This document shows positions 1-64,000 of a DNA stretch of 64,000 bases, piece after piece (the first letter of the stretch is position 1; every line of letters begins with the position of its first letter). The DNA is from an uncultured Lachnospiraceae bacterium. Its GTDB lineage: Bacteria > Bacillota > Clostridia > Lachnospirales > Lachnospiraceae. A program made the position numbers and the translations under genes. The DNA lies in contig CATKXR010000017.1 of NCBI GenBank assembly GCA_949840805.1, positions 1 to 64,000 on the forward strand. Reading direction: 5' to 3'. Under the pieces are notes generated by a model that was not told the origin of the DNA, did not search any database, and worked only from the letters and a program-made list of their open reading frames with translations.

Positions 1-75
1 GTTGAAAAAGATAATATTATCGCTTATAATCAAAAAGAACAGGCGATTATAGTTTTTACCATGGAGGAGATTTCT

Positions 76-303
76 ATGAGCATGCGGAAGATATATCGGG
101 AACTGGCGAAGAAACATGGGGTGAGTGTGAAGGAAATCCGACAGGATATGCAGGCGGCGCTGACAGAGGCATATACAAATCCTCTGAATAACAATGCGAT
201 TACAAAAGCTTACCAGAACAGGGTACCGCGTCATGACAAGATCCCTACCCCGGAGGAAGCGGTGCGTTATTTTGCGGGGGAATTGAAGAAGAACAGGGCA
301 TGA
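76..303 (+). CDS. Small Spo0A C-terminal-domain-like protein
   Basis: The 75-residue product has a run near its N-terminus (IYRELAKKHGVSVKEIRQDM) that resembles the helix-turn-helix part of the sporulation regulator Spo0A, without any receiver domain. Proteins of this size are often annotated as Spo0A-C-domain proteins in Clostridia, usually beside mobile DNA. The start at 76 is preferred to the ATG at 61 because the 61-68 sequence (ATGGAGGAG) is itself a ribosome-binding site placed 5-6 bases before 76. Function is not known; DNA binding is inferred from the motif only. Confidence 0.6.
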   Translation: MSMRKIYRELAKKHGVSVKEIRQDMQAALTEAYTNPLNNNAITKAYQNRVPRHDKIPTPEEAVRYFAGELKKNRA

Positions 304-410
304 ACTGCGCTGTATTTTACTGTGAGAAGATGAGAGGCTCCGGAAGAAGGAAAAGACAGAGGACAGGCGAAGAACCACTTCCCCAGAGAGTGCGGGAAAT
401 GGTTCTCTGC

Positions 411-734
411 TCATTGTTCCTGCAGCATGGCTTTGACAGCACCGAGAAGGATATGGATGTCCCGGTCGGAGCAGGACTCCAGCATATGGGCAAGCTGCGC
501 CCGCTCGGACCCTTCTGATGGCTGTTCCGGATAGAAAATACGGTCCGCCGAGATGTGCATGCTATGTATCAGCCGATAGACAGCAGGGAGCTTTGGGATC
601 TTCCCTTCATTTTCGATGGCGATAAGGTAGCGGCAGCTGATGCCGGCCCGCTCCGCCAGTGCTTCCTGTGTCAGACCGCAGTCCATCCTTGCGTTTTTGA
701 TTGCTATTCCAAAAAATTCATGTAAAACTTCCAC
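411..734 (-). CDS. XRE-family helix-turn-helix regulator
   Basis: This 107-residue protein has a Cro/CI-type helix-turn-helix in residues about 8-65: an IKNARMDCGLTQEALAERAG helix pair, a recognition segment around GISCRYLIAIENEGK and a following PKLPAVYRLIHSMHI helix. The C-terminal 40 residues are acidic and probably helical. It is transcribed away from cassette 1 and has a GGAGGTGAA site (complement) just before its start. The operator and target are not visible. Such stand-alone XRE proteins are typical of accessory DNA. Confidence 0.8.
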   Translation of the reverse strand: MEVLHEFFGIAIKNARMDCGLTQEALAERAGISCRYLIAIENEGKIPKLPAVYRLIHSMHISADRIFYPEQPSEGSERAQLAHMLESCSDRDIHILLGAVKAMLQEQ

Positions 735-985
735 TATTCGTTCACCTCCAGTAAGATTGTACTAATGGAAGGGGAAAAGCGGAATGAACTATTATTTCAG
801 TATTTACATGAACAATTTATCTTTGATTTTATCCGGTGACAACAGCATATACATAGCAAATAGAGCGTGGGAGGAACAGGGATGGGTTTATTTGACATTA
901 TGAGGGAGACTTGATTATTTTCCAGAAAAGGCATATAGTAAGGTTAGCTGTTTCTAACCAAAATATGAGGAGGATGGGATCCTTT
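735..985. other. Intergenic region between XRE and AraC genes
   Basis: No convincing gene lies here. The right half holds the promoter and palindrome listed at 911-959. A 10-codon ORF (MGLFDIMRET) with a good GGAGG site begins near 882, but it is too short to call. The 13-mer AAATAGAGCGTGG at 858-870 recurs at 9558-9570. Confidence 0.5.
911..959 (+). promoter_or_regulatory. Promoter and DtxR-type operator for the cassette 1 AraC gene
   Basis: TTGATT (911-916), a 17-base spacer and TATAGT (934-939) form a good sigma-A promoter. The palindrome GGTTAG-CTGTTT-CTAACC (942-959) starts two bases after the -10 and would cover the transcription start, so a bound repressor would block initiation. It belongs to the 11-member operator set of this window. 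Confidence 0.75.
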
Positions 986-1951
986 ATGACGAATCAATAT
1001 ATGAATATGCTGTATCATGATCTGCTTTCCAATTCGCCGCAGACTGTAACAATAGATATTCCGGCAGATATGGGAACAGGCCAGATCTCGCAGATTGTTA
1101 CAAAGCAGGGGGCGGTTGTTTCAGACTGGCGGATGAATTACTTTTCCGATGTGAACGTACAGGGAGTGAACAGTGAAGAGTATATCCAGCTTTTATTCTG
1201 CCTGAATGATGGTGTTACATGGAATATTGCAGGAGACCGGCAGAGCGCCAGCATACAAAAAGGGGAATCCTGTATTTACAGAGGCCATGGAAAAACAGAA
1301 TATCTGTGCTATTCGGGGAAAAGTGATTTCCTTTTCAAAAATGTTAAAATACCGGTTTCCTATTTTCATAAGATCCTGAATGATTATTTTGAAAATAGTG
1401 AGATGGATGCGTATGAAAAGAAATTGTTGACCGGGATATCCAAGATCAGCATTACACCATATATGGAACATATCTTTGCAGAGCTGAAGGATTTTGCAAA
1501 ATATCGTGGCGGCCTGGGTTATCTTTTTCTTGAGAGCAAGATTTTTGAACTCCTGTCCGTATATTTAAGTGAAGTTTTAGAGTTAAGGATTCTCGCTTCG
1601 AATTATCTTAGTATTTCAAAAAGTGACCGGGATGCGATCCTTGAGGCAAAAAGAATGATTGACAGTCAGCTTGCATTTGCTCCGGGCTGTGAAGAACTGG
1701 CGAGAAAGGTTAATATCAGTACCTCAAAACTGACAAAAGGCTTTTCCTCCATGTTTGGAATGTCGGTTCATGCGTATGTCATAGATCAGCGGCTGGAAAA
1801 GGCGGCAGGGCTGCTTTTGGAAAGCAACCTGAATGTAAGCCAGGTCGCCACATTGGTAGGGTATTCCAAACCGAGTAACTTTGCAGCTGCGTTTAAAAAG
1901 AAATATGGAGTGATCCCCAAAAACTATAAAGCAGAAAATATGATTGGATAA
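986..1951 (+). CDS. AraC-family transcriptional regulator, cassette 1
   Basis: The 321-residue protein ends in a double helix-turn-helix AraC/XylS domain, residues about 225-318. Its second helix-turn-helix (NVSQVATLVGYSKPSNFAAA) and the FKKKYGVIPKNY signature are clear. The N-terminal about 220 residues form a divergent sensing domain. The start at 986 follows a GAGGAGGA site at 967-974. Upstream in-frame GTG/TTG/ATG codons would put the operator palindrome inside the gene and are less likely. The gene lies directly before the cassette 1 ECF genes. Iron-siderophore AraC regulators such as YbtA, which activate ABC importer genes when ligand is bound, are the natural comparison, but the ligand here is unknown. 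Confidence 0.85.
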   Translation: MTNQYMNMLYHDLLSNSPQTVTIDIPADMGTGQISQIVTKQGAVVSDWRMNYFSDVNVQGVNSEEYIQLLFCLNDGVTWNIAGDRQSASIQKGESCIYRGHGKTEYLCYSGKSDFLFKNVKIPVSYFHKILNDYFENSEMDAYEKKLLTGISKISITPYMEHIFAELKDFAKYRGGLGYLFLESKIFELLSVYLSEVLELRILASNYLSISKSDRDAILEAKRMIDSQLAFAPGCEELARKVNISTSKLTKGFSSMFGMSVHAYVIDQRLEKAAGLLLESNLNVSQVATLVGYSKPSNFAAAFKKKYGVIPKNYKAENMIG

Positions 1952-2040
1952 GGGAGGCTGCTCTGCTTGTAGCTATAAAAAATACTGATTTTGGGTAGAA
2001 TGAAATTGATTTTGGGTTGGATTTGTGAATCGGAATTGAT

Positions 2041-2086
2041 AAAATGTGTGTCGTGGTTAGAGATTGCTAACCTCAACACACATTTT
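2041..2086. promoter_or_regulatory. Extended palindrome with DtxR-type operator before ECF S gene
   Basis: The core GGTTAG-AGATTG-CTAACC (2055-2072) is flanked by AAAATGTGTG (2041-2050) and its exact inverse CACACATTTT (2077-2086). The whole 46-base region is therefore a near-perfect inverted repeat. It lies 18 bases upstream of the cassette 1 S-component start. It could be a repressor site, an RNA hairpin in the leader, or both. Confidence 0.75.
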
Positions 2087-2104
2087 ATTTTAGGAGGAAC
2101 GAAC

Positions 2105-2710
2105 ATGAACAAAAAGTTAAATGCAAAAGACTTTATCCTGATCGGCGTTCTGACTGCCCTCATGTGGATCATCTGCATGATTATCAGCACGGTAATGAGT
2201 ATCGCCGGCCCTGTCACCAACGTATTCTATCCTGCCGTTACTGCAGTCCCGAATGGAATTGTAATGATGCTGTTGCTGGCAAAAGTACCAAAAAGAGGTA
2301 CGTTTACTATCTGCGGTACAATTCAGGGCATCCTGTTTCTGCTGGTCGGCGGATTCTGGCTGATCCCGGTTGCTCTGATCATCGGCGGTGTGATCTGTGA
2401 CTTTCTGATTATGGGAAGAAGCGAAGTCACTATGAGATCCATGATGATCGCCTATACGATTTTCAGCGGTATTTTCGCTTTCGGTGCGATTGTCGGCCCC
2501 ATGAGCTTTCTGCGGAACGCTTTTGTAGGCGCAATGGAGAAAAACAATATTGCGCAGGAATACATAGATGGCATGATCACAATAACATCCGGATTTATGC
2601 CGGTTGTCATTGTAGCTGCCGGATTGTTTGGCGGTCTGCTTGGGGGCTATATCGGACAGAAAACATTGAAGAAACATTTTATCAAGGCAGGGCTTGTATC
2701 AGCAAAATAA
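2105..2710 (+). CDS. ECF transporter substrate-binding (S) component, cassette 1
   Basis: This 201-residue, almost wholly hydrophobic membrane protein has about five to six membrane segments. It has the short charged N-terminus (NKKLNAKDFILIGVLTALM) and C-terminal LKKHFIKAGL typical of the MptD/Trep_Strep group of ECF S components. The S component binds the substrate and docks on the T/A motor. The start at 2105 follows AGGAGGAAC. Its stop overlaps the T-component start at 2710. Substrate is not predictable from sequence; the metal-type operator and the linked YbtPQ-like pair point to a metal chelate or haem-like compound. Confidence 0.85.
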   Translation: MNKKLNAKDFILIGVLTALMWIICMIISTVMSIAGPVTNVFYPAVTAVPNGIVMMLLLAKVPKRGTFTICGTIQGILFLLVGGFWLIPVALIIGGVICDFLIMGRSEVTMRSMMIAYTIFSGIFAFGAIVGPMSFLRNAFVGAMEKNNIAQEYIDGMITITSGFMPVVIVAAGLFGGLLGGYIGQKTLKKHFIKAGLVSAK

Positions 2711-3483
2711 TGATGGAAGAAAATATAAAGCAACTTATCACACAAAGACAATTTAAAAGGACAGCGGCATTAGACCCACGCTGTAAAGTGGCTCTGCTGA
2801 TCCTGATTGGCTGCGTCAGCTATTTCCTGAATGGAGAAGCAGCAAGTCTGATACTGGTGGTCACATTAGCATTCTTCACAGCTATTGGGAACGGCGCAAA
2901 ATGGGCGGCAAAAATGCTGGTGTTTTATATGATTGTAGCCTACCTCAATGCCCTGCTGCGCTATGTTTCCATTCCAGTGTTAAGCGTGATCATGAGTGTA
3001 TTCGGTGTGACCATTTTGAAATTGGTTCCTATTGCTATGATGGGCATATGGACTTTGCGCACGACACACATGGATGACCTTATGGTGTCATTACAGCGCC
3101 TGCGGCTCCCGCAGTCTGTCACGATTCCATTGGTAGTCATGTTCCGATACATACCTACTTTGAGGATCGAGTACCGCATGATCCGAAACACAATGGATAT
3201 CCGGGGGATCAGCGATACCCTCTGGAAACGGCTCTTTCATCCGGTTGCCACGGTTGAATATATTCTGATACCGCTGTTAATGCGCTGTCTGAAAGTGACG
3301 GATGAACTGGCGGCGTCCGGTACGACACGTGGACTGGAATTAGAGGAAAAAAGATATGCCCTGAACCATGTCCGCTTTTCGTGGCCGGAATATGCCGTAA
3401 CAATTTCAGGAATTGTCTTTTTGGCAGCTCTTTTGTTCCTCGACTATACCTCTATCGGGGAAATCATTATATGGAGGGTATAG
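2710..3483 (+). CDS. ECF transporter transmembrane (T) component, cassette 1
   Basis: The 257-residue product is an EcfT-type scaffold membrane protein. It has an N-terminal LDPRCKVALLILIG segment and about five membrane helices. It carries the two coupling Ala-Arg-Gly-like regions near RNTMDIRGIS and ASGTTRGLELEEK, which contact the ATPases. Its start overlaps the S stop by one base, giving translational coupling, and the A gene follows after two bases. This order (S-T-A) recurs in cassettes 2 and 3. Confidence 0.88.
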   Translation: MMEENIKQLITQRQFKRTAALDPRCKVALLILIGCVSYFLNGEAASLILVVTLAFFTAIGNGAKWAAKMLVFYMIVAYLNALLRYVSIPVLSVIMSVFGVTILKLVPIAMMGIWTLRTTHMDDLMVSLQRLRLPQSVTIPLVVMFRYIPTLRIEYRMIRNTMDIRGISDTLWKRLFHPVATVEYILIPLLMRCLKVTDELAASGTTRGLELEEKRYALNHVRFSWPEYAVTISGIVFLAALLFLDYTSIGEIIIWRV

Positions 3484-3485
3484 CG

Positions 3486-4952
3486 ATGATAACATTTGAA
3501 AATTTTTCTTTCCGCTATGAGGAAAGAAATGAGTTTACATTGAAAGATATTAACCTGACCGTCCAAACGGGAGAACTTATTTTACTGACAGGGCGGAGCG
3601 GCTGCGGAAAAACAACACTGATCCGCTCATTGAATGGGTTGATTCCACATTTCTATCCCGGAGAAATAAAGGGAAGTGTTTCACTGGACAGACAATCTTT
3701 GCTGGAATTGAAACCGTCTGAACTGGCCGGTAAGGTGGGAACTGTTTTTCAAGACCCACGCTCTCAGTTTTTTATGACAGACACTACACGGGAACTTGCC
3801 TTTGGTTGTGAAAATATGGGATTCTTCCGTGAAAAGACCATTGACCGTATCGCAAGATCAGTGACGGATTTAATGCTGTCAGATTATCTGAACCGCAGTA
3901 TTTTTGATCTGTCCAGTGGGGAGAAACAGCAGATAGCGATTGGATCGGTCTATGCGCTCCTGCCAAAAGTATATATCTTTGACGAACCTTCGGCAAATCT
4001 GGACTATGACGCCACAAAGCGGCTGGCAGAGATTATGAAGCGTTTGAAGCAGGAGGGCTATACAGTCCTTGTCGTGGAGCATCGCTTTTACTATTTAAGG
4101 GAATTGATCGACCGGGCATTTCTCATTCAGGATGGCAGAATTGCACAGGAATTTACACGGGAACAATTCTGTGAGCTGCCGGATGAAAGACGCATCCCTT
4201 ACGGGCTGCGGACAGTTTGGCCGGAGCGGGACGCAAAAGAATGCAGGGCAAAATCAAACGCCCATGCGTCCGGTAATGTCCTGGAGGTAAAGGACCTTTC
4301 CTTCGCCTATAAAAAGGAACCGGATATTTTGCGGAATATTAGCTTTGAAGCGTATGAGGGGGATGTGATTGGAATTTTAGGCCATAACGGTGCCGGAAAG
4401 ACCACATTGCTCTCGATCATGACAGGGCTGTTGAAAGAAAAAAGCGGAGCCATCTGTTATAACGGAAAAAAACTGTCTCCACGCCAGAGAAGGCATTTAT
4501 CCTATCTGGTCATGCAGGATACGGATTACCAGCTCTTTGCCAGCAGCGTGGAAGAAGAACTGTCATTAGGCATCAAAGACGATTGTACCGAAAAGGTTAC
4601 GGAGACTTTAGAGGCGCTGGAACTTAGCGCATATCGGGAATGTCATCCGGCCTCCCTTTCAGGAGGGCAGAAACAGCGGGTGACCATTGGCGCAGCTATT
4701 GTAAAGAACAGCCCGGTAATATTTTTTGACGAACCGACCAGCGGCCTTGACTACGATTCCATGGTGCGCGTCAGCCGCCTGATCGAGCAGCTTGCCAGTG
4801 CCGGAATCATCATTTTTGTAGTATCGCATGATTTTGAATTTATTACCCGAACTTGTTCGGAGGTGCTGCAGCTTGACGGTCAGGATTCCATAAAAAACGA
4901 AATCCTGACGCCGGAAATCCTGTTGGCGCTTTCAAAACAATATTTTGCATGA
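3486..4952 (+). CDS. ECF transporter double ATPase (A component), cassette 1
   Basis: The 488-residue cytoplasmic protein has two complete ABC ATPase domains. Domain 1 has Walker A GRSGCGKTT, Q-loop VFQDPRSQFF, signature LSSGEKQQ and Walker B VYIFDEPSANLD. Domain 2 has Walker A GHNGAGKTT, signature LSGGQKQR and Walker B VIFFDEPTSGLD. A fused A1-A2 is usual for dedicated ECF systems. The start at 3486 (MITFENFSF) has GGAGGG at 3474-3479; upstream in-frame codons overlap the T gene. It energises uptake by the S and T proteins encoded just upstream. Confidence 0.9.
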   Translation: MITFENFSFRYEERNEFTLKDINLTVQTGELILLTGRSGCGKTTLIRSLNGLIPHFYPGEIKGSVSLDRQSLLELKPSELAGKVGTVFQDPRSQFFMTDTTRELAFGCENMGFFREKTIDRIARSVTDLMLSDYLNRSIFDLSSGEKQQIAIGSVYALLPKVYIFDEPSANLDYDATKRLAEIMKRLKQEGYTVLVVEHRFYYLRELIDRAFLIQDGRIAQEFTREQFCELPDERRIPYGLRTVWPERDAKECRAKSNAHASGNVLEVKDLSFAYKKEPDILRNISFEAYEGDVIGILGHNGAGKTTLLSIMTGLLKEKSGAICYNGKKLSPRQRRHLSYLVMQDTDYQLFASSVEEELSLGIKDDCTEKVTETLEALELSAYRECHPASLSGGQKQRVTIGAAIVKNSPVIFFDEPTSGLDYDSMVRVSRLIEQLASAGIIIFVVSHDFEFITRTCSEVLQLDGQDSIKNEILTPEILLALSKQYFA

Positions 4953-5086
4953 AGTGCTGTTCTTTAGCAGTTCATGCATGAGTAAGTAGCGGCGCTGGAC
5001 ATCCGGTGGATGTCCGTTCAGCGCGGACCGGAACGGAGTGTAGACGCGGATTACGAATATCCGCTTAAAGAATTGGAGGTCTTGTT
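4953..5086. repeat. Structured intergenic element between ECF and ABC genes
   Basis: This 134-base gap holds two inverted repeats: GGACATCC-GGT-GGATGTCC inside GCGCTG...CAGCGC arms, and GCGGAT...ATCCGC. There is no T-run, so it is not a standard terminator. It resembles the palindromic intergenic repeats common in Lachnospiraceae and may tune expression of the ABC pair relative to the ECF genes. Confidence 0.45.
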
Positions 5087-6871
5087 ATGTTCAAGAAAGT
5101 ATTTGAGTATGCGGGGCCGCACAAAAAGGACTTATACAGCGCAACTTTTATTGTACTGCTTAGTGTCCTTATGGGGGTACTGCCTTTTGTGCTGGCCTAT
5201 CAGGTGATTTCTCCGCTTATCATGAGGGAAACCGCGGGGAGCGGGTATGTGTCCCTGCGTGTAATCGGCGTTTTGATCTGCCTTATTTTGCAGGCTGTTC
5301 TTTACGGATGGGGGCTGAATGTTTCCCATAAGGCAGCATACAATACCCTGCTCAGGCTGCGGACTGCCTTACAGAAACGCTTTGAATCCCTTCCGCTCGG
5401 ATTTATCCAGGACAAGGGAACAGGCACGATCAAAAAGCTGTTTGTGGATGATGTGGACAGTCTGGAAGTATTGCTGGCACATTCCCTGCCGGAAGGGATC
5501 GCCAACCTTATGATTCCGCTGGCGATTTATATTGCCATGTTCTTTATTGACTGGAAGCTGGCTCTGCTGTCACTTGCGTCAATCCCTGTCAGCTTTGCGG
5601 CCATGATGATCATGTATTCTGTCGGCATGAAAAAAATGGGGCCGTATTATATGGCCGGACAGAAAATGAACAATACCATTATCGAGTATATCAACGGCAT
5701 GGAGGTCGTAAAGGTATTCAACAAAGATGCTGAATCTTATGAGCGTTTCCGCAGGGACATTTCCAATTATCGGGATTGCACGCTTGGCTGGTATAAAGCG
5801 TCATGGCCCTGGATGGCGGTTTACAGCAGCCTGCTCCCCTGCACGGTTATCCTTACCCTGCCTTTGGGCGCGTGGTTTGTACTTTCCGGTTATTCCACTC
5901 TGCCGAATCTGATTCTCATTCTCTGTCTGTCGCTTAGTATCGGTATTCCACTGTTAAAATCATTGGGATTCCTGCCGACTATGCCGCAGCTCAACTATAA
6001 AATTTCTGCTTTGGAGCAGGTATTGGAGACTGCGCCCCTAAAACAGACAGAAGATACTTTTCATGGGAAGAGCCTTGATATTTGTTTCGACCATATCACT
6101 TTTGGATATGAGAAAGCCCAGCCGGGGCCGGATGGGAAACCAGTGGTGACAATGGATGAAGTAATCACAGATGTCAGCTTTACTGTAAAAGCCGGACAGA
6201 AAACGGCTTTGGTCGGTGAATCCGGTTCTGGAAAAAGTACACTGGCAAAGCTATTGATCCATTACTATGACCCGCAGAAGGGAAGTATTTCTATCGGAGG
6301 GCAGAAATTAACTGAAATGAGCCTGGAGGCGCTGAATGATCTGATTTCTTATGTAGCACAGGATCAGTATTTGTTTAATACCTCTCTGCTTGAAAATATA
6401 CGGATGGGGAGACCGGGCGCAACGGACGAGGAAGTCCTTCAGGCGGCAGAAAAGGCACAATGTATGGAATTCCTTGAAAAATTACCGCAGGGAATCCGAT
6501 CAATGGCAGGCGATGCCGGTAAGATGCTTTCCGGCGGCCAGCGCCAGCGCATATCCCTGGCCCGTGCAATCCTGAAAAATGCCCCCATCATCGTCCTTGA
6601 TGAAGCGACCGCATATGCCGATCCGGAGAATGAGGAAAAAATGGAGGCGGCGATTGCGGAACTGGTAAAGGGAAAGACATTATTTGTGATCGCTCATAAA
6701 CTTCCTGCCATTATGAACGCCGACCAGATTTGCGTCATAGAACATGGAAAGCTGGCTGCAACCGGTACTCATCAGGAACTGCTTAAGACCTGTGGGGAAT
6801 ACCAGAAATTATGGAGGGCAGCACAGGTCAGCGCTGAATGGAAAGTAAACACCATAAAGGAGGGGAAGTAA
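5087..6871 (+). CDS. ABC transporter, fused membrane-ATPase, P-type subunit, cassette 1
   Basis: The 594-residue protein has an exporter-fold membrane domain (six helices, residues about 1-310) followed by an ATPase domain. The ATPase has Walker A GESGSGKST, signature LSGGQRQR, Walker B IIVLDEATAYADPENE and H-loop VIAHK. The D-loop is AYADPENE instead of the usual SALD form, as in the partners at 13712, 29085 and 39284. This marks it as the P member of a heterodimer with the next gene. Exporter-fold pairs of this sort (YbtP/YbtQ, IrtA/IrtB) import ferric siderophores, so direction of transport cannot be assumed from the fold. A 14-residue linker sits between the A-loop region and Walker A. 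Confidence 0.88.
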   Translation: MFKKVFEYAGPHKKDLYSATFIVLLSVLMGVLPFVLAYQVISPLIMRETAGSGYVSLRVIGVLICLILQAVLYGWGLNVSHKAAYNTLLRLRTALQKRFESLPLGFIQDKGTGTIKKLFVDDVDSLEVLLAHSLPEGIANLMIPLAIYIAMFFIDWKLALLSLASIPVSFAAMMIMYSVGMKKMGPYYMAGQKMNNTIIEYINGMEVVKVFNKDAESYERFRRDISNYRDCTLGWYKASWPWMAVYSSLLPCTVILTLPLGAWFVLSGYSTLPNLILILCLSLSIGIPLLKSLGFLPTMPQLNYKISALEQVLETAPLKQTEDTFHGKSLDICFDHITFGYEKAQPGPDGKPVVTMDEVITDVSFTVKAGQKTALVGESGSGKSTLAKLLIHYYDPQKGSISIGGQKLTEMSLEALNDLISYVAQDQYLFNTSLLENIRMGRPGATDEEVLQAAEKAQCMEFLEKLPQGIRSMAGDAGKMLSGGQRQRISLARAILKNAPIIVLDEATAYADPENEEKMEAAIAELVKGKTLFVIAHKLPAIMNADQICVIEHGKLAATGTHQELLKTCGEYQKLWRAAQVSAEWKVNTIKEGK

Positions 6872-8647
6872 ATGCTTGCATTGTTTTCAAGAATTTTAAA
6901 ACTCTCCGGCAAATATAAAGGCCGGATCCAGGGGGCGTTTGTATGTGCTTTTATGGAATCCATACTTGCAAAAATGCCTGTCTTTCTGGCATTTCTTGTA
7001 CTCTCTGGATTCTATCAGAAAACTTTAACCGGAGCGGACTGCCTGCATATCGGGCTTGGACTTGTCGGTGTAGTGATTGCACAGGCTGTCGTCCATTATC
7101 TCTGCGACAGGCTGCAAAGCGCTGCCGGATATATGATCTTTACGGATAAGCGAATGGAGCTTGGGGGACATCTTCGCAGGTTGCCCATGGGATATTTTAC
7201 TTCCGGCAATATAGGGAAGATCAGTTCGGTACTCAGCACAGATATGATATTCATTGAGGAAGTTGCCATGAGTACCCTCGGAAATATGATGAGCTATATG
7301 CTCTCTGCCCTTATCCTGCTGGTATTTATGTTCTTTCTGGACTGGCGGCTTGGTCTGATTGCCGCAATCGTGACGCTGCTTGCATCGTTTGTCGCAAAGG
7401 GTATGAACAGGGTTTCCCTGAAAGAAGCTGCCGGGCGGCAGGAACAAAGCGAGCATTTGACGGACGCTGTTCTTTCTTTTGCCGAGGGAATCGGCGTAAT
7501 CAAAAGCTATAACCTGATTGGTGAAAAATCAGAAGAACTGACCGATAATTTCAGACGTTCCAGAGATACGTCAACCGAGTTTGAACAAAAAATGACACCC
7601 TGGACAAGAGGGCTGAACATCTTGTATGCTTTTGGGATCGCCGGCATTTTTGCGCTCTCTGTCTGGCTTGAACAAAGCGGCTCCCTCTCTTTGCCTTATC
7701 TGCTTGGCGTGCTGCTTTTTGTCTTTGATCTGTTCGGGCCATTAAAGGCATTATATGGCGAGGCTTCCCGCCTTACTGTTATGAACGCAGCTTTAGACCG
7801 GATTGAAGAAGTCCTGAATGAAACGGAATTGCCGGATAAGGGTACACAGCATATTTCTAAAACCAATCCTGATTGCCTGGAGGTTTGTTTTGACCATGTG
7901 GCTTTTGCTTACGAAGGTGGAGCAGCGGGAGGTCTGGGCGGTCAGGACAAAGAAGTGCTGCATAATATCAATTTTTCCATGAGGAAAAATACAATGACTG
8001 CCCTTGTGGGACCATCTGGCGGTGGAAAATCTACGATTGCGAACTTGTTGGCCCGTTTATGGGATGTGAAGTCCGGTAAGGTCATGATCCATGGTACGGA
8101 TATTCGGAACGTCCCGCTTTCTGAATTGATGAACCAGATCAGCATGGTTTTCCAGCGTGTGTATTTGTTCCAGGACACGATCTATAACAATATCAGTATG
8201 GGAAAACCGGACGCTACCGAGCAGGAAGTTTATGAGGCAGCTAAGAAAGCTCGCTGTTACGATTTTATTATGGCATTGCCGGAAGGGTTTCAGACCATGA
8301 TCGGCGAGGGCGGAGCTACTCTGTCCGGTGGGGAAAAGCAGCGTATTTCTATTGCCCGCTGTATATTAAAGGATGCGCCGATTGTAATATTGGACGAAGC
8401 GACAGCCAGTGTTGATACGGATAATGAGAGTTATATTCAGGAGGCGATCAGTGAGCTGGTGAAGGGTAAGACTCTGCTTGTGATCGCGCACCGCCTGAAT
8501 ACCATTCGGGAGGCCGACCAGATCCTGGTGATCTCGGATGGGCGTATCAGTGAACAGGGTACACATGATGAGCTTATGGCTAAAGCCGGAATCTATCAGG
8601 ATTTTGTGAATATCCGTAAAAGATCATCTGGCTGGAGCCTTACATAA
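6872..8647 (+). CDS. ABC transporter, fused membrane-ATPase, Q-type subunit, cassette 1
   Basis: The 591-residue partner of the preceding gene starts directly after its stop, behind AGGAGGGG. It has a six-helix membrane domain, then an ATPase with Walker A GPSGGGKST, signature LSGGEKQR, Walker B IVILDEATASVDTDNE and H-loop VIAHR. The canonical D-loop contrasts with the P subunit. The stretch after the A-loop tyrosine (YEGGAAGGLGGQDKE) is longer than normal and is weakly similar to the in-frame repeat described for cassettes 2 and 3. Confidence 0.88.
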   Translation: MLALFSRILKLSGKYKGRIQGAFVCAFMESILAKMPVFLAFLVLSGFYQKTLTGADCLHIGLGLVGVVIAQAVVHYLCDRLQSAAGYMIFTDKRMELGGHLRRLPMGYFTSGNIGKISSVLSTDMIFIEEVAMSTLGNMMSYMLSALILLVFMFFLDWRLGLIAAIVTLLASFVAKGMNRVSLKEAAGRQEQSEHLTDAVLSFAEGIGVIKSYNLIGEKSEELTDNFRRSRDTSTEFEQKMTPWTRGLNILYAFGIAGIFALSVWLEQSGSLSLPYLLGVLLFVFDLFGPLKALYGEASRLTVMNAALDRIEEVLNETELPDKGTQHISKTNPDCLEVCFDHVAFAYEGGAAGGLGGQDKEVLHNINFSMRKNTMTALVGPSGGGKSTIANLLARLWDVKSGKVMIHGTDIRNVPLSELMNQISMVFQRVYLFQDTIYNNISMGKPDATEQEVYEAAKKARCYDFIMALPEGFQTMIGEGGATLSGGEKQRISIARCILKDAPIVILDEATASVDTDNESYIQEAISELVKGKTLLVIAHRLNTIREADQILVISDGRISEQGTHDELMAKAGIYQDFVNIRKRSSGWSLT

Positions 8648-8658
8648 AGGAGGCACAG

Positions 8659-9060
8659 ATGAAGATCCATGCGTCGGGCGAGGATTATTTGGAGGCGATA
8701 TTGATACTGCAAAAGCAGATGGGAGAAAGTGTGGTGCGATCGATTGACCTTGCCCGGCACATGGGATTCAGTAAGCCGAGCATCAGCCATGCGGTAGGTG
8801 TTCTGCGGGATGGCGGGTTTCTTGAAATGGATAAAGACGGCTCTCTCCATTTGACAGATAAGGGCAGAGAAGTAGCAGAGAAAATATATGATCGTCATCG
8901 CTTTTTTACAGAACAACTTATTGCGGTTGGTGTGGACGAAGTAACTGCAGAGCAGGATGCCTGTCGGATTGAACACGCGATCAGTGATGAAGCCTTTCAG
9001 AAATTAAAGAATGCAATAATATCGGGAGGAAAACAGTATGGTAAACATCCTGGTGGTTGA
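8659..9060 (+). CDS. DtxR-family metal-dependent regulator, copy 1
   Basis: The 133-residue protein contains the winged helix (recognition helix near SKPSISHAVGVLRDGG) and the dimerisation/metal domain. It lacks the C-terminal SH3/FeoA-like domain of full-length DtxR. The sequence QDACRIEHAISDE gives Cys102, Glu105 and His106, which match the primary metal ligands of DtxR in both order and numbering; H80 may be an ancillary ligand. Position 9 is Asp, as in MntR, rather than the DtxR Met10. Iron is therefore the likelier cofactor, but manganese cannot be excluded. Its last 23 bases overlap the next gene. It is the leading candidate to bind the GGTTAG-N6-CTAACC sites. A near-identical copy lies at 18891. 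Confidence 0.88.
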   Translation: MKIHASGEDYLEAILILQKQMGESVVRSIDLARHMGFSKPSISHAVGVLRDGGFLEMDKDGSLHLTDKGREVAEKIYDRHRFFTEQLIAVGVDEVTAEQDACRIEHAISDEAFQKLKNAIISGGKQYGKHPGG

Positions 9061-9478
9061 ATGGGATAAAGGAAACGAGAGTGACTGGAAAGAGATCCTT
9101 GCTTTTCTGTCAGGAAAAATGCACTGTCAGGTGTCAAGGATGCCGTTATTGGTTCCTTCTGATGAAAAGAGCAGGGATGTGTTGTCGTTTCCTGGCCTGG
9201 AGATCCGGTTAAAGGAGCAGATCGCTCTCAGGGATGGGGAGCCGGTCCATCTGAGTCATTATGAATTTTTTACACTCTGTTATCTGGCGCAGCATCCTGG
9301 CTGGGTATATACGAAAAAGCAGATATACGAGGCCGTATGGAAGCAGCCGGGAGAGAACTGTGAAGCATCAGTGAGCAGTGTGATCAGCCAGCTCAGAAAA
9401 AAGCTGGATCCGGCAAATTCCGGGAATGGGTATATCAGGACAGTTATAAACAGCGGCTATAAATTTGAGGGGGCTTAA
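9038..9478 (+). CDS. Receiver-less OmpR-type winged-helix protein, copy 1
   Basis: The 146-residue protein begins MVNILVVEWDK, which looks like the first strand of a response-regulator receiver. There is then no room for the receiver fold and no phospho-acceptor Asp pattern. Residues about 60-145 are a complete OmpR/PhoB DNA-binding domain (LSHYEFFTLCYLAQHPGW, SSVISQLRKKLD, IRTVINSGYKF). Overlap with the DtxR gene and its duplication at 19273 suggest the two act together. Its target and signal are unknown. Confidence 0.8.
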   Translation: MVNILVVEWDKGNESDWKEILAFLSGKMHCQVSRMPLLVPSDEKSRDVLSFPGLEIRLKEQIALRDGEPVHLSHYEFFTLCYLAQHPGWVYTKKQIYEAVWKQPGENCEASVSSVISQLRKKLDPANSGNGYIRTVINSGYKFEGA

Positions 9479-9529
9479 AAAAGAACAGTCTACGGCATTT
9501 TTAACGATGCCGCAGGCTGTTCTTTTTTG
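9479..9529 (+). terminator. Rho-independent terminator of cassette 1
   Basis: A long hairpin of the form AAAAGAACAG...CTGTTCTTTT, with GGCAT/ATGCC at the loop end, ends in a T-run right after the winged-helix stop codon. Its position closes the cassette 1 operon. Confidence 0.8.
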
Positions 9530-9576
9530 CCATTTGGTTTGACCATTACAGAGATATAAATAGAGCGTGGTAATAT

Positions 9577-10548
9577 TTATTTTTTGTGTGCCATCTTCCG
9601 ATAATCTATGGGCAAGATTCCTGTACTCTTACGGAACAACTCCGCAAACCGGCTTGATGTAGAATAACCAATCATTTCTGCAATCTGTCCCATTGTAAAA
9701 TCTGTATCTATCAGCAAATGCTCGGCCTGGCTCATGCGCCGCTGCTGGATGTACTCTGTAATTGTGCAGCCCTGTAATTGCTTGAAGGATGCTTTTAGCT
9801 TGGTTGTCCCCATACAGGCAATTTTAGCAAGCCGTTCCAGCGGAACATCAAAAGCATAGTGATCATTTAGATAATCAATTACATTTTTCAATTGAGCGAT
9901 GTCCTGATCGGTTAGCTGCTTCTCTTTGCGGGAGAGAATTTTTTTCTGTTCTTCCACCACAAGAGAAATTGCTTCCGTAGTCTTAGCTTCATAGAACAAT
10001 CCGGCTGCGATGCCATCTCCGCGATAAAGTTTTACTTCATGGAGCAGCTTTGCCATGGCAGGGAAATCCGTTGTCTGATCCACCTGTTTGAACGCAGCAA
10101 GCGGGCTGACATAATCGCCCGGATATTGTTTTTTCAGGTAGTCCTCATAATATGCCGGCATTACTTCAATGCCAATGGAGCGAATGGGAATCTTCTTGTG
10201 GATCAATGCTTTATAAGGCTTGCTGCCTCCGATAAAGGTCTTAATACATCCAGCAGAAAGACGCCGATATGGATTCAATTCTTCTCCAGAGATGGATTCA
10301 TATTGGGTAATACTCAAACATTCCGGCAAATGAAACTCCATGAAAAAATCATTGTAGAAATAGAAATCGTGAATCTTGATGTCGTACAGGTCTTTTTTTG
10401 CATAGATCCAATAGAAGCCTTCCCCAAATTCAGGTAAAAGCCTCCAACAATGTCCGGCAGGATTAAAGCTGTCGTTCTCGTCTGCCGGGACAAAATGATT
10501 ATCTGTTAAAAGCGGCTCATAGTAGTCCGCAATAATATTATTGTCCAA
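9577..10548 (-). CDS. AraC-family transcriptional regulator, cassette 2 (divergent)
   Basis: The 323-residue protein has a C-terminal AraC double helix-turn-helix (LERLAKIACMGTTKLKASFK and FTMGQIAEMIGYSTSSRFAE, then LFRKSTGILPIDYRK). A TTG start at 10548 is chosen because AAAGGAGGC lies six bases upstream; an upstream in-frame ATG at 10623 lacks such a site. It is divergent from the ECF genes and shares a 180-base control region with them, the usual layout for an AraC activator of its neighbour. It is a paralogue of the regulators at 986 and 27883. Confidence 0.85.
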   Translation of the reverse strand: MDNNIIADYYEPLLTDNHFVPADENDSFNPAGHCWRLLPEFGEGFYWIYAKKDLYDIKIHDFYFYNDFFMEFHLPECLSITQYESISGEELNPYRRLSAGCIKTFIGGSKPYKALIHKKIPIRSIGIEVMPAYYEDYLKKQYPGDYVSPLAAFKQVDQTTDFPAMAKLLHEVKLYRGDGIAAGLFYEAKTTEAISLVVEEQKKILSRKEKQLTDQDIAQLKNVIDYLNDHYAFDVPLERLAKIACMGTTKLKASFKQLQGCTITEYIQQRRMSQAEHLLIDTDFTMGQIAEMIGYSTSSRFAELFRKSTGILPIDYRKMAHKK

Positions 10549-10615
10549 ATAACAGCCTCCTTTGAAACGATTGGACGAACCTTTGCAACGAAAGGACGAA
10601 TGTCCCCTCAAGTTA

Positions 10616-10671
10616 TTGCACAAAGATCGGCAAGTGAGTATTATAGGGAACGTGGTTAGCGGTAACTAATC
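10616..10671 (+). promoter_or_regulatory. Promoter and DtxR-type operator of cassette 2
   Basis: TTGCAC (10616-10621), a 17-base spacer and TATTAT (10639-10644) face the ECF genes. The palindrome GGTTAG-CGGTAA-CTAATC (10654-10671) follows by nine bases and spans the likely transcription start. It matches the window operator in spacing with one changed outer base. Confidence 0.75.
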
Positions 10672-10729
10672 ACACTATAACAGATTTGGAGCGGTAGGTC
10701 AATCGTTCCTGAAACAAGGAGGAAAATTT

Positions 10730-11347
10730 ATGAGCAATCAAGTAACTGTAAAAAAAGGGCTGTCCGTTAAGGACTTGGTAACGACTGGAATCTTTACGGC
10801 ACTATTGTTTGTTTTTACGATAATAGGAGGCGTTTTCTTCGCAACAAACCCGATACTTACATTTTATATGCCAGCGGGTAGTGCGCTGCTCTGTGGGCCG
10901 ATCTACTTATTGATGGTCGCTAAAGTGCAGAAACGCCTAAGCCTTACTATCATGGGTGTCTTAATCGGTATCGTTTGGTTCGTAACAGGTATGCACTGGG
11001 CATTTGCACTTGGCTACATGATTATGGGAATCGTAGCCGACTTTATTGCTGGTGCTGGAAAGTACAAAAGTAAAAAAATCAATATTCTCTCCTATATTTT
11101 GTTCTCACTTGGCGGGACTGGCTCATATCTCGTATTCTTTGCAGACCCGGAGGGCTGGGCGCAGACCATGCTGGGAAATGGAACGGAACAGGGCTACATT
11201 GATACCATGCAGGCAACAGCAAATATTGGTATTATGATCGCAATGTTCGCGGCTGTGCTTGTAACGGCAGCAATCAGCGCCCTGGTAGGGAGTCGTATGC
11301 TGAAAAAACAGTTTGAGCGGGCCGGAGTAACGGAGGCACGCTCATGA
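10730..11347 (+). CDS. ECF transporter substrate-binding (S) component, cassette 2
   Basis: This 205-residue membrane protein is a paralogue of the S components at 2105 and 25186. It shares the N-terminal GLSVKDLVTTGIFTALLFV pattern, small-residue-rich helices and a C-terminal KKQFERAG tail. AAGGAGGA precedes the ATG, and the stop overlaps the T start by four bases. The three S components differ enough that each may take a different substrate while keeping the same MptD/Trep_Strep-like fold. Confidence 0.85.
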   Translation: MSNQVTVKKGLSVKDLVTTGIFTALLFVFTIIGGVFFATNPILTFYMPAGSALLCGPIYLLMVAKVQKRLSLTIMGVLIGIVWFVTGMHWAFALGYMIMGIVADFIAGAGKYKSKKINILSYILFSLGGTGSYLVFFADPEGWAQTMLGNGTEQGYIDTMQATANIGIMIAMFAAVLVTAAISALVGSRMLKKQFERAGVTEARS

Positions 11348-12120
11348 GCAAGGAGCAGAGCGGATTGCGAATGTCCTCTGACGGGTATCACGGCATGATG
11401 GGAGAAAATCGCAAGAAAGGGGTTTGGCTCGATCCACGGGCCAAACTCTTCCTTATCCTGATGTGCGTTTTGTCGTCTATGTTTGCACCTTCCCTTGCAT
11501 ATCAGTTTGTACTTGTGCTGCTGATTGCTTTATTAGGATTGCTGTTTGGAAAGTGGAAGTATTCTGTGAAAGCGGTGTGCATTTACGCAGTCATTTGCGT
11601 TTTGACGGTGTGGATCATGGCAGAAATGACCGGCACGTTACGGACAATGTTTGTGGCGTTCCTCGGTTTGTTCCACAAGGTCTATGCGTGTGGTATGTTG
11701 GCCGGAATTGTTCTGTCCACAACGAAAGTCAGTGAATTTTTATCAGCTATGAACCGGATTCATGCACCTAAAAAGCTGGTTATCCCGCTGGCGGTCATGC
11801 TGCGCTATATTCCGACCATTCAGGAGGACTGGCACTTTATCAAAGACGCTATGAGGATGCGGGATGTTTCCCCAACGCCTGTCGGGTTCCTTAAAAATCC
11901 GGGAATGACAATCGAGTGTATTTATGTGCCGTTGATGATGGCGGCTTCCAAAGCGGCAGACGAACTTTCCATCGCCTCTGTTACCCGTGGGATTGAAAAT
12001 CCCAATCCCCGCACCTGCCTTGTCCAGATTAAATGCAGGGCTGCGGACTGGATAGGGATGGGTGTTGCCGTTGCCTTTTTTGTATTTGAATTGTGTATGC
12101 GGGGAGGTGTGATAGGTTGA
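11344..12120 (+). CDS. ECF transporter transmembrane (T) component, cassette 2
   Basis: The 258-residue EcfT-type protein has the N-terminal WLDPRAKLFLILMCVL motif, about five membrane helices and coupling segments near KDAMRMRDVS and ASVTRGIENPNPRT. It is coupled by overlap to the S gene. Its stop overlaps the original TTG start of the A gene (12117), but that A frame is broken by a duplication. Confidence 0.88.
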   Translation: MSKEQSGLRMSSDGYHGMMGENRKKGVWLDPRAKLFLILMCVLSSMFAPSLAYQFVLVLLIALLGLLFGKWKYSVKAVCIYAVICVLTVWIMAEMTGTLRTMFVAFLGLFHKVYACGMLAGIVLSTTKVSEFLSAMNRIHAPKKLVIPLAVMLRYIPTIQEDWHFIKDAMRMRDVSPTPVGFLKNPGMTIECIYVPLMMAASKAADELSIASVTRGIENPNPRTCLVQIKCRAADWIGMGVAVAFFVFELCMRGGVIG

Positions 12121-12168
12121 TTGAATTTGAAAACGTGTCATTTTTGAATTTGAAAACGTGTCATTTTC
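12117..12168 (+). repeat. 23-bp tandem duplication at the start of the A-component gene
   Basis: Copy A (12123-12145) and copy B (12146-12168) begin GAATTTGAAAACGTGTCATT and differ only in the last base. The natural start TTG at 12117, which has GGGGAGGTG upstream, reads LIEFENVSF. It then goes out of frame in copy B and stops at 12177-12179. Removing one copy restores an intact reading frame into the ATPase. Confidence 0.9.
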
Positions 12169-13654
12169 ATATAAGGTGAATGGCTCCGAAGGAGACAGAG
12201 AGGATGGCCTGGGCCGCCAGGGACAGGAACATGACGGTCTGCATGGAATCGATCTGAAAATTGCAGACGGTGAATGTGTCCTGTTCTGTGGCCGCAGCGG
12301 ATGCGGCAAAACGACCATTACAAGGCTGGTAAACGGACTGATCCCGCTTATTTTTCAGGGAGAATTACAAGGTCGTGTATTGGTGGATGGGCAGGAAATC
12401 AGTAATCTTCCTATGTATCAGATTGCGGCAAAGGTTGGTTCTGTTTTTCAGACCCCCCGGACGCAGTTTTTTAACGTAGATACTGACAGCGAGATTGCTT
12501 TTGGAATTGAAAATGAGGCTCGGCCTCCGAAAGAACTGGCAGAGCGTGTAGAACAGACAACGGATGACCTGAACATTCAAAAGCTGCGTAACCGCAATAT
12601 CTTTGAACTGTCTGGAGGGGAAAAGCAGAAGATTGCGTTCGCGTCAGTTTATGCAATGAACCCGGAAATCTATCTGCTGGACGAACCATCCTCTAACCTG
12701 GATATGACCTCCATTCAGGAATTGGCGGAACATCTGCGGCTGATAAAGAGCCAGGGCAAAACGATTCTGATTGCGGAACATCGGCTGTACTATCTGATGG
12801 ATTTGGCAGACCGTATTGTCTATTTGGAAAAAGGAAAGATTACAAATATTTTTACCCCGGAGGAATTTCGGCGGTTGCCGCAGGGCGAGAGGGAGCATAT
12901 GGGACTTCGGTCAGTGGATCTGCAGGAGGTACTTCCGCCGACAGATCAGCCTCCGGCTGGAAAGGAAGTGCTGAAGCTGCGTGATGTTGCACTGTACTAT
13001 AAAAAACGAACGATCCTGCATAGCATCGGTCTCTCTGCCGCGAAAGGTGAAGTGATCGGAGTGGTCGGTCACAATGGAGCCGGTAAGACAACATTTTCCC
13101 GTGCTTTGTGCGGACTTCATAAAAACTGTGACGGACAATTTCTATGGGACGGGCAGCCGATGGAGCGCAAAGCCCGGCTGAAACGCTCCTATATGGTTAT
13201 GCAGGATGTAAACTATGAGCTGTTTGCGGACAGTGTGGAGGCGGAGTGTTCCTTCGGCATCCGAAATCCGGATCATGACATGGTAGAAACGACCCTTGAA
13301 GAATTGGGGCTTGCGGTCTACCGGGAACGCCATCCCAACATGCTATCAGGAGGACAAAAACAGCGGGTAGCTGTTGCTGTCAGCATGGTCTGCGGAAAAA
13401 ATCTGCTGGTGTTTGACGAGCCTACCAGCGGTCTTGACTTTGACAGCATGGCACAGGTGGCCGGACTGATCCGGCGGCTGTCCGAAATGGGAAAGGTTAT
13501 TTTTATTGTCACCCATGATTTTGAATTTGTGTGCCGTACCTGCTCCCGTGTCCTGCATTTTGACGAGGGCGAAATGCCCGATGATGTACCTGTTACAATG
13601 GATGCCCTCCCAAAACTGAGAGAGCTGTTCTCTGTTTCAGATGGAAACCCCTAA
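12158..13654 (+). CDS. ECF transporter double ATPase (A component), cassette 2, start disrupted
   Basis: About 498 residues are open from a GTG at 12158, with two full ABC ATPase domains. Domain 1 has Walker A GRSGCGKTT, signature LSGGEKQK and Walker B IYLLDEPSSNLD. Domain 2 has Walker A GHNGAGKTT, signature LSGGQKQR and Walker B LLVFDEPTSGLD. The GTG has no ribosome site of its own because the 23-bp duplication put the proper start at 12117 out of frame. Expression is therefore probably reduced unless a copy is lost. Directly after SYK (A-loop), about 20 residues rich in Gly and Arg (12173-12222) are inserted before the domain continues; this is one copy of the in-frame repeat. Confidence 0.8.
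   Translation: MSFSYKVNGSEGDREDGLGRQGQEHDGLHGIDLKIADGECVLFCGRSGCGKTTITRLVNGLIPLIFQGELQGRVLVDGQEISNLPMYQIAAKVGSVFQTPRTQFFNVDTDSEIAFGIENEARPPKELAERVEQTTDDLNIQKLRNRNIFELSGGEKQKIAFASVYAMNPEIYLLDEPSSNLDMTSIQELAEHLRLIKSQGKTILIAEHRLYYLMDLADRIVYLEKGKITNIFTPEEFRRLPQGEREHMGLRSVDLQEVLPPTDQPPAGKEVLKLRDVALYYKKRTILHSIGLSAAKGEVIGVVGHNGAGKTTFSRALCGLHKNCDGQFLWDGQPMERKARLKRSYMVMQDVNYELFADSVEAECSFGIRNPDHDMVETTLEELGLAVYRERHPNMLSGGQKQRVAVAVSMVCGKNLLVFDEPTSGLDFDSMAQVAGLIRRLSEMGKVIFIVTHDFEFVCRTCSRVLHFDEGEMPDDVPVTMDALPKLRELFSVSDGNP
12173..12222 (+). repeat. In-frame repeat copy 1 inside A-component ATPase
   Basis: The segment beginning AAGGTGAATGGCTCCGAAGG is almost the same as those at 14684 and 14792 in the next gene. 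It encodes a VNGSEGDRE-DGLGR peptide and contains the inverted pair GGCC-TG-GGCC. It sits in the surface loop after the first strand of the ATPase domain. Confidence 0.8.
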
Positions 13655-13711
13655 AGGGATACCATGATGCCCGAAAAAACCGGGCAAAAAAGAGGAAAGG
13701 AGAGGTGAACT

Positions 13712-15628
13712 ATGAAACAGAAAAAAGAAAACAGAGTAGCCTTGCTGCTCCGTTGGGCCGGAAGTCAAAAAATCTGGCTCTTTCTGGCAATCCTGCTGTC
13801 AGCAGTCAGCGGTCTTTGCATTATCGTTCCTTATATCGGCATTTATCGGCTGATGGATGCCACATTTAATGGTGTCTGCACAAAGGAACTGGTCGTGCAG
13901 GTAGTGGCAATCATTGTGGTTGCTGTTGCCCTGCGTTTTGCCCTCTTTGGATGTTCCGGCGTAGCCGCACATAAGGGAGCATATGGCGCACTGTTCAAAG
14001 TGCGCTGCATGGTGGCGGAACACATGGCCAGAGCGCCCCTTGGCGCATTAAACGAACGCCGCACCGGGGATATTAAAACAGTGCTGAATGAGGATATTGA
14101 AAAGCTGGAATTGTTTCTGGCCCATAACCTGCCCGATCTTGTGTGTTACCTTGTGGGGCCGGTAGTCATCTTTATTTATCTGCTGACGGTCAATATTCCT
14201 CTGGCAATTATTTCCCTTGTGCCTTTGGTTCTTGCCATCGCCGTAATGGGCGTGATGTTCCGCAATACGGATGACCTGATGGAGCGTGCCAACCGTTCCA
14301 TTACAACGCTGAACTCTGTGATGATCGAATATATCAGCGGAATGAAGCTGATCAAGGCTTATAACATGGGGAGCAGATCATTCCAGAAGTTTTCCGATGC
14401 AATCCATGAGGAAAATGATATGTGGAATGAAACTTCCCGGCGCATGGGGCCGCCTTATGCCTCCTTCGTAGTAATTATTGAGTGCGGGATGCTGCTGATG
14501 GTTCCCCTGGGAGGGATGTTCTTCCTGAAAGGTTCCCTTGCGGCCAGTGCGTTCCTGCTGTTCGTCTATGTCGGTTCTATGTACCTGACAGAAATCCGGC
14601 CTTTGCAGGAGCTGGGAACGAATTTCGCTAATGTGCTAAACGCAATTACCAAAACAAAAGAAATTTTAGACATTCCCATCTACAAGGTGAATGGCTCCGA
14701 AGGAGACAGAGAAGGCGGCCTGGGCCGTGAGGGCGGGACTGACTTCCCGAAAAACCATGATATTGAGCTGCGGAATGTACGTTTTTCCTACAAGGTGAAT
14801 GGACCCGAAGGAGACAGAGAAGGCGGCCTGGGCCGTGACGGAAAAACGGATGTCCTGAAAGGTGTCAATCTCAAAATCAAAAACGGGGAGCGCATGGCGC
14901 TGGTAGGACAGTCCGGCGCTGGCAAGAGTACCGTAATTGAACTGATCTCCCGGTTCTATGATGTCCAGGAGGGCGAGGTGCTGATCGGCGGGAGGAATGT
15001 TAAGGAGCTTGACTATGACACGATTCTGAAAAATGTGGCGATTGTGTTTCAAAAGACTTTCCTGACCCGTGACAGTGTTCTGGAAAATATCCGTATGGGC
15101 AGCAACGCCAGCCTGGAGGAAGTACGGGCAGCCGCTAAAGAGGCGCAGATTGACGATTTTATTATGTCGCTGCCGGATGGCTATGACACAAAGGTGGGCA
15201 GCTTTGGCGCCCGGTTCTCTGGTGGAGAAAAACAGCGAATTGCCATCGCCCGTGCTATTTTGAAAAATTCTCCTATCCTGATTTTGGATGAAGCAACCAG
15301 TGCCTCTGACCCGGAGAATCAGATGGAAATTGACAAAGCGATACAAAACCTCTGCAAAGGCAAGACCGTCATTGTGGTGGCGCATCGCCTGAGTGCCTTG
15401 AAGATGTGTGATCGTGTAGCGGTGGTGGAGAACCATACGATTACCAGCGTTGGTACACATGAAGAAGTCCGAAAGAGCAACACCTACTATCGGAGGGCAT
15501 GGGAGGACTACGAAACAGCCCGGAATATAGCATATCGCTGTGGCAACAGCGATATGCTAACGAGTAAAAATGCAGCGCATTTTCGCGAGTCTGACATTCA
15601 AATAGCAGGAGGTGAGCAGTATGAATGA
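13712..15628 (+). CDS. ABC transporter, fused membrane-ATPase, P-type subunit, cassette 2
   Basis: This 638-residue protein is longer than its paralogues (580-624). It has a six-helix membrane domain, then an ATPase with Walker A GQSGAGKST, signature FSGGEKQR (Phe replacing the usual Leu), Walker B ILILDEATSASDPENQ and H-loop VVAHR. The extra length comes from two copies of the VNGxEGDREGGLGR repeat, one in the linker and one after the A-loop, and from a C-terminal tail made of a hairpin repeat (15528-15559). The stop overlaps the start of the Q-type gene. The pair probably forms a heterodimer as in cassette 1. Confidence 0.88.
   Translation: MKQKKENRVALLLRWAGSQKIWLFLAILLSAVSGLCIIVPYIGIYRLMDATFNGVCTKELVVQVVAIIVVAVALRFALFGCSGVAAHKGAYGALFKVRCMVAEHMARAPLGALNERRTGDIKTVLNEDIEKLELFLAHNLPDLVCYLVGPVVIFIYLLTVNIPLAIISLVPLVLAIAVMGVMFRNTDDLMERANRSITTLNSVMIEYISGMKLIKAYNMGSRSFQKFSDAIHEENDMWNETSRRMGPPYASFVVIIECGMLLMVPLGGMFFLKGSLAASAFLLFVYVGSMYLTEIRPLQELGTNFANVLNAITKTKEILDIPIYKVNGSEGDREGGLGREGGTDFPKNHDIELRNVRFSYKVNGPEGDREGGLGRDGKTDVLKGVNLKIKNGERMALVGQSGAGKSTVIELISRFYDVQEGEVLIGGRNVKELDYDTILKNVAIVFQKTFLTRDSVLENIRMGSNASLEEVRAAAKEAQIDDFIMSLPDGYDTKVGSFGARFSGGEKQRIAIARAILKNSPILILDEATSASDPENQMEIDKAIQNLCKGKTVIVVAHRLSALKMCDRVAVVENHTITSVGTHEEVRKSNTYYRRAWEDYETARNIAYRCGNSDMLTSKNAAHFRESDIQIAGGEQYE
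14684..14733 (+). repeat. In-frame repeat copy 2
   Basis: It begins AAGGTGAATGGCTCCGAAGG and carries the core AAGGCGGCCTGGGCCGTGA. It is inserted in frame in the linker between the membrane and ATPase domains of the P-type ABC protein and encodes a VNGSEGDREGGLGRE-type peptide. Confidence 0.8.
14792..14841 (+). repeat. In-frame repeat copy 3
   Basis: A second copy in the same gene, 58 bases after the first ends and differing from it by a few bases (GGACCC for GGCTCC). It lies immediately after the A-loop motif FSYK, the same structural position as copy 1 in the A-component gene. Confidence 0.8.
15528..15559. repeat. 13-bp perfect hairpin in the 3' end of the P-type gene
   Basis: TAGCATATCGCTG, a six-base loop (TGGCAA), and the exact inverse CAGCGATATGCTA. 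It lies in frame in the last 35 codons, which have no counterpart in the paralogues. The following CGAGTAAAAATGC...GCATTTTCGCGAG part is also an imperfect inverted repeat, as in the region near 29000. Confidence 0.75.
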
Positions 15629-17342
15629 GCATGATGTATTGAAAAAGAATCGCAACTTTTATATCGGCGTTGCCGGAACAGTTTTAGAGGGGCTTCTCTC
15701 TGGCAGCTTATTTCTGCTTCTTTACTCTGCTATGCAGTTTTTATGGGACGGACACTTTGACATGAACCAGGCGCTTACATTGACCAGTGTAATTGCTGTG
15801 ATTTTTCTGCTCCGTATTCTGGTTTACAGCTACGGCTATACCAAAGCACAGATCGGCGGTGCACAAGTCAGCAGAAATATCCGGCTTTTTATGGGCGACC
15901 ATCTAAAGCGCATACCACTGTCACGGTTCACACAAGGACAGACCGGTGATTATATCAATACGATCACAAGCGATGTGAATAACTACGAAAAAATCCTGAC
16001 CCATAAAATCGGGAATTTGGCAAAGAGCTTTTCCCTGTCGCTGATGCTGATTGTTTTTGTAATGACAATCTATGTTCCTGCGGGGATCATTCTTCTGATT
16101 GCCGACTTGCTTTTGATTCCCGGTTTATGGCTTTCTTTCCGACAGGTTGCGAAGTATGGCAGGGAGAAAAACGACATTTGTGCTGAAAATGTCAGTAGTA
16201 TTGTGGAATATGTATCTGGGATCCAGACCTTCCGGGCCTATGGTGCCTCCGGTCTGAAAAACAAAACAGTCATCAATGCCATGCAGGAATTTTGCCGGAT
16301 CAGTTTTGTATATGAGGCGAAAGTTCTTCCTATCGGTGCCGGATTTTGCATTTTAAGCTGGCTGTCGTGCCCGCTGGTGATCTGGACGGCCTATGCTCCC
16401 TGGGCTGCCGGGACACTGGACACGGTATCGTACCTTTTAATTTGTATGCTGCCGCTGTTCTGTGCGAAACTGGCAAACTCCATTTTCGTAGACCTCACCA
16501 GTTATAAGAACCTGATGATCTCTAAAAATAAAATTCTGGGTGTCATGGAGGAACCGGAAGAAACCGGCAGCATGGAGCCATTCCAGACACCTACTCATGA
16601 GATCCAGTTTGAAGATGTGGATTTTTCCTATGTTCCAGGTGAACCTGTTTTGAAACACGCTTCTTTTGTGGTTCCCGACCAAAAGTTGACTGCTATCGTC
16701 GGAGATTCAGGGAGCGGGAAATCCACAATTCTGAATCTGATCTCAAAATATTATGAAGCGACTGGCGGCACAATCTCCATTGGCGGTAAGCCGATAGATC
16801 ATGTATCTGCGGAGCGTGTGCTGGAACAAATTTCAATGGTGGATCAGGATGTATTCCTGTTTGACGATACGATCCGTGACAATATCCGTCATGCCCGGCC
16901 AGACGCTACGGACGAAGAGATCGAAGCCGCCTGCAGAGAGGCGAACTGCGATGGATTTATCCGCAGGATGGAAAAAGGGTATGACACGCCAACTGGAGAG
17001 AACGGCAATCTGCTCTCAGGCGGAGAGAGACAGAGGCTTTCGATCGCCCGCGCCATCCTGAAAAACAGTCCGATCCTGTTGTTGGATGAAGCTACAGCTT
17101 CTCTTGACATTGAGAATGAGCTGGCCGTAAAACAGGCGATCGCAAATCTGCTGAAGGAGAAAAAAACAGTAGTTATGATCGCCCATACGCTGTCTATCGT
17201 GAAAAACGCGGATCAGATCCTGGTGGTTTCGGACGGCAGGATCATGGAATCCGGCACTCATGATGAACTTTTGGCAAGAGACGGGAAATATGCTGCTATG
17301 TGGAATGCAGAGCAGAAAATTTCCGAAAAAGTTTTTGTCTGA
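15621..17342 (+). CDS. ABC transporter, fused membrane-ATPase, Q-type subunit, cassette 2
   Basis: The 573-residue protein starts at ATG 15621 behind AGGAGGTGA and overlaps the previous stop by eight bases. Its membrane domain is followed by an ATPase with Walker A GDSGSGKST, signature LSGGERQR, Walker B ILLLDEATASLDIENE and H-loop MIAHT. The A-loop to Walker A loop is short (YVPGEPVLKH), showing the normal spacing without an inserted repeat. It pairs with the upstream P-type subunit. Confidence 0.88.
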   Translation: MNEHDVLKKNRNFYIGVAGTVLEGLLSGSLFLLLYSAMQFLWDGHFDMNQALTLTSVIAVIFLLRILVYSYGYTKAQIGGAQVSRNIRLFMGDHLKRIPLSRFTQGQTGDYINTITSDVNNYEKILTHKIGNLAKSFSLSLMLIVFVMTIYVPAGIILLIADLLLIPGLWLSFRQVAKYGREKNDICAENVSSIVEYVSGIQTFRAYGASGLKNKTVINAMQEFCRISFVYEAKVLPIGAGFCILSWLSCPLVIWTAYAPWAAGTLDTVSYLLICMLPLFCAKLANSIFVDLTSYKNLMISKNKILGVMEEPEETGSMEPFQTPTHEIQFEDVDFSYVPGEPVLKHASFVVPDQKLTAIVGDSGSGKSTILNLISKYYEATGGTISIGGKPIDHVSAERVLEQISMVDQDVFLFDDTIRDNIRHARPDATDEEIEAACREANCDGFIRRMEKGYDTPTGENGNLLSGGERQRLSIARAILKNSPILLLDEATASLDIENELAVKQAIANLLKEKKTVVMIAHTLSIVKNADQILVVSDGRIMESGTHDELLARDGKYAAMWNAEQKISEKVFV

Positions 17343-17420
17343 TCGGGATAAAACAGACAGGATGGAGCGGAAAACGGCTCATAAAAGCAATAAGATAAGA
17401 ATGGTTATTGGAAACTACCC
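17329..17420 (+). promoter_or_regulatory. Conserved leader with degenerate operator before MATE gene
   Basis: A stretch running from TTTTTGTCTGATCGGGATAA through ATGGAGCGGAAA to AAGAATGGTTATTGGAAACT has a close copy at 28861-28953 before the cassette 3 ABC pair. It ends in GGTTAT-TGGAAA-CTACCC (17403-17420), a weakened form of the island operator. A promoter was not securely identified. Confidence 0.6.
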
Positions 17421-17507
17421 ATTAACAAAATGTAGAAGAACAGACTGTCAGCTCCAATGCGGGATGCAGGGCGGAAACGGTTTGGTGAAACGTAAGGAGG
17501 TAAAATT

Positions 17508-18881
17508 ATGACAAACAAAAATGACACAAGGGCTATGCTGCTGGGAGCAAGCCCGTGGAAACTGGTACTCTCATTGAGTGTGCCTGCAATTATCGGTATG
17601 GTTGTGGTAGGGCTCTATAACCTGATGGATGCCGTGTTTGTAGGGCAGATGGTAGGCAGCAATGCTATGACAGCAGTTTCCGTTTCCTATCCATTTACTT
17701 TGGTGAATACCGGCGTTGCCACACTGATCGGCGCTGGCTCGGCTTCCATCCTGTCAAGGGCCATCGGAAAAAAAGATCAGAACACGATCGATAAGATCAT
17801 GGGAAACCTGATTGCATGGAATCTGATCTTTTCCATCGCGATCACAGTGATCGGTATGGTCTTTACAAGACAGATTTTGATGCTTTCCGGTGCAGATGGT
17901 GAAATACTGGATATTGCCACTCGCTATCTGCGGATCATCTTTGTGGGCAGTACTTTTGTAAACTTCGCGCAATCTGCTAACATGATCATGCGTGGCGAGG
18001 GCAGGCTGAAACGGGCCATGCTGATCAGTGGCGGCGCGGCGGTACTGAATATTGTTTTAGACCCAATCTTGATCACAATTATGCTTCCTGCCGGGAAAGG
18101 CGCGGAGGGAGCCGCTTATGCAACGATCCTTTCTCAATTTGTTCAGGCAGCTCTGACACTCTGGTATTTCCTGAAAAAGAGCCAGAATGTAAAGATCCAT
18201 GCTATCCGGCCAGAAAAGGAATTGTTTTCTGAAATCTTTGGCGTTGGTTTTTCGGCTATGCTGATGCAGGTTATGCTTTTGGTGCAACAGACGGTTCTTT
18301 ACAATGTGGCAGCGCAAAATGGCGGCAGCGAGTGGCAGACGATCCTTGGCGCGACACTCCGGGTACAGTCATTCGCATTTATCCCTCTTTGGGGATTGAG
18401 CCAGGGTTATCAGCCGGCGGTGGGGACAAATTTCGGTGCGAAGCAGTATGACAGGGTAAAGTACATAACAAAAATCTTTTCCATTGCGGCAACTTTGCTG
18501 GCGGCGATCTTCTATCTTCCGATCATATTGGCTCCAAAAGCCATGCTGTCACTGTTTATCACGGAACCGGAAATTGTGGCGCAGGGAGCAAATGATTTCA
18601 GAGTGTTTTTTATCTCTTATAGTGTATTAGGATTTTGGGTTGTGATCCTTACCCTTATGCAGTCACTGGGAAGGGCTTCTAAAGCTAGTGTGTTGGTTCT
18701 TTTGCGCCAGATCGTGATTTATATTCCTGCAGCGTTTATCATGCCTCATATTGCAGGACTTGGTGTACATGGTGTATTCTGCGCTCCGCTTATTACAGAT
18801 GCGATCGTGCTGATCGTGGTCATCTGGATGATGTGCAGTGAGTTTAAGAGAATGGATCAGCTAAAAGCTGAGAACAGGTAA
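17508..18881 (+). CDS. MATE-family efflux transporter
   Basis: The 457-residue protein has about 12 membrane helices and typical MATE patterns (PAIIGMVVVGLYNLMDAVFV near the N-terminus and the matching second half). MATE proteins export organic cations or other small molecules by Na+ or H+ antiport. It sits between the cassette 2 ABC pair and the second DtxR module, and the upstream leader carries a degenerate operator. It is therefore probably part of the metal-regulated set; export of a chelator is a possibility, not shown. Confidence 0.88.
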   Translation: MTNKNDTRAMLLGASPWKLVLSLSVPAIIGMVVVGLYNLMDAVFVGQMVGSNAMTAVSVSYPFTLVNTGVATLIGAGSASILSRAIGKKDQNTIDKIMGNLIAWNLIFSIAITVIGMVFTRQILMLSGADGEILDIATRYLRIIFVGSTFVNFAQSANMIMRGEGRLKRAMLISGGAAVLNIVLDPILITIMLPAGKGAEGAAYATILSQFVQAALTLWYFLKKSQNVKIHAIRPEKELFSEIFGVGFSAMLMQVMLLVQQTVLYNVAAQNGGSEWQTILGATLRVQSFAFIPLWGLSQGYQPAVGTNFGAKQYDRVKYITKIFSIAATLLAAIFYLPIILAPKAMLSLFITEPEIVAQGANDFRVFFISYSVLGFWVVILTLMQSLGRASKASVLVLLRQIVIYIPAAFIMPHIAGLGVHGVFCAPLITDAIVLIVVIWMMCSEFKRMDQLKAENR

Positions 18882-18890
18882 GGAGACCGG

Positions 18891-19295
18891 ATGATGAAGC
18901 TTCATGCGTCAGGCGAGGACTATTTGGAAGCTATACTGATCCTGCAAAAGCGAATGGGAGAAAGCGCGGTGCGCTCCATAGATCTTGCCCGGCACATGGA
19001 ATTCAGTAAGCCGAGCATCAGCCATGCGGTAGGTGTTCTGCGGGATGGCGGGTTTCTTGAAATGGATAAAGACGGCTCTCTCCATTTGACAGATAAGGGC
19101 AGAGAAGTAGCAGAGAAAATATATGATCGTCATCGCTTTTTTACAGAACAGCTTATTGCGGTTGATGTGGATGAAGTAACTGCAGAGCAGGATGCCTGCC
19201 GGATTGAACATGCGATCAGCGATGAATCCTTTCAGAAATTAAAGAATGCAATAAGAACGGGAGGAAAACAGTATGGTAAATATCCTGGTGGTTGA
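18891..19295 (+). CDS. DtxR-family metal-dependent regulator, copy 2
   Basis: A 133-134-residue near-duplicate of the protein at 8659, differing at about nine positions (for example G36E near the recognition helix, G91D, A112S). The ligand set Cys-x2-Glu-His in DACRIEHAISDE is kept. Two ATGs lie in tandem (18891, 18894), and the GGAGACC site upstream does not decide between them. It overlaps the winged-helix gene by 23 bases, exactly as in copy 1. The G36E change just before SKPSISH could alter DNA recognition, so the two copies may not read identical sites. Confidence 0.88.
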   Translation: MMKLHASGEDYLEAILILQKRMGESAVRSIDLARHMEFSKPSISHAVGVLRDGGFLEMDKDGSLHLTDKGREVAEKIYDRHRFFTEQLIAVDVDEVTAEQDACRIEHAISDESFQKLKNAIRTGGKQYGKYPGG

Positions 19296-19713
19296 ATGTG
19301 ATAAAGGAAACGAGAGTGACTGGAAAGAGATCCTTGCTTTTCTGTCAGGAAAAATGCACTGTCAGGTGTCAAGGATGCCATTATTGGTTCCTTCTGATGA
19401 AAAGAACAGGGATGTGCTGTCGTTTCCCGGCCTGGAACTCCGGTTAAAGGAACAGATCGCTCTCAGGGATGGGGAGCCGGTCCATCTGAGTCATTATGAA
19501 TTTTTTACACTTTGTTATCTGGCGCAGCATCCTGGCTGGGTATTTACGAAAAAGCAGATATACGAGGCCGTATGGAAGCAGCCGGGAGAGAACTGTGAAG
19601 CGTCAGTGAGCAGTGTGATCAGCCAGCTCAGAAAAAAGCTGGATCCGGCAAATCCCAGAGATGGGTATATCAGAACTGTTATAAACAGCGGCTATAAATT
19701 TGAGGGGACATAA
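19273..19713 (+). CDS. Receiver-less OmpR-type winged-helix protein, copy 2
   Basis: A 146-residue near-duplicate of the protein at 9038, with about eight substitutions (W9C, VYTKK to VFTKK, SGN to PRD near the C-terminus). It has the same short receiver-like start (MVNILVVECDK) and complete winged helix. Purifying similarity in both copies argues that this truncated form is functional rather than a decayed response regulator. A weak hairpin (GCCTACGGCAT...ATGTCGCAGGC) follows at about 19728-19765. Confidence 0.8.
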   Translation: MVNILVVECDKGNESDWKEILAFLSGKMHCQVSRMPLLVPSDEKNRDVLSFPGLELRLKEQIALRDGEPVHLSHYEFFTLCYLAQHPGWVFTKKQIYEAVWKQPGENCEASVSSVISQLRKKLDPANPRDGYIRTVINSGYKFEGT

Positions 19714-19839
19714 GAATGTGAAGGAATGACAGCCTACGGCATTTTCAAAGATGTCGCAGGCTTGTTTTACTTCGCCTGTCCTGTCTGTTACAGTGCCATT
19801 GACAACATATGAAAGTTCCGGAAACCAGTTCCTGCACTA

Positions 19840-19941
19840 TTGACAAATACAGATTGAAATGGGTATACTTAAAAGTAGTTAGCGGCAACTAATATAAATG
19901 AAGCCGCATTTGTTAGGATAATGAGTTAGTTTGTGCTAACA
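19840..19941 (+). promoter_or_regulatory. Promoter with two DtxR-type operators before the metal-binding protein gene
   Basis: TTGACA (19840-19845), 18 bases, TATACT (19864-19869). Operator one, AGTTAG-CGGCAA-CTAATA (19877-19894), begins seven bases past the -10. Operator two is AGTTAG-TTTGTG-CTAACA (19924-19941). The same promoter-operator spacing occurs at 33140-33194. Two sites 47 bases apart suggest tight repression. Confidence 0.8.
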
Positions 19942-20010
19942 TATTCAATAGAAGGCCCACAGTGGATGATTTCTATTGTCAGATATCGGAAAGAAAAAGG
20001 AGGGTGCGTT

Positions 20011-20268
20011 ATGGTGAAGATCACGGTAGGAATAGAAGGAATGGCGTGTGGTATGTGCGAGGCACATATCAATGAAGCAATAAGGAATGCCTTTCAGGTA
20101 AAGAAAGTGACAAGTTCACATTCAAAGAAGCAGACAGTCATCCTTGCGGAAAAAGACATCCCGGAGCAGGAGCTGAAAAATGTAGTGGCAAAGGCGGGAT
20201 ACGATGCCGTATCTGTCAGCAGTGAACTATATGAGAAGAAAGGGCTGTTCGGAAGGTTTGGGAGGTGA
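20011..20268 (+). CDS. Heavy-metal-associated (HMA) domain protein
   Basis: The 85-residue soluble protein has one ferredoxin-like HMA fold with GMACGMCEAH, the GMxCxxC metal site. It is similar to CopZ chaperones, with a C-terminal extension (LYEKKGLFGRFGR). The start at 20011 follows AAGGAGGG. It probably binds a soft metal (Cu+ or Zn2+) and may hand it to, or take it from, the next gene's ZIP transporter. Control by the iron-type operators is unusual for a copper chaperone. Confidence 0.8.
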   Translation: MVKITVGIEGMACGMCEAHINEAIRNAFQVKKVTSSHSKKQTVILAEKDIPEQELKNVVAKAGYDAVSVSSELYEKKGLFGRFGR

Positions 20269-20272
20269 TGCT

Positions 20273-21055
20273 ATGCAGACGGAAGTGTTTCAGGGCATCC
20301 TGATCCCGTTCCTTGGGACGACACTTGGCTCTGCCTGCGTGCTGTTCATGAAAAACAGACTGAACCCACTGGTGCAGAGGGCGTTGACAGGATTTGCGGC
20401 GGGCGTCATGGTGGCGGCCTCTATCTGGAGTCTGCTGATCCCCGCAATGGAGCAATCGGAGTCTATGGGGAAGTTGTCGTTTCTCCCTGCCGCAGCCGGC
20501 TTCTGGTTCGGTGTCTTGTTCCTTCTGCTGCTTGACCGGACAGTCCCCCATCTCCACATGAACAGCAGCAGGGCGGAGGGGCCGAAAAGCAGCCTGCAGA
20601 AGCAGGTCTTATTGGTGCTGGCGGTAACGCTCCATAACCTGCCGGAAGGCATGGCAGTTGGAGTGGTCTATGCCGGATGGCTTGCTGGGGATGCCGGGAT
20701 CACCGCTATGGGCGCATTGGCGCTTTCCCTTGGGATCGCCATACAGAATTTCCCGGAAGGTGCGATCATCTCCATGCCCCTGCGGGCGGAGGGCGTCAGC
20801 AAGGGGAAGGCGTTCCTTTACGGTACGCTTTCCGGTGCAGTGGAGCCGGTGGGCGCGGCGCTGACCATACTTGCGGCGGGCTTTGTGGTCCCGCTCCTTC
20901 CTTATCTTCTGAGCTTTGCGGCCGGAGCCATGGTCTATGTGGTCGTGGAGGAGCTGATCCCGGAAATGTCGGAAGGGAAGCACTCCAATGTGGGGACCGT
21001 CCTGTTTGCGGCAGGATTTACGGTCATGATGGCGCTGGATGTGGCGCTTGGATAA
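20273..21055 (+). CDS. ZIP-family divalent metal transporter
   Basis: The 260-residue membrane protein has about eight helices, with the ZIP binuclear metal site signatures HNLPEGMAVG in helix 4 and QNFPEG in helix 5, plus a late VVVEELIPE segment. ZIP proteins import Zn2+, Fe2+ or Mn2+. It starts at 20273 behind GGGAGGTG, four bases after the HMA gene, so the two are co-translated. Confidence 0.88.
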   Translation: MQTEVFQGILIPFLGTTLGSACVLFMKNRLNPLVQRALTGFAAGVMVAASIWSLLIPAMEQSESMGKLSFLPAAAGFWFGVLFLLLLDRTVPHLHMNSSRAEGPKSSLQKQVLLVLAVTLHNLPEGMAVGVVYAGWLAGDAGITAMGALALSLGIAIQNFPEGAIISMPLRAEGVSKGKAFLYGTLSGAVEPVGAALTILAAGFVVPLLPYLLSFAAGAMVYVVVEELIPEMSEGKHSNVGTVLFAAGFTVMMALDVALG

Positions 21056-21075
21056 AAGAATGGAGGATGAGGAAA

Positions 21076-21756
21076 ATGAGCAGACATGATGAGATCAAAA
21101 ATGCATATAAGAGCCTTGGAGGAGAGGCGACATTCTATGACGGGATGATAACCTGCTCCACGCTGCCCGGAAAGGCGGTCTGTAAGCTGGTATGGAACAT
21201 GAATAAAAGGAAAAACGACCGTTATCTGGAGCTTGCGCTTTCCGGCATACCGCAGGATTTTGGCGGCAGGATGCTGGAGGTGCCGGTGGGGACGGGCGTA
21301 CTCAGTATGCCGGTGTATGAAACGCTGCCGGACGCGGACATCACCTGTCTGGACTATTCCCCGGACATGATGGAGCGGGCAAAGAGGCAGGCGGAAAAAC
21401 GCGGGATAGAAAATGTCAGCTTTATGCAGGGTGATGTGGGAAAGCTGACCTTTGAAGATGGAAGTTTTGACCTTGTGCTGTCGTTGAACGGCTTCCATGC
21501 CTTCCCGGATAAAGAGGCGGCTTACCGGGAGGTATTCCGTGTCCTGAAACCCGGCGGCATATTCTGCGGATGCTTTTATGTAAAGGGAGAAAATAAACGC
21601 ACCGACTGGTTTGTGGAAAAAATATATACGCCAAAGGGATATTTTACGCCGCCCTATGAGATGGCAGACAGTCTGAAAATGAGGCTGAAATCCATGTACC
21701 GGAAAGCGCAGGTGAAAACCGTGGAGGGTATGGCTGCTTTTCGGTGCAGGAAATAA
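21076..21756 (+). CDS. Class I SAM-dependent methyltransferase
   Basis: The 226-residue protein has the SAM motifs in order: motif I MLEVPVGTGVLSMP, the acidic strand-2 end ITCLDYSPDMMERAK, motif II FMQGDVGKLTFEDGSFDLVL and motif III FRVLKPGGIFCGCF. This is the UbiE/MenG-like small-molecule branch. GGAGG precedes the ATG. The substrate is unknown. Its neighbours (metal transporters, a DtxR gene and a second methyltransferase) allow the idea that it modifies a metal ligand. Confidence 0.85.
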   Translation: MSRHDEIKNAYKSLGGEATFYDGMITCSTLPGKAVCKLVWNMNKRKNDRYLELALSGIPQDFGGRMLEVPVGTGVLSMPVYETLPDADITCLDYSPDMMERAKRQAEKRGIENVSFMQGDVGKLTFEDGSFDLVLSLNGFHAFPDKEAAYREVFRVLKPGGIFCGCFYVKGENKRTDWFVEKIYTPKGYFTPPYEMADSLKMRLKSMYRKAQVKTVEGMAAFRCRK

Positions 21757-21794
21757 GATGGATATTACGGAATTGGAACAGGAGGCATCAGGCA

Positions 21795-22102
21795 ATGAAG
21801 CAGAATGGAATGTACTGGCTCTTTTTTTCGCCAATGATAAAAAGCAGCATCCGGAAGCGTTACGGAAGAGAGCTGGCTGACCGGGCTGTGAAAAAAGGGC
21901 GGCTTGAATACCGCAGGCTGGTTGAGAATGCGCCGGAACTTGGAAAAGGAAATCCCAACTTTCCGGATTTAAGGTATTCCATAAATGGACAACCCAGGGA
22001 TATCTGGATTTTTTAAAGGTAAATGGGTTTGAAATAACCTGTTGGAAAACATTTGGTGGCGGCCTGAAGTTGACCTATGCCGAGGCAAAGGTAAAGCCGT
22101 GA
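21795..22102 (+). pseudogene. Fused remnants: ATC-hydrolase-like N-terminus and methyltransferase C-terminus
   Basis: From 21795, MKQNGMYWLFFSPMIKSSIR... through ENAPELGKGNP resembles the N-terminal part of the L-2-amino-thiazoline-4-carboxylic acid hydrolase family, which is normally about 200 residues or more. After about 54 residues the match ends and the frame closes at 22016. In another frame, about 21960-22102 encodes VFHKWTTQGYLDFLKVNGFE...LKLTYAEAK, like the C-terminus of a class I methyltransferase. The simplest reading is a deletion joining two genes. Family assignments are from memory of motifs and are moderate. Confidence 0.5.
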
Positions 22103-22125
22103 CAGAGGCAGGAGGGAGTGCGGAT

Positions 22126-22842
22126 TTGAAGCGGAGGGAATCAGCAGCGGGAAAACAAATGGCTGAGAAAAGGATCAGAAGAAGCAGCATAGCCGGTATC
22201 ATAGGCTGTATCTTCTTTGGGATTGGCGACTGGCTGCTTGGCTGGGTTGAACCGGGCATCGTGGACAGGGCGTTCCTGCTGATCCGGGAAGGGCATGGTG
22301 CGGATTATGGCCTGATGAGAGTGGCCGTCACGCTTGTGCTGGGGATTGCGGGCATGATGTTCCTGCTGCCGGGATATCAGGGCATGGCGGAAATTGTTGT
22401 GGATGAGAAAAGGAAAAGACGGCTGCGTTTTACCATGGCATTATGTGCAGCTGGGTGGCTCGCCCTTCATTTTACCGTGGCGGCAGGCATTTGGGTGTAT
22501 TCCTGGCTGATGCATCAGGGGATGGAAGAACTGGCGGTGGAGAGCGCCGCAGGGATAACAAAAATGCTGATGCCCACGCAGATGACTGCCTATGTTTTCA
22601 TATATTTGCCACTTATTCAGATGCTTGTTTATGTTCTGAGACGGCAGACTGTATATAAAAGGACAGCGGCCCTGGCAGCACCGGTCTTATGGATGGCGGT
22701 ATTAGGCACGGCAGCAGGCTGTATGCCTGCCAGTCCTTTTTCCACAGGGATGTTTGCGCTCTGCATGAACGGGGCGATGATGGTCTGGTTTGTATTCTGT
22801 CTGATTAAGAAACCTGTTCTGGATAAGCAGGAGGAAAGATAG
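22126..22842 (+). CDS. Multi-pass membrane protein of unknown function
   Basis: The 238-residue protein has about six hydrophobic segments (for example GIIGCIFFGIGDWLLGWV and VAVTLVLGIAGMMFLLPGYQ). A TTG start at 22126 is chosen because AGGAGGGAGTGCGGA precedes it, nearly the same leader as the next gene's TTG start. No catalytic motif was recognised. It lies between a methyltransferase and a DtxR gene and is probably in their operon. Confidence 0.7.
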   Translation: MKRRESAAGKQMAEKRIRRSSIAGIIGCIFFGIGDWLLGWVEPGIVDRAFLLIREGHGADYGLMRVAVTLVLGIAGMMFLLPGYQGMAEIVVDEKRKRRLRFTMALCAAGWLALHFTVAAGIWVYSWLMHQGMEELAVESAAGITKMLMPTQMTAYVFIYLPLIQMLVYVLRRQTVYKRTAALAAPVLWMAVLGTAAGCMPASPFSTGMFALCMNGAMMVWFVFCLIKKPVLDKQEER

Positions 22843-22882
22843 GCTTTGTTGTATTTGCAGATAAGACGGAAGGAGTGCGGAT

Positions 22883-23257
22883 TTGAAACAGAAAAAATCG
22901 GTAGAGGACTACCTTAAGATCATATATACGCTTTCCAAACGGAAGGCCGTGCATGGTGCGGATATTGCGGGTGAACTTGGCGTGTCCCGCCCCACGGTTT
23001 CCGTGGCGCTTAGAGCGCTGGCGGAGGAGGGGTATGTTTTTGTAGATGATATACACGAAGTCCATCTGACGGAAAAAGGGAAGCGGATTGCCGAGGACAC
23101 CTACGAACGGCACAGCACGTTCTGCCGACTCCTTACGGGACTTGGGGTGGACGAAAAGACAGCGGCGGCGGATGCCTGCGAGATGGAACACGCAGTCAGT
23201 CCAGAAAGCTATGAGGCGTTAAAGTCGCTGGCAATGGAGACACTGCGTGAAGAATGA
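22883..23257 (+). CDS. DtxR/MntR-family metal-dependent regulator, divergent third copy
   Basis: This 124-residue protein starts at TTG 22883 behind GGAAGGAGTG. It has a winged helix (recognition helix SRPTVSVALRALAEEG) and the ligand pattern DACEMEHAVS, giving Cys99, Glu102 and His103. These match DtxR positions 102, 105 and 106. It is well diverged from the copies at 8659 and 18891, so it may sense a different metal or read different sites. It lacks the SH3-like domain. Confidence 0.85.
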   Translation: MKQKKSVEDYLKIIYTLSKRKAVHGADIAGELGVSRPTVSVALRALAEEGYVFVDDIHEVHLTEKGKRIAEDTYERHSTFCRLLTGLGVDEKTAAADACEMEHAVSPESYEALKSLAMETLREE

Positions 23258-23278
23258 AAGAAAGGATAAGGAAAAGTT

Positions 23279-24151
23279 ATGTCAAGGTCGGCATCAAAAT
23301 TTCAGGAAAAATTCATGGCACTCAAGTTCCGCGGGAAGGAGATCTTCAAGCCGTTAAATACCGGCGTGATTGACGGCCATGTGAAATGCATCCGTGAATT
23401 TATCGCCAATATTTTCTTTTACACAAAGGACGGAACCACCATCATGATTGATGCGGGATATAATTACGAACGCCTGTGGGAGAAGATGGAGTGGATCGGG
23501 ATCGATCCGTCAGAAATACAGCATATCCTGATCACGCACCAGGACACCGACCATGTGGGGGCGGTGGAGCGGGACAGTGACGGCCTGTTCCGGGATGCCA
23601 CGCTTTACATCGGGGAGGTGGAGAACCGCTACCTTACGAAAGAGGTGCGGCGGAAGGTCTATGGCGGATGGTATAAGCTGCCCTATGTGGAGATCGACAA
23701 CCGGAAGGTGCTGTTAAAAGACGGGCAGACGCTGGATATCGAGGGGATAAAGGTGGAATGTATCATGGTTCCGGGCCACACATGGGGGCATATGGTCTAT
23801 CTGGTGGATGATGCCTATCTCTTTACCGGGGATACCATCTGGTTCGGGCCGGACGGCGGACGCAGTTTCCTGAATGCGCTGGCGGAGGACAACAGGCTTT
23901 CCGTAAAGTCGCTTGTCTCGCTGAAGGATCTGCTGCAAAAAAGAAACCTGCATCCGATGGTCATCACCGGGCATACGGGATGGTCTGACGATATGGATTT
24001 TGTATTTGCGCATACAGACCTCGTGTGCAACGCATCCAGAAAGCAGAAGCCCCACGATCCGAAAGCACCCTACGACGGCTATGATGAGTCGGACGACACA
24101 AGGGAGAAAGCCAGGACAGTCCGGCTAAAAAAGGCGTTGCCTGTAAAATGA
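23279..24151 (+). CDS. Metallo-beta-lactamase-fold hydrolase
   Basis: The 290-residue protein has the fold's metal site with THQDTDHVG (HxDxDH in place of the usual HxHxDH), a later VPGHTWGHMVYL histidine and the FTGDTIWFG aspartate, then ITGHTGW. It resembles the glyoxalase II/AHL-lactonase-like branch. The first ligand change from His to Asp appears in some subfamilies. Substrate unknown. It is 21 bases after the DtxR gene and 21 before a methyltransferase, so it is likely co-transcribed. Confidence 0.8.
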   Translation: MSRSASKFQEKFMALKFRGKEIFKPLNTGVIDGHVKCIREFIANIFFYTKDGTTIMIDAGYNYERLWEKMEWIGIDPSEIQHILITHQDTDHVGAVERDSDGLFRDATLYIGEVENRYLTKEVRRKVYGGWYKLPYVEIDNRKVLLKDGQTLDIEGIKVECIMVPGHTWGHMVYLVDDAYLFTGDTIWFGPDGGRSFLNALAEDNRLSVKSLVSLKDLLQKRNLHPMVITGHTGWSDDMDFVFAHTDLVCNASRKQKPHDPKAPYDGYDESDDTREKARTVRLKKALPVK

Positions 24152-24172
24152 TAGCGAAGGAGGAAAGTAACT

Positions 24173-25003
24173 ATGCCGGAATTGAAGGAAAATACGGTAC
24201 AGCAGACATTGTGTATGCCCCTGTGGGGGCGGGCGATAGCGGCAAAAAAATATCCATCGCTGTTTCCTGACCATGACGCGGGCAGGATTGTAAAAGAAAT
24301 GGGCGTGGACTGGTCAGATAAAAAACTGTACCAGTTCCAGTATATGTGGATGTGCTGCCTGATCCGCCAGTATAACATGGCATGGGAGATCAGGCATTAT
24401 TTGAAAAAACATCCCCGTGCCGCAGTCGTGGAGCTTGGTGCGGGGCTTAGTTGTCTCAGACGGCAGATGAAGAATGAAACGAATCCGTGGTACTGCCTGG
24501 ATATGGAAAATGTGATGCTGCTGCGGGAAAAGCACATCCCGCATGGAAAGCTGGAACGGAATGTAGCCTGCGACCTGAATGATTTTTCATGGTTTGATCG
24601 GATTGATTTCCGTCGGTCGGATGGGATCGTGTTTACAGCGGGAGGGCTGTTTTACTATTTTGAGAAAGAACAGGTGCGCCGCCTTCTGTGCGCCATGGCA
24701 GAGAGATTCCCCGGCGGCATGGTCACTTTTGATGCGGTCAATGCAGAGGGGCTTAAGGGCGTGAATGCGGAAGTGAAAATGGCGGGCAATAAGACGAAAT
24801 CCTTCTTCTCATTGGAAAAACCGAAAGAAGAACTGGAGGGCTGGTCTGATCGCATTGTGAATGTGGTAGAGAGGGATTACATAGACGGATACCTGAAAGG
24901 CGGCTGGAGAAAAAGCATTGTTACCGGGATTTTCGCTTGGGTGATGAGAATGTTCCATATGAGCTTTATGATCCATGCGGAGTTCCGGGAGAGGCGGCAG
25001 TAA
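24173..25003 (+). CDS. Leucine carboxyl methyltransferase-like (COG3315) O-methyltransferase
   Basis: The 276-residue protein has the LCM-type features AVVELGAGLSCLRRQM (motif I), WYCLDMENVMLLRE and GGLFYYFEKEQVRRLL. Bacterial relatives are called O-methyltransferases and often occur in small-molecule biosynthesis clusters. AGGAGG precedes the ATG. It is the last gene before the cassette 3 terminator and operator. Confidence 0.75.
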   Translation: MPELKENTVQQTLCMPLWGRAIAAKKYPSLFPDHDAGRIVKEMGVDWSDKKLYQFQYMWMCCLIRQYNMAWEIRHYLKKHPRAAVVELGAGLSCLRRQMKNETNPWYCLDMENVMLLREKHIPHGKLERNVACDLNDFSWFDRIDFRRSDGIVFTAGGLFYYFEKEQVRRLLCAMAERFPGGMVTFDAVNAEGLKGVNAEVKMAGNKTKSFFSLEKPKEELEGWSDRIVNVVERDYIDGYLKGGWRKSIVTGIFAWVMRMFHMSFMIHAEFRERRQ

Positions 25004-25119
25004 TACAATAGAAAGCGCGCTTTGCGAACTTCCTATTGTCACGAATAAAAATGTCTAATCGGTGCAATTTGGGCGAAACGGGACAGACAAATGTTATGGC
25101 TTTTGCTATCCTGAAAAAG

Positions 25120-25141
25120 AAAGCGGAAATCCGCTTTTTTT
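25120..25141 (+). terminator. Rho-independent terminator before cassette 3
   Basis: AAAGCGG-AAAT-CCGCTTT followed by a T-run. It ends the 20011-25003 transcription unit just before the cassette 3 operator. Confidence 0.85.
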
Positions 25142-25151
25142 AAACAACTAC

Positions 25152-25169
25152 GGTTAGCTTGATCTAACC
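25152..25169. promoter_or_regulatory. DtxR-type operator of cassette 3
   Basis: A perfect GGTTAG-CTTGAT-CTAACC palindrome, ending 16 bases before the S-component start and immediately before its ribosome site. Confidence 0.8.
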
Positions 25170-25185
25170 AACAAGGAGGAAAACC

Positions 25186-25791
25186 ATGTCAAACTCAAAA
25201 AATGGAAAAGGGCTGAAAGGGAAGGACCTTATCACAATCGGCATTTTTTCCGCAATCTATTTTGTCATCAATTTCGCCTTTATGCTGATGGGAGGCATCC
25301 ATCCCGTACTGTGGATGCTGATGCCCGGCTTTATTGCTGTCTTTGCGGGGATTCCCTTCATGCTGATGGCGGAAAAGGTGCAAAAGCCCGGAGCAGTGTT
25401 CCTGATGGGGCTGATCACAGCATTGATTTATTTCGCAACGGGACAGTTTACCCTGGTGATCCTGATCTCCATGGCATCCACCTGCATCCTGGCCGAAGTG
25501 ATTCGCGGGATGACGAAGTATGACAGTTTTAAGGGGAATTCTGTTTCTTATGTGATTTTTTCACTCGGAATGGTCGGCTCACCGTTACCCATCTGGCTGT
25601 TTAAAGCTGATTTCCTCGCACAGATTACAGAGCAGGGGATGCCTGCGGATTATGTGTCCGCAGTAGAAGCGCTTTCTTCCAACGCCATGCTGGTTGTGCT
25701 GTTTGTAGCGCCTGTCATCGGCGGGATTATTGGTGCCTTCATTGCAAAAGCCCTGTTCAAAAAACATTTTGTAAAGGCAGGAATTGTGTGA
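25186..25791 (+). CDS. ECF transporter substrate-binding (S) component, cassette 3
   Basis: The 201-residue hydrophobic protein is a paralogue of the S components at 2105 and 10730, with the GLKGKDLITIGIFSAIYFVI start and FKKHFVKAGIV end. AAGGAGG precedes the ATG. Its stop codon contains the ATG of the T gene (TGATG). The different loop sequences between S paralogues are the best place to look for substrate differences. Confidence 0.85.
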   Translation: MSNSKNGKGLKGKDLITIGIFSAIYFVINFAFMLMGGIHPVLWMLMPGFIAVFAGIPFMLMAEKVQKPGAVFLMGLITALIYFATGQFTLVILISMASTCILAEVIRGMTKYDSFKGNSVSYVIFSLGMVGSPLPIWLFKADFLAQITEQGMPADYVSAVEALSSNAMLVVLFVAPVIGGIIGAFIAKALFKKHFVKAGIV

Positions 25792-26474
25792 TGGGTGTTT
25801 TGGGCAAAAAACATATGCTGAAATTCGACCCTCGGACAGAACTGCTGTTTCTGGTGCTGGCAAATGTAGTGGCTTTTACCCAGCATTCCCTATGGGTTGA
25901 GATTACATGGGTGGTTTTGCTGCTCCTGCTGATCATTGCCTGCGGCTGCACAAAAGCCGCAGGCAGGCTGGCATTTGCTTTTGGACTCTGCCTGTTCCTG
26001 CAGCATTATGTTTTCCCAAACGGGCCGAAGATTTTAGCGAGCAGCTTTACCGTCCTGGTTTCTTATGCGAGAAAGGTTTTTCCATGCCTGATTGTGGGGA
26101 CCCTGATATTACAGAAGACGTCTGTCAGGGAGCTTATGGGTGCCCTGCGCAGATGCCATATTCCGCAGGGGCTGATCATCCCGCTTTCCGTAACCATCCG
26201 CTATTTTCCTGCTTTAAAGGAAGAAGTGGGGTACATAAGGGATGCCATGAAGCTGCGGAACATCCATGGGATGCAAAAAATAGAGTGCCTGCTTGTCCCG
26301 GTCATGATCTCAGCAACAACAACTGCGGAGGAACTGTCTGCTGCAGCTGTCACAAGGGGGATTGAAAACCCGGCACATAGAACAAGCATGGTCGAAATGA
26401 AATTTGGCGTGCAGGACTTTTTATGCCTGGCATTCGGCGCTATCTTTTGTTTTGTCTCGGTTACGGCAGGATAG
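25791..26474 (+). CDS. ECF transporter transmembrane (T) component, cassette 3
   Basis: The 227-residue protein is shorter than the other two T components (257 and 258). It has the KFDPRTELLFLVLANVV motif, about five helices and coupling segments near RDAMKLRNIH and AAVTRGIENPAHRT. The ATG at 25791 overlaps the S stop and is preferred to GTG 25788. Confidence 0.88.
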   Translation: MGVLGKKHMLKFDPRTELLFLVLANVVAFTQHSLWVEITWVVLLLLLIIACGCTKAAGRLAFAFGLCLFLQHYVFPNGPKILASSFTVLVSYARKVFPCLIVGTLILQKTSVRELMGALRRCHIPQGLIIPLSVTIRYFPALKEEVGYIRDAMKLRNIHGMQKIECLLVPVMISATTTAEELSAAAVTRGIENPAHRTSMVEMKFGVQDFLCLAFGAIFCFVSVTAG

Positions 26475-26486
26475 GAGGTGCGGCTC

Positions 26487-27890
26487 GTGGTAGATATACA
26501 GGATGTTTCTTTTGCATACGAGAAAGAACAGGGGACTCTCTCCCATGTTGATCTGCAGATCGAGCAGGGTGAGTGTGTGCTTCTCTGCGGGGAAAGCGGG
26601 TGCGGCAAGACAACGGTGACAAAGCTGGTCAACGGCCTGATCCCCCATTTTGTGGAGGGCGGCGCTTTATCAGGCAGGGCATCTGTAAACGGGATGGAGA
26701 TTTCGGATACGGAGATGTACCGTCTGGCGGAGCAGGTTGGCTCCGTGTTCCAGAACCCCAAGTCACAGTTTTTCAATATTGATTCTGACAGCGAGATCAC
26801 GTTCGGGTTGGAAAATGCGGGCGTTGCCCCGGAGAAGATAAAAGAGCGGGTTGAAGCCACGGTTTCGGCGTTAAAGATTGAAGCACTTCTTGGGAGGAAT
26901 ATTTTCTCCATGTCAGGAGGGGAAAAACAGAGCCTTGCTTTTGCAAGCGTTTATGCCATGAACCCGTCTGTGTTTGTGCTGGATGAGCCGACGGCAAATC
27001 TGGATGAGGAGGCAATTGATATCCTGCGGAGGCAGATCATGCAGATCAAAAAAGAGGGGCGGACGGTCATTGTTGCGGAGCATCGTCTGTATTTCCTGAT
27101 GGATCTGATAGACCGTGCCGTATTCCTGCAGGACGGAAAGATCATTCGGATTTTTTCGGGGGATGAATTCAGAGGAATCCCGGAACAGCAGCGTATCCGT
27201 ATGGGGCTGCGGAGTTTCACTGACCCTGTGATGGAGCTGCCATGTGCCAGGCCGCCCGGAACGAAGGACGGTCTGTCGGTAGAAACTCTCTCCTGCGCAT
27301 TTGACGGGCGGAGGGTATTTGAGGGGATCAGCTTTTCTGCAAGCCCTGGAGAGGTGCTTGGGATCGTAGGATATAACGGGGCGGGCAAGACTACGCTGAC
27401 GCGGTGCCTGTGCGGTCTGTTAAGGGAAGAAGACGGGACTGTCCGGCTTGACGGGAAAGCCCTGAACCGTAAGCAGCGGAACAGGGCGTGTAGCCTTGTC
27501 ATGCAGGATGTGAACCACCAGCTTTTCTCGGACAGCGTATGGGATGAATGCGAGCTGTCCATGCCGGAGACCAGGGCAGAAGAGATAGAAAAAACTCTGA
27601 AAGCCTTTGACCTGCTGGAATATAAGGATCGCCATCCAATGGCGCTGTCGGGAGGGCAGAAGCAGCGTCTGGCCGTGGCAACTGCCATCCTTTCAGGAAA
27701 ACGGCTCCTGGTATTTGACGAACCTACCAGCGGGCTGGATTACAGGCATATGCTGGGGGTGGGCCGTATGATCCGGGAGCTGGCGGAGCATGGCTGTATT
27801 GTGCTGGTGGTTTCCCATGACAGGGAGTTCATGGAGAAAGCCTGTGACCGCATTTTTGCAATGGACGGAAGGAGGGATATGGATGGATGA
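26487..27890 (+). CDS. ECF transporter double ATPase (A component), cassette 3
   Basis: The 467-residue protein has two ATPase domains. Domain 1 has Walker A GESGCGKTT, signature MSGGEKQS and Walker B VFVLDEPTANLD. Domain 2 has Walker A GYNGAGKTT, signature LSGGQKQR and Walker B LLVFDEPTSGLD. The GTG at 26487 (MVDIQDVSFAYE) is chosen over 26478 because AGGAGGT ends seven bases before it. Unlike cassette 2 it has no inserted repeat after the A-loop. Confidence 0.9.
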   Translation: MVDIQDVSFAYEKEQGTLSHVDLQIEQGECVLLCGESGCGKTTVTKLVNGLIPHFVEGGALSGRASVNGMEISDTEMYRLAEQVGSVFQNPKSQFFNIDSDSEITFGLENAGVAPEKIKERVEATVSALKIEALLGRNIFSMSGGEKQSLAFASVYAMNPSVFVLDEPTANLDEEAIDILRRQIMQIKKEGRTVIVAEHRLYFLMDLIDRAVFLQDGKIIRIFSGDEFRGIPEQQRIRMGLRSFTDPVMELPCARPPGTKDGLSVETLSCAFDGRRVFEGISFSASPGEVLGIVGYNGAGKTTLTRCLCGLLREEDGTVRLDGKALNRKQRNRACSLVMQDVNHQLFSDSVWDECELSMPETRAEEIEKTLKAFDLLEYKDRHPMALSGGQKQRLAVATAILSGKRLLVFDEPTSGLDYRHMLGVGRMIRELAEHGCIVLVVSHDREFMEKACDRIFAMDGRRDMDG

Positions 27891-28836
27891 GTTTCTGCTT
27901 ACGAGCGATACCAGCGTGAAGTTGGCGGAAAATAATGGATGTAGTGTGTACCAGTTCCGAAACGAGACAGGCGAAGGGACGATCACCATCTATGAAGTTT
28001 TTCCGGGAGTCAGCCTTTCCTACAATGATTTTCATATCCGTTATTATGACAGCGAGTTCAAACCGGATCGAAACCTCTTCTGCATCGATCATTGCAGGGA
28101 GGGGCGGCTGGAATACCCAGCAGCGGATGATGCCTATTCTTATGTGGAAGCAGGGGACCTGAAGCTGGATCGCAGGCTTACTCATACAGGGCATTTTGAG
28201 ATGCCATTGTCCCATTATCATGGCGCGATGGTATCGTTTGATATGGATGCGGCCTGCAGGTCCCTGCCACAGGAAGTGAAGGATTTTCCCGTGAACCTGC
28301 GGGCATTACAGGAAAAGTTCTGCGGCGGCATTTATCCTTATGTGGTGCATAGTGCCGAATCCATTGAACACATTTTCGGGGAGCTGTATGCGGTGCCGGA
28401 AAAGATCAAGCGGCCTTATTTTAAGATCAAGATCCTGGAACTGCTGCTGTATCTGGAGGCACTGGAACTGCCGGACAGCCCTGCCGATAAGCCGTATTTT
28501 TATCGGACGCAGGTTGAAAAGGCCAAGGCGGTGCAGCAGTTCCTGGTGGGGCATATGGATGAGAATTTCACGCAGGAAGAGTTGTCCCGCCGTTTTGATA
28601 TCCCGCTGACACCCCTTAAAAACTGCTTTAAATCAGTTTTTGGGGCGAGCATCGGCAGCTACCTTCTGGAGTACCGGATGAACCAGGCGGCAGTTTTTTT
28701 AAGGACAAAGCGGGAAATGAGTGTGGCGGAGATTGCCGGGCGCGTGGGATATGACAGCCCAAGCAAGTTTGCGGCAGCTTTCCGCAGGAAAATGAGAATG
28801 TCGCCGATGGATTATCGGAATCGCCTGCAGCAGTAG
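27883..28836 (+). CDS. AraC-family transcriptional regulator, cassette 3
   Basis: The 317-residue protein has a C-terminal AraC domain (second helix-turn-helix MSVAEIAGRVGYDSPSKFAA, then FRRKMRMSPMDYR). It starts inside the end of the A gene (ATGGATGGATGA overlap) behind GGAGGGA. Here the regulator lies between the ECF and ABC genes, whereas in cassette 1 it leads and in cassette 2 it is divergent. Its domain for ligand sensing resembles that of the other two. Confidence 0.85.
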   Translation: MDEFLLTSDTSVKLAENNGCSVYQFRNETGEGTITIYEVFPGVSLSYNDFHIRYYDSEFKPDRNLFCIDHCREGRLEYPAADDAYSYVEAGDLKLDRRLTHTGHFEMPLSHYHGAMVSFDMDAACRSLPQEVKDFPVNLRALQEKFCGGIYPYVVHSAESIEHIFGELYAVPEKIKRPYFKIKILELLLYLEALELPDSPADKPYFYRTQVEKAKAVQQFLVGHMDENFTQEELSRRFDIPLTPLKNCFKSVFGASIGSYLLEYRMNQAAVFLRTKREMSVAEIAGRVGYDSPSKFAAAFRRKMRMSPMDYRNRLQQ

Positions 28837-28860
28837 GAAGGGGAATATTTATACCAGAAA

Positions 28861-28953
28861 AAGAATTTGTCTGATCGGGGTAAAATGGGCGGTATGGAGC
28901 GGAAAGCGGCTTCCGAAAGCGTTAAGATTAAGAATGGTTAGTGAAAACTATCC
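28861..28953 (+). promoter_or_regulatory. Conserved leader with operator before cassette 3 ABC pair
   Basis: A 90-base stretch (TTTGTCTGATCGGGGTAAAA ... ATGGAGCGGAAAGCGGC ... AAGAATGG) matches 17329-17420. It ends in GGTTAG-TGAAAA-CTATCC (28936-28953), the island operator with one changed base. It separates the AraC gene from the ABC genes and so probably gives them their own control. Confidence 0.65.
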
Positions 28954-28994
28954 CTTCTTATTTTTTAATTATGAGCAGGGCATTTTTAGTTTCA

Positions 28995-29075
28995 TCATAT
29001 GCGGCGATAGCCGTAAAGCGAGGAAAAACGCAGGTTTTTCGAGTTTACCTTGCGAATTTAGCTGTAGAAGGAAGG
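28995..29075. repeat. Hairpin-type intergenic repeat related to 15528-15610
   Basis: It contains GCGGCGATAGCCG, then GCGAGGAAAAACGC and GTTTTTCGAGTTTACC, ending ATTTAGCTG. This is the same modular pattern (CGAG-poly-A-GC... GC-poly-T-CGAG) as the tail of the cassette 2 P-type gene. It is an imperfect copy, non-coding here. Confidence 0.45.
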
Positions 29076-29084
29076 AGAAGATAT

Positions 29085-30959
29085 ATGAGCGAACAAAATT
29101 TGTCTTTAGGCAGACAGGTTAAAAAGCAGAATTTTTTATCCTGCCTGCTGTCTTATGCCCGTGCGGGGAAACGGAAGCTGATTTTATCGGTGGTTCTGTC
29201 CGTGATCAGCATTACGGCGGGGCTTGTGCCTTACTATTGTTTTTACCGCATCCTTGTCCTGTTTTTAAATGGAGAGGTTTCGGTTTCAGGGATCTGGTCA
29301 TGGAGTCTCCTGGCACTTGCCGCCTATGCGGGGAAGGTGCTTTGTTTCGGGCTGTCCACCACGGCGAGCCATACAGCAGCGTATCACATTCTGGAAGGCT
29401 TGAGAAACCGTGTGGCGGATCGCTTTCTGCACGCACCGTTGGGGGAAGCGGCGAAGCACAGTATTGGGGAGATCAAGGGGATCATGGTTGATAAGATTGA
29501 GGACATTGAGCCGCCCCTTGCCCATCTGATCCCGGAAGGCAGCGGACATATCGTACTGCCGCTGATGAGCATGGCGGCGCTTACGGCGATCGACTGGCGG
29601 CTGTTTCTTGCGTCCCTGGTCACTTTTCCCCTTTCCTTCCTCTGCATGGGGCTGACCTTCAAGATCAGCGGGAAAAGCTATGACACCTACAATGGATCCC
29701 TCGCACAGATGAACAGCAACATTGTGGAGTATGTGGAGGGGATCGAGGTCATCAAGGCATTTGGACGGACCGGGGAATCCTATGGGAAATTCTCCTCTGC
29801 CATTTTAAATTACAGGACATTTGTAATTAAATGGCTTTCCTCCACCTGGGTGACCATGAAGCTGGCCTTTGCCCTGTTCCCGTCCACGCTGTTAGGAGTC
29901 CTGCCTGCGGCACTCCTGCTGGGGGCAGGAGGGACAATCACAGCGGCGCAGGCGGCGCTCGCTGTCATGCTGTCCATGTCCATGGTAGGCTCCCTTGCGA
30001 AGCTGGAGGTATTTTCCAATGAGATCAAAAAGATGCAGATGACGGTGGAGGAACTGCAGGAATATCTGGAAATGCCGGAACTGCCGGAAAAAGGGCAGGA
30101 TGTAAAACTGAAAGGCTATGATGTGGAACTGAAAGATGTCCGTTTTTCCTATGAAGAGGACGAGGTGCTGCACGGTGTTTCCTTAAAACTGCCCCAGGGC
30201 AGCTTTACCGCGTTGGTGGGGCCGTCCGGCGGGGGAAAGTCCACAGTGGCAAGGCTGGTCTCCCGGTTTTACGATGTGTCTGCCGGGGGCATTTCCATCG
30301 GCGGGGTGGATATACGGGAACTGCCCCTTGCACAGCTTTCCGGCATGATCAGTTTTGTGGCACAGGATAATTTCCTGTTCCGCTGCTCCATCAAGGAAAA
30401 TATCCGTATGGGAAATCCGGACGCGAGTGATGAGCAGGTGTTTGCAGCGGCAAGGGCGGCGCAGTGTGAGGAATTTATCAGAAAGCTGCCAAATGGCTAT
30501 GACACACCTGCGGGCGAAGCGGGCAGGCGGCTGTCGGGCGGGGAGAAACAGCGTATCGCCATTGCAAGGATGACGCTAAAGGATTCGCCGATCATCATAC
30601 TGGACGAAGCAACCGCCTTCACCGATCCGGAGAATGAGGATAAGATACAAAAGAGTATCCGGGAACTGGCAAAGGGAAAGCACCCTTCAGGCATACCTGG
30701 ATGCCAGGGTCTGCCCCAGCGAAAGCGAGGGCATTCGGTAGAACAGAGGAAAACGCTGCTTGTCATTGCCCACAGGCTTTCCACGATTAAAAACGCAGAC
30801 AATATCGTGGTGTTGGAGAACGGAAAGCTGGTGGCGCAGGGGAGGCAGGAAGAACTGCTGATGGGCTGCCCGCTGTACCGGAAGATGTGGGAGTCCCATA
30901 TTGGCGCAAAGAACTGGTCAGTAGGAAAGCAGGGAAAGGAGGCAGAAGCAAATGTTTAA
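29085..30959 (+). CDS. ABC transporter, fused membrane-ATPase, P-type subunit, cassette 3
   Basis: The 624-residue protein starts at 29085 behind GGAAGGAG; upstream in-frame codons run into the operator. It has a six-helix membrane domain, then an ATPase with Walker A GPSGGGKST, signature LSGGEKQR and Walker B IIILDEATAFTDPENE. Between KGK and TLLVIAHR, where paralogues are continuous, 24 extra residues (30681-30752) are inserted, rich in Pro, Gly, Gln and Arg. The insert sits just before the H-loop strand, so it could disturb ATP hydrolysis or be looped out. The D-loop is of the non-canonical P type. Confidence 0.85.
   Translation: MSEQNLSLGRQVKKQNFLSCLLSYARAGKRKLILSVVLSVISITAGLVPYYCFYRILVLFLNGEVSVSGIWSWSLLALAAYAGKVLCFGLSTTASHTAAYHILEGLRNRVADRFLHAPLGEAAKHSIGEIKGIMVDKIEDIEPPLAHLIPEGSGHIVLPLMSMAALTAIDWRLFLASLVTFPLSFLCMGLTFKISGKSYDTYNGSLAQMNSNIVEYVEGIEVIKAFGRTGESYGKFSSAILNYRTFVIKWLSSTWVTMKLAFALFPSTLLGVLPAALLLGAGGTITAAQAALAVMLSMSMVGSLAKLEVFSNEIKKMQMTVEELQEYLEMPELPEKGQDVKLKGYDVELKDVRFSYEEDEVLHGVSLKLPQGSFTALVGPSGGGKSTVARLVSRFYDVSAGGISIGGVDIRELPLAQLSGMISFVAQDNFLFRCSIKENIRMGNPDASDEQVFAAARAAQCEEFIRKLPNGYDTPAGEAGRRLSGGEKQRIAIARMTLKDSPIIILDEATAFTDPENEDKIQKSIRELAKGKHPSGIPGCQGLPQRKRGHSVEQRKTLLVIAHRLSTIKNADNIVVLENGKLVAQGRQEELLMGCPLYRKMWESHIGAKNWSVGKQGKEAEANV
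30681..30752 (+). repeat. 72-bp in-frame insertion in the ABC ATPase domain
   Basis: The insertion lies between GGAAAG and GAGGAAA, so a GGAAA repeat flanks it. It contains two small inverted repeats, GGCAT-ACCTGG-ATGCC and TGCCC...GGGCA. The size is a multiple of three and the frame is kept. None of the other seven ABC paralogues in the window has it. Confidence 0.75.
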
Positions 30960-32802
30960 GACATTAAAACGGATCATAGACTGGTGCGGTGAATTTAAAG
31001 GGAAATTATACGCCGGGTTTGCATTCTCCTTTTTTTCCCATTTGTTTGCCGCTATGCCGGTGATGGTGGCGGCGTATACCGTAGGGCTTTTACTTACATC
31101 CGCCAGGGAAGGGACTGCTTTTGATAAAAAATGGGCAGGCATCAGCTTTGTAGTGATTGCCCTGCTGGTCATCCTGCGGTTTTTCTTTGACTATATGCGT
31201 TCCCGTTTTCAGGAGGCTATCAGCTATGAGCTTGTGGCAAAAGACCGGCTTGCCATTGGGGATGCATTAAAGCGGGTATCCCTTGGGTATTTCCAGAAAA
31301 ACAGCACGGGGGATATTTTAAATTCGATCACCACAGGCTTAAATACACTGGAAAACATGGGGATCCGCATGATCGACAATTTTGTGGGAGGATACCTGAA
31401 TTTTCTTGTCATTTTTCTGAGCCTGCTTATGTTTTCACCATTTACGGCACTGATTGCATTGGCTGGTGCGGCAGTTTCGTTCCTGTTCCTTCTGCTGGTG
31501 TCAAAACACAGTGTAAGGAATGCCCCGAAGGAGGCAGAGGCAGGGCGGAAGCTGTCCGGGGCAGTGCTGGAGTATGCCCGTGGACTGCCAACTGTGAAAT
31601 CTTTTGGGCAGGGCGGTGTATCACAGCAGTCCATGAAGGAGGCAGTCAGGGAGAACCGTGATATCCGTCTGAAAATAGAATATGGATTTACTCCGGCAAA
31701 CTGCGGACATCTTCTGGCGCTGAAAACCGCATCGGTATTCCTGGCTGCGGCTGCCTGCCTTCTCTGCCTTGCCGGGAGCATGGAGATGCCGGTCATGCTG
31801 ATGTTTGTGTTCTTTTCTTTCGGCATTTTTGGTTCCCTTGAGCCGGTCAGCGACAGCGCCCATGTGCTGGGCATCATCAATACAGCGATGGATCAGATCA
31901 ACGCGCTGAAGGAGGAAAACTATATTGACCGTGACGGGAAGGATATCGTCCTTTCAGATTTCGGGATAGAATTCTGCCATGTGGATTTTGGATATGAGGA
32001 GAATTGCTGCACTGCGCCAAGAGAGGATGGCCTGGGCCACGAGGTGAGTCTGACAGAGCGAGAAGGCGGCCTGGGCCGTGAGGAAGGAAATGCTGGGAGA
32101 ACGGTGCTTAAGGATGTTAGCTTTACCATACCAGAAAAAACTTCCACTGCCATTGTCGGGCCTTCCGGCAGCGGAAAGACGACCATCTGTAATTTAATCG
32201 CCCGTTTTTATGACGTACAGACGGGCAGTATCCGTGTGGGCGGACACGATGTGCGGGAATTTACTTGTGACAGCCTGTTAAAAAATATATCCATGGTATT
32301 TCAGAATGTGTATCTGTTCCACGACACGATCCGGAACAATATCCGTTTCGGAAGGCCGGATGCCACAGAGGAAGAAGTCATAGCGGCGGCAAAGGCGGCG
32401 AGATGTCATGATTTCATCGTATCGCTGCCGCAAGGATATGATACGGTAGTCGGCGAGGGCGGCGGTACACTGTCCGGCGGCGAAAAGCAGAGGATTTCGA
32501 TTGCCAGGGCCATACTGAAAAATGCACCGATCATCATCCTTGATGAGGCAACCGCCAGCGTGGATCCGGAGAACGAGCATCTGATCCAGGAAGCCATATC
32601 TGAACTGACCCATGGGAAGACGATCATCACGATCGCTCACAGGCTGGCAACGATTGAGAATGCGGATCAGATCCTTGTGATCGATGGAGGAACTGTAGCG
32701 CAGAGGGGAACCCATAAGGAACTTTTGGGACAGGAGGGAACCTATAGAGAGTTTGTGCGGATCAGAGAGCAGGCGGAAGGCTGGCAAATCTACAGGACAT
32801 AG
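30952..32802 (+). CDS. ABC transporter, fused membrane-ATPase, Q-type subunit, cassette 3
   Basis: The 616-residue protein overlaps the P-type gene by eight bases. Its six-helix membrane domain leads to an ATPase with Walker A GPSGSGKTT, signature LSGGEKQR, Walker B IIILDEATASVDPENE and H-loop TIAHR. After the A-loop (GYEENCC) about 30 residues carry two repeat units (REDGLGHE and REGGLGRE, 32021-32083). This is the same inserted element as in cassette 2, again at the same structural site. Confidence 0.88.
   Translation: MFKTLKRIIDWCGEFKGKLYAGFAFSFFSHLFAAMPVMVAAYTVGLLLTSAREGTAFDKKWAGISFVVIALLVILRFFFDYMRSRFQEAISYELVAKDRLAIGDALKRVSLGYFQKNSTGDILNSITTGLNTLENMGIRMIDNFVGGYLNFLVIFLSLLMFSPFTALIALAGAAVSFLFLLLVSKHSVRNAPKEAEAGRKLSGAVLEYARGLPTVKSFGQGGVSQQSMKEAVRENRDIRLKIEYGFTPANCGHLLALKTASVFLAAAACLLCLAGSMEMPVMLMFVFFSFGIFGSLEPVSDSAHVLGIINTAMDQINALKEENYIDRDGKDIVLSDFGIEFCHVDFGYEENCCTAPREDGLGHEVSLTEREGGLGREEGNAGRTVLKDVSFTIPEKTSTAIVGPSGSGKTTICNLIARFYDVQTGSIRVGGHDVREFTCDSLLKNISMVFQNVYLFHDTIRNNIRFGRPDATEEEVIAAAKAARCHDFIVSLPQGYDTVVGEGGGTLSGGEKQRISIARAILKNAPIIILDEATASVDPENEHLIQEAISELTHGKTIITIAHRLATIENADQILVIDGGTVAQRGTHKELLGQEGTYREFVRIREQAEGWQIYRT
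32021..32083 (+). repeat. In-frame repeat copies 4a and 4b
   Basis: GAGAGGATGGCCTGGGCCAC (32021-32040) matches the end of copy 1. The segment from 32052 matches the core of copies 2 and 3 (AAGGCGGCCTGGGCCGTGA). Both are in frame and encode (R)E-D/G-GLG-H/R peptides. Confidence 0.75.
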
Positions 32803-33139
32803 AGAATCTTCCCGTTCTCCTGCATGAGAATGGATCTTTATGCAAAAAAGGAGCGGGAGTCTTCATGACTGCCGCTCTTTAACTGCCGTGATCTATGCCC
32901 GTTTATCTCTTATCGATACATATTCTGTGATGACATCAACACATTTTTGAATACCAATAGAACTGTCAAGGCAAAGCTCATTTTGATGTGGGTCGCCCCA
33001 TTACTTGCGCAAAGCACAGTATGGTGTGACCAGTGAGGAAGAGCATAGGAGCAGATCCAGGTTTGAATTGCTGGCGGTTAACAGCATAAAAAGTGAATCT
33101 TAAATGAGAAAGATTCTCAATACTATAGTTCTGCGCAAA
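32803..33139. other. Intergenic region with a possible cytidylate-kinase-like remnant
   Basis: No intact gene lies here. On the minus strand, about 33007-32897 reads WGDPHQNELCLDSSIGIQ and continues to a stop, resembling the C-terminus of cytidylate-kinase-like proteins but with a stop just upstream. This is a weak call. A Fur-box-like palindrome lies at 33105-33119. Confidence 0.35.
33105..33119. promoter_or_regulatory. Fur-box-like palindrome
   Basis: TGAGAAA-G-ATTCTCA fits the 7-1-7 Fur box (TGAGAAT-N-ATTCTCA) with one mismatch. It lies 20 bases upstream of the -35 of the Fur-like gene. Confidence 0.55.
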
Positions 33140-33194
33140 TTGACATAGAAGAGAAAAAAATGATATACTGATTTGTGGTTAGCCAAAACTAACT
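33140..33194 (+). promoter_or_regulatory. Promoter and DtxR-type operator of the Fur/P-type ATPase operon
   Basis: TTGACA (33140-33145), 18 bases, TATACT (33164-33169). GGTTAG-CCAAAA-CTAACT (33177-33194) begins seven bases later, the same geometry as at 19840. A second near-palindrome, ACAATTATCATTATTGT (33206-33222), lies in the leader and resembles Fur-family boxes. Confidence 0.78.
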
Positions 33195-33254
33195 TCCGTT
33201 TGTATACAATTATCATTATTGTGGAAATGGATTAGAATCGGAGTGTGAAAAGGA

Positions 33255-33842
33255 ATGGGGGAGTTAGAGCGCCAGGATCAGTTTATGAAAGCAGGGGAAA
33301 ATTACCAGAGGACCAAAATGCAGGAAGAGATGATCTTCCGGAAGCTGAAGGATATGGGCTGCCGTGTGACAAAACAAAGGCGGATCCTTTTAAATGTGAT
33401 CTTACAGGAGGAATGCGCCAGCTGTAAGGAGATTTATTATAAAGCCAGAAAAGAAGATCCTAAGATCGGTGCCGCTACGGTATATCGGATGATCAATCTA
33501 TTAGAAGAGATTGGAGCCATCAGCAGAAATAACATGTATACCATCCCTGAAGCTGCTTTGTCCGGATCGGGATGGGGGAAATGTCCGGTCGGGGGAGCTG
33601 TCTGTGTGGGGCAGGGGAAGAAGATTGCCTGTGTGATTGAATTGGATGACCATACATCCTGCTGTCTTTCTGCTGAGGAATGCTGTCTGGTTATGACAAA
33701 AGGACTCAAAGCCTGCGGTTATATCCAATGCCAGAATGTTAAAAACATTTTGCTGCCTGCCAGCCTGGAAATGAAAGAACAGGAGAAAACAGGTACTGTA
33801 ATTGAGAGAATTTCTCAACAGGGAAAAAGCGATGGAAAGTAA
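33255..33842 (+). CDS. Fur-family-like regulator with Cys-rich C-terminus
   Basis: Residues about 28-95 of this 195-residue protein are a Fur-type winged helix (CRVTKQRRILLNVILQ ... IGAATVYRMINLLEEIGAI). The C-terminal half is unlike normal Fur: the HHH metal cluster and paired CxxC are missing. It carries about nine Cys (GKCPVGGAVC, TSCC, EECC, ACGYIQC). It probably senses metal or redox state by a different set of ligands. The first ATG (33255) has only a weak site, so the start could be further in. It heads the operon of the P-type ATPase and is likely its regulator. Confidence 0.75.
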   Translation: MGELERQDQFMKAGENYQRTKMQEEMIFRKLKDMGCRVTKQRRILLNVILQEECASCKEIYYKARKEDPKIGAATVYRMINLLEEIGAISRNNMYTIPEAALSGSGWGKCPVGGAVCVGQGKKIACVIELDDHTSCCLSAEECCLVMTKGLKACGYIQCQNVKNILLPASLEMKEQEKTGTVIERISQQGKSDGK

Positions 33843-33885
33843 GTATCCCATACATTATAATGAACATCACATAAGGAGGTGTCGC

Positions 33886-33966
33886 ATGAAAAACCACAGA
33901 TTCTGGGCGTGGGCTGCCGTGATCTGCATGATCATGACATTCTACACCGGCTACAAACACAAATAA
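33886..33966 (+). CDS. 26-residue membrane micro-protein
   Basis: A perfect AAGGAGGTG precedes ATG 33886. The product (MKNHRFWAWAAVICMIMTFY then TGYKHK) is a single hydrophobic helix with basic ends. It looks like the small conserved proteins (I believe the DUF6219 group) that accompany metal P-type ATPases in Clostridia. It may be an accessory subunit of the pump encoded downstream. Confidence 0.7.
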   Translation: MKNHRFWAWAAVICMIMTFYTGYKHK

Positions 33967-33987
33967 GAGAAGGAGGAACTGCTTACT

Positions 33988-34299
33988 ATGATGGACATGT
34001 TCTGTAAATTGGATGGAAAGAAGACGGGGATTTTTGCGGCCGGGGTTCTGTTCGGGACAGCCGGTATCAAAATATTATCCAGTAAAGACGCGAAAAAGGT
34101 ATATGTCTCCTGCACTGCCGCTGTGCTCAGAGCAAAAGAATGCATCATGAGGACGGTCAGCGTTATCCAGGAAAACGCGGAGGATATCTATGAGGAAGCT
34201 CTGGAAGTGAATGAGAAAAGGGCGGCAGAGGAAACGGAATTTGAAGATGAAAGCGAAGCCCGTGATGATTTTCAGGAAACACCGGTTCCGGAAGTATGA
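33988..34299 (+). CDS. DUF6110-like membrane-anchored protein
   Basis: The 103-residue protein has one N-terminal hydrophobic segment (GIFAAGVLFGTAGIKILS), then a helix and an acidic tail rich in Glu and Asp. The pattern GVLFGTAGIKILSSKDAKK is what I recall for DUF6110 proteins, found next to heavy-metal ATPases. Its stop overlaps the ATPase start (ATGA), so the two are co-translated. The acidic tail could bind divalent metal. Confidence 0.75.
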   Translation: MMDMFCKLDGKKTGIFAAGVLFGTAGIKILSSKDAKKVYVSCTAAVLRAKECIMRTVSVIQENAEDIYEEALEVNEKRAAEETEFEDESEARDDFQETPVPEV

Positions 34300-36377
34300 A
34301 GTTCCGGATATTACATGAGATAAAAGGACGGCTGCGGATCCATATTTCCTGCTCCCGGATGTCCTGCCGGGATGCGGATATTCTTCAGTACAGCCTGCTT
34401 TGCCAGCCTTCCATTACTATGGTAAAGGTCTATGAGCGGAGTCAGGATGCAGTCATCTGCTATACAGGCGAGAGGGGAGACATGATAAAGTTTCTCCAGA
34501 AGTTTTCCGGTAAAAAAATTTCGGTGCCGGAGCACATATGGCAGAATTCCGGACGCAGAGTAAATCGTTACTATCAGGATAAACTGATCTGGAAGATCAT
34601 GCTGCGCACAGCCGGGAAGTTATTCCTTCCCATGCCAGTCCGGTGTACGGCTGTCTGTTGCCGGTCGGCCAGATTTATTTGGAAAGGCGTACATACTCTG
34701 TGCCAGGGGCAGCTGGGAGTTTCTGTCCTGGATGGAACCGCGATCACGGTATCCCTTTTGCGCCGGGATGTAAAGACGGCAGGTTCCATCATGTTCCTTC
34801 TTGGGATCGGGGAACTATTGGAGGAGTGGACCCATAAGAAATCTGTGGACGATCTGGCGAGAAGTATGTCATTGAATACAGGCAGGGTGTGGAAGCTTAC
34901 GGATGGAAGAGAGAGTTTGGTGGATGCCGGGCAGATCAGAGAGGGAGACCAGGTGATGATCCGCATGGGAAATGTGATCCCCTTTGACGGAGTGGTCGTG
35001 GAAGGAAGCGGAGCTGTGAATCAGTCTTCCATGACAGGAGAAGCCCTGCCTGTGGCAAGGGAAAAAGGCGGGTATGTGTACGCGGGGACCGTACTGGAGG
35101 AAGGGCAGCTTGCGATCTGTGTCAGGGAGACTTCCGGTTCCAACAAATACGAGAAGATCGTTCACATGATCGAGGAATCGGAAAAGCTGAAGTCAAAGGC
35201 AGAGGGGAGGGCGGCCAGACTGGCTGACCGGCTGGTACCCTATACGCTCCTTGGCACGGCGCTTGTCTATCTTCTGACAGGGAACGCCACAAAAGCATTG
35301 TCTGTTCTGATGGTGGATTTTTCCTGCGCTTTAAAGCTGGCCATGCCGGTCTCTGTCCTGTCAGCGATCCGGGAAGCGGGAACCCATCGGATCACCGTAA
35401 AGGGAGGGACATTTCTGGAGAAAGTCTCAGAGGCTGATACGATCATCTTTGATAAGACCGGAACGCTGACCAGGGCCAGGCCAACGGTGGCGGATGTGGT
35501 GCCTTTTACGGATGAGGATCCGGACGAACTGCTTCGCATTGCGGCATGCCTGGAGGAGCATTTTCCTCATTCCATGGCAAGGGCGGTGGTCCATGCTGCC
35601 AGTGAAAAGGGGCTTACCCATGAGGAGACCCATTCCAGGGTGGAATATATTGTGGCACATGGGATCTCTTCCATGATTGATGGGAAAAAGGTGGTGATCG
35701 GAAGTTACCATTTCGTCTTTGAAGATGAGGGCTGTACCATACCGGAGGGACTTGGGGAACGGTTTGAAGGTCTTCCGGAAGGATATTCCCATCTGTATCT
35801 GGCCATAGAAGGACTGCTGGCGGCGGTGATCTGTATTGAGGATCCCCTGCGGGAAGAGGCCGCTGCAGTGGTAGCGGCGTTAAGAAGGCACGGCTTTGAT
35901 AAGATCGTGATGATGACCGGGGACAGTGAGAGGATCGCCGGTTCGATTGCTTCAAAAGTAGGCGTAGATGAATATTATTCGGAAGTGTTGCCGGAAGAAA
36001 AGGCAGACTTTGTGAAGAGAGAACGGGCAGCAGGTAGAAAAGTGATCATGGTAGGAGACGGGATCAATGATTCCCCGGCCCTTTCCGCGGCAGATGTGGG
36101 GATCGCTATCAGTGACGGGGCACAGATTGCCAGAGAGATCGCTGATATCACCATCGAGGCGGACAATCTGTCAGGGCTTTTGACTCTTCGCGCCATCGGC
36201 TGTGGGCTTCTTGAAAGGATACGGAAAAACTATATCCGGATCGTTGGGATCAATTCCGGTCTGATCCTCCTTGGGATCACCGGAAGGATACAGCCCACCT
36301 CGTCTGCTATGGCTCATAATGTTTCCACTTTGATGATCGGATTGAACAGTATGAGAAACCTGGTGGATGAAACATAA
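34296..36377 (+). CDS. P1B-type heavy-metal-translocating ATPase with atypical metal motif
   Basis: The 693-residue protein has the actuator motif MTGEALPV, phosphorylation site DKTGTLT (D386), an HP motif (CLEEHFPHSMA) and hinge GDGINDSP near residue 588. The transmembrane metal motif at residues 342-350 is FSCALKLAMP where copper pumps have CPCALGLATP. One Cys (344) is kept and Lys347 replaces Gly. The N-terminal 70 residues resemble an HMA fold but lack CxxC. The metal is therefore not predictable as Cu or Zn. Iron or manganese efflux would fit the operator and the Fur-like first gene. Confidence 0.85.
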   Translation: MKFRILHEIKGRLRIHISCSRMSCRDADILQYSLLCQPSITMVKVYERSQDAVICYTGERGDMIKFLQKFSGKKISVPEHIWQNSGRRVNRYYQDKLIWKIMLRTAGKLFLPMPVRCTAVCCRSARFIWKGVHTLCQGQLGVSVLDGTAITVSLLRRDVKTAGSIMFLLGIGELLEEWTHKKSVDDLARSMSLNTGRVWKLTDGRESLVDAGQIREGDQVMIRMGNVIPFDGVVVEGSGAVNQSSMTGEALPVAREKGGYVYAGTVLEEGQLAICVRETSGSNKYEKIVHMIEESEKLKSKAEGRAARLADRLVPYTLLGTALVYLLTGNATKALSVLMVDFSCALKLAMPVSVLSAIREAGTHRITVKGGTFLEKVSEADTIIFDKTGTLTRARPTVADVVPFTDEDPDELLRIAACLEEHFPHSMARAVVHAASEKGLTHEETHSRVEYIVAHGISSMIDGKKVVIGSYHFVFEDEGCTIPEGLGERFEGLPEGYSHLYLAIEGLLAAVICIEDPLREEAAAVVAALRRHGFDKIVMMTGDSERIAGSIASKVGVDEYYSEVLPEEKADFVKRERAAGRKVIMVGDGINDSPALSAADVGIAISDGAQIAREIADITIEADNLSGLLTLRAIGCGLLERIRKNYIRIVGINSGLILLGITGRIQPTSSAMAHNVSTLMIGLNSMRNLVDET

Positions 36378-36465
36378 ACAGGAGCATGGCAGAAGCGGTA
36401 AACAGTCTGGGGGGATATGCCGTAAAAGCTAAATGTAGTGATCAAAATTTTCAGGAAACTGAGTC

Positions 36466-36495
36466 TTGACTTTTCTGAATAAAAAGTGCTATATT
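36466..36495 (+). promoter_or_regulatory. Strong promoter before hairpin RNA
   Basis: TTGACT, 18 bases, TATATT, located about 20 bases before a terminator-like hairpin. It would start transcription near 36501. Confidence 0.65.
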
Positions 36496-36502
36496 AACAA
36501 TG

Positions 36503-36560
36503 CAACGTGTAGCGTTACCGCATAAATCCGGTTGATCGCTACACGTTGCTTTTTTATTAT
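36503..36560 (+). ncRNA. Terminator-like leader hairpin or short RNA
   Basis: GCAACGTGTAGCG and its exact inverse CGCTACACGTTGC enclose ACCG...CGGT and are followed by a T-run. Because it begins almost at the transcription start, it yields either an RNA of about 60 bases or an attenuator in front of the repeat-peptide gene. No known riboswitch was recognised. Confidence 0.55.
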
Positions 36561-36583
36561 ATGGAAAGAATGAGGTGCTTTTT

Positions 36584-36922
36584 ATGAAAGTGAAACATGT
36601 CTTTGGTGTTGTTCTGGCAAATGCTCTTATGGTGTCCACGGCTGTCAGTGCCGCAGCTGCCAGCCCGGATGATCCTGCCTGTAGTTATCTGGCCGGAAAA
36701 GAAGGCCGTCCCACAGAGGCAACTTCCTACGCGGGGATGGATCACGAAGGTGGTGAACAGGGGGATACTTCCGTTTACAGTTATCTGGCCGGAAAAGAAG
36801 GCCGGCTCACAGAGGCAGCTCTCTATGCGGGGATGGATCATGAAGGCGGAGAGCAGGGTGATACTTCCGATTACAGCTACCGGGTTGGCCGGATCGGCAG
36901 GCCCTGGAATGTGTCTGAGTGA
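36584..36922 (+). CDS. Secreted tandem-repeat peptide precursor
   Basis: The 112-residue product begins with a signal peptide (MKVKHVFGVVLANALMVSTA, Ala-rich cleavage region). It then has two near-identical repeats of about 33 residues (YLAGKEGRPTEA..., then YAGMDHEGGEQGDTS) and a partial third starting DYSYRVGR. Repeat DNA is nearly identical too. Repeats are rich in Gly, Glu, Asp and contain one Met-Asp-His. No homologue is recognised. It could be a metal-binding surface peptide or a peptide precursor with several cores. ATG 36584 is chosen so that the signal peptide is at the true end. Confidence 0.6.
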   Translation: MKVKHVFGVVLANALMVSTAVSAAAASPDDPACSYLAGKEGRPTEATSYAGMDHEGGEQGDTSVYSYLAGKEGRLTEAALYAGMDHEGGEQGDTSDYSYRVGRIGRPWNVSE

Positions 36923-36988
36923 TCCTGGCCTTTCGGATCGCGGCATCTATCAGGTAAACAACTGTCTGAAGAATATATTAAGAAAAGC

Positions 36989-37047
36989 CAAAACAGTGTG
37001 TGGCCTATGCGGTATAAATCCAACTGCATGGACCGTCACTGTTTTTT
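36989..37047 (+). terminator. Hairpin with T-run before the second MATE gene
   Basis: AAAACAGTG ... CACTGTTTTTTT, with a GGCC...GGACC inner part. It ends the peptide transcript or acts as an attenuator for the MATE gene, whose ribosome site follows closely. Confidence 0.6.
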
Positions 37048-37070
37048 TGACGCTTATCATGGAGGTAGTT

Positions 37071-38468
37071 ATGGAAACAAAAGCAAATTCATTTCTGGAA
37101 ACGGAACGGCTGGGCAAACTGATGGGAAAATATGCCGTTCCCTGTGTGATCTCCCTGTTGGTGGCAGCGCTCTACAACATCGTGGATCAGATCTTTATCG
37201 CCAATGCGGACTATCTGGGTTCCTATGGAAACGCCGCCAATACGGTGGTCTTTCCGCTGACAGTGGTGGCGCTGTCTGTTGCGGTGATGATCGGTGACGG
37301 CTGCTGTGCCTTCGTCAGTATCAGTCTGGGGGCGGGAAACAAAGAGGCCGCCCATAAGAGCATTGGCAGCGCAGTCCTGCTGTGTGTTGCAGCCAGCCTG
37401 GGGCTGACGGCCCTTTATCTGATCCTGCAGGAGCCGATCCTGACGTTGTTTGGCGGGCAGGTCAATGGGGAGACCTATCATCACGCAAAAGAATATTTTT
37501 TCTGGATCACGGTGGGTATCCCTTTCTACATGTTTGGGCAGGCCCTGAATCCCATTATCCGTTCGGACGGAAGTCCTAAGTTTGCCATGGCCTCCACACT
37601 GGCGGGGGCGCTGGTCAATATCATTCTGGACCCGGTATTTATTTTTGTTTTCCGCTGGGGCATGATGGGGGCGGCAGTGGCCACAGTGCTGGGACAGGTG
37701 CTGACCGCTGCCCTGGCTGCCTGGTATCTGTATCACATGAAAGCTGTCCGTCTGGAGAAAGCCAGCTTCAGGTTCCACGCTACACTGGCCAGAAAATATC
37801 TGCCTCTTGGGATCTGCAGCTTTCTGTCACAGATTTCCCTGGTGATGGCTATGGCGGCGATCCAGAACATGACGCTGAAATACAGCGCCATTGACCCTGT
37901 TTTTGGACAGGCGCAGTATACACAGATCCCCATGGCCGTGCTGGGCATTGTGATGAAGTTTTTCCAGATCGTCATTTCCATCGCCGTGGGGCTGGCGGCA
38001 GGCTGTATCCCCGTGGTTGGTTACAACATTGGAGCAGGGCGGAAGGACCGGGCAAAGGCGCTGTTTACCCGGCTGCTGACTGCGGAGGCCGTTGTGGGGG
38101 CTGTGGCCCTGCTGATCGTGGAGTTGTTCCCCAGGCAGCTCATCGGTATTTTCGGCGCAGCCAATGAGAGCGTGTACTATACGGAATACGCGGTAAAATG
38201 TTTCCGGATCTATCTGTGTATGATGGTTCTGGCCACGGTGAACAAAGGCACTTTTATCTATCTGCAGTCTCTGGGAAAGGCTTTTGCCTCCACCGCCATC
38301 TCTATGGTGCGGGAGGTGGTGTTTGGCGTGGGGTTCGCCCTGCTGCTCCCTGGGTGGTTTGGACTAAATGGGGTATTGTATTCCATGCCAGTTTCGGATC
38401 TGTTGACCTTTGTGATCTGTGTCATTGTGATCCGATACACCTATAAGGCTTTGGGGACGGAAAAATGA
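37071..38468 (+). CDS. MATE-family efflux transporter, second type
   Basis: The 465-residue protein has about 12 membrane helices and the MATE pattern KLMGKYAVPCVISLLVAALY with NIVDQIFIAN. It belongs to the Firmicute branch distinct from the pump at 17508. GGAGGT precedes ATG 37071. A TetR gene follows 87 bases after it. Substrate unknown. Confidence 0.85.
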   Translation: METKANSFLETERLGKLMGKYAVPCVISLLVAALYNIVDQIFIANADYLGSYGNAANTVVFPLTVVALSVAVMIGDGCCAFVSISLGAGNKEAAHKSIGSAVLLCVAASLGLTALYLILQEPILTLFGGQVNGETYHHAKEYFFWITVGIPFYMFGQALNPIIRSDGSPKFAMASTLAGALVNIILDPVFIFVFRWGMMGAAVATVLGQVLTAALAAWYLYHMKAVRLEKASFRFHATLARKYLPLGICSFLSQISLVMAMAAIQNMTLKYSAIDPVFGQAQYTQIPMAVLGIVMKFFQIVISIAVGLAAGCIPVVGYNIGAGRKDRAKALFTRLLTAEAVVGAVALLIVELFPRQLIGIFGAANESVYYTEYAVKCFRIYLCMMVLATVNKGTFIYLQSLGKAFASTAISMVREVVFGVGFALLLPGWFGLNGVLYSMPVSDLLTFVICVIVIRYTYKALGTEK

Positions 38469-38479
38469 AAATTTACTTA

Positions 38480-38535
38480 TTGACAAGGGGATTTTTCTGT
38501 GTTAGGATAATAACATCGTTATGAAACGATGTTAT
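38480..38535 (+). promoter_or_regulatory. TetR promoter and autoregulatory palindrome
   Basis: TTGACA (38480-38485), 17 bases, TAGGAT (38503-38508). It is overlapped at its end by the perfect palindrome ATAACATCGTT-ATGA-AACGATGTTAT (38510-38535). The site lies just upstream of the TetR start, the usual place for self-repression. Confidence 0.8.
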
Positions 38536-38555
38536 GAAAGAGAGAAGGTGAACAG

Positions 38556-39188
38556 ATGGCGAAACAGATCGAGGGTGTATATGAGAGTATTCTGGAATGT
38601 GCCGGAAAAGAGTTCCTTGAGAAGGGCTACATGGACGCATCCCTGCGCACCATTGCATCGGAGGCCGGCACAAGCACTAACTCCATCTATGTGCGGTTCA
38701 AGGATAAGGAAGGGTTGTTTGCCGCCATCGTAGAGCCAATTTCGGAAGAATTCCTTTCCCGCTGCCTGGATGTACAGGAAACCTTTCATGGCTTTGACAG
38801 CGAGACCCAGAAGAGGGAGGTAGGGCAGTATTCCGGCAATGCCATGCTGGATATGGTGGATTACATCTATGAGCATTTTGACGAGTTCCGTCTGCTCCTG
38901 GATGCTTCCTATGGCACCAGGTTCCACAATTTTGTAGACAGATTAGTGGAGATGGAGGAGGAATACACCTGGAAATGGCTGGAGGCAACCGGCTCCCGGC
39001 TGGAAGCGGAAGGCGAGATGACAAGGGAATTCTACCATATCATGGTCACTGCGTATTTTGAGGGAATCTTTGAGGTGGTCCGCCATAAGATGAGCAGGGA
39101 AGACGCAAAAAAATACGTTGCCATGATGGGGAAATACCATCACGCGGGGTTCCTGGCCATTGTAGGGGAACAGACTCCGGAAGATTAA
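38556..39188 (+). CDS. TetR/AcrR-family regulator
   Basis: The 210-residue protein has an N-terminal TetR helix-turn-helix (FLEKGYMDASLRTIASEAGT then STNSIYVRFKDKEGLF) and an all-helical ligand domain. It is the likely binder of the 38510 palindrome. Neighbours are the MATE pump before and an ABC pair after, either of which it may control. Confidence 0.88.
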   Translation: MAKQIEGVYESILECAGKEFLEKGYMDASLRTIASEAGTSTNSIYVRFKDKEGLFAAIVEPISEEFLSRCLDVQETFHGFDSETQKREVGQYSGNAMLDMVDYIYEHFDEFRLLLDASYGTRFHNFVDRLVEMEEEYTWKWLEATGSRLEAEGEMTREFYHIMVTAYFEGIFEVVRHKMSREDAKKYVAMMGKYHHAGFLAIVGEQTPED

Positions 39189-39193
39189 ACTGT

Positions 39194-39236
39194 TTTTAAG
39201 GCTGCCAAAACGGGCAACAACTTGGCGGCCTTAAAA
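39194..39236. terminator. Bidirectional-type hairpin after TetR
   Basis: TTTTTAAGGCTGCCAA ... TTGGCGGCCTTAAAA is a long inverted repeat flanked by T and A runs, so it can terminate from either side. Confidence 0.6.
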
Positions 39237-39246
39237 TAAATCAATA

Positions 39247-39264
39247 GGTTAGTGGAAGCTAACC
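39247..39264. promoter_or_regulatory. DtxR-type operator of the fourth ABC pair
   Basis: A perfect GGTTAG-TGGAAG-CTAACC palindrome, directly followed by AGGAGGAAC and the start at 39284. Confidence 0.8.
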
Positions 39265-39283
39265 CAAATAAGGAGGAACTGAT

Positions 39284-41026
39284 ATGCAACAACAAAATCC
39301 ACTGCTCCGTATCTGGGGCTGGGGAAAAGACGAACATGGCGGCCTGATCTTCGCGATCGTAAGCGCGTTGATCGGAGTTGCGCTGGGGATGCTGCCGTAT
39401 TTTGCGGCGGCGCAGATCATCATCGGGATGCTTTCCGGAGAAAGGTCGCTGTCCCTGTATCTGCCCTGGTTGGGGCTGGGACTGGCGGGATATGCCGCAC
39501 GTACCCTTCTTTACAACATGGCTCTGTCAGCATCCCATAAGGCGACTTTTTCCATTCTGAAGGCCATTCGGCAGAGGATATTGAAGAAGCTGCCAAAACT
39601 CCCTCTTGGGACTGTTATGGATATGCAGAGCGGAAAGATGAAGCAGATCATCGTGGACCAGGTGGACGGCATGGAGACAACACTGGCGCACCTGTTTCCA
39701 GAGATGACTGCCAATGTGGCGGCTCCGGTGCTGATCATTATTTATCTGTTTGTGCTGGACTGGCGTATGGCGCTTTTATCCATTGTGACGATCCCGGTGG
39801 GGATGGCGTTTATGATGTCGGTGATGGGAAATTACAGCAAAGACTACGAAGGAGCGGTGAAGACCACACAGGAGATGAACAGTACCGTTGTGGAATACAT
39901 AAACGGCATTGAGGTCATCAAAGCCTTTAACCAGGGAAAGTCTTCCTATGCGAAGTTTACGAAGCGGGTAAAGGCCAATGCGTCTTACTATTACAACTGG
40001 ATGAAAAAAAGCCAGTTTGGGACGGCCTCCGGATATGCGGTGGTACCTGCCACGTTGATCACGATCCTCCCGGCTGGATGGATGTGGTACACAGGCGGCA
40101 GCCTGCCGATGGAAACTTTTATCACGGTGATCATCTTATCTCTTGGGATCGCGGGGCCTCTTCTTGCAGCCATGAACTTCGTGGATACGCTGGCCATTGT
40201 CGGCACCACAGTGGCGTCCGTGGATGAACTTCTTTCTGCAGAAGAACAGCAGCATGGTGAAAAAGAAGTCCGGATCAAAAGCACGGATATGGAACTGTCC
40301 CATGTTTCCTTCGGGTATCATGCGGATCAGAACATCCTGCGGGATGTGAGCCTTTTCATCCCGGCAGGGAGCCTGACGGCGTTGGTGGGGCCTTCTGGTT
40401 CCGGCAAGTCTACCATCGCAAAGCTGATTGCGGGATTCTGGGATGTGAAGGAGGGAACGGTGTCCATGGGCGGACTGGATGAAAAGAAAATCCCGTTAAA
40501 GCAGCTCTATGACAAGGTAGCCTTTGTTTCTCAGGATAATTATTTATTTGACGAGAGCGTCCGGGAGAATATCCGTATGGGGAAGCTGTCCGCCACAGAC
40601 AAAGAAGTGGAAGCAGCGGCAAAAGCCGCAGGCTGTGATGCCTTTATCCGTTCTCTGGAAAAAGGGTATGAAACGAACGTAGGAGGCGGAGGCGCACATC
40701 TTTCCGGTGGAGAACGGCAGAGGATCGCCATCGCAAGAGCCATGCTGAAAGACGCGCCCATCGTCATACTGGACGAGGCCACTGCCTATATCGATCCGGA
40801 AAATGAGGCAGTCATCCAGAAAGCCATCGCAAAGCTGGTGCAGGGGAAAACGGTGATCGTGATCGCCCACAGACTATCCACCATCAAAGATGCAGACCAG
40901 ATCGTGGTGGTAAAGGACGGTAAGATAGAAGCAGCCGGAAGACATGAGGAATTAAGAAAGGGCTGCCTGCTGTATGAATCCATGTGGCAGGCACATATCG
41001 GGGCAAAGGACGGTGATGCAGCATGA
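39284..41026 (+). CDS. ABC transporter, fused membrane-ATPase, P-type subunit, fourth pair
   Basis: The 580-residue protein has a six-helix membrane domain and an ATPase with Walker A GPSGSGKST, signature LSGGERQR, Walker B IVILDEATAYIDPENE and H-loop VIAHR. It shows the P-type D-loop (AYIDPENE) shared by the first gene of every pair here. No inserted repeats are present. Unlike cassettes 1-3 there are no ECF genes beside it, so the pair can presumably work alone. Confidence 0.88.
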   Translation: MQQQNPLLRIWGWGKDEHGGLIFAIVSALIGVALGMLPYFAAAQIIIGMLSGERSLSLYLPWLGLGLAGYAARTLLYNMALSASHKATFSILKAIRQRILKKLPKLPLGTVMDMQSGKMKQIIVDQVDGMETTLAHLFPEMTANVAAPVLIIIYLFVLDWRMALLSIVTIPVGMAFMMSVMGNYSKDYEGAVKTTQEMNSTVVEYINGIEVIKAFNQGKSSYAKFTKRVKANASYYYNWMKKSQFGTASGYAVVPATLITILPAGWMWYTGGSLPMETFITVIILSLGIAGPLLAAMNFVDTLAIVGTTVASVDELLSAEEQQHGEKEVRIKSTDMELSHVSFGYHADQNILRDVSLFIPAGSLTALVGPSGSGKSTIAKLIAGFWDVKEGTVSMGGLDEKKIPLKQLYDKVAFVSQDNYLFDESVRENIRMGKLSATDKEVEAAAKAAGCDAFIRSLEKGYETNVGGGGAHLSGGERQRIAIARAMLKDAPIVILDEATAYIDPENEAVIQKAIAKLVQGKTVIVIAHRLSTIKDADQIVVVKDGKIEAAGRHEELRKGCLLYESMWQAHIGAKDGDAA

Positions 41027-42765
41027 TAGAAGCATTCAGAAAAATATGGAGATTTGCCGGTACAGAGAGGGCGAATATCAATAAATCCGTAGCAGTAAAA
41101 TTTTTAAACGCGGTCTTCCATATGCTGGAGGTCAGTGCCATTTATTTTGTGATCGTGGCTCTGACGCAGGGAGAGACCGGAAGCAGAACGGCATGGATCA
41201 CATTGGTGTTTATGGCGGTCAGTATCATCGGCAATGCGGTGACTACGGCTTTTTCCAAAAATCAGCAGACCCATGCCGGCTATTTCATGGCGGCAAATGA
41301 GAGGATCAAGATTGGAAATCTCCTGAAAGGAGTGCCCATGGGATTCTTCAATGAAAACAGTCTCGGCGAAGTGACCGGCGTGTGTACCACCGTGCTTGGG
41401 AACATTGAGACGCTGGTCCCCATGGTGCTGGTGGATATCCTGGGCGGAGTGATCGGCACGGTGGTATTTACGGCGATGATCCTTATTTTTGAATGGCGTG
41501 TGGGCCTGGTCGCATTGGCGGGTATCCTCCTGTATTTTCTGGTAGTTTCCTCCATGGAGAAAAAGTCTGCCGCCATCGCACCAAACGCACAGAAGTCTCA
41601 GACGGCTCTTACATCCGCAGTCCTGGAATATGTGCAGGGAATGGGCATCGTGAAATCCTTCAATCTAAGCGGCAGGGGAGATAAGAGGGCGCAGGATGCT
41701 CTGGAATTCAATCGGAAGAGCAATCTTGCCATGGAAAAGCTCATGACCCCTTATACGATCTTTCAGGAGCTGGTACTGCAGATGGCAGGGATCACCATGA
41801 TGTTTGTAGCGATCCTCTGCTGGGCAGATGGGGCCATGTCCCTGGCAAATGCCCTCATGTGCATTGTCATGTCTTTCCTTGTATTCGGTCAGGTCAAACT
41901 GTTCGGTATGGGGATGTCCATGCTGCGGCTGGCTTCGGCAAGTATTGACCGTACTCTGCAGACAGAAGAGATGGAACAGATGGACGAAAAAGGCAGGGCG
42001 CTGCGTCCGGGGGATCACGGGATCGCATTTGACAACGTGCATTTCTCCTATGAAAAGAAAGAGATCCTCCATGGGATCAGTGTGAAGATCCCGGATAAGA
42101 CGACCACGGCGGTCATCGGCCCCTCTGGTTCCGGCAAGACCACGCTCTGCAGCCTGATCGCCCGTTTCTGGGATGTGGACAGCGGCAGCATAAAGATTGG
42201 CGGAAAGGATGTGCGGGAATACACGCTGGAGTCCCTGATGGAGCAGATCAGCATGGTGTTCCAGAATGTCTATCTCTTTGCCGATACAATCGAGAACAAC
42301 ATCAAGTTCGGCAGGCCCCAGGCGACTCACGGGGAGGTGGTGGAAGCGGCCAGGAAAGCCTGCTGTGCGGACTTTATCGAGGCGCTCCCGGATGGGTATG
42401 ACACGGTGATTGGGGAAGGCGGCGCATCCCTGTCCGGAGGGGAAAAGCAGCGTATTTCCATCGCAAGGGCCATGCTGAAAGACGCTCCCATCGTGATCCT
42501 TGACGAGGCCACCGCCAATGTAGACCCGGAGAACGAGGATCGGCTGCAGAAGGCCATCGAGGAACTGACCAGGAACAAGACTATCATTATGATCGCCCAC
42601 AGGCTGAAGACTGTCAGGAACGCAGACCAGATCCTTGTGGTGGATGAGGGACGGATCGTCCAGCAGGGCAGACACGAAGAACTGATCGGTCAGAAGGGGA
42701 TCTATAAGGACTTTGTTCTTGGACGTAAGGAAGCGATCGGGTGGAAGCTGAATGCACAAACCTGA
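41023..42765 (+). CDS. ABC transporter, fused membrane-ATPase, Q-type subunit, fourth pair
   Basis: The 580-residue protein overlaps the previous stop by four bases (ATGA). Its ATPase has Walker A GPSGSGKTT, signature LSGGEKQR, Walker B IVILDEATANVDPENE and H-loop MIAHR. The loop after the A-loop (YEKKEILHG) is the short ancestral form, useful as a reference against the repeat-bearing paralogue at 30952. Confidence 0.88.
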   Translation: MIEAFRKIWRFAGTERANINKSVAVKFLNAVFHMLEVSAIYFVIVALTQGETGSRTAWITLVFMAVSIIGNAVTTAFSKNQQTHAGYFMAANERIKIGNLLKGVPMGFFNENSLGEVTGVCTTVLGNIETLVPMVLVDILGGVIGTVVFTAMILIFEWRVGLVALAGILLYFLVVSSMEKKSAAIAPNAQKSQTALTSAVLEYVQGMGIVKSFNLSGRGDKRAQDALEFNRKSNLAMEKLMTPYTIFQELVLQMAGITMMFVAILCWADGAMSLANALMCIVMSFLVFGQVKLFGMGMSMLRLASASIDRTLQTEEMEQMDEKGRALRPGDHGIAFDNVHFSYEKKEILHGISVKIPDKTTTAVIGPSGSGKTTLCSLIARFWDVDSGSIKIGGKDVREYTLESLMEQISMVFQNVYLFADTIENNIKFGRPQATHGEVVEAARKACCADFIEALPDGYDTVIGEGGASLSGGEKQRISIARAMLKDAPIVILDEATANVDPENEDRLQKAIEELTRNKTIIMIAHRLKTVRNADQILVVDEGRIVQQGRHEELIGQKGIYKDFVLGRKEAIGWKLNAQT

Positions 42766-42783
42766 CCATTCTTTCTGTATTTG

Positions 42784-42801
42784 GGTTAGCATAAGCTAAT
42801 C
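42784..42801. promoter_or_regulatory. DtxR-type operator before the lipoprotein gene
   Basis: GGTTAG-CATAAG-CTAATC, one base from perfect, 57 bases upstream of the lipoprotein start. Confidence 0.7.
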
Positions 42802-42857
42802 AAAATCCAATGAAAAAGAAAACACGCAGACAGATGTGAAAGAAAGGAATTGTGATC

Positions 42858-44132
42858 ATGAGAGTATATGAGAGGAACAGATTAAGATTGAAACTGGTTA
42901 CATGGGGACTTGCAGGTGTTATGGCATTATCCCTCATGCTTACCGGATGCGGACAGGGAACCGTCCCGGATAACAGCGGGCAGGAGCCTGTGGAGTCTGT
43001 ACCGGACAGCACTGTGGAGACGGAAGTCAGTGAGAAGATCAGTGAGGAAAATACGCATCATTCATCCGAGATCGAGATTTCGAGTAAAGAAGATTTTGGA
43101 AGGATCTATGAGGACCTCACCGCCTCCTATGTACTTACGGCAGATATCGATCTTGGCGGGGAGGTCATTGAACCGATCGGCCATTTTGAACCGAGGTCAA
43201 ATGCGCCGGAGGATGAGGAAACACCGGATATTTCACTGGCGTTCACAGGAACATTCGATGGGAATGGACACAGTCTGTCTAATTTTACCATCGATGCGGT
43301 GGACAAAAACGGAGTTGGGTTATTTGGCTGTATTACCGGCGAGGGATCCTGGGTAAAAAATCTAAAGGTTGACACGATCCATGTGAAAGGCGGCAATTAT
43401 ACAGGCGGCATTGTAGGTTTCGCAGATTTTGGCTCTTACCTGGAAGGAATCGAACTGACTGGTAAAAATTCCGTGGAAGGGGTATTTCTGGTTGGTGGGA
43501 TCGCAGGCGCTTCCCATGCGGATATCAAAAACTGCAGGGCAATAGTGGATGTGGCTCTCACGGAAGAGAACATGCAGGGCGTTGGGATCATCGTAGGAGG
43601 ACAGGAAGACGGAAACCTTGAAAACTGCAGGGCAGAGGGGAGCGTTACGGCAGGAGACGGCTGCTACAGCATCGGAGGCCTTGCGGGCTGCTTCCATAAC
43701 AGTACTTATGCGAAAGACTGCACTGCCGAGAACATCGTGATCCGGACAGGAGACGGCTGCTGGCTGTTGGGCGGTCTGGCAGGACATTCCGGAACCTATG
43801 AAGGCGCTCCCACACTGGTGGAAAACGGAACAGTAAAAAATGTTTCCATCCAGACAGGTGATGATTCGGAACGGATCGGAGGGATCACGGGCGGCGGTTT
43901 CTACGCATCTGCCTATAAGGAATATTACCCGGAGCCGTCAAAGTCTGACATCCAGTCCTGCTCAGTTTCTGAGTTCAGGGTCTCTGGAGGAAGATATGTA
44001 GGCGCTGCTGTAGGGTATTCTTACGGGACGACAACGGTTGCTGATCTTGATGGGACGATGATCTGGAATGACTCTGAAAGTGAGGAACCCATTGGCGCTG
44101 ATGACAGTGTAAAACTGGAAGAACTGAAATAA
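42858..44132 (+). CDS. GLUG-repeat surface lipoprotein
   Basis: The 424-residue protein has a lipoprotein signal ending LMLTGC, then a Ser/Glu-rich linker. It then has a beta-helix type region of repeated GLUG-like units (GVGLFGCITGEG, YTGGIVGFADFG, LVGGIAGASHAD, SIGGLAGCFHN, LLGGLAGHSG, RIGGITGGGF). GLUG repeats occur in cell-surface proteins of gut Firmicutes. It would be anchored to the outer face of the membrane. The operator upstream puts it in the metal regulon, so a role in capturing a metal source at the surface is possible. Confidence 0.8.
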   Translation: MRVYERNRLRLKLVTWGLAGVMALSLMLTGCGQGTVPDNSGQEPVESVPDSTVETEVSEKISEENTHHSSEIEISSKEDFGRIYEDLTASYVLTADIDLGGEVIEPIGHFEPRSNAPEDEETPDISLAFTGTFDGNGHSLSNFTIDAVDKNGVGLFGCITGEGSWVKNLKVDTIHVKGGNYTGGIVGFADFGSYLEGIELTGKNSVEGVFLVGGIAGASHADIKNCRAIVDVALTEENMQGVGIIVGGQEDGNLENCRAEGSVTAGDGCYSIGGLAGCFHNSTYAKDCTAENIVIRTGDGCWLLGGLAGHSGTYEGAPTLVENGTVKNVSIQTGDDSERIGGITGGGFYASAYKEYYPEPSKSDIQSCSVSEFRVSGGRYVGAAVGYSYGTTTVADLDGTMIWNDSESEEPIGADDSVKLEELK

Positions 44133-44733
44133 ACAGGCGGAGGCTATGAGTGGAGTGTGTATCTGTGTTTTCAGGTACACACTTTATAAAATTTTAAATC
44201 TGTCATAACCCATTCATAAATGGTTCCAAAAACCATGCATTAAAATAGAAAAGAATTTAGAACAGCAGGTGACCCTGCCAAAGAAAAAAACGGTGCTTTG
44301 GCGGGTATATTTAGCGTGCCTGTCTGTCTTAGAATTACTCCTTCCTGGCTCTGTTTTCGAGTCGGGGAGGATTTTTCATTGTATATAAGAAATACCACCA
44401 GGCCCTTTTCACTTTTGCTGGAAAAAGCGGCCTGGATATGTTTTCGCTCAATAGAGGGGAGAGCGGAAACAGAAAGTGAACATCGCAGTGCAGGGCTGCA
44501 AAAAAGCGAAAATATTGTTAATGGGGGAAAACCGTCAAAAAAATTTCCAGACTGGAAAGGGAATTTTGCAGCCAGTACTCTGAACTAATAGAACAGAATC
44601 AACAGGAACAAAAAGGAGCGCAGAAAGAGATATCCGTCTTTCTGCGCTCCTCCAGCGTGGAGAGGTTGCGGTGCCGATCCCCGCCAGGCTTGTTCTTCAT
44701 TTTTGAATTTTACATAAAATGGAGGACAAGCCT
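44133..44733. other. Gene-poor region with hairpins
   Basis: No convincing gene. A 96-codon ORF (44298-44588) has no ribosome site or protein-like composition. Structured parts are CCTGCCAAAG...CTTTGGCGGG near 44274-44308, CTCC...GGGGAG with T-run near 44340-44380, and the terminator at 44615-44650. Confidence 0.5.
44615..44650 (-). terminator. Strong hairpin terminator
   Basis: GGAGCGCAGAAAGA, an eight-base loop, and the exact inverse TCTTTCTGCGCTCC. A run of A precedes it on the plus strand, giving a T-run for minus-strand transcripts. Confidence 0.7.
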
Positions 44734-45185
44734 ATGGCAAAGCCAGGCAGACTGCAGGATTTCCGGAAAATGTAACCGGAGGCCAGCGAAGAAGTGATCG
44801 AAGTATTGCGGGAAACAGAGAGAAAAATGCAGTATCAGGAGTACGACCTGAAGGCAGAACAGACCATCATAGACCAGGAAGCACAGGAGATCCGGGTGAT
44901 ACCGAGCCGGGAGGACTCCTATGAGCGCCTGCTGGAAGAACATAACCTGCCGACGGATGAGCAGGCGGATGTGGAGACCATCGTACTTAGAAAGATACTG
45001 CGAAAGCAACTCCATGAGGCCATCCGGAACCTGGAAGAAGAGGAACAGTATTGATCATCCAGCTGTTTTTTATGGACAGGAGTGAGAGGGAACTGGCGGA
45101 AGAACTGGGGCTCTCCCAAAAGGCTGTGAACAAGCGCCGCCATAAGATTTTGGGAAAGTTGAAAAAGTTTTTAGAAAAATTTTGA
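44734..45185 (+). pseudogene. Sigma-70-like factor of a mobile element, broken
   Basis: It reads MAKPGRLQDFRKM, then a TAA stop at 44773-44775 where relatives continue. The next part runs PEASEEVIEVLRETERKMQ to NLEEEEQY, ending at TGA. After a one-base deletion near 45050 a new frame gives RSERELAEELGLSQKAVNKR and RHKILGKLKKFLEK, a sigma region-4 type helix-turn-helix. Small sigma factors of this form are common in Lachnospiraceae conjugative elements. Two lesions make it non-functional unless sequencing errors are to blame. Confidence 0.75.
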
Positions 45186-45921
45186 TTTTTTGGTTCTCAA
45201 ACATCTCTCCCAACGTGGAAATAAGAGAAGGGGATAAAATTCCCTTCTCTGTCCTTTGAAAAATACCGCCTCAGGCGGTCATATCCAGCAGTTACAATAC
45301 GTTAGCTTATGCAGCGCGAAAGCGCGAAGCGGCGAAGGAGGACACGCCAGGACCACCTGCAGACAGTCAGAGTGTCTGTCAATAAGATGACATCAAAGGT
45401 GCAGAGCGGGAACTGTCCGTCCTGAAAATGCCCCATGGCCGGGGCATACCGCAATGACCTGTACAGCCTATAATGATACTTCCGTCCAGTCACAGCCCTT
45501 TATTAAATAAAGAAGGGAACCGCAATGAGGGCGGCGGCCGGAGATCCTGGCCGGGGTTCGAGTCCCATGACGGCGTGCCAAAGCCGGTTGTAACTGACTG
45601 CCCAGGCTCCGGGAAGTAGTGTCGAATGGGAGCAGACGAAACTTGAAAATGAAAAACAAGCACGATTTTTCATGTAAGAGAGGCCAAGCCGCTGAGAAAC
45701 GGATTGGCCGCGCATACATTGGTATGCGTCTATATCATAAGGCGGTGGTCTGATATCCGGGCCGCCGCTTTTATGCGCAGGCCACCGAAAAGAGTATTGC
45801 CATCTGTCGGCGGCACGGAGGCCATGTGACGAGTAGGGGAGAAGGACCTTCCCCTGCTCGACTGAAAAGATCACAGGAAAGATTGTTTTGTTTTTATTAA
45901 CAGAAAGAGAGGTCAATCGTA
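45186..45921. other. Gene-free region with multiple short palindromes
   Basis: No gene is supported. Perfect hairpins include AGAGAAGGG...CCCTTCTCT (about 45223-45250), ACCGCCT-C-AGGCGGT (45265-45279) and ATGCCCC...GGGGCAT near 45425. The tRNA-like GGGGTTCGAGTCCC near 45554 lacks the rest of a cloverleaf. This looks like decayed mobile-element DNA. Confidence 0.5.
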
Positions 45922-46321
45922 GTGGAGGGAAGAAAAGTCCGACGTGGAGATATCTGTTACGCCGATCTAAGGCCCGTAATTGGCTGTGAGCAGGGCGGTA
46001 TCCGCCCGGTGGTGATCCTGCAGAACAACACAGGGAACCGGTTCAGTCCTAAGTCCTACAACCATAGCGGCAGCGATCATCAGCCGGGACGAAAAGCATC
46101 AGATCCCCACCCATATCCGGATATCCGGGCAGTTTCATGGGCTGCATCAGGATTCTATGATCTTACTGGAACAGGTTCGGACACTGGATCGGAAGCGGCT
46201 GTATGATTACATAGGCTGTCTGGATAAAGAGACGCTCAAGGCAGTGGACAGGGGATTGCGCGTCAGCCTGGGGATGAAAAATAGCCAGAGGGAAGAACTG
46301 GCTGTGGATACGAAAAAATGA
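45922..46321 (+). pseudogene. MazF/PemK-type toxin, frameshifted
   Basis: The first 42 residues ([20 protein letters not shown] then [17 protein letters not shown]) are a good MazF/PemK endoribonuclease N-terminus with the RPV(V)I strand. A 7-bp tandem duplication (AGTCCTA at 46045-46051 and 46052-46058) shifts the frame. In the restored frame the protein continues [18 protein letters not shown] through [18 protein letters not shown] to 46321. No antitoxin gene is seen next to it. The start is a GTG at 45922. Confidence 0.8.
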
Positions 46322-46722
46322 GCCGGAAACAAGGAAAAAGGGACCAGACCAGGAAAGGAAGATGGAGGATAGAAGACGGGAAGAAAAAAGCGTGGATTTA
46401 TACCCGTATTGACGCGCCGGAGGACAGCCATGGCACATTAAAGAAGCAGTATGAACAGTTGAACGCTTATGGGGAACAGCTCCAGCTGGAAATTGCCGGC
46501 TGTTCCAGTGATCTGGGAGATACACCGGGATCGGAAAGACCTGGGTTGGAGTTGTTTTTAGAGGAAAAGGGGAAAAGAGGAATCCAGGTACTGTTGCTCC
46601 TGGATTCGACCCGAATATCCCGTAATAAAGAGCTGCGCAAAAAATTTCTGCTTCAGATGCGGCAGGACAGGATTGAGGTATGTTCTCCGCTGGAAGGAAT
46701 GATTTCGGTCAGCTCTCGGTAA
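46318..46722 (+). pseudogene. Serine-recombinase N-terminal fragment
   Basis: The 134-codon ORF overlaps the toxin remnant by four bases. Residues about 24-110 (KKAWIYTRIDAPEDSHGTLK, KQYEQLNAYGEQLQLEI, LLLLDSTRISRN) follow the resolvase catalytic domain pattern. The catalytic serine would be at the Y-T-R position, where T replaces S. The recombinase and zinc-ribbon C-terminal parts are missing. It is probably a dead fragment. Confidence 0.6.
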
Positions 46723-46860
46723 ACCTACATGTGCCCGGTAGCCGACACACTACCACGCAGAAAAGTCTGGCGGGCGCATTTGGCATACCTGAATACATGC
46801 CGCCTGTTCGGCGGCGGACTTTTGAAGTAAAGAACGGACTGCCGGGAATGAGGTATAAGG

Positions 46861-47241
46861 ATGGATTATAACGTAAGAACAAAGGTACTGTTGGGTACCA
46901 ATTTTAATGACAGCGAATTCAATGAATTGATGTGGGAGAGCGCGAAACCACATTTCATCCAGGATATCAAGTTTGTCATTGAGCAAAATGAAACACTCTG
47001 TTAGTGCGTTGAAGGCAACCTGACTTTCCGTTTCCCTGCCCACAACGTGGAACTGCTCTATAACTTCGTATGCAATGATGAAAACGCGGGGGAAGCAGAG
47101 AGCTTCTCGAAATCCTGTGTAGAGGACATACGGGGAGAACTGGAGAGCAGGGGATACAGCATAAAAAGGATCACCTGCAAGGCGGAAGAAATGGATATGA
47201 CATGGTTGGATACGTTAGAGGATATGATCTTCGGACGATAG
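46861..47241 (+). pseudogene. Unrecognised gene with in-frame TAG
   Basis: A 126-codon reading frame (MDYNVRTKVLLGTNFNDSEF ... FGR) is interrupted by a single TAG at 47002-47004, with protein-like sequence on both sides (FVIEQNETLC, then CVEGNLTFRFPAHNVELLY). Family not recognised. It is either a pseudogene or two fragments; the second half could be re-initiated at ATG 47047. Confidence 0.5.
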
Positions 47242-47333
47242 AGGTGAATTCGCGGATTTATTTTCAGGTAACCAGATTTCACGGAAATAGTTCTGCAGAC
47301 AATAGTCGGATAGAAAGAACAGTAGGAGAGAAT

Positions 47334-47799
47334 GATGGAAAAAATAGAAGTAGATTATAATGTACCCTATAAGGTGGACACGGCAAGAGAAAGGGATTGC
47401 CTGAAATGTTAGTTACCGCTAGGGGAAATATTATAGGAATGCTAGGCCTGAAATTGAAGCTGCTGGGTGTGCTGTTGTCCTCGGAAAACGAGGCAGAAGA
47501 GAAGAAAAAGATCTTGCGGGATGATTTTAATATCGCGATGACGAAGACATTGGAAAGTGAGGTGTCAGCTATGTGTAACTTGAGTAAAGGCGTGGAGGAG
47601 AGAGGAATCGCACGTGGCCTGGAGCAGGGCCTGGAGCGGGGGCTGGCGCAGGGCTTGGAACGTGGTATGGAGACATGAACATTAAATGCAATCCGGAATT
47701 TGGTGGAAACCCTGAAACTGACAGCAGAACAGGCGATGGAGGCATGGAAGGTACCAGAAGCGGAAAAAGCGAAGTACACAGGGATGCTGAAGGAATGAT
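47334..47799 (+). pseudogene. Rpn-family (PD-(D/E)XK) nuclease remnant
   Basis: The stretch 47397-47678 gives LKLLGVLLSSENEAEEKKKI and ESEVSAMCNLSKGVEERGIA, then tandem (A)RGLEQGLERGL repeats. That is the typical C-terminal part of Rpn/transposase-like proteins. A short broken start lies at 47334. After a frameshift near 47675 the usual ending continues (RNLVETLKLTAEQAMEAWKV). The nuclease domain is absent. Confidence 0.65.
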
Positions 47800-47980
47800 T
47801 TTTATATTGATTTGAGCATTTGAACGATAAAAAAGTCCCGCCGGGTTGCGCATAGTAAAACCAGAGGCGTGGCGGGTTCTGTTGTGATAAATATAGTGGA
47901 TAAGATGGGAAAAGTCAAGGGGTTCGGGACAGATTTTGTCAGCTCTGGATGATGTTTGTCCTGCGGTTGCAGGAAGGAAA

Positions 47981-48187
47981 ACTTCGCTTCCTTCTTCTCC
48001 ATATAGAAAAAACGACATTTTACCAACTTTTAAAACCGCTTTACCAATTTCAAAATTTTCGTAATTTGATGAAGAAAACAAAAGGCAAAAAATCTTTACC
48101 AACCAAAAAACTGGTAACCAAAAGACAGAGTCCCCCTCAACCCCGCATAAATCCGGCATTCCGTCAAAAAGTTCGCAAAGCAGATGG
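47981..48187 (+). repeat. Long direct repeat, left copy (flanks AbiE module)
   Basis: A 207-base unit with a diverged twin at 50263-50471. It contains TTTACCAA motifs about 21 bases apart and ends in a near-identical stretch around CGCATAAATCCGGCATTCCG. In one frame both copies encode a related peptide ending PQPRINPAFRQKVR, so the unit may once have been the end of a gene. Confidence 0.75.
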
Positions 48188-48345
48188 GGGCTATGTAATA
48201 TAGCTAATTTAATAGGAAAGGTTGGAGGGCTTCAGAGAAATCTGAGGCTCTTTTTCTTTTATGGAGTGTGAGATTTGGATTGTAGAATATACATATATCT
48301 ACGAAAAATAGTTTAAAAACAAACTGTTTTGATAAAATTTTAAAC
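48188..48345. terminator. Terminator and spacer before the AbiE promoter
   Basis: GAGGGCTTCAGA-GAAA-TCTGAGGCTC followed by T-rich sequence at about 48224-48260 is a rho-independent terminator. The rest is AT-rich, with the first AbiE operator at 48310. Confidence 0.65.
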
Positions 48346-48411
48346 TTGACAGAAAGAAAAAATTATTATAGTATAAATTAAGAATGTAGCTAAACAGTTT
48401 AAAAACAAACT
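48310..48411 (+). promoter_or_regulatory. AbiE promoter with two identical operator sites
   Basis: AGTTT-AAAAAC-AAACT occurs at 48310-48325 and again at 48396-48411, bracketing TTGACA (48346-48351) and a -10 near TAGTAT (48369-48374). AbiEi antitoxins are known to repress their own promoter by binding two inverted repeats, so these are the expected sites. Confidence 0.78.
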
Positions 48412-48442
48412 ATTTTGAATGAAAAATAAACGGTGAAGTGGT

Positions 48443-49207
48443 ATGAAATTATATTTTGAATTACTAAAATATCCAGTATTCACAATGGAACATGTAAGTC
48501 AATATTATGATAACATTGAAAGCGCGCGTTCGGCGGTAAAACGTTTAATAAAGAGTGGTCTTGTGGTAAAAATACGAAATAATCTTTACACATGTATTAG
48601 TGGAGAAACAGATGCTCCATTGGCGAATCGTTATCAAATTGCAGGAGCGATCACACCTACCTCTTATCTTTCTCATCATTCGGCAATGGAATATTATGGA
48701 ATTAGCGATCAGGTTTTTTATGAGGTTTATGTATCTTCCAATACGATGTTTCGGGATTTTGAGTTTGATGGATACACATTTCATTATGTATGTTCTAAAT
48801 GTAATGAGGGAGTTGAAACAGTGAAATACAGCGGGGGTGTGCGAATAACAGATAAGGAACGGACTGTGATTGACAGTATTAAGGATTTGGATAAAATAGC
48901 AGGATTAGAAGAAGTGACCGATAATATTCAGGCGGTATCTCTTCTTAGAGAAAAACGTATGCTTGCGTATTTAGAACGTTATGATAATCAGTTTTTATAT
49001 CAAAAAGTGGGGTTTTTGTTGAAAAGTCAACAGGAACACATTGGATTATCAAATGAGTTCTTTCAGATATGCCAAGATAGGATTGGGCGCAGTAAACGTT
49101 ATTTAACGAAAGATTACAAGAAAGGAAAATATGATGCTATATGGCGTCTTGTAGTTCCGGAACAGATGTATTATTTGAAAAATGAAGGAGGCAGGCATGA
49201 ACTATAA
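48443..49207 (+). CDS. abiEi: AbiEi-family antitoxin of type IV toxin-antitoxin system
   Basis: The 254-residue protein has an N-terminal winged helix (FTMEHVSQYYDNIESARSAV then KRLIKSGLVVKIRNNLY) and the AbiEi C-terminal domain (ITPTSYLSHHSAMEYYGI, RITDKERTVIDSI). It represses its own operon and counters the toxin encoded next. Its 3' end overlaps the toxin start by 11 bases. The gene is AT-rich compared with the metal island, in line with transfer. Confidence 0.88.
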   Translation: MKLYFELLKYPVFTMEHVSQYYDNIESARSAVKRLIKSGLVVKIRNNLYTCISGETDAPLANRYQIAGAITPTSYLSHHSAMEYYGISDQVFYEVYVSSNTMFRDFEFDGYTFHYVCSKCNEGVETVKYSGGVRITDKERTVIDSIKDLDKIAGLEEVTDNIQAVSLLREKRMLAYLERYDNQFLYQKVGFLLKSQQEHIGLSNEFFQICQDRIGRSKRYLTKDYKKGKYDAIWRLVVPEQMYYLKNEGGRHEL

Positions 49208-50162
49208 TAAGGGACAACTTGGACAAATGGCAAAGCAATATGGATTTGTTCGGGACACATTTGAAAAAGTGTTGAGACTGAAAGAAATATTGACCTATTT
49301 GAATACAAATGAATATCTGCATGAACATCTGGCTTTAAAAGGGGGCACAGCAATCAACATGACTATTTTCAATCTGCCAAGGCTGTCTGTTGACTTAGAC
49401 CTGGATTTTACACCAAATCTGTCATTGGAAGATATGGAAAAAGCCAGAGAGAAAATCACAAGAATGGTGGAAAGCTATATGACAGAGGAAGGATATTATC
49501 TTTCAGGATCTTCCAGGTATAGTCATAGCTTGGATTCTATGTTATTCCAATATCAAAATGCTGGCGGTAACAGGGATAATATAAAATTGGAGTTGAATTA
49601 TTCCTTGCGATCTCATATTTTTGCTCCAGTAGAGAGAAAGATTGTAACGGATATTTTTGGGGAAGATGTGACAGTACGGACTTTGGAACCTATGGAGATC
49701 TTTGCCGCAAAAGCAAATGCGCTTATGAGTCGGGCAGCAGCTAGAGATTTGTATGACTTCAATAATATGATTTATTTTGGTCTGTTTGATGAATCGGAAT
49801 ATGAATTGTTCCGTAAATGTATTATTTTTTACGCATCCATATCGGCAGATAAGATCAATAAGACTTTTAATACATCTGCGATTGATGGATTGGAGTTTTC
49901 TAAAATTAGGCGTGATCTGTTTCCGGTGCTTCGGAAAAAGGATAATTTTAATTTGGATGAACGTAAGGAAGAAGCAAAGGGATTTATCATAGAACTCATG
50001 GCCTTGACTCCAGAGGAAAAGGAATATCTGGAACTGTTCGAAATAGGGGAGTATAGACCAGAGTTGCTGTTTGAGGATGATGAGATTATATGGAATATAA
50101 AAGAGCATCCTATGGCCATATGGAAGATGAAAAATGAACATGGAATGAAGATGGTATTTTGA
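49197..50162 (+). CDS. abiEii: AbiEii-family nucleotidyltransferase toxin
   Basis: The 321-residue protein has the AbiEii nucleotidyltransferase core: LALKGGTAINMTIFNLPRLS with the catalytic pair in SVDLDLDF, then KLELNYS and the later EIFAAKANALMSRAAARDLYD segment. ATG 49197 is chosen because AGGAGGC precedes it. AbiE systems stop growth of phage-infected cells; the toxin transfers nucleotides to tRNA in studied members. Confidence 0.88.
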   Translation: MNYNKGQLGQMAKQYGFVRDTFEKVLRLKEILTYLNTNEYLHEHLALKGGTAINMTIFNLPRLSVDLDLDFTPNLSLEDMEKAREKITRMVESYMTEEGYYLSGSSRYSHSLDSMLFQYQNAGGNRDNIKLELNYSLRSHIFAPVERKIVTDIFGEDVTVRTLEPMEIFAAKANALMSRAAARDLYDFNNMIYFGLFDESEYELFRKCIIFYASISADKINKTFNTSAIDGLEFSKIRRDLFPVLRKKDNFNLDERKEEAKGFIIELMALTPEEKEYLELFEIGEYRPELLFEDDEIIWNIKEHPMAIWKMKNEHGMKMVF

Positions 50163-50262
50163 GATTTGAGATCGTTGAAGAGAGAAGAAAAATTTTATTT
50201 GATATAGAAAGTAAATAGAGTAGATGATATTGGTTGACAAATGTGGCTATACAAGGGATGAA

Positions 50263-50471
50263 AATTTCGCTTGTTTCTTCTGCGTATAGTAGGAACAGCA
50301 ATTTACCAACTCTGTAAACGGCTTTACCAATTTAAAAAATCACTTGGATTAAACAGGAAAATAAAGGACAGAAAATCTCTACCAACTCAAAAACTGGTAA
50401 ACAGAAAACAGAGTTCCCCTCAACCTCGCATAAATCCGGCATTCCGTCAAAAAGTTCGCGAAGCAGATGGG
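50263..50471 (+). repeat. Long direct repeat, right copy (flanks AbiE module)
   Basis: A diverged copy of 47981-48187 in the same orientation. It is followed by a strong terminator. The two copies enclose the whole AbiE operon, as expected for a module carried or excised by recombination between repeats. Confidence 0.75.
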
Positions 50472-50496
50472 AATGTAAGCCCGATTGCAACCTTTA

Positions 50497-50558
50497 TCCC
50501 GGAACCCCTGATAGATGCGGGAAACCCGCATAAAATCAGGGGTTCCGGGTTTTTTGTG
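50497..50558 (+). terminator. Rho-independent terminator after AbiE module
   Basis: CCCGGAACCCCTGAT ... ATCAGGGGTTCCGGG followed by a T-run, with an inner ATGCGGG...CCCGCAT hairpin. Confidence 0.88.
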
Positions 50559-50598
50559 GGTGTCATAGGATGGTGCTAAATTGTGTGGTCTGGTATTA

Positions 50599-50634
50599 AA
50601 TTTGTGTAGTAATTTGTGTAGTGATTTGTGTAAA
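50599..50634. repeat. Three 12-bp tandem repeats upstream of ABC-3C genes
   Basis: AATTTGTGTAGT occurs at 50599-50610 and 50611-50622, and GATTTGTGTAAA at 50623-50634, followed by the inverse TTACACAAAC (50640-50649). About 300 bases separate it from the next gene. The rest of 50650-50932 is AT-rich without further features. It could be a regulator-binding array. Confidence 0.6.
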
Positions 50635-50932
50635 ACTTGTTACACAAACCCGAATTGCAAACTTTGCATTTTGGGAGGTTTGTGTGGTGGGTTTTTCAGT
50701 TGTAGATAGTGATGTTAGAGTAAGCAGTAGTAGATGTACATAAAGATTGAAAACTTATTCTGAATTTGTCCAACTATTTATTGGGAAGGAAACTAAATCT
50801 TGAGCGATAGTAAAATTAATCATATAATGCGCTAAAGTCTTGACTTTTTCTAGCATCATCTCCTATAATTAATTTATTATTAAGACATTTGTATGGAAAC
50901 ATTATCATGTGAATGAATTAGGGGGTGCATTT

Positions 50933-51745
50933 TTGAAGAAAAATGAGATTATACTGAAAGCTATCTCTGCCGACCCCTATTTAAAAGAGCGTAAATCGCC
51001 TACTGAAGCTGAACAGCAGTTATATTTAAAAGAGGTTTTGTTCACATGTCCTCTTTGTGGTAAAGATCTTCGCCATAGAAAGCAGAAAAAGAATAATAAA
51101 CTCTATGAGATTGCCCATATTTTCCCCAATAGCCCCACTGTGGAACAATATGCGTTATTGAATACACTGCAACGATTAGGTGATAATTCAGAAACTTTTG
51201 AAAACAAAATTGCTTTATGTAAGGATTGCCATGATCAGCAGGATTATCATACTACTCAGGAAGATTACCTTAATTTGTTGCAAAAAAAACAGAAACTTCT
51301 CCAGAATACAGCACTTCATGAAGCCACTTTCACTTTAGGTTTGGAATTAGAAATTGCAAATGTTGTAAGAAGAATTTGCTGTTTGCGAGAAGACGAATTG
51401 GCACAGTTAAACTATACTCCAGTTAAACTGTCAAAGAAATTTTCTGTCAATGAGTTACTTTTGAAAAATCGTATTGCCATGTATGTGACTAGTTATTATC
51501 CATATATTCGCGACCTTTTCAGGGAAATGGAAGGTATTAATGGCTTTCGATTGGATACACTTAGTCTCCAAATCAAATGTTGTTTTACCAAGATGGAAAC
51601 TATTTCAAATGATAAAAATGCGATATTTGACCAGATTGTAGAATGGATAAACACCAAGACGCTTACAACATCTAAAGCTGCTTGTGAAGCTGTAGTTTCC
51701 TTTTTTGTCCAGAACTGTGAGGTATTCCATGAAATTACCGAGTAA
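50933..51745 (+). CDS. ABC-3C system component with HNH nuclease motif
   Basis: The product of about 270 residues carries an HNH-type zinc-bound site: CPLCGKDL, then YEIAHIFPNSPT, then NKIALCKDCHDQQD. A C-terminal helical region of about 130 residues should be the partner-binding domain of ABC-three-component systems. TTG 50933 behind AGGGGGTG is preferred to GTG 50909. The next two genes overlap or follow directly and match the other two parts of such systems. It is the likely effector, a nuclease held inactive until triggered. Confidence 0.75.
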   Translation: MKKNEIILKAISADPYLKERKSPTEAEQQLYLKEVLFTCPLCGKDLRHRKQKKNNKLYEIAHIFPNSPTVEQYALLNTLQRLGDNSETFENKIALCKDCHDQQDYHTTQEDYLNLLQKKQKLLQNTALHEATFTLGLELEIANVVRRICCLREDELAQLNYTPVKLSKKFSVNELLLKNRIAMYVTSYYPYIRDLFREMEGINGFRLDTLSLQIKCCFTKMETISNDKNAIFDQIVEWINTKTLTTSKAACEAVVSFFVQNCEVFHEITE

Positions 51746-51956
51746 GATTACATCTTATAGGGAGAGTGTATTAAGTAGGTTTTCTCCAATTCTTAATGTC
51801 CTTCAGAAGGCTGATACTAAAGTAGTTCCTTTATTTGAGGCTACTGAGAAGTATTTCTGTAATATAGAAGAATTTATTGATACATTAGATTGTTTGTTTG
51901 CTCTCCACAAAATCATATACGATGCAGAACGGGGGGTAATTCATTATGTTGCATGA
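51729..51956 (+). CDS. ABC-3C middle component
   Basis: The 75-residue protein (MKLPSKITSYRESVLSRF ... FIDTLDCLFALHKIIYD ... GVIHYV) matches the short winged-helix-like middle components of ABC-3C systems, closest to what is called MC7. It starts at 51729 inside the end of the HNH gene and overlaps the ATPase start by 11 bases. It probably bridges effector and ATPase. Confidence 0.75.
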   Translation: MKLPSKITSYRESVLSRFSPILNVLQKADTKVVPLFEATEKYFCNIEEFIDTLDCLFALHKIIYDAERGVIHYVA

Positions 51957-53550
51957 AATATATTGTGATTTTTTCCATCAAAAACAGATTACTTTTAATC
52001 CTGGTCTGAGTGTTGTTTTGGGTACCAATACTGGAGATAATTCTATTGGGAAGTCTACATTTTTGTTGATTATCGATTATGTTTTTGGTGGCAGTAAATA
52101 TGCTGAAACAAAGGATATAATTAATAATGTTGGTTCCCACGATATTTTTTTCTCGTTTATATTTGACGAAATAATCTATAAATTTTGTAGGAATAGTATA
52201 GAAATGCATACTGTTTGGAGATGTAATGAAAAGTATGAAAAAACAGAGGCAATGGATTTGGTTGACTACTGCAAATGGTTAGATTCCAAATATAAAATCT
52301 GTTTACCTGAGTTATCTTTCCGAGATGCAGTGGGTCGATATATTAGAGTATATGGAAAAAATAATTGTGATGAAAGACATCCTCTACATTATGTAGCAAC
52401 TGAAAAGACTGAAAAAGCATGTTTTGCATTGCTAAAACTCTTTAATGCCTATACTTCGTTAAAAGAGATAGAATCAGAGGCACGTCGATCCGAATCTGAA
52501 TTGATCGCATATAAGAAAGCGCAGACTTTACAATTTATTGCAAAGATTACAAAGAAAACTTTTAAACAAAACCAAAAGGATATTGAACATATATCAGAGA
52601 AAATCCAAATGTTATCATCTAATTTGGAGCAAGGATTGTTGGAGGTTGATGCAACGGCTTCGGAGCAGGCTGTTTATGTAAAGCAACTTCTTTCTAGAGC
52701 GCGTCGTGCAAGAAGTAAAGTTCAAGCCCAGTATAATATACTGGATGAAAATGGGAACTATCCCTTTTCTGCAACTACAGATACATTCACAGATTTACAA
52801 CGATTTTTTCCAGATACCGCTATAAAGCAATTACAAGAGATAGAGCAATTTCATAGAATGATTTCTTCGGTATTTAAATCGGAACTTAGAACGGAACGTT
52901 CTAAAATAGAAAATGAGTTGGCTGAGTATGACAAAATTATAGATGAGTATGAAAGTCAGTTGCAAGAACTTATTCAAAATCCCAATTTATCAAAGGCAAT
53001 TCTTAAACAGCATGCTGAATTATTGAGAGAAAAAGACCGAATGCAAAAGGAGAATGATGCGTATATTCAACTTCAACAATTAAAATCAAAACGTGATATA
53101 GATGCGGAGCGATTGATGAAAATCAAGCAACAACAATTTGCCATGATTTCTTATCAGATCAATGATGAAATGAACAAGATAAATGACATCATCTATGAAG
53201 GCTCTTATAATGCGCCTATATTGGATTTTACGGAGACTGGTTATCAGTTTTTTACACCAGATGATACTGGTACTGGGATTGCGTACAAAGGTCTTGTTGT
53301 ATTTGATCTTGCAGTACTCAAATTGACTAGATTACCTATATTAGTACATGATTCTGTTGTGTTAAAGCAGATATCAGATGATGCAATTGAGAGAATTATT
53401 GAGTTGTATTCGTCTTGTGGAAAACAAGTGATTATCGCATTGGATAAGCAAGATTCGTATAGTGAGAAAACGGCTGACCTTTTAGGTGATGCGTCTGTTT
53501 TAAGACTGAGTAATAATGGAAAAGAACTGTTTGGAAGGTCATGGGGATGA
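51946..53550 (+). CDS. ABC-3C ATPase, DUF2326/SMC-like
   Basis: The 534-residue protein has an SMC/RecN-like split ABC ATPase. The N-terminal Walker A is DNSIGKSTFLLIIDY, a long coiled coil fills residues about 170-410, and the C-terminal part has LPILVHDS (Walker B type) and a following helix with SSCGKQVIIALDK. DUF2326 proteins of this form are the ATPases of ABC-3C conflict systems. It probably senses invading or damaged DNA and licenses the HNH partner. Confidence 0.78.
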   Translation: MLHEIYCDFFHQKQITFNPGLSVVLGTNTGDNSIGKSTFLLIIDYVFGGSKYAETKDIINNVGSHDIFFSFIFDEIIYKFCRNSIEMHTVWRCNEKYEKTEAMDLVDYCKWLDSKYKICLPELSFRDAVGRYIRVYGKNNCDERHPLHYVATEKTEKACFALLKLFNAYTSLKEIESEARRSESELIAYKKAQTLQFIAKITKKTFKQNQKDIEHISEKIQMLSSNLEQGLLEVDATASEQAVYVKQLLSRARRARSKVQAQYNILDENGNYPFSATTDTFTDLQRFFPDTAIKQLQEIEQFHRMISSVFKSELRTERSKIENELAEYDKIIDEYESQLQELIQNPNLSKAILKQHAELLREKDRMQKENDAYIQLQQLKSKRDIDAERLMKIKQQQFAMISYQINDEMNKINDIIYEGSYNAPILDFTETGYQFFTPDDTGTGIAYKGLVVFDLAVLKLTRLPILVHDSVVLKQISDDAIERIIELYSSCGKQVIIALDKQDSYSEKTADLLGDASVLRLSNNGKELFGRSWG

Positions 53551-54088
53551 TTTGGATAAAGAAGTCCGATTCTAAAAGATTGTTAGACTTTGTTTTCTAC
53601 ATAGGTTTCTCTGCTTTTTAAGGAAGCTGTATATTTTGTTATTATTTCAAAAAATATTATGATTGAATTAAGTGTGTTTAAATGTGTTGTTATAGTTGAT
53701 GACATACTTAGATTAAAATAAAAAATGCGTTAAAATAATGTAAAATTTGTAGTTCTTATAACAAGAGAGAGATCGTTAGCGTTGAAGATTAAGATTTGAA
53801 AAATTGGCAAAATTGAAAAAAGCTAGGAAACATGGGGCTTCTGAGGGTTTTCCTCAGGAGCTCTTGTTTACATAATTCGGCTTTCCGAAATGTTTTTCAG
53901 GGGTTTTCCGAAGACTTTCCGAAAAATTGCACTCTAAAATTCCGAATTTTCCTCCGAAAATCCTACCTATCATCCGAAATTTTTGCGATTTTTGAAAAAA
54001 TGGCAGTAAGGTCAAAAATTAAGAATTTCGTAATAAATACCTAAAACAAGCAAAAACTGCCTCCATTGGCATGAAGGCAGGCAGTATC
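53551..54088. repeat. Intergenic region with phased CCGAA array
   Basis: No gene is supported; a 70-codon ORF is made of the repeats. TTCCGAA-like motifs have CCGAA at 53885, 53908, 53919, 53942, 53954 and 53974, with spacings of 23, 11, 23, 12 and 20 bases, close to whole DNA turns. Before it, CTGAGG-GTTTT-CCTCAG (53841-53857) is a hairpin after the ABC-3C operon. Confidence 0.6.
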
Positions 54089-56149
54089 TTAGTATTCTGT
54101 AGGTTCAAGGAAAAATAGTTTGTCACCCTCTTTAAACCGGACCGTGACAAAAGACAAGGTTTTCCGAATCACAGTTCCAGGACCAAAGGTTTTATGGTGG
54201 ACTCCCATCCCTTTCTGGAAAGAGGCAGGGTCTCCTTCTTTGAATTCTTTTTCAATCCCCTTTCTCCGCAATTGCCGTTCGTTTTCCGTTTTTTGGTTTT
54301 CTTTATTCCTCCATTGGACATCCTCTTTTATTTCTGAGAGAAAAATAGAAGGCTTTATTTGAGTCTTCTTATGTCTAAATCCTGGTTTAGATGTATGGTT
54401 CAGGAGATATAATCTCTCCCTTGCCCGTGTCATGGCCACATAGAATAATCGGCGTTCTTCCTCCAGTTCTGATTTTTTCGCTGCTTTTGCGATGGGGGTA
54501 TATCCTTCACAGCAGTTGATGATAAATACAACGTCCCATTCAAGGCCTTTTGAACGATGCATGGTAGACAAGGTCACACCTTTCGTAGTTCGTTCCTTCA
54601 TTTGGCTGCGGTGGCAGTGGATATGTGATACCGCGGCAGAATACCATGAGTGGCGATCAGCAAAATGTTCCGAGTCAGATACATAGTAATTCAGTTTTTC
54701 TAAGAGACTGGAGGAATCCTGGCCAGTGAATGCTGCGTATTCATCCAGATATCTTTGATATCCAATCCGATTGGAAATACCGGATACCTTTTCTTGCAAT
54801 GTTCTTCCTCTTAGGCCGCATAAGTCTGAGTAAAGATTCAGGACTTGCTCGACCGGGGAATGAAACTGGGAGGAACACGAGCGGGCAGCGTCCGTCAATG
54901 CTGTTTCTGTAAATTCCTTTACATTCCGAAACGCGGATTCCTTTAGATAGCGGCCAGGTCTGTTTAATATCCGAATCAGATCTTCTGTCCGGAAATTTCC
55001 GTCAATCAGATTTAAGTATGCCATGATATCGGTAAAGATAAAGTGTTCATAAATGTCCCGGATAGGTTCCGGGGAACTGTATTCCAGATGATGGCTTTCC
55101 AGTACAGCGGCCACATCTTCCAGTTCCTGGTTTGTCCGTGACAGTACCGAGATGGATGAAAGCGGGATTCCGGAAGTTCTTAGCCGTGTGATCTCCTTGG
55201 CCAGATATTCAATTTCCTCCAGCCTTCCAGGAGAAGAATGAAAGATAACCTGGCCGTTTCCGCTTCTGGCAGCTTGAATATCTTTTTGAAACCGTTGCGA
55301 GTTATGCTCGATCAGATTTTTTGCGGCGGTAATGATTTCTGGACGGGAGCGGTAATTGATATCCATGTGGATTTCATGAGCGTTGGGAAAATCCTTTTTA
55401 AAGTCCAGCATGATGTCAGGGTTTGTACCCCGAAAAGAATAGATGGACTGGTCATCATCGCCAACGACACACAGATTTCCTTGTTCTCCCGCAAGCAGGT
55501 AAAGGATTTCTTTCTGAATATGGTTTGTGTCCTGGTATTCATCGCAAATGATGTATTTATATGTCTGCTGGCATTTTTTCAAAAGCCTGGAGTTTTTCTT
55601 TAAAGATTCCAGACATCTCCAGAGAAGGTCGTCAAAGTCCATAACATCTGCCTCATGTTTCTTTTCTTCATAGATGGAATATAAGCGTAAAAATTCCTCT
55701 GAAGAGAGAAGTGAAGGGCAGAACGTATCGAGATCAGAAACCTTGCTTTTAAATACGCTGATAACGTTTAGTATTTCTTTGACAGCAGTGGCATCTGGTA
55801 TTTTTGCATCCCTCATGGAACTGCGGATCAGGGAGACCTGATCTTCCGGGGATAGGATTCTGGGTGGCTTTCCCAATACCTGGAACAGAATTTTCAGGCA
55901 GAGGGAGTGGATGGTGCAAAACATGGCACCGCATTCCCCATAGCTTTTATGATAACGGTCTTTCATTTCCCTGGCAGCGGCTTCCGTAAAGGTTACCATG
56001 ACGATGGAGGGGGCAGGGATGTCGGCTTCAGTCATGGAATGGATCCGGCGGATCATGGTTGTGGTTTTGCCGGAACCGGGGCAGCTGATTAAAAGGACCT
56101 GACCTTTATGAGTGCGGATCGCCTCATCCTGGGCTGAATTTTTTTCCAT
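54089..56149 (-). CDS. UvrD/PcrA-like superfamily 1 DNA helicase
   Basis: The 686-residue protein has the SF1A motifs in order: Walker A SCPGSGKTTTMIRRI, TFTEAAAREMKDR (Ia), YIICDEYQDTNHIQ (II), VGDDDQSIYSFRGTNPDI (III), ITLSTMHRSKGLEWDVVFI (V) and RRLFYVAMTRARERLYL (VI). The C-terminus has a Tudor-like VHHKTFGPGTVIRKTLSFVT element as in PcrA. It translocates 3' to 5' on DNA, in repair or replication. On the minus strand and away from operon partners, it may serve the mobile element that holds the DnaE-like gene. Confidence 0.9.
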   Translation of the reverse strand: MEKNSAQDEAIRTHKGQVLLISCPGSGKTTTMIRRIHSMTEADIPAPSIVMVTFTEAAAREMKDRYHKSYGECGAMFCTIHSLCLKILFQVLGKPPRILSPEDQVSLIRSSMRDAKIPDATAVKEILNVISVFKSKVSDLDTFCPSLLSSEEFLRLYSIYEEKKHEADVMDFDDLLWRCLESLKKNSRLLKKCQQTYKYIICDEYQDTNHIQKEILYLLAGEQGNLCVVGDDDQSIYSFRGTNPDIMLDFKKDFPNAHEIHMDINYRSRPEIITAAKNLIEHNSQRFQKDIQAARSGNGQVIFHSSPGRLEEIEYLAKEITRLRTSGIPLSSISVLSRTNQELEDVAAVLESHHLEYSSPEPIRDIYEHFIFTDIMAYLNLIDGNFRTEDLIRILNRPGRYLKESAFRNVKEFTETALTDAARSCSSQFHSPVEQVLNLYSDLCGLRGRTLQEKVSGISNRIGYQRYLDEYAAFTGQDSSSLLEKLNYYVSDSEHFADRHSWYSAAVSHIHCHRSQMKERTTKGVTLSTMHRSKGLEWDVVFIINCCEGYTPIAKAAKKSELEEERRLFYVAMTRARERLYLLNHTSKPGFRHKKTQIKPSIFLSEIKEDVQWRNKENQKTENERQLRRKGIEKEFKEGDPASFQKGMGVHHKTFGPGTVIRKTLSFVTVRFKEGDKLFFLEPTEY

Positions 56150-56502
56150 GTAAGATACCTCTCTATTTCTGTATAGTTTTCTTAGGAATTATGGGGAGGA
56201 AAAGGGGGAGTCAGGATGAGGCAGTGGCCTGGATTGTATGGAAATCCAATTTATCCGTATGGATTCCAATGCATAATTCTAATTGTAGATGAATAAAGGC
56301 ATGAGAGGAGATGGCAAAAGATTTAATATGGGCAAAAAGGGATATTCCGGAACATATGAGGCCTCTGGAAGTCAGTGTATTTGGAAAAAGGGGATAGCAG
56401 ACGGTATCATATACAAGGGAAATGTAAGTAAAGTGGAAAATAGGATTCAAGGTTTCTGACAGAAATTTATAAAAAATGAGAAGGCTATGATAGGAAGCGA
56501 AA
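56150..56502. other. Intergenic region without recognised features
   Basis: 353 bases, AT-rich. The helicase leader (AGAGAGGTA, complement) is at its left end. I see no hairpin, repeat or coding signal in the rest. Confidence 0.4.
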
Positions 56503-56811
56503 GTGATAAAGACAACACAGGAAATGTTAGAGGATATTGTGGAATTAAAAAGGCTAAAAGGAGATATGGTTTGTTTTGAGATTAATGAGCAGTCATGTAT
56601 TTTTATTGAGATTTTTGCTTATGGGAACAAAGATACGTTAAACATTGCAATAGAATGGAGAGATTCGGATACGGATGAGCCGTTTGAAGCGGCTGTTTGT
56701 AGTTGTGATGATGATAGGGAAATTGAAAGCGCGCTGGATTATATCAGGAGATGTGCATTGGACGATGAATCTGAGAACAACAAAGATTTTGATAAAACAT
56801 ACTTGAAATGA
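56503..56811 (+). CDS. Unknown acidic protein
   Basis: The 102-residue product starts at GTG 56503. It is acidic, with alternating strands (VCFEINEQSCIFIEIFAY, NIAIEWRDSDTDEPFEAAVC) and a helix (REIESALDYIRRCAL). No family recognised. Its stop overlaps the ATG 56808 of the next frame, suggesting co-translation. Confidence 0.5.
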   Translation: MIKTTQEMLEDIVELKRLKGDMVCFEINEQSCIFIEIFAYGNKDTLNIAIEWRDSDTDEPFEAAVCSCDDDREIESALDYIRRCALDDESENNKDFDKTYLK

Positions 56812-56831
56812 ATTCAAAAGGAGAAAATACT

Positions 56832-57509
56832 ATGGGAAAAAAATTAGCAGGGAAGGCTATGGAGGAAATCAGTGCTTCGAAAGGAATTGACAATGGGAGG
56901 CAGCATGGGCAGCAAAAGGAAGAAAGAAATTCCAAGCTCCCTAAAAAGACAAATACCAATTTGGTTCCCAAAGAATATAGTCTTCTTGGTATAACGGACG
57001 TTATGGAATGGGAAGAAAAGGAGAGAATGATCAGTCAAAATAACGAGGCGTATACCAGAAGCCAGTATGAGAAGATGAGGATAAAGGTACTTGGAGAGTA
57101 TGACGATTTGTTTTATTCCGTGGAACTTCCGGCTGGCTGGAGGATTCAGACAACCAGCAGCTCTGTATGGAGTGATTTGCTGGATGGCAAAGGGCGGAAA
57201 CGGCTTTCATTTTTTCATAAGGGATCTTTGTGGGACAGAGACGCTTTCAGCAATTTTGTCTGCCGGTATACTTTTTGTATCATGCCTTTTGATAATTTTG
57301 AGACAGACGTGGAGTATGAGGAACGGGTATTTAAGCCGTGGAGACTGTTTATAATGGACAGCGGTGAGATTATAGAAAAACTGGCGGAAGTGACGGTGAG
57401 CACGAAGAAGGAATACTTTGCTTTGCATGATAAATTCAGAAAAATAGCAAGGAGTTTTTTGGATGAATATTATCCTGACTGGGAGGACGTGAATGCGTAT
57501 TGGGATTAG
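56832..57509 (+). CDS. Unknown protein
   Basis: The 225-residue product starts at 56832, with AAGGAG at 56818-56823; an in-frame ATG at 56808 is also possible. A basic, polar N-terminal 45 residues precede a compact domain rich in aromatics (LFYSVELPAGWRIQ, SFFHKGSLWDRDAFSNF, FKPWRLFIMDSGEI) and a helical end. No family recognised. It is probably mobile-element cargo. Confidence 0.6.
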   Translation: MGKKLAGKAMEEISASKGIDNGRQHGQQKEERNSKLPKKTNTNLVPKEYSLLGITDVMEWEEKERMISQNNEAYTRSQYEKMRIKVLGEYDDLFYSVELPAGWRIQTTSSSVWSDLLDGKGRKRLSFFHKGSLWDRDAFSNFVCRYTFCIMPFDNFETDVEYEERVFKPWRLFIMDSGEIIEKLAEVTVSTKKEYFALHDKFRKIARSFLDEYYPDWEDVNAYWD

Positions 57510-57595
57510 GCACTGGGAGTCAAAGACTTTCCATTGCTTTTATGTTAGGAACAATATTTGGCTGACTGATTTAGAAAGATTGATGGAGGACAGGG

Positions 57596-57802
57596 ATGTT
57601 TGAGATAAAGGATACCAGTTTTCCAAAAGAATTTTACAACTGTGAGAGCTGTGGAAGCCATGCAGATGACATGAAATCGATATTCATTTTCCGGGTTGTA
57701 AACGTAAATGGAAAAATGGTGAGGGTAGGCGAGAACATAGGTGAAGTGAGACTGTGCAGAAAGTGTAGGATCGAAATGAGCAGGCTGTTAAGTGAGCAGT
57801 AG
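57596..57802 (+). CDS. Small zinc-ribbon-like protein
   Basis: The 68-residue protein has two Cys pairs, YNCESCGS and LCRKCRI, separated by about 36 residues. This suggests a structural zinc site. AGGACAGGG precedes the ATG. No further family could be named. Confidence 0.6.
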   Translation: MFEIKDTSFPKEFYNCESCGSHADDMKSIFIFRVVNVNGKMVRVGENIGEVRLCRKCRIEMSRLLSEQ

Positions 57803-57956
57803 GAGTTTTATGTAAAAGAGCCGTTACTGTTCGTTGAGTGGCAGGGAACAGTAACAAAGAGCCATAGCGGCAAAAATTATCTACTGCCGGTAGATTTACA
57901 AACCGGGAGGGATGGGCTATAATGGTTGACATCAGGAAAGAAAGGGAGAAAAGACA

Positions 57957-58097
57957 ATGACTACCATGTTCATGACCAGCAAATGCAAAAAGCAGCAGCA
58001 AAAACGCGCTTGTGGGAAGCGTGCATTTGTGATGGGCTCATGGATAAGCAGGAAAACAGGGCAGACGGATCCGAATTCCGGGATGAGATATACCTGA
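57957..58097 (+). CDS. Possible short basic protein
   Basis: A 46-codon ORF (MTTMFMTSKCKKQQQKRACG...) with GGGAG about 10 bases upstream. It is rich in Lys, Gln and Arg. An overlapping 64-codon ORF from 57926 competes in another frame. This is a weak call. Confidence 0.3.
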   Translation: MTTMFMTSKCKKQQQKRACGKRAFVMGSWISRKTGQTDPNSGMRYT

Positions 58098-58118
58098 ATT
58101 TGAATTTTATGGAACCAT

Positions 58119-58154
58119 AAACCGCTTATCCGTGATGGGTAGGCGGTTTTTTCG
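58119..58154 (+). terminator. Rho-independent terminator before the tRNA cluster
   Basis: AAACCGCTTATCC ... GGGTAGGCGGTTT followed by T-run. Confidence 0.8.
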
Positions 58155-58239
58155 TGGGGAAAAGTGCGCCGGAGAGGGTGTGACAGGAAGGATTTCTATA
58201 AGTGGAGCGGTTCCGAGAGGGTGGATGAAGCTCTGATAC

Positions 58240-58312
58240 GCGCATATAGCTTAACTGGCAGAGCAGCCGGCTCTTAACCGGCAGGTTCAGGGTTCGACTC
58301 CCTGTATGCGCA
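58240..58312 (+). tRNA. tRNA-Lys (CTT)
   Basis: 73 bases. Acceptor stem GCGCATA/TATGCGC is perfect, with anticodon arm GCCGG-CTCTTAA-CCGGC (anticodon CTT), T arm CAGGG-TTCGACT-CCCTG and discriminator A. CCA is not encoded. Confidence 0.9.
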
Positions 58313-58316
58313 TTGG

Positions 58317-58389
58317 GCGTGTGTAACTCAGTTGGAAGAGTAACCGGCTTTTAACCGGTAAGTCGTGGGTTCGAGCCCCACCACACGCA
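58317..58389 (+). tRNA. tRNA-Lys (TTT)
   Basis: 73 bases. Acceptor stem GCGTGTG/CACACGC, D arm with ACTC...GAGT, anticodon arm ACCGG-CTTTTAA-CCGGT (anticodon TTT), T arm GTGGG-TTCGAGC-CCCAC, discriminator A. Only four bases separate it from tRNA-Lys (CTT). Confidence 0.9.
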
Positions 58390-58477
58390 TGCACCGATGT
58401 ATGGCTGGACGGAGACGCCTTGGAGCAACCGTTCAGGGCTATCCGAACGGTTATGCCTTGCATATTAAAGTTAAGAA

Positions 58478-58548
58478 TGCGGATTGGCGTAGAGGAAGCG
58501 CGGCCGGCTCTGACCCGGCAGGCAGAGGTTCGATTCCTTTATCCGCAG
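58478..58548 (+). tRNA. Probable tRNA-Gln (CTG)
   Basis: 71 bases. Acceptor stem TGCGGAT/ATCCGCA is perfect and has the T1-A72 pair typical of tRNA-Gln. The anticodon arm is GCCGG-CTCTGAC-CCGGC (anticodon CTG), T arm AGAGG-TTCGATT-CCTTT, discriminator G. The D stem is only three pairs (GCG/CGC), so function is less certain. Confidence 0.65.
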
Positions 58549-58654
58549 GTTCTAAGGAAGCCAGTATATGTGGCAGATAATAGGGATTGGAGTTTGGGAT
58601 AGTCACCAGGGTCAGGCCAGCTTGGTCTTAGTTTATTGTATTGAGATGAATAGA

Positions 58655-58784
58655 GGGGATATAGCGTAATTTGTCACCAACCGTTAGGTTGATGACCTGC
58701 GTGCGCATCAGCGCACTTCCTCGAACGATGGCAGCGCACGGGAATTTGACTCCCGATGGAACCGTTCGAGCTGGTTTATCCCTG
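58655..58784 (+). other. 130-nt tRNA-like element
   Basis: The two ends fit a tRNA: acceptor GGGGATA/TATCCCT, T arm AACCG-TTCGAGC-TGGTT. The middle is about 50 bases too long and holds extra hairpins (CAACC-GTTA-GGTTG, GTGCGC-ATCA-GCGCAC, CGGGA...TCCCG). It is not a normal tRNA. It could be a tRNA with inserted DNA or a tRNA-like RNA. Confidence 0.45.
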
Positions 58785-58812
58785 CTTTTGTGTTATTGTC
58801 AGATTGGGAGAA

Positions 58813-59337
58813 ATGATTGAGAGGAAAATGGATAAGATCAAAAATATGAGGGCATTTCAGGACGGGAGGCGTCTGGTAATTGTAATTGAGGATGCGGATG
58901 ACGCTATGCTGTCATTGGTAAGGACTATGTTATCCGGAACGATTCCGGCTGTACAGCATATGGCTCCGCCGCCCATGGAACCTCCGAAAACAAAGGTGCA
59001 GGATATGAAGGAAATTCTGCCTGTTTCTGTGGGAACAGCGCCTAAATTTATACAGAAAAACACAGGGCAGATATTGCATGATAGCAAAGGTAAAATGGCA
59101 GAACAACCGCAAAAAGAGAATATCTCCAATGACAGCACAGAATCCAAAACGGATTTTGACGTGGAACATGCTTCCTATTTTGAGATAAAGGACTTTTTAT
59201 TATCCCAGCGTGAAAATGTCCATTTGAAGGAGATTTTATTTGCCAGAACAAAAAGCTGGGACTTGGATTTTGTATTGAATGTTAAAGGCGAAAAAGAACT
59301 GAAAGAAATTGGGAGACAGCTTATGAAAGGTAGGTAA
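58813..59337 (+). CDS. Unknown protein after the tRNA cluster
   Basis: About 174 residues from ATG 58813 (or about 169 from ATG 58828 behind GAGAGGA). The N-terminal part has a strand-helix start (RLVIVIEDADDAMLSLVRTM). A Pro/Lys/Gln-rich linker and a C-terminal helical region (LLSQRENVHLKEILFART) follow. No family recognised. An upstream in-frame start at 58756 would lie inside the tRNA-like element. Confidence 0.55.
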   Translation: MIERKMDKIKNMRAFQDGRRLVIVIEDADDAMLSLVRTMLSGTIPAVQHMAPPPMEPPKTKVQDMKEILPVSVGTAPKFIQKNTGQILHDSKGKMAEQPQKENISNDSTESKTDFDVEHASYFEIKDFLLSQRENVHLKEILFARTKSWDLDFVLNVKGEKELKEIGRQLMKGR

Positions 59338-59542
59338 CGTTTTGGGGGGCTGGAAGGAATAGGAAGGATAGAGAAGACCGCAGCAAATAGATAGGATGCG
59401 GTCTCCTTTTGCGTATAGGGGGGGATAGGAAAATGATATCTTCCTATGGTATTGGTAACTGGCAGGGAAGTTGAAAGGGGGAGAGAAAAGAAGTATCGCC
59501 TTGCATAATTACCATGAAACATAGAGGAATTTTAGGAATCTG

Positions 59543-60337
59543 ATGAGCGAGGAGACAATGATAGATAAGGAATGGGTATTAACCGATAATGATCGTTTTC
59601 GAATATGCAGAAAGCTGGAGAGAGGCTTATATGAACTGTATCAGATTCATTTTATGAGTCCTCTTCGAGATGCGGACAAAGAGACGGATGTATATGTCAT
59701 CGCTCATGATTTAGTGAGTGCAGGGAATATTGATAAATCCGTCTTCATGCTTTATGGCTTTGACTCTATAGAAGCTGTGAAGGAACAATTTGGCGATGAC
59801 TGGGAACGGGTACTTGCTGAATGGAATTTTGAAGTCGATTCCAGCAACAGGGACAATATTCTGATGCTTAACAGTAATCCTTATTTAACCTGGGAAAAGG
59901 CCAGAAAATTAATCTGCCAGTTGTCAGGCTTCACCTGCGATCTTTTCATGAATACCATGATGAGGAAGAAGGAATACTCTTCCGGGCGATACCGGTTTTC
60001 CTATGTCCCGGAGACCAAATCTGTAAGGATTGAAAAGGAAGACAAAAGTGAAATCTATTCGGTCAAATCCGGTGAAGAGATGGATGATCTGATTTATATG
60101 CGATCCCTGCCATTTGGAATCTGTCAGTATTGCGGACTTCCCAAGGAAGCCGGGTATCAGTATGAGATAATATTTTTTTGCTGCAAGGAAGAGCTGGAAC
60201 CGTATATGGATGACCTTTATGGTGAGGGAAACTGGAGAAGGGAGTGTTGGGGAGAAAAGGAATGTTCTTATGAATACCGGGAAGGGAAAGAAAGCCCTTG
60301 GAAGGAAGAACTTATCCATTATGTAGAATGGATATAA
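59543..60337 (+). CDS. Unknown protein with Cys pair
   Basis: The 264-residue product is acidic and aromatic-rich. Notable parts are YVIAHDLVSAGNIDKSVFML, YGFDSIEAVKEQFGDDW and a C-terminal region with CQYCGLP and FFCCKEE, a possible zinc site. No family recognised. A short hairpin with T-run (GGCCGCC...GGTC) follows near 60358-60386. Confidence 0.6.
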   Translation: MSEETMIDKEWVLTDNDRFRICRKLERGLYELYQIHFMSPLRDADKETDVYVIAHDLVSAGNIDKSVFMLYGFDSIEAVKEQFGDDWERVLAEWNFEVDSSNRDNILMLNSNPYLTWEKARKLICQLSGFTCDLFMNTMMRKKEYSSGRYRFSYVPETKSVRIEKEDKSEIYSVKSGEEMDDLIYMRSLPFGICQYCGLPKEAGYQYEIIFFCCKEELEPYMDDLYGEGNWRRECWGEKECSYEYREGKESPWKEELIHYVEWI

Positions 60338-60527
60338 GTAAAAGTCTCTTTAGGAAAGGCCGCCGCATAGATCAGCGGTCTTTTTTATGCACACGGGACG
60401 GAAAGGAAACATGGCCGCTAATGCGACCCCGCTCTGGAGCGAGTGTGCGTCAAGACGCACACGTTCTTGTTTCCAGGGTTCTTATCTCATAATTATAGGG
60501 AACGGGAAAAAGAAATGGAGATAGCCT

Positions 60528-63500
60528 ATGAATGGAATAAAATATGGAATCCTTCACAGTCAGACAGATAACTCTATGAGAGATTCTGTAATGACGGTGG
60601 AAAAGCTGGTTGCTCAGGCAAAGAACCTGGGGGCTTCGGCTGCCGCTTTAACGGATCATGGGGTGATGACAGGGTATATGGAATTTATGAAGCTTTGCCG
60701 CAAGGAGGGCATGAACCCAATCGTTGGCGTGGAGGCTTATGTTGAGGAGGGAAATGAAGGAGCCAGACATCTGATCCTGATGGCTAAGGACTATATTGGT
60801 TTTAAGGCGTTAATCAAAGCAGTAAGTGAAAGCAATACCCGGATCGCAAAGGTAGATGGTATATGGTGCCCAAGGATGAATAAGGATATCCTTTCAAAGC
60901 ATTTTGGCCCAAACGGTGAGGGGCATTGGCATGTCATAGGGACTTCTTCTTGTATCAAAGGTGTCCTTGCCACATTAATAACCACGAAAATGGAAACCGA
61001 GAAAAAGGTGGAAATGCTGAAAACGAAACAAAAGGAATATGAATCCCCAAAGGCTGCCGGATTCCTGAAAAATACAAAGGCTTTCGAAACCTTGAATATC
61101 AGGCAGAGGCAGTTGGAGGATGAGATAGCCGAATTAAACCAGATAGCCAATCGTTCTCTGATGGCCTTAGAACATAGAGCGCAGGAAGTTTTTGATGGTT
61201 CTGATGAAGGGAACCTTGCCAGAGAAGTCTTAAAAGCTGCAGGGAAAGAAAAAGAGATGGTCTGTATGGAGTTGGAGGCTAAGAGACAGGAAAAGAGGAC
61301 GGTCGATCAGGAAATGTCTGTATTGAAACCTGTCATTCAGCAGCAGAAAGCCAGCGTTGCAAAATGGGAACAACTTCAATCTCAAATAGAGGAAGCCAGG
61401 AAAGGCTGCGCAGCAGATGAGTCACTGGATGAGGTGCTGAGACAGGAGGCATGCTGGTATCGGGAAAAATTTTGGTACTGGTGATTTTTATATCGAACTT
61501 CAATATCATGGCATGCGGGAAGAAAAACAAGTGATGGTGAAACTTGTGCAGCTTTCCGATAGGATGAATATCCCGGTTTGTATCTCCAATAATGTCCATA
61601 TGCCGGCGAAGCCCCAAAATGATATTCTGGCGAGAACAATTATCCACACAACAGTCAATGACAAGTGGAAAGAGCCTTCTAAAGCAGACAAGGAGAAGTA
61701 TCTCAAGACAGATGAAGAACTGATTGCCAAATTAGCGGAAATTCTTCCAAGAAAGAAGGTGATGGAGGGATATGAAAATGTGGGAAAGATCATGTCTATG
61801 TGTGATCTGCGGATTCCAGTGAAACATCATTACCCTGTATTTCATACGCCGGACGGTTCCCCAGCAGAGGAGTATCTGCGAAAGAGAGCTTATGAAGGCA
61901 TTTCATGGAGATACCCGGATGGAAGTTTTCAGGATTATGAAAGGCTGGAGTATGAACTGGATGTAATCTGTAGTATGGGGTATGCGGACTACCACTGTAT
62001 CGTGGAAGACTTTCTCCGTTACGGGAGGGCTGCCGGTAAGCTGGATTTAAAGAATCCGGAGCAGAGAAAGCGGGCTTTGTCTTTTGACACGGAAAGAATC
62101 GAAGAATTTGTCCAGCATATGCCTGGGGAGGCAGTCGGGCCGGGGAGAGGCTCAGCGGCCGGAAGCCTGGTCTGCTATCTGATTGGAATCACGAATATTG
62201 ACCCTCTTGAATACGGACTGTTGTTTGAGCGCTTCCTTAATCCGGAACGAATCTCCATGCCGGATGTAGACTGTGATCTGGAATCCAATATCAGACCCTA
62301 TGTAATACGTTATGTCATTAATAAGTATGGAGAAGACTGTGTTTGTGGGATTATGACACGGGGAAAACAGACCGGGAAGGCAGCGATTCAGACAGCCGGG
62401 CGGGTTTATGGAATTCAAAAGAAAAATGATTCTGCGGCATTTGCCAAAATCGTGAATGCGGTCTGCCAGAAGGCAGAGGAACTTGCATGTGATGAGCTGC
62501 GTGTGAACTTAAAAGATATCCATGGGAAGCTGACAGCAGAGTTTAAAGGAAATATCCCTGCAACGGAGATTATCCGTTATGCCGGACTGATTGAAGGGAC
62601 TATGACTCAGATCGGGCAGCATGCTGCCGGGATTATTATTACGGACGGACAGTCTGTAGATGAATATGTGCCTTTGATATATAATGCGAACAGCAATATG
62701 ATGATGACTCAGTGTGATATGACCCAGGCGGAGGAATTTCATCTGCTGAAAATAGATTTTCTTGGGCTTCATTCTCTGACGGTCATTACGGAGACGCTCC
62801 AGGAAATCTATAAAAGAAACGGAAAGGTTATCGATATAGACCAGATTCCCCTTGACGATCCGGCAGTGTTTTCTTCCATATACAGTCAGGGACGAACCAA
62901 TGCGGTCTTTCAGTGTGAATCCCAGGGCATGAAACGGATGTTAAGAGGTTTTAAGCCGGGTAATCTTTTGGATTTGATTCTTTTGGTTTCCATGTACCGG
63001 CCAGGTCCTATGCAGTATCTGGAAGGTATGATTGATATAAAGCAGGGAAAACGGCTGATCCATTATAAAATACCGCAGTTGGAGCCGATCTTAAGAAGTA
63101 CCTATAGCTGTATTGCCTTTCAGGAGCAGGTGCAGGAGATTTTCAAACAACTGGCCGGTTATTCTTACGGTCAGGCTGATTTGGTACGCCGTGTCATGTC
63201 AAAGAAAAGGAAAGTGGATTTGGAGGAAGAGAGGCAGTCGTTTATTTATGGTGACGAAAAGAGAGCGATTGCAGGATGTATGAAAAATGGTATCAGTGAA
63301 GAGAATGCGGACGCATTATTCAGCCAGTTAAAAGAATTTGCCGGATATGCTTTCAATAAATCTCATGCAGCTTGTTATGGGGTTGTGTCCTATCAGACAG
63401 CATGGCTGAAATACCATTATCCTTTGGAGTATATGAAGGCGGTGCTGAATCATACATCATTTGAAAAGGTGCCGGGTCTGGTGATGGATTTAAAGGAGAT

Positions 63501-64000
63501 GGGAATTAAGATTCATGCCCCGGATATCAATTGTTCGGAAAAAGGATTTGGTATTCTGGCCGGAGAACTATGGTTTGGACTTGACAGTATTAAGGGAATA
63601 GGAGAAGCGGCTGTGGGAGTGGTGGAGGAACAAAGAAAGAATGGGGCTTTTCAGTCCTTACAGGATTTCGTTCTGCGTGTTCAGCCGTCAAAGAATAATT
63701 TGGAGGGATTTATTGGTTCGGGAGCTATGGATGGTTTTTGTGAAAACCGGAAGGCTATGATGGAGGCGGTTCCAGAGTATCTAAGGCTGTTGAAAAAGAT
63801 GAAGGAGTATGAGAAGAAGTTGGTCGAAGATAATAAAAATGGCAGAAGAAGAGGCTGCCGGCAGAAATATCTGGATATTGTAGAGAAAATCAGGGAGACA
63901 AAACCTGACATGGATATCTGTGAAAACCAATGGGAAAGGCTCAAGATCGAAAAGAACCTTCTGGGAGTGTATGCGACCAGACATCCGATAACACTGTTTC
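60528..64000 (+). pseudogene. DnaE-type DNA polymerase III alpha, frameshifted, runs off the window
   Basis: Residues 1-318 start with the PHP domain (HSQTDNSMRDSVMTVEKLV, AAALTDHGVMTGYMEF, NPIVGVEAYVEE). Then a lysine/glutamate-rich coiled coil of about 160 residues is inserted where normal DnaE has a few dozen. A TTTT run at 61470-61473, one T too many, shifts the frame and gives a stop at 61482-61484. In the other frame the protein goes on unbroken to the window end: GPGRGSAAGSLVCYLIG, MPDVDCDLE (catalytic Asp pair), LLKIDFLGLHSLT (third Asp), MYRPGPMQYLEG, FAGYAFNKSHAACYG. Catalytic residues are kept, so the single lesion may be recent or a sequencing error. If repaired, it would be an element-encoded replicative or repair polymerase. 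Confidence 0.8.

Follow-up and report, generated by a model that had tools for sequence, protein, structure and literature searches.

The window, a 64,000-nucleotide stretch of DNA from an uncultured member of the Lachnospiraceae, carries an island of transporter and regulator genes interspersed with copies of a short palindrome (Table 1). The sequence-only reading had placed 11 palindromes upstream of ECF, ABC, MATE, metal-protein, Fur-like and lipoprotein genes, and all 11 coordinates were found to be exact in the window sequence; the gene context was also as described, with the addition that the site at 942 precedes an AraC-type regulator. Each of the 11 sites lies 16–131 bp upstream of a plausible start codon. 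At 942, 2055, 19924 and 28936, the longest open reading frame begins before or close to the site, and starts with better Shine–Dalgarno sequences are located downstream. The profile match of the Fur-like protein covers only positions 2–64 of the 121-position FUR profile, and no NRPS domain was detected among the 40 island ORFs scanned.

Table 1. Palindromic sites of the island and the genes associated with them.
Feature	Coordinates	Strand	Remarks
Operator, exact	942..959	.	26 bp before AraC-type start 986; -10 TATAGT ends 939
AraC-type regulator	986..1951	+	
Operator, exact	2055..2072	.	32 bp before first ECF operon (start 2105)
ECF transporter 1: Trep_Strep-type S, CbiQ-type T component, double ABC ATPase	2105..4952	+	
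Pair of fused permease-ATPase ABC transporters	5087..8647	+	
DtxR-family regulator 1, 133 aa, no SH3	8659..9060	+	11 bp past ABC pair, in the run headed by 2055
Free OmpR-type winged-helix protein, overlaps DtxR 1	9038..9478	+	
Operator, 1 mismatch	10654..10671	.	58 bp before second ECF operon (start 10730)
Second ECF + ABC-pair gene run	10730..17342	+	
Weak operator-like site, one mismatch per arm	17403..17420	.	87 bp before MATE 17508
MATE transporter	17508..18881	+	
DtxR-family regulator 2, 134 aa, 93% identical to 8659	18891..19295	+	9 bp after MATE gene
Operator, 3 mismatches, core intact, first of pair	19877..19894	.	116 bp before HMA start 20011
Operator, 2 mismatches, core intact, second of pair (47 bp apart)	19924..19941	.	
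HMA-domain protein + ZIP metal transporter	20011..21055	+	
DtxR-family regulator 3, 124 aa, 41% identical to 8659, helix SRPTVS	22883..23257	+	downstream of 19877/19924
Operator, exact	25152..25169	.	16 bp before third ECF operon (start 25186)
Third ECF transporter	25186..27890	+	
Operator, 1 mismatch in one core arm	28936..28953	.	131 bp before ABC start 29085
ABC transporter pair	29085..32802	+	
Operator, 1 mismatch	33177..33194	.	60 bp before Fur-like gene; 7 bp after TTGACA-N18-TATACT promoter
Fur-like protein, DUF6110, E1-E2 ATPase	33255..36377	+	
Operator, exact	39247..39264	.	19 bp before ABC pair
ABC transporter pair	39284..42765	+	
Operator, 1 mismatch	42784..42801	.	56 bp before GLUG-domain protein start 42858

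Compared with GGTTAG-N6-CTAACC, four sites show no mismatch (942, 2055, 25152 and 39247), four show one (10654, 28936, 33177 and 42784), two show two (17403 and 19924) and one shows three (19877). Dinucleotide shuffles of the window lead to an expectation of 0.09 sites with at most one mismatch and 1.28 with at most two, as against 8 and 10 observed, while exact TTAG-N6-CTAA occurs nine times (0.67 expected), always within 944–42799. The scan allowing three mismatches was rejected as evidence of enrichment (17 observed vs 14.9 expected, not significant). Judged by mismatch counts against the shuffle expectation, eight or nine of the sites are convincing individually, and those at 17403 and 19877 are weak alone. 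The 19877 site has three mismatches, yet its core is intact, it is paired with a second site at a distance of 47 bp and its promoter is good. The 17403 site may be a decayed copy, since it carries one mismatch per arm and its segment can be aligned with that of 28936. The proposal that sites begin 2–9 bases after a -10 box holds at 942 (2 bases), 2055 and 10654 (9 bases) and 19877 and 33177 (7 bases), although the promoter score at 10654 exceeds the 90% but not the 95% background level; it fails at 17403, 25152, 28936, 39247 and 42784, where the promoter scan found nothing above the 90% background level.

The consensus of the 18-bp palindrome is RGTTAG[C/T/A]-N4-[G/A/T]CTAACY, and the exact core GTTAG-N6-CTAAC, which resembles that of the EqbA operator, is present in 6 of the 11 window sites. 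Across 51 named loci (828 kb), which are the surroundings of relatives of DtxR-8659, TTAG-N6-CTAA was found 56 times vs 0–9 times for each of 20 other spacings, and GTTAG-N6-CTAAC 40 times vs 0–2 times at other spacings; as these loci are partly near-duplicates (such as L132–L134 and L136/L137), the 56 sites do not represent 56 independent events. The description of the motif as half of a DtxR box was right as to spacing and incomplete in that G is avoided as the inner base after TTAG, occurring in 0 of 22 arms in the window, 6 of 174 at genus loci and 3 of 104 at named loci. The site logo is that of one dimer site, positions +/-5 being uninformative in each of three site sets, and the flanks beyond the palindrome are not conserved, so that no 36-bp extended palindrome of the EqbA type is seen. 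The full 19-bp DtxR box, TTAGGNTAGNCTANCCTAA, has no match in the window.

The three DtxR-family genes reported in the island (8659, 18891 and 22883) were recovered, and a fourth is located on another contig (C46). All four products exceed the Pfam cut-offs for Fe_dep_repress and Fe_dep_repr_C, and the window proteins, 124–134 aa in length, end shortly after the dimerization domain and lack the C-terminal SH3-like domain. The metal ligands Cys102, Glu105 and His106 are kept in the four paralogues, with position 10 occupied by Asp in the island proteins and by Asn in the C46 protein. Among 81 relatives, the recognition helix is SKPS[VI]S in 66, which is close to the SGPTVS of DtxR.

In the 5.0-Mb assembly (completeness 90, contamination 6.35), all 4 exact sites and all 8 sites at the one-mismatch level lie in the window, which would fit the earlier suggestion of a private regulator–site pair confined to the 42-kb island. 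This suggestion did not survive a wider search and is now considered very improbable, as intact cores also precede a feoB gene, a ZIP gene and a DUF3793 gene off the island (contigs C8, C13 and C41; ZIP on C8), the fourth DtxR gene lies elsewhere and the operator recurs across Clostridia. Those three cores come from five off-window places examined, a set that covers 3 of the 18 two-mismatch sites outside the window; the remaining two cores (C38 and C50) adjoin no recognizable metal gene. The feoB gene on C28, one of two clear feoB genes in this genome, has no site. Raw genome counts at loose stringency were discarded as evidence (28 vs 108 control, 10 vs 38 control), the two-mismatch counts being uninformative because the backward control is commoner.

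The distribution of the sites in other genomes follows that of the DtxR proteins. Among 172 genus and family genomes, sites are present in 148 of the 168 with a DtxR hit and in none of the 4 without, the strict pattern being absent from the other 20 DtxR-positive genomes; the family set of 150 genomes contains 574 sites vs 61 control sites. Among 195 class-level genomes, 89 of the 107 that gave a strong DtxR hit have sites (289 sites vs 53 backward-control sites), as do 12 of 46 with a weak hit (21 vs 31) and 7 of 42 with no hit (21 vs 22, with 11 of the 21 from a single genome, G256), the cut between strong and weak (1e-23) having been chosen after the table was seen. In the 88 class-level genomes without a strong hit, sites are thus at the control level. 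These co-occurrence statistics ignore shared ancestry, and DtxR absence may stem from incomplete assemblies; the query was 8659 for genus genomes and the C46 protein for family and class genomes, and one genome (G039) belongs to both the family and class sets. Near a dtxR relative on an Eubacterium eligens plasmid (L176, located via tblastn), TTAG-N6-CTAA is absent within 10 kb on either side.

The sites also lie close to dtxR genes. Twelve of 63 genus sites are within 10 kb of one (0.57 expected), and at class level 28 of 75 listed sites, out of 331 outside G000, have a listed dtxR gene no more than 1 kb away. According to gene calls made with a simple script, none of the 63 genus sites falls deep within a gene vs 10 of 16 control sites (16 fetched of 24 found). 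With gene calls from the same script, the 63 sites gave 71 neighbour rows (none for 3 sites) and 49 nearest genes within 350 bp, of which 47 products were scanned; two repeat proteins of L049 were excluded on account of their length. Among the 25 families listed of 52, the downstream proteins include ABC permease-ATPases (9), FUR (7), FeoA (4), FeoB (3), DUF3793 (3), FecCD (1) and a NifH-like protein (1). Several of the downstream genes, among them those for enolase and aldo/keto reductase, have no evident link to iron. At five loci, feoB and feoA are divergent from dtxR with paired sites in between (Pfam on part of these).

The palindrome could instead be bound by another island regulator (AraC, Fur-like, OmpR winged-helix or TetR), with the DtxR genes as passengers. 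The island does hold three AraC, one Fur-like, two winged-helix and one TetR gene, and Fur-like genes are frequent site neighbours (7 of 47). This explanation is nevertheless judged improbable, given that the sites follow the DtxR subfamily across the class and that seven loci with sites beside or near dtxR (L151, L152, L153, L155, L156, L157 and L159) gave, in the DNA retrieved, no tblastn match to the window AraC, Fur-like or winged-helix proteins, the three kinds of query used (E 1e-10, >60 bits, a level that may overlook remote homologues). Moreover, the palindrome arms resemble the DtxR/IdeR arm GGTTAG (PMC10317159) and the EqbA operator (PMC3672683), as far as these are given in the available text. 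On sequence comparison, the palindrome very probably serves as a switch in the DNA for small DtxR-type repressors that sense iron.

The nearest precedent is EqbA of Streptococcus equi ICESe2, known here by its description in the accessible text of PMC3672683 as a short DtxR-like protein without an SH3 domain and with Cys at the iron-linked position. Its operator, described as a unique 36-bp palindrome, has the core GTTAG-N6-CTAAC, and its metal-responsive binding has been shown. The shared features are thus short length, absence of SH3, the Cys ligand and the operator core; in contrast, the palindrome here has unconserved flanks, is repeated 11 times and is found across Clostridia. EqbA controls the eqb (equibactin) siderophore locus, which includes YbtPQ-like ABC transporters, whereas the island is devoid of detected NRPS domains. 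The DtxR/IdeR proteins of Actinobacteria, as presented in the available part of PMC10317159, share the family domains, the TTAG/CTAA arms with the N6 one-dimer spacing, the operator position over -10/+1 and iron genes as targets. They differ in possessing an SH3-like domain and two overlapping dimer sites (TTAGGTTAGSCTAACCTAA), as against one dimer site, avoidance of the inner G and no SH3 here, and in having Met10, which is replaced by Asp or Asn in the paralogues of this genome; half sites in other genomes are left open in that text. For Treponema TroR, no matching operator letters appear in the available text of PMC2628430.

The corepressor in vivo might be Mn2+ or Zn2+ rather than iron, in which case the regulon would be one for manganese or zinc. 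In favour of this are the sites at ZIP transporters, both on the island and on contig C8, and two residues shared with E. coli MntR, namely Asp at the Met10 position (47 of 81 relatives; in the island paralogues a point against the iron reading) and Glu at position 13 (77 of 81). In vitro, EqbA responds to Fe2+ and Zn2+ and, in part, to Mn2+; the Asn that it has at the Met10 position has been likened to that of the manganese-responsive TroR (PMC3672683, available text). The best NCBIfam matches are likewise MntR models, yet they fall far below cut-off, with 8659 scoring 81.2 vs 153 bits for PRK11050 and 59.6 vs 138 bits for PRK03902, and 18891 and 22883 are also below these cut-offs. MntR is also a short protein and has the position-10 Asp of the island paralogues, while the target genes differ and position 102 is Cys, not Glu. 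This Cys, present in 78 of 81 relatives, is the residue tied to the Fe2+ response, as opposed to Glu in MntR (PMC3672683, available text), and the targets include feoA, feoB, FecCD, a NifH-like gene and siderophore-type transporters. A manganese or zinc regulon is accordingly regarded as unlikely. The palindrome is with high probability the operator of a short (~120–135 aa), SH3-less DtxR subfamily governing an iron-repressed regulon that would include the island and feoB.

In genus relatives, the operator heads a conserved small RNA candidate of ~120 nt with two covarying hairpins, a terminator and an unpaired linker, ACUCAACUCCUAUG, that contains CUCC. Fourteen of its 16 promoters have one site between -35 and -10, although the 'downstream gene' rows and the promoter-scan strand for these 16 may not correspond to the real transcript. 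Thirteen of 15 sRNA loci were scanned against Rfam 15 with no match over the gathering score, overlapping matches to Thr_leader, mir-192 and RsaF all being below it; the sRNA model itself (E up to 1, default filters) gave no hit in this genome, where it was run on the window and nine further loci, and none at the 51 named loci. That the palindromes act as mRNA hairpins, not DNA operators, could be imagined from their 6-bp arms, 6-base loop and proximity to start codons. It is hardly credible, considering that the outer arm bases vary independently, that 18 of 63 genus sites have A...C ends unable to pair, that the sites in those 14 sRNA promoters are not transcribed owing to their position, and that recognizable promoters often have the site at a similar distance after -10.

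RyhB and FsrA are iron-sparing sRNAs, and IsrR is reportedly that of staphylococci. The candidate resembles them in having regulator sites in its promoter, a CUCC linker and a terminator; it differs in that the operators are of the DtxR type and that no Rfam 15 match exceeded the threshold.

The sequence-only proposal of a DtxR-type metal regulon is strongly supported by the agreement of spacing, DtxR co-occurrence, dtxR proximity and target genes. These, together with the sites and the partial promoter geometry, can be read directly in the genomes, and from them we infer that the proteins would bind the sites, that binding would repress and that ferrous iron would be the effector. The main binders would be DtxR 8659, 18891 and the C46 paralogue, with 22883 a less certain candidate. 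As long as there is enough ferrous iron, a DtxR dimer carrying the metal would occupy a single site over the transcription start, just downstream of -10, and block RNA polymerase. Under iron limitation, the metal would leave DtxR and the sites would clear, so that the ECF/ABC importers of the island could be expressed along with its ZIP, MATE and accessory genes. The dtxR genes that belong to these gene runs would be co-expressed, thereby closing a negative feedback loop. The island probably represents an expanded accessory arm of a regulon with other members, including feoB.

Discussions of how gut Clostridia control iron usually centre on Fur. No paper on this motif in Clostridia was found in open PMC text. 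The balance leans slightly towards a broader view in which the SH3-less DtxR subfamily with its single-dimer operator, not Fur alone, would be a main iron regulator of Clostridia, acting on feoAB, on ECF/ABC metallophore-type importers and on its own genes and, in the genus of the window, also on a conserved DtxR-repressed sRNA that would run an iron-sparing response of the RyhB, FsrA or IsrR kind. An operator that tracks the short DtxR subfamily would make the iron regulons of many Clostridia genomes readable from sequence and would provide a natural case of one-dimer DtxR recognition, and it points to a candidate iron-regulated sRNA.

The sequence-only reading had listed eleven palindromes of the form GGTTAG-N6-CTAACC or a close variant, and a pattern scan of the window recovered all of them at exactly the same starts. 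Against dinucleotide shuffles, eight sites with at most one mismatch (0.09 expected), ten with at most two (1.28 expected) and nine exact TTAG-N6-CTAA cores (0.67 expected) were found in the window. Scanning with three mismatches gives the chance level (17 seen, 14.9 expected), and the case for site 19877 is therefore made by its unbroken core, by a second site at a distance of 47 bp and by its promoter. The weakest site, 17403, carries one mismatch in each arm and its surroundings can be aligned with those of 28936; the two segments are probably an old duplication, in which the copy at 17403 looks decayed. In the window, sites lie 16 to 131 bp upstream of start codons, which were picked by Shine-Dalgarno match.

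Logos were built from the sites of the window (11) and from cores of the genus (87) and of the named loci (52). They are concordant: RGTTAG is followed by C, T or A (very rarely G), then by four positions with almost no preference, then by the mirror image. In these three sets nothing strong stands outside the palindrome, and there is no second dimer at offset five of the kind present in TTAGGTTAGSCTAACCTAA. The description of several sites as starting 2-9 bases after a -10 box is borne out at 2055, 10654, 19877 and 33177 (7-9 bp from the end of the box) and at 942 (2 bp), while the promoter search found none at five window sites. In relatives, 25 of the 46 sites within 200 bp of a gene have a promoter above 95% background, and in 16 of these 25 the -10 box starts 11-20 bp upstream of the site. 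At genes repressed by IdeR, according to PMC10317159, the box overlaps either the start site or the -10 element and blocks polymerase. The same geometry here supports a role of the predicted operator in repression.

In 51 named loci around relatives of the DtxR protein encoded at 8659, 56 cores have the N6 spacing and 0-9 have each other spacing from 0 to 20; with GTTAG/CTAAC arms the counts are 40 and 0-2. A site matching a wider pattern is present in 33 of the 51, and many loci share the order site - ECF - ABC - ABC (- MATE) - dtxR, often joined by an AraC gene preceded by a second site. In five loci, four titled Ruminococcus and one Oscillospiraceae, two sites 34 bp apart separate dtxR from divergent feoA-feoB (FeoA was confirmed at three of these loci and FeoB at a single one, the rest being named from sequence). 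The recurring pair distances suggest cooperative binding at the predicted operators.

RGTTAG-N6-CTAACY occurs in 20 of 24 genomes of the genus, with 68 sites versus 24 for the backward control pattern, and in the family (150 genomes) with 574 versus 61. None of 63 sites in genus relatives lies deep inside a gene, versus 10 among 16 control sites retrieved. In the genus and family genomes taken together, sites are present in 148 of 168 with a DtxR match and in 0 of 4 without (Fisher p 0.0003, uncorrected for ancestry). At class level, they were found in 89 of 107 genomes with a strong DtxR match, 12 of 46 with a weak one and 7 of 42 with none (strong versus rest, Fisher p 1e-18, uncorrected for ancestry, the cut of 1e-23 having been set after the table was seen). 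Proximity points the same way: dtxR is no more than 10 kb away from 12 of the 63 genus sites (0.57 expected), and no more than 1 kb away from 28 of the 75 class-level sites listed, the 28 being spread over 15 of 23 genomes. One class-level genome, G256, is an unexplained exception, with 11 sites and no DtxR match at E 0.001; its dtxR may be missing from the assembly, or a different regulator may be at work.

The proposal of a private, local regulator-site pair did not survive the search of the remaining assembly, in which cores precede feoB, ZIP and DUF3793 genes (three of five off-window cores examined) and a fourth DtxR is encoded on contig C46. Outside the window the assembly has no copy of the strict motif, and all five RGTTAG-N6-CTAACY sites of this genome are in the window too. 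No metal gene could be recognised next to the other two cores examined, on C38 and C50 (TTTAG...CTAAA type), and there is no site at the second clear feoB, on C28. Loose-pattern counts in this genome are lower than those of the backward control; the case for off-window cores thus rests on context rather than numbers.

A Pfam scan of 40 window ORFs upheld the assignment of three DtxR-family genes to the island (8659, 18891 and 22883), besides three AraC regulators and one TetR. It also identified three ECF modules, each with a Trep_Strep-type S component, a CbiQ-type T component and a double ATPase, together with ABC permease-ATPase pairs, two MATE proteins, a ZIP transporter, an E1-E2 ATPase, an HMA protein, a Fur-like protein and DUF6110. 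The products of 8659 and 18891 are 93% identical, and their genes start 9-11 bp after the final transporter gene of site-headed runs; 22883 lies downstream of 19877/19924 with short gaps. Judged from gene order, every island dtxR is probably under a predicted operator that its own product may bind. Winged-helix genes overlap 8659 and 18891, the near-identical pair, by 23 bp at the 3' end; a free winged-helix gene directly follows dtxR in L142, L147 and L150 as well. The two profile-matched Fur-like proteins match only the first 64 of 121 FUR profile positions, and the four assigned by eye have 88-125 aa.

Features in the window, on other contigs of the assembly (C) and in loci from relatives or named records (L)
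Feature	Location	Remark
Palindromic sites (starts)	window 942, 2055, 10654, 17403, 19877, 19924, 25152, 28936, 33177, 39247, 42784	
Paired operators	window 19877/19924	47 bp
Paired operators	L151, L155, L156, L157, L159	34 bp
Paired operators	genus loci	mostly 25-27 bp
Alignable segments	window 17200-17520 and 28700-29100	operator-like site in each
Off-window core	C41	about 130 bp before feoB; family confirmed
Off-window core	C8	under 20 bp before ZIP gene; family confirmed
Off-window core	C13	about 140 bp before DUF3793 gene; family confirmed
Free OmpR-type winged-helix proteins	window 9038-9478 and 19273-19713	without receiver domain
Fur-like proteins under operator	L051 2515-2784; window 33255-33842	profile match
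Fur-like proteins under operator	L062, L066, L070, L100	by eye
pemK RNA	window 45470-45570	Rfam, 57.6 bits, above gathering score
tRNA cluster Lys(ctt), Lys(ttt), Gln(ctg)	window 58240-58548	
Candidate sRNA	L050, L054, L056, L061, L063, L065, L067, L069, L072, L080, L084, L090, L093, L096, L097	about 120 nt

Among 81 aligned DtxR relatives, including the three window proteins and that of C46, Cys occupies position 102 in 78 and Glu position 13 in 77, and position 10 is Asp in 47, Asn in 21 and Met in 13. A passage of PMC3672683 ties Cys at the place of position 102 to Fe2+ response, and site targets in genus relatives and this genome include feoA, feoB, FecCD and NifH-like genes. This residue and these targets make iron the likely effector, with manganese or zinc less likely. 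The closest experimental case is EqbA of Streptococcus equi, which, according to PMC3672683, has no SH3 domain, binds in a metal-responsive manner to a 36-bp operator including GTTAG-ATGTAT-CTAAC, and carries Asn at the Met10 position, likened there to TroR; the C46 paralogue shares this Asn. The operator type is therefore already known and not new in itself. In open PMC texts, no account was found of Clostridia-wide use with a one-dimer architecture.

A candidate sRNA, with 16 copies in 15 of the 23 genus relatives, is headed by an operator pair, one member between -35 and -10 and the other at the start. The downstream operator is intact in 16 of 16 copies and the upstream one in 14; in 14 of 16 they lie 25-26 bp apart around the -10 box. 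As the copies were located via the operator, this link is no independent count. The candidate was found neither in the window nor in the named loci, and since all five RGTTAG-N6-CTAACY sites lie in the window, the assembly lacks any copy headed by a standard operator; a degenerate copy may be present. Rfam 15 gave nothing above threshold for the 13 loci scanned. Conserved features are two hairpins, a linker ACUCAACUCCUAUG that stays unpaired, a terminator and, in most of the copies, a hairpin loop UCUGACCCG and a T-rich tail. Two-sided changes occur at 8 of 9 consensus pairs; the consensus structure has a modest energy of -3.2 kcal/mol, some terminator pairs are broken in up to 4 of 16 sequences, and single-sequence folding gives z from -3.8 to -6.5 for 5 of 16. 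This putative operator-headed sRNA appears to be the most original lead of the analysis.
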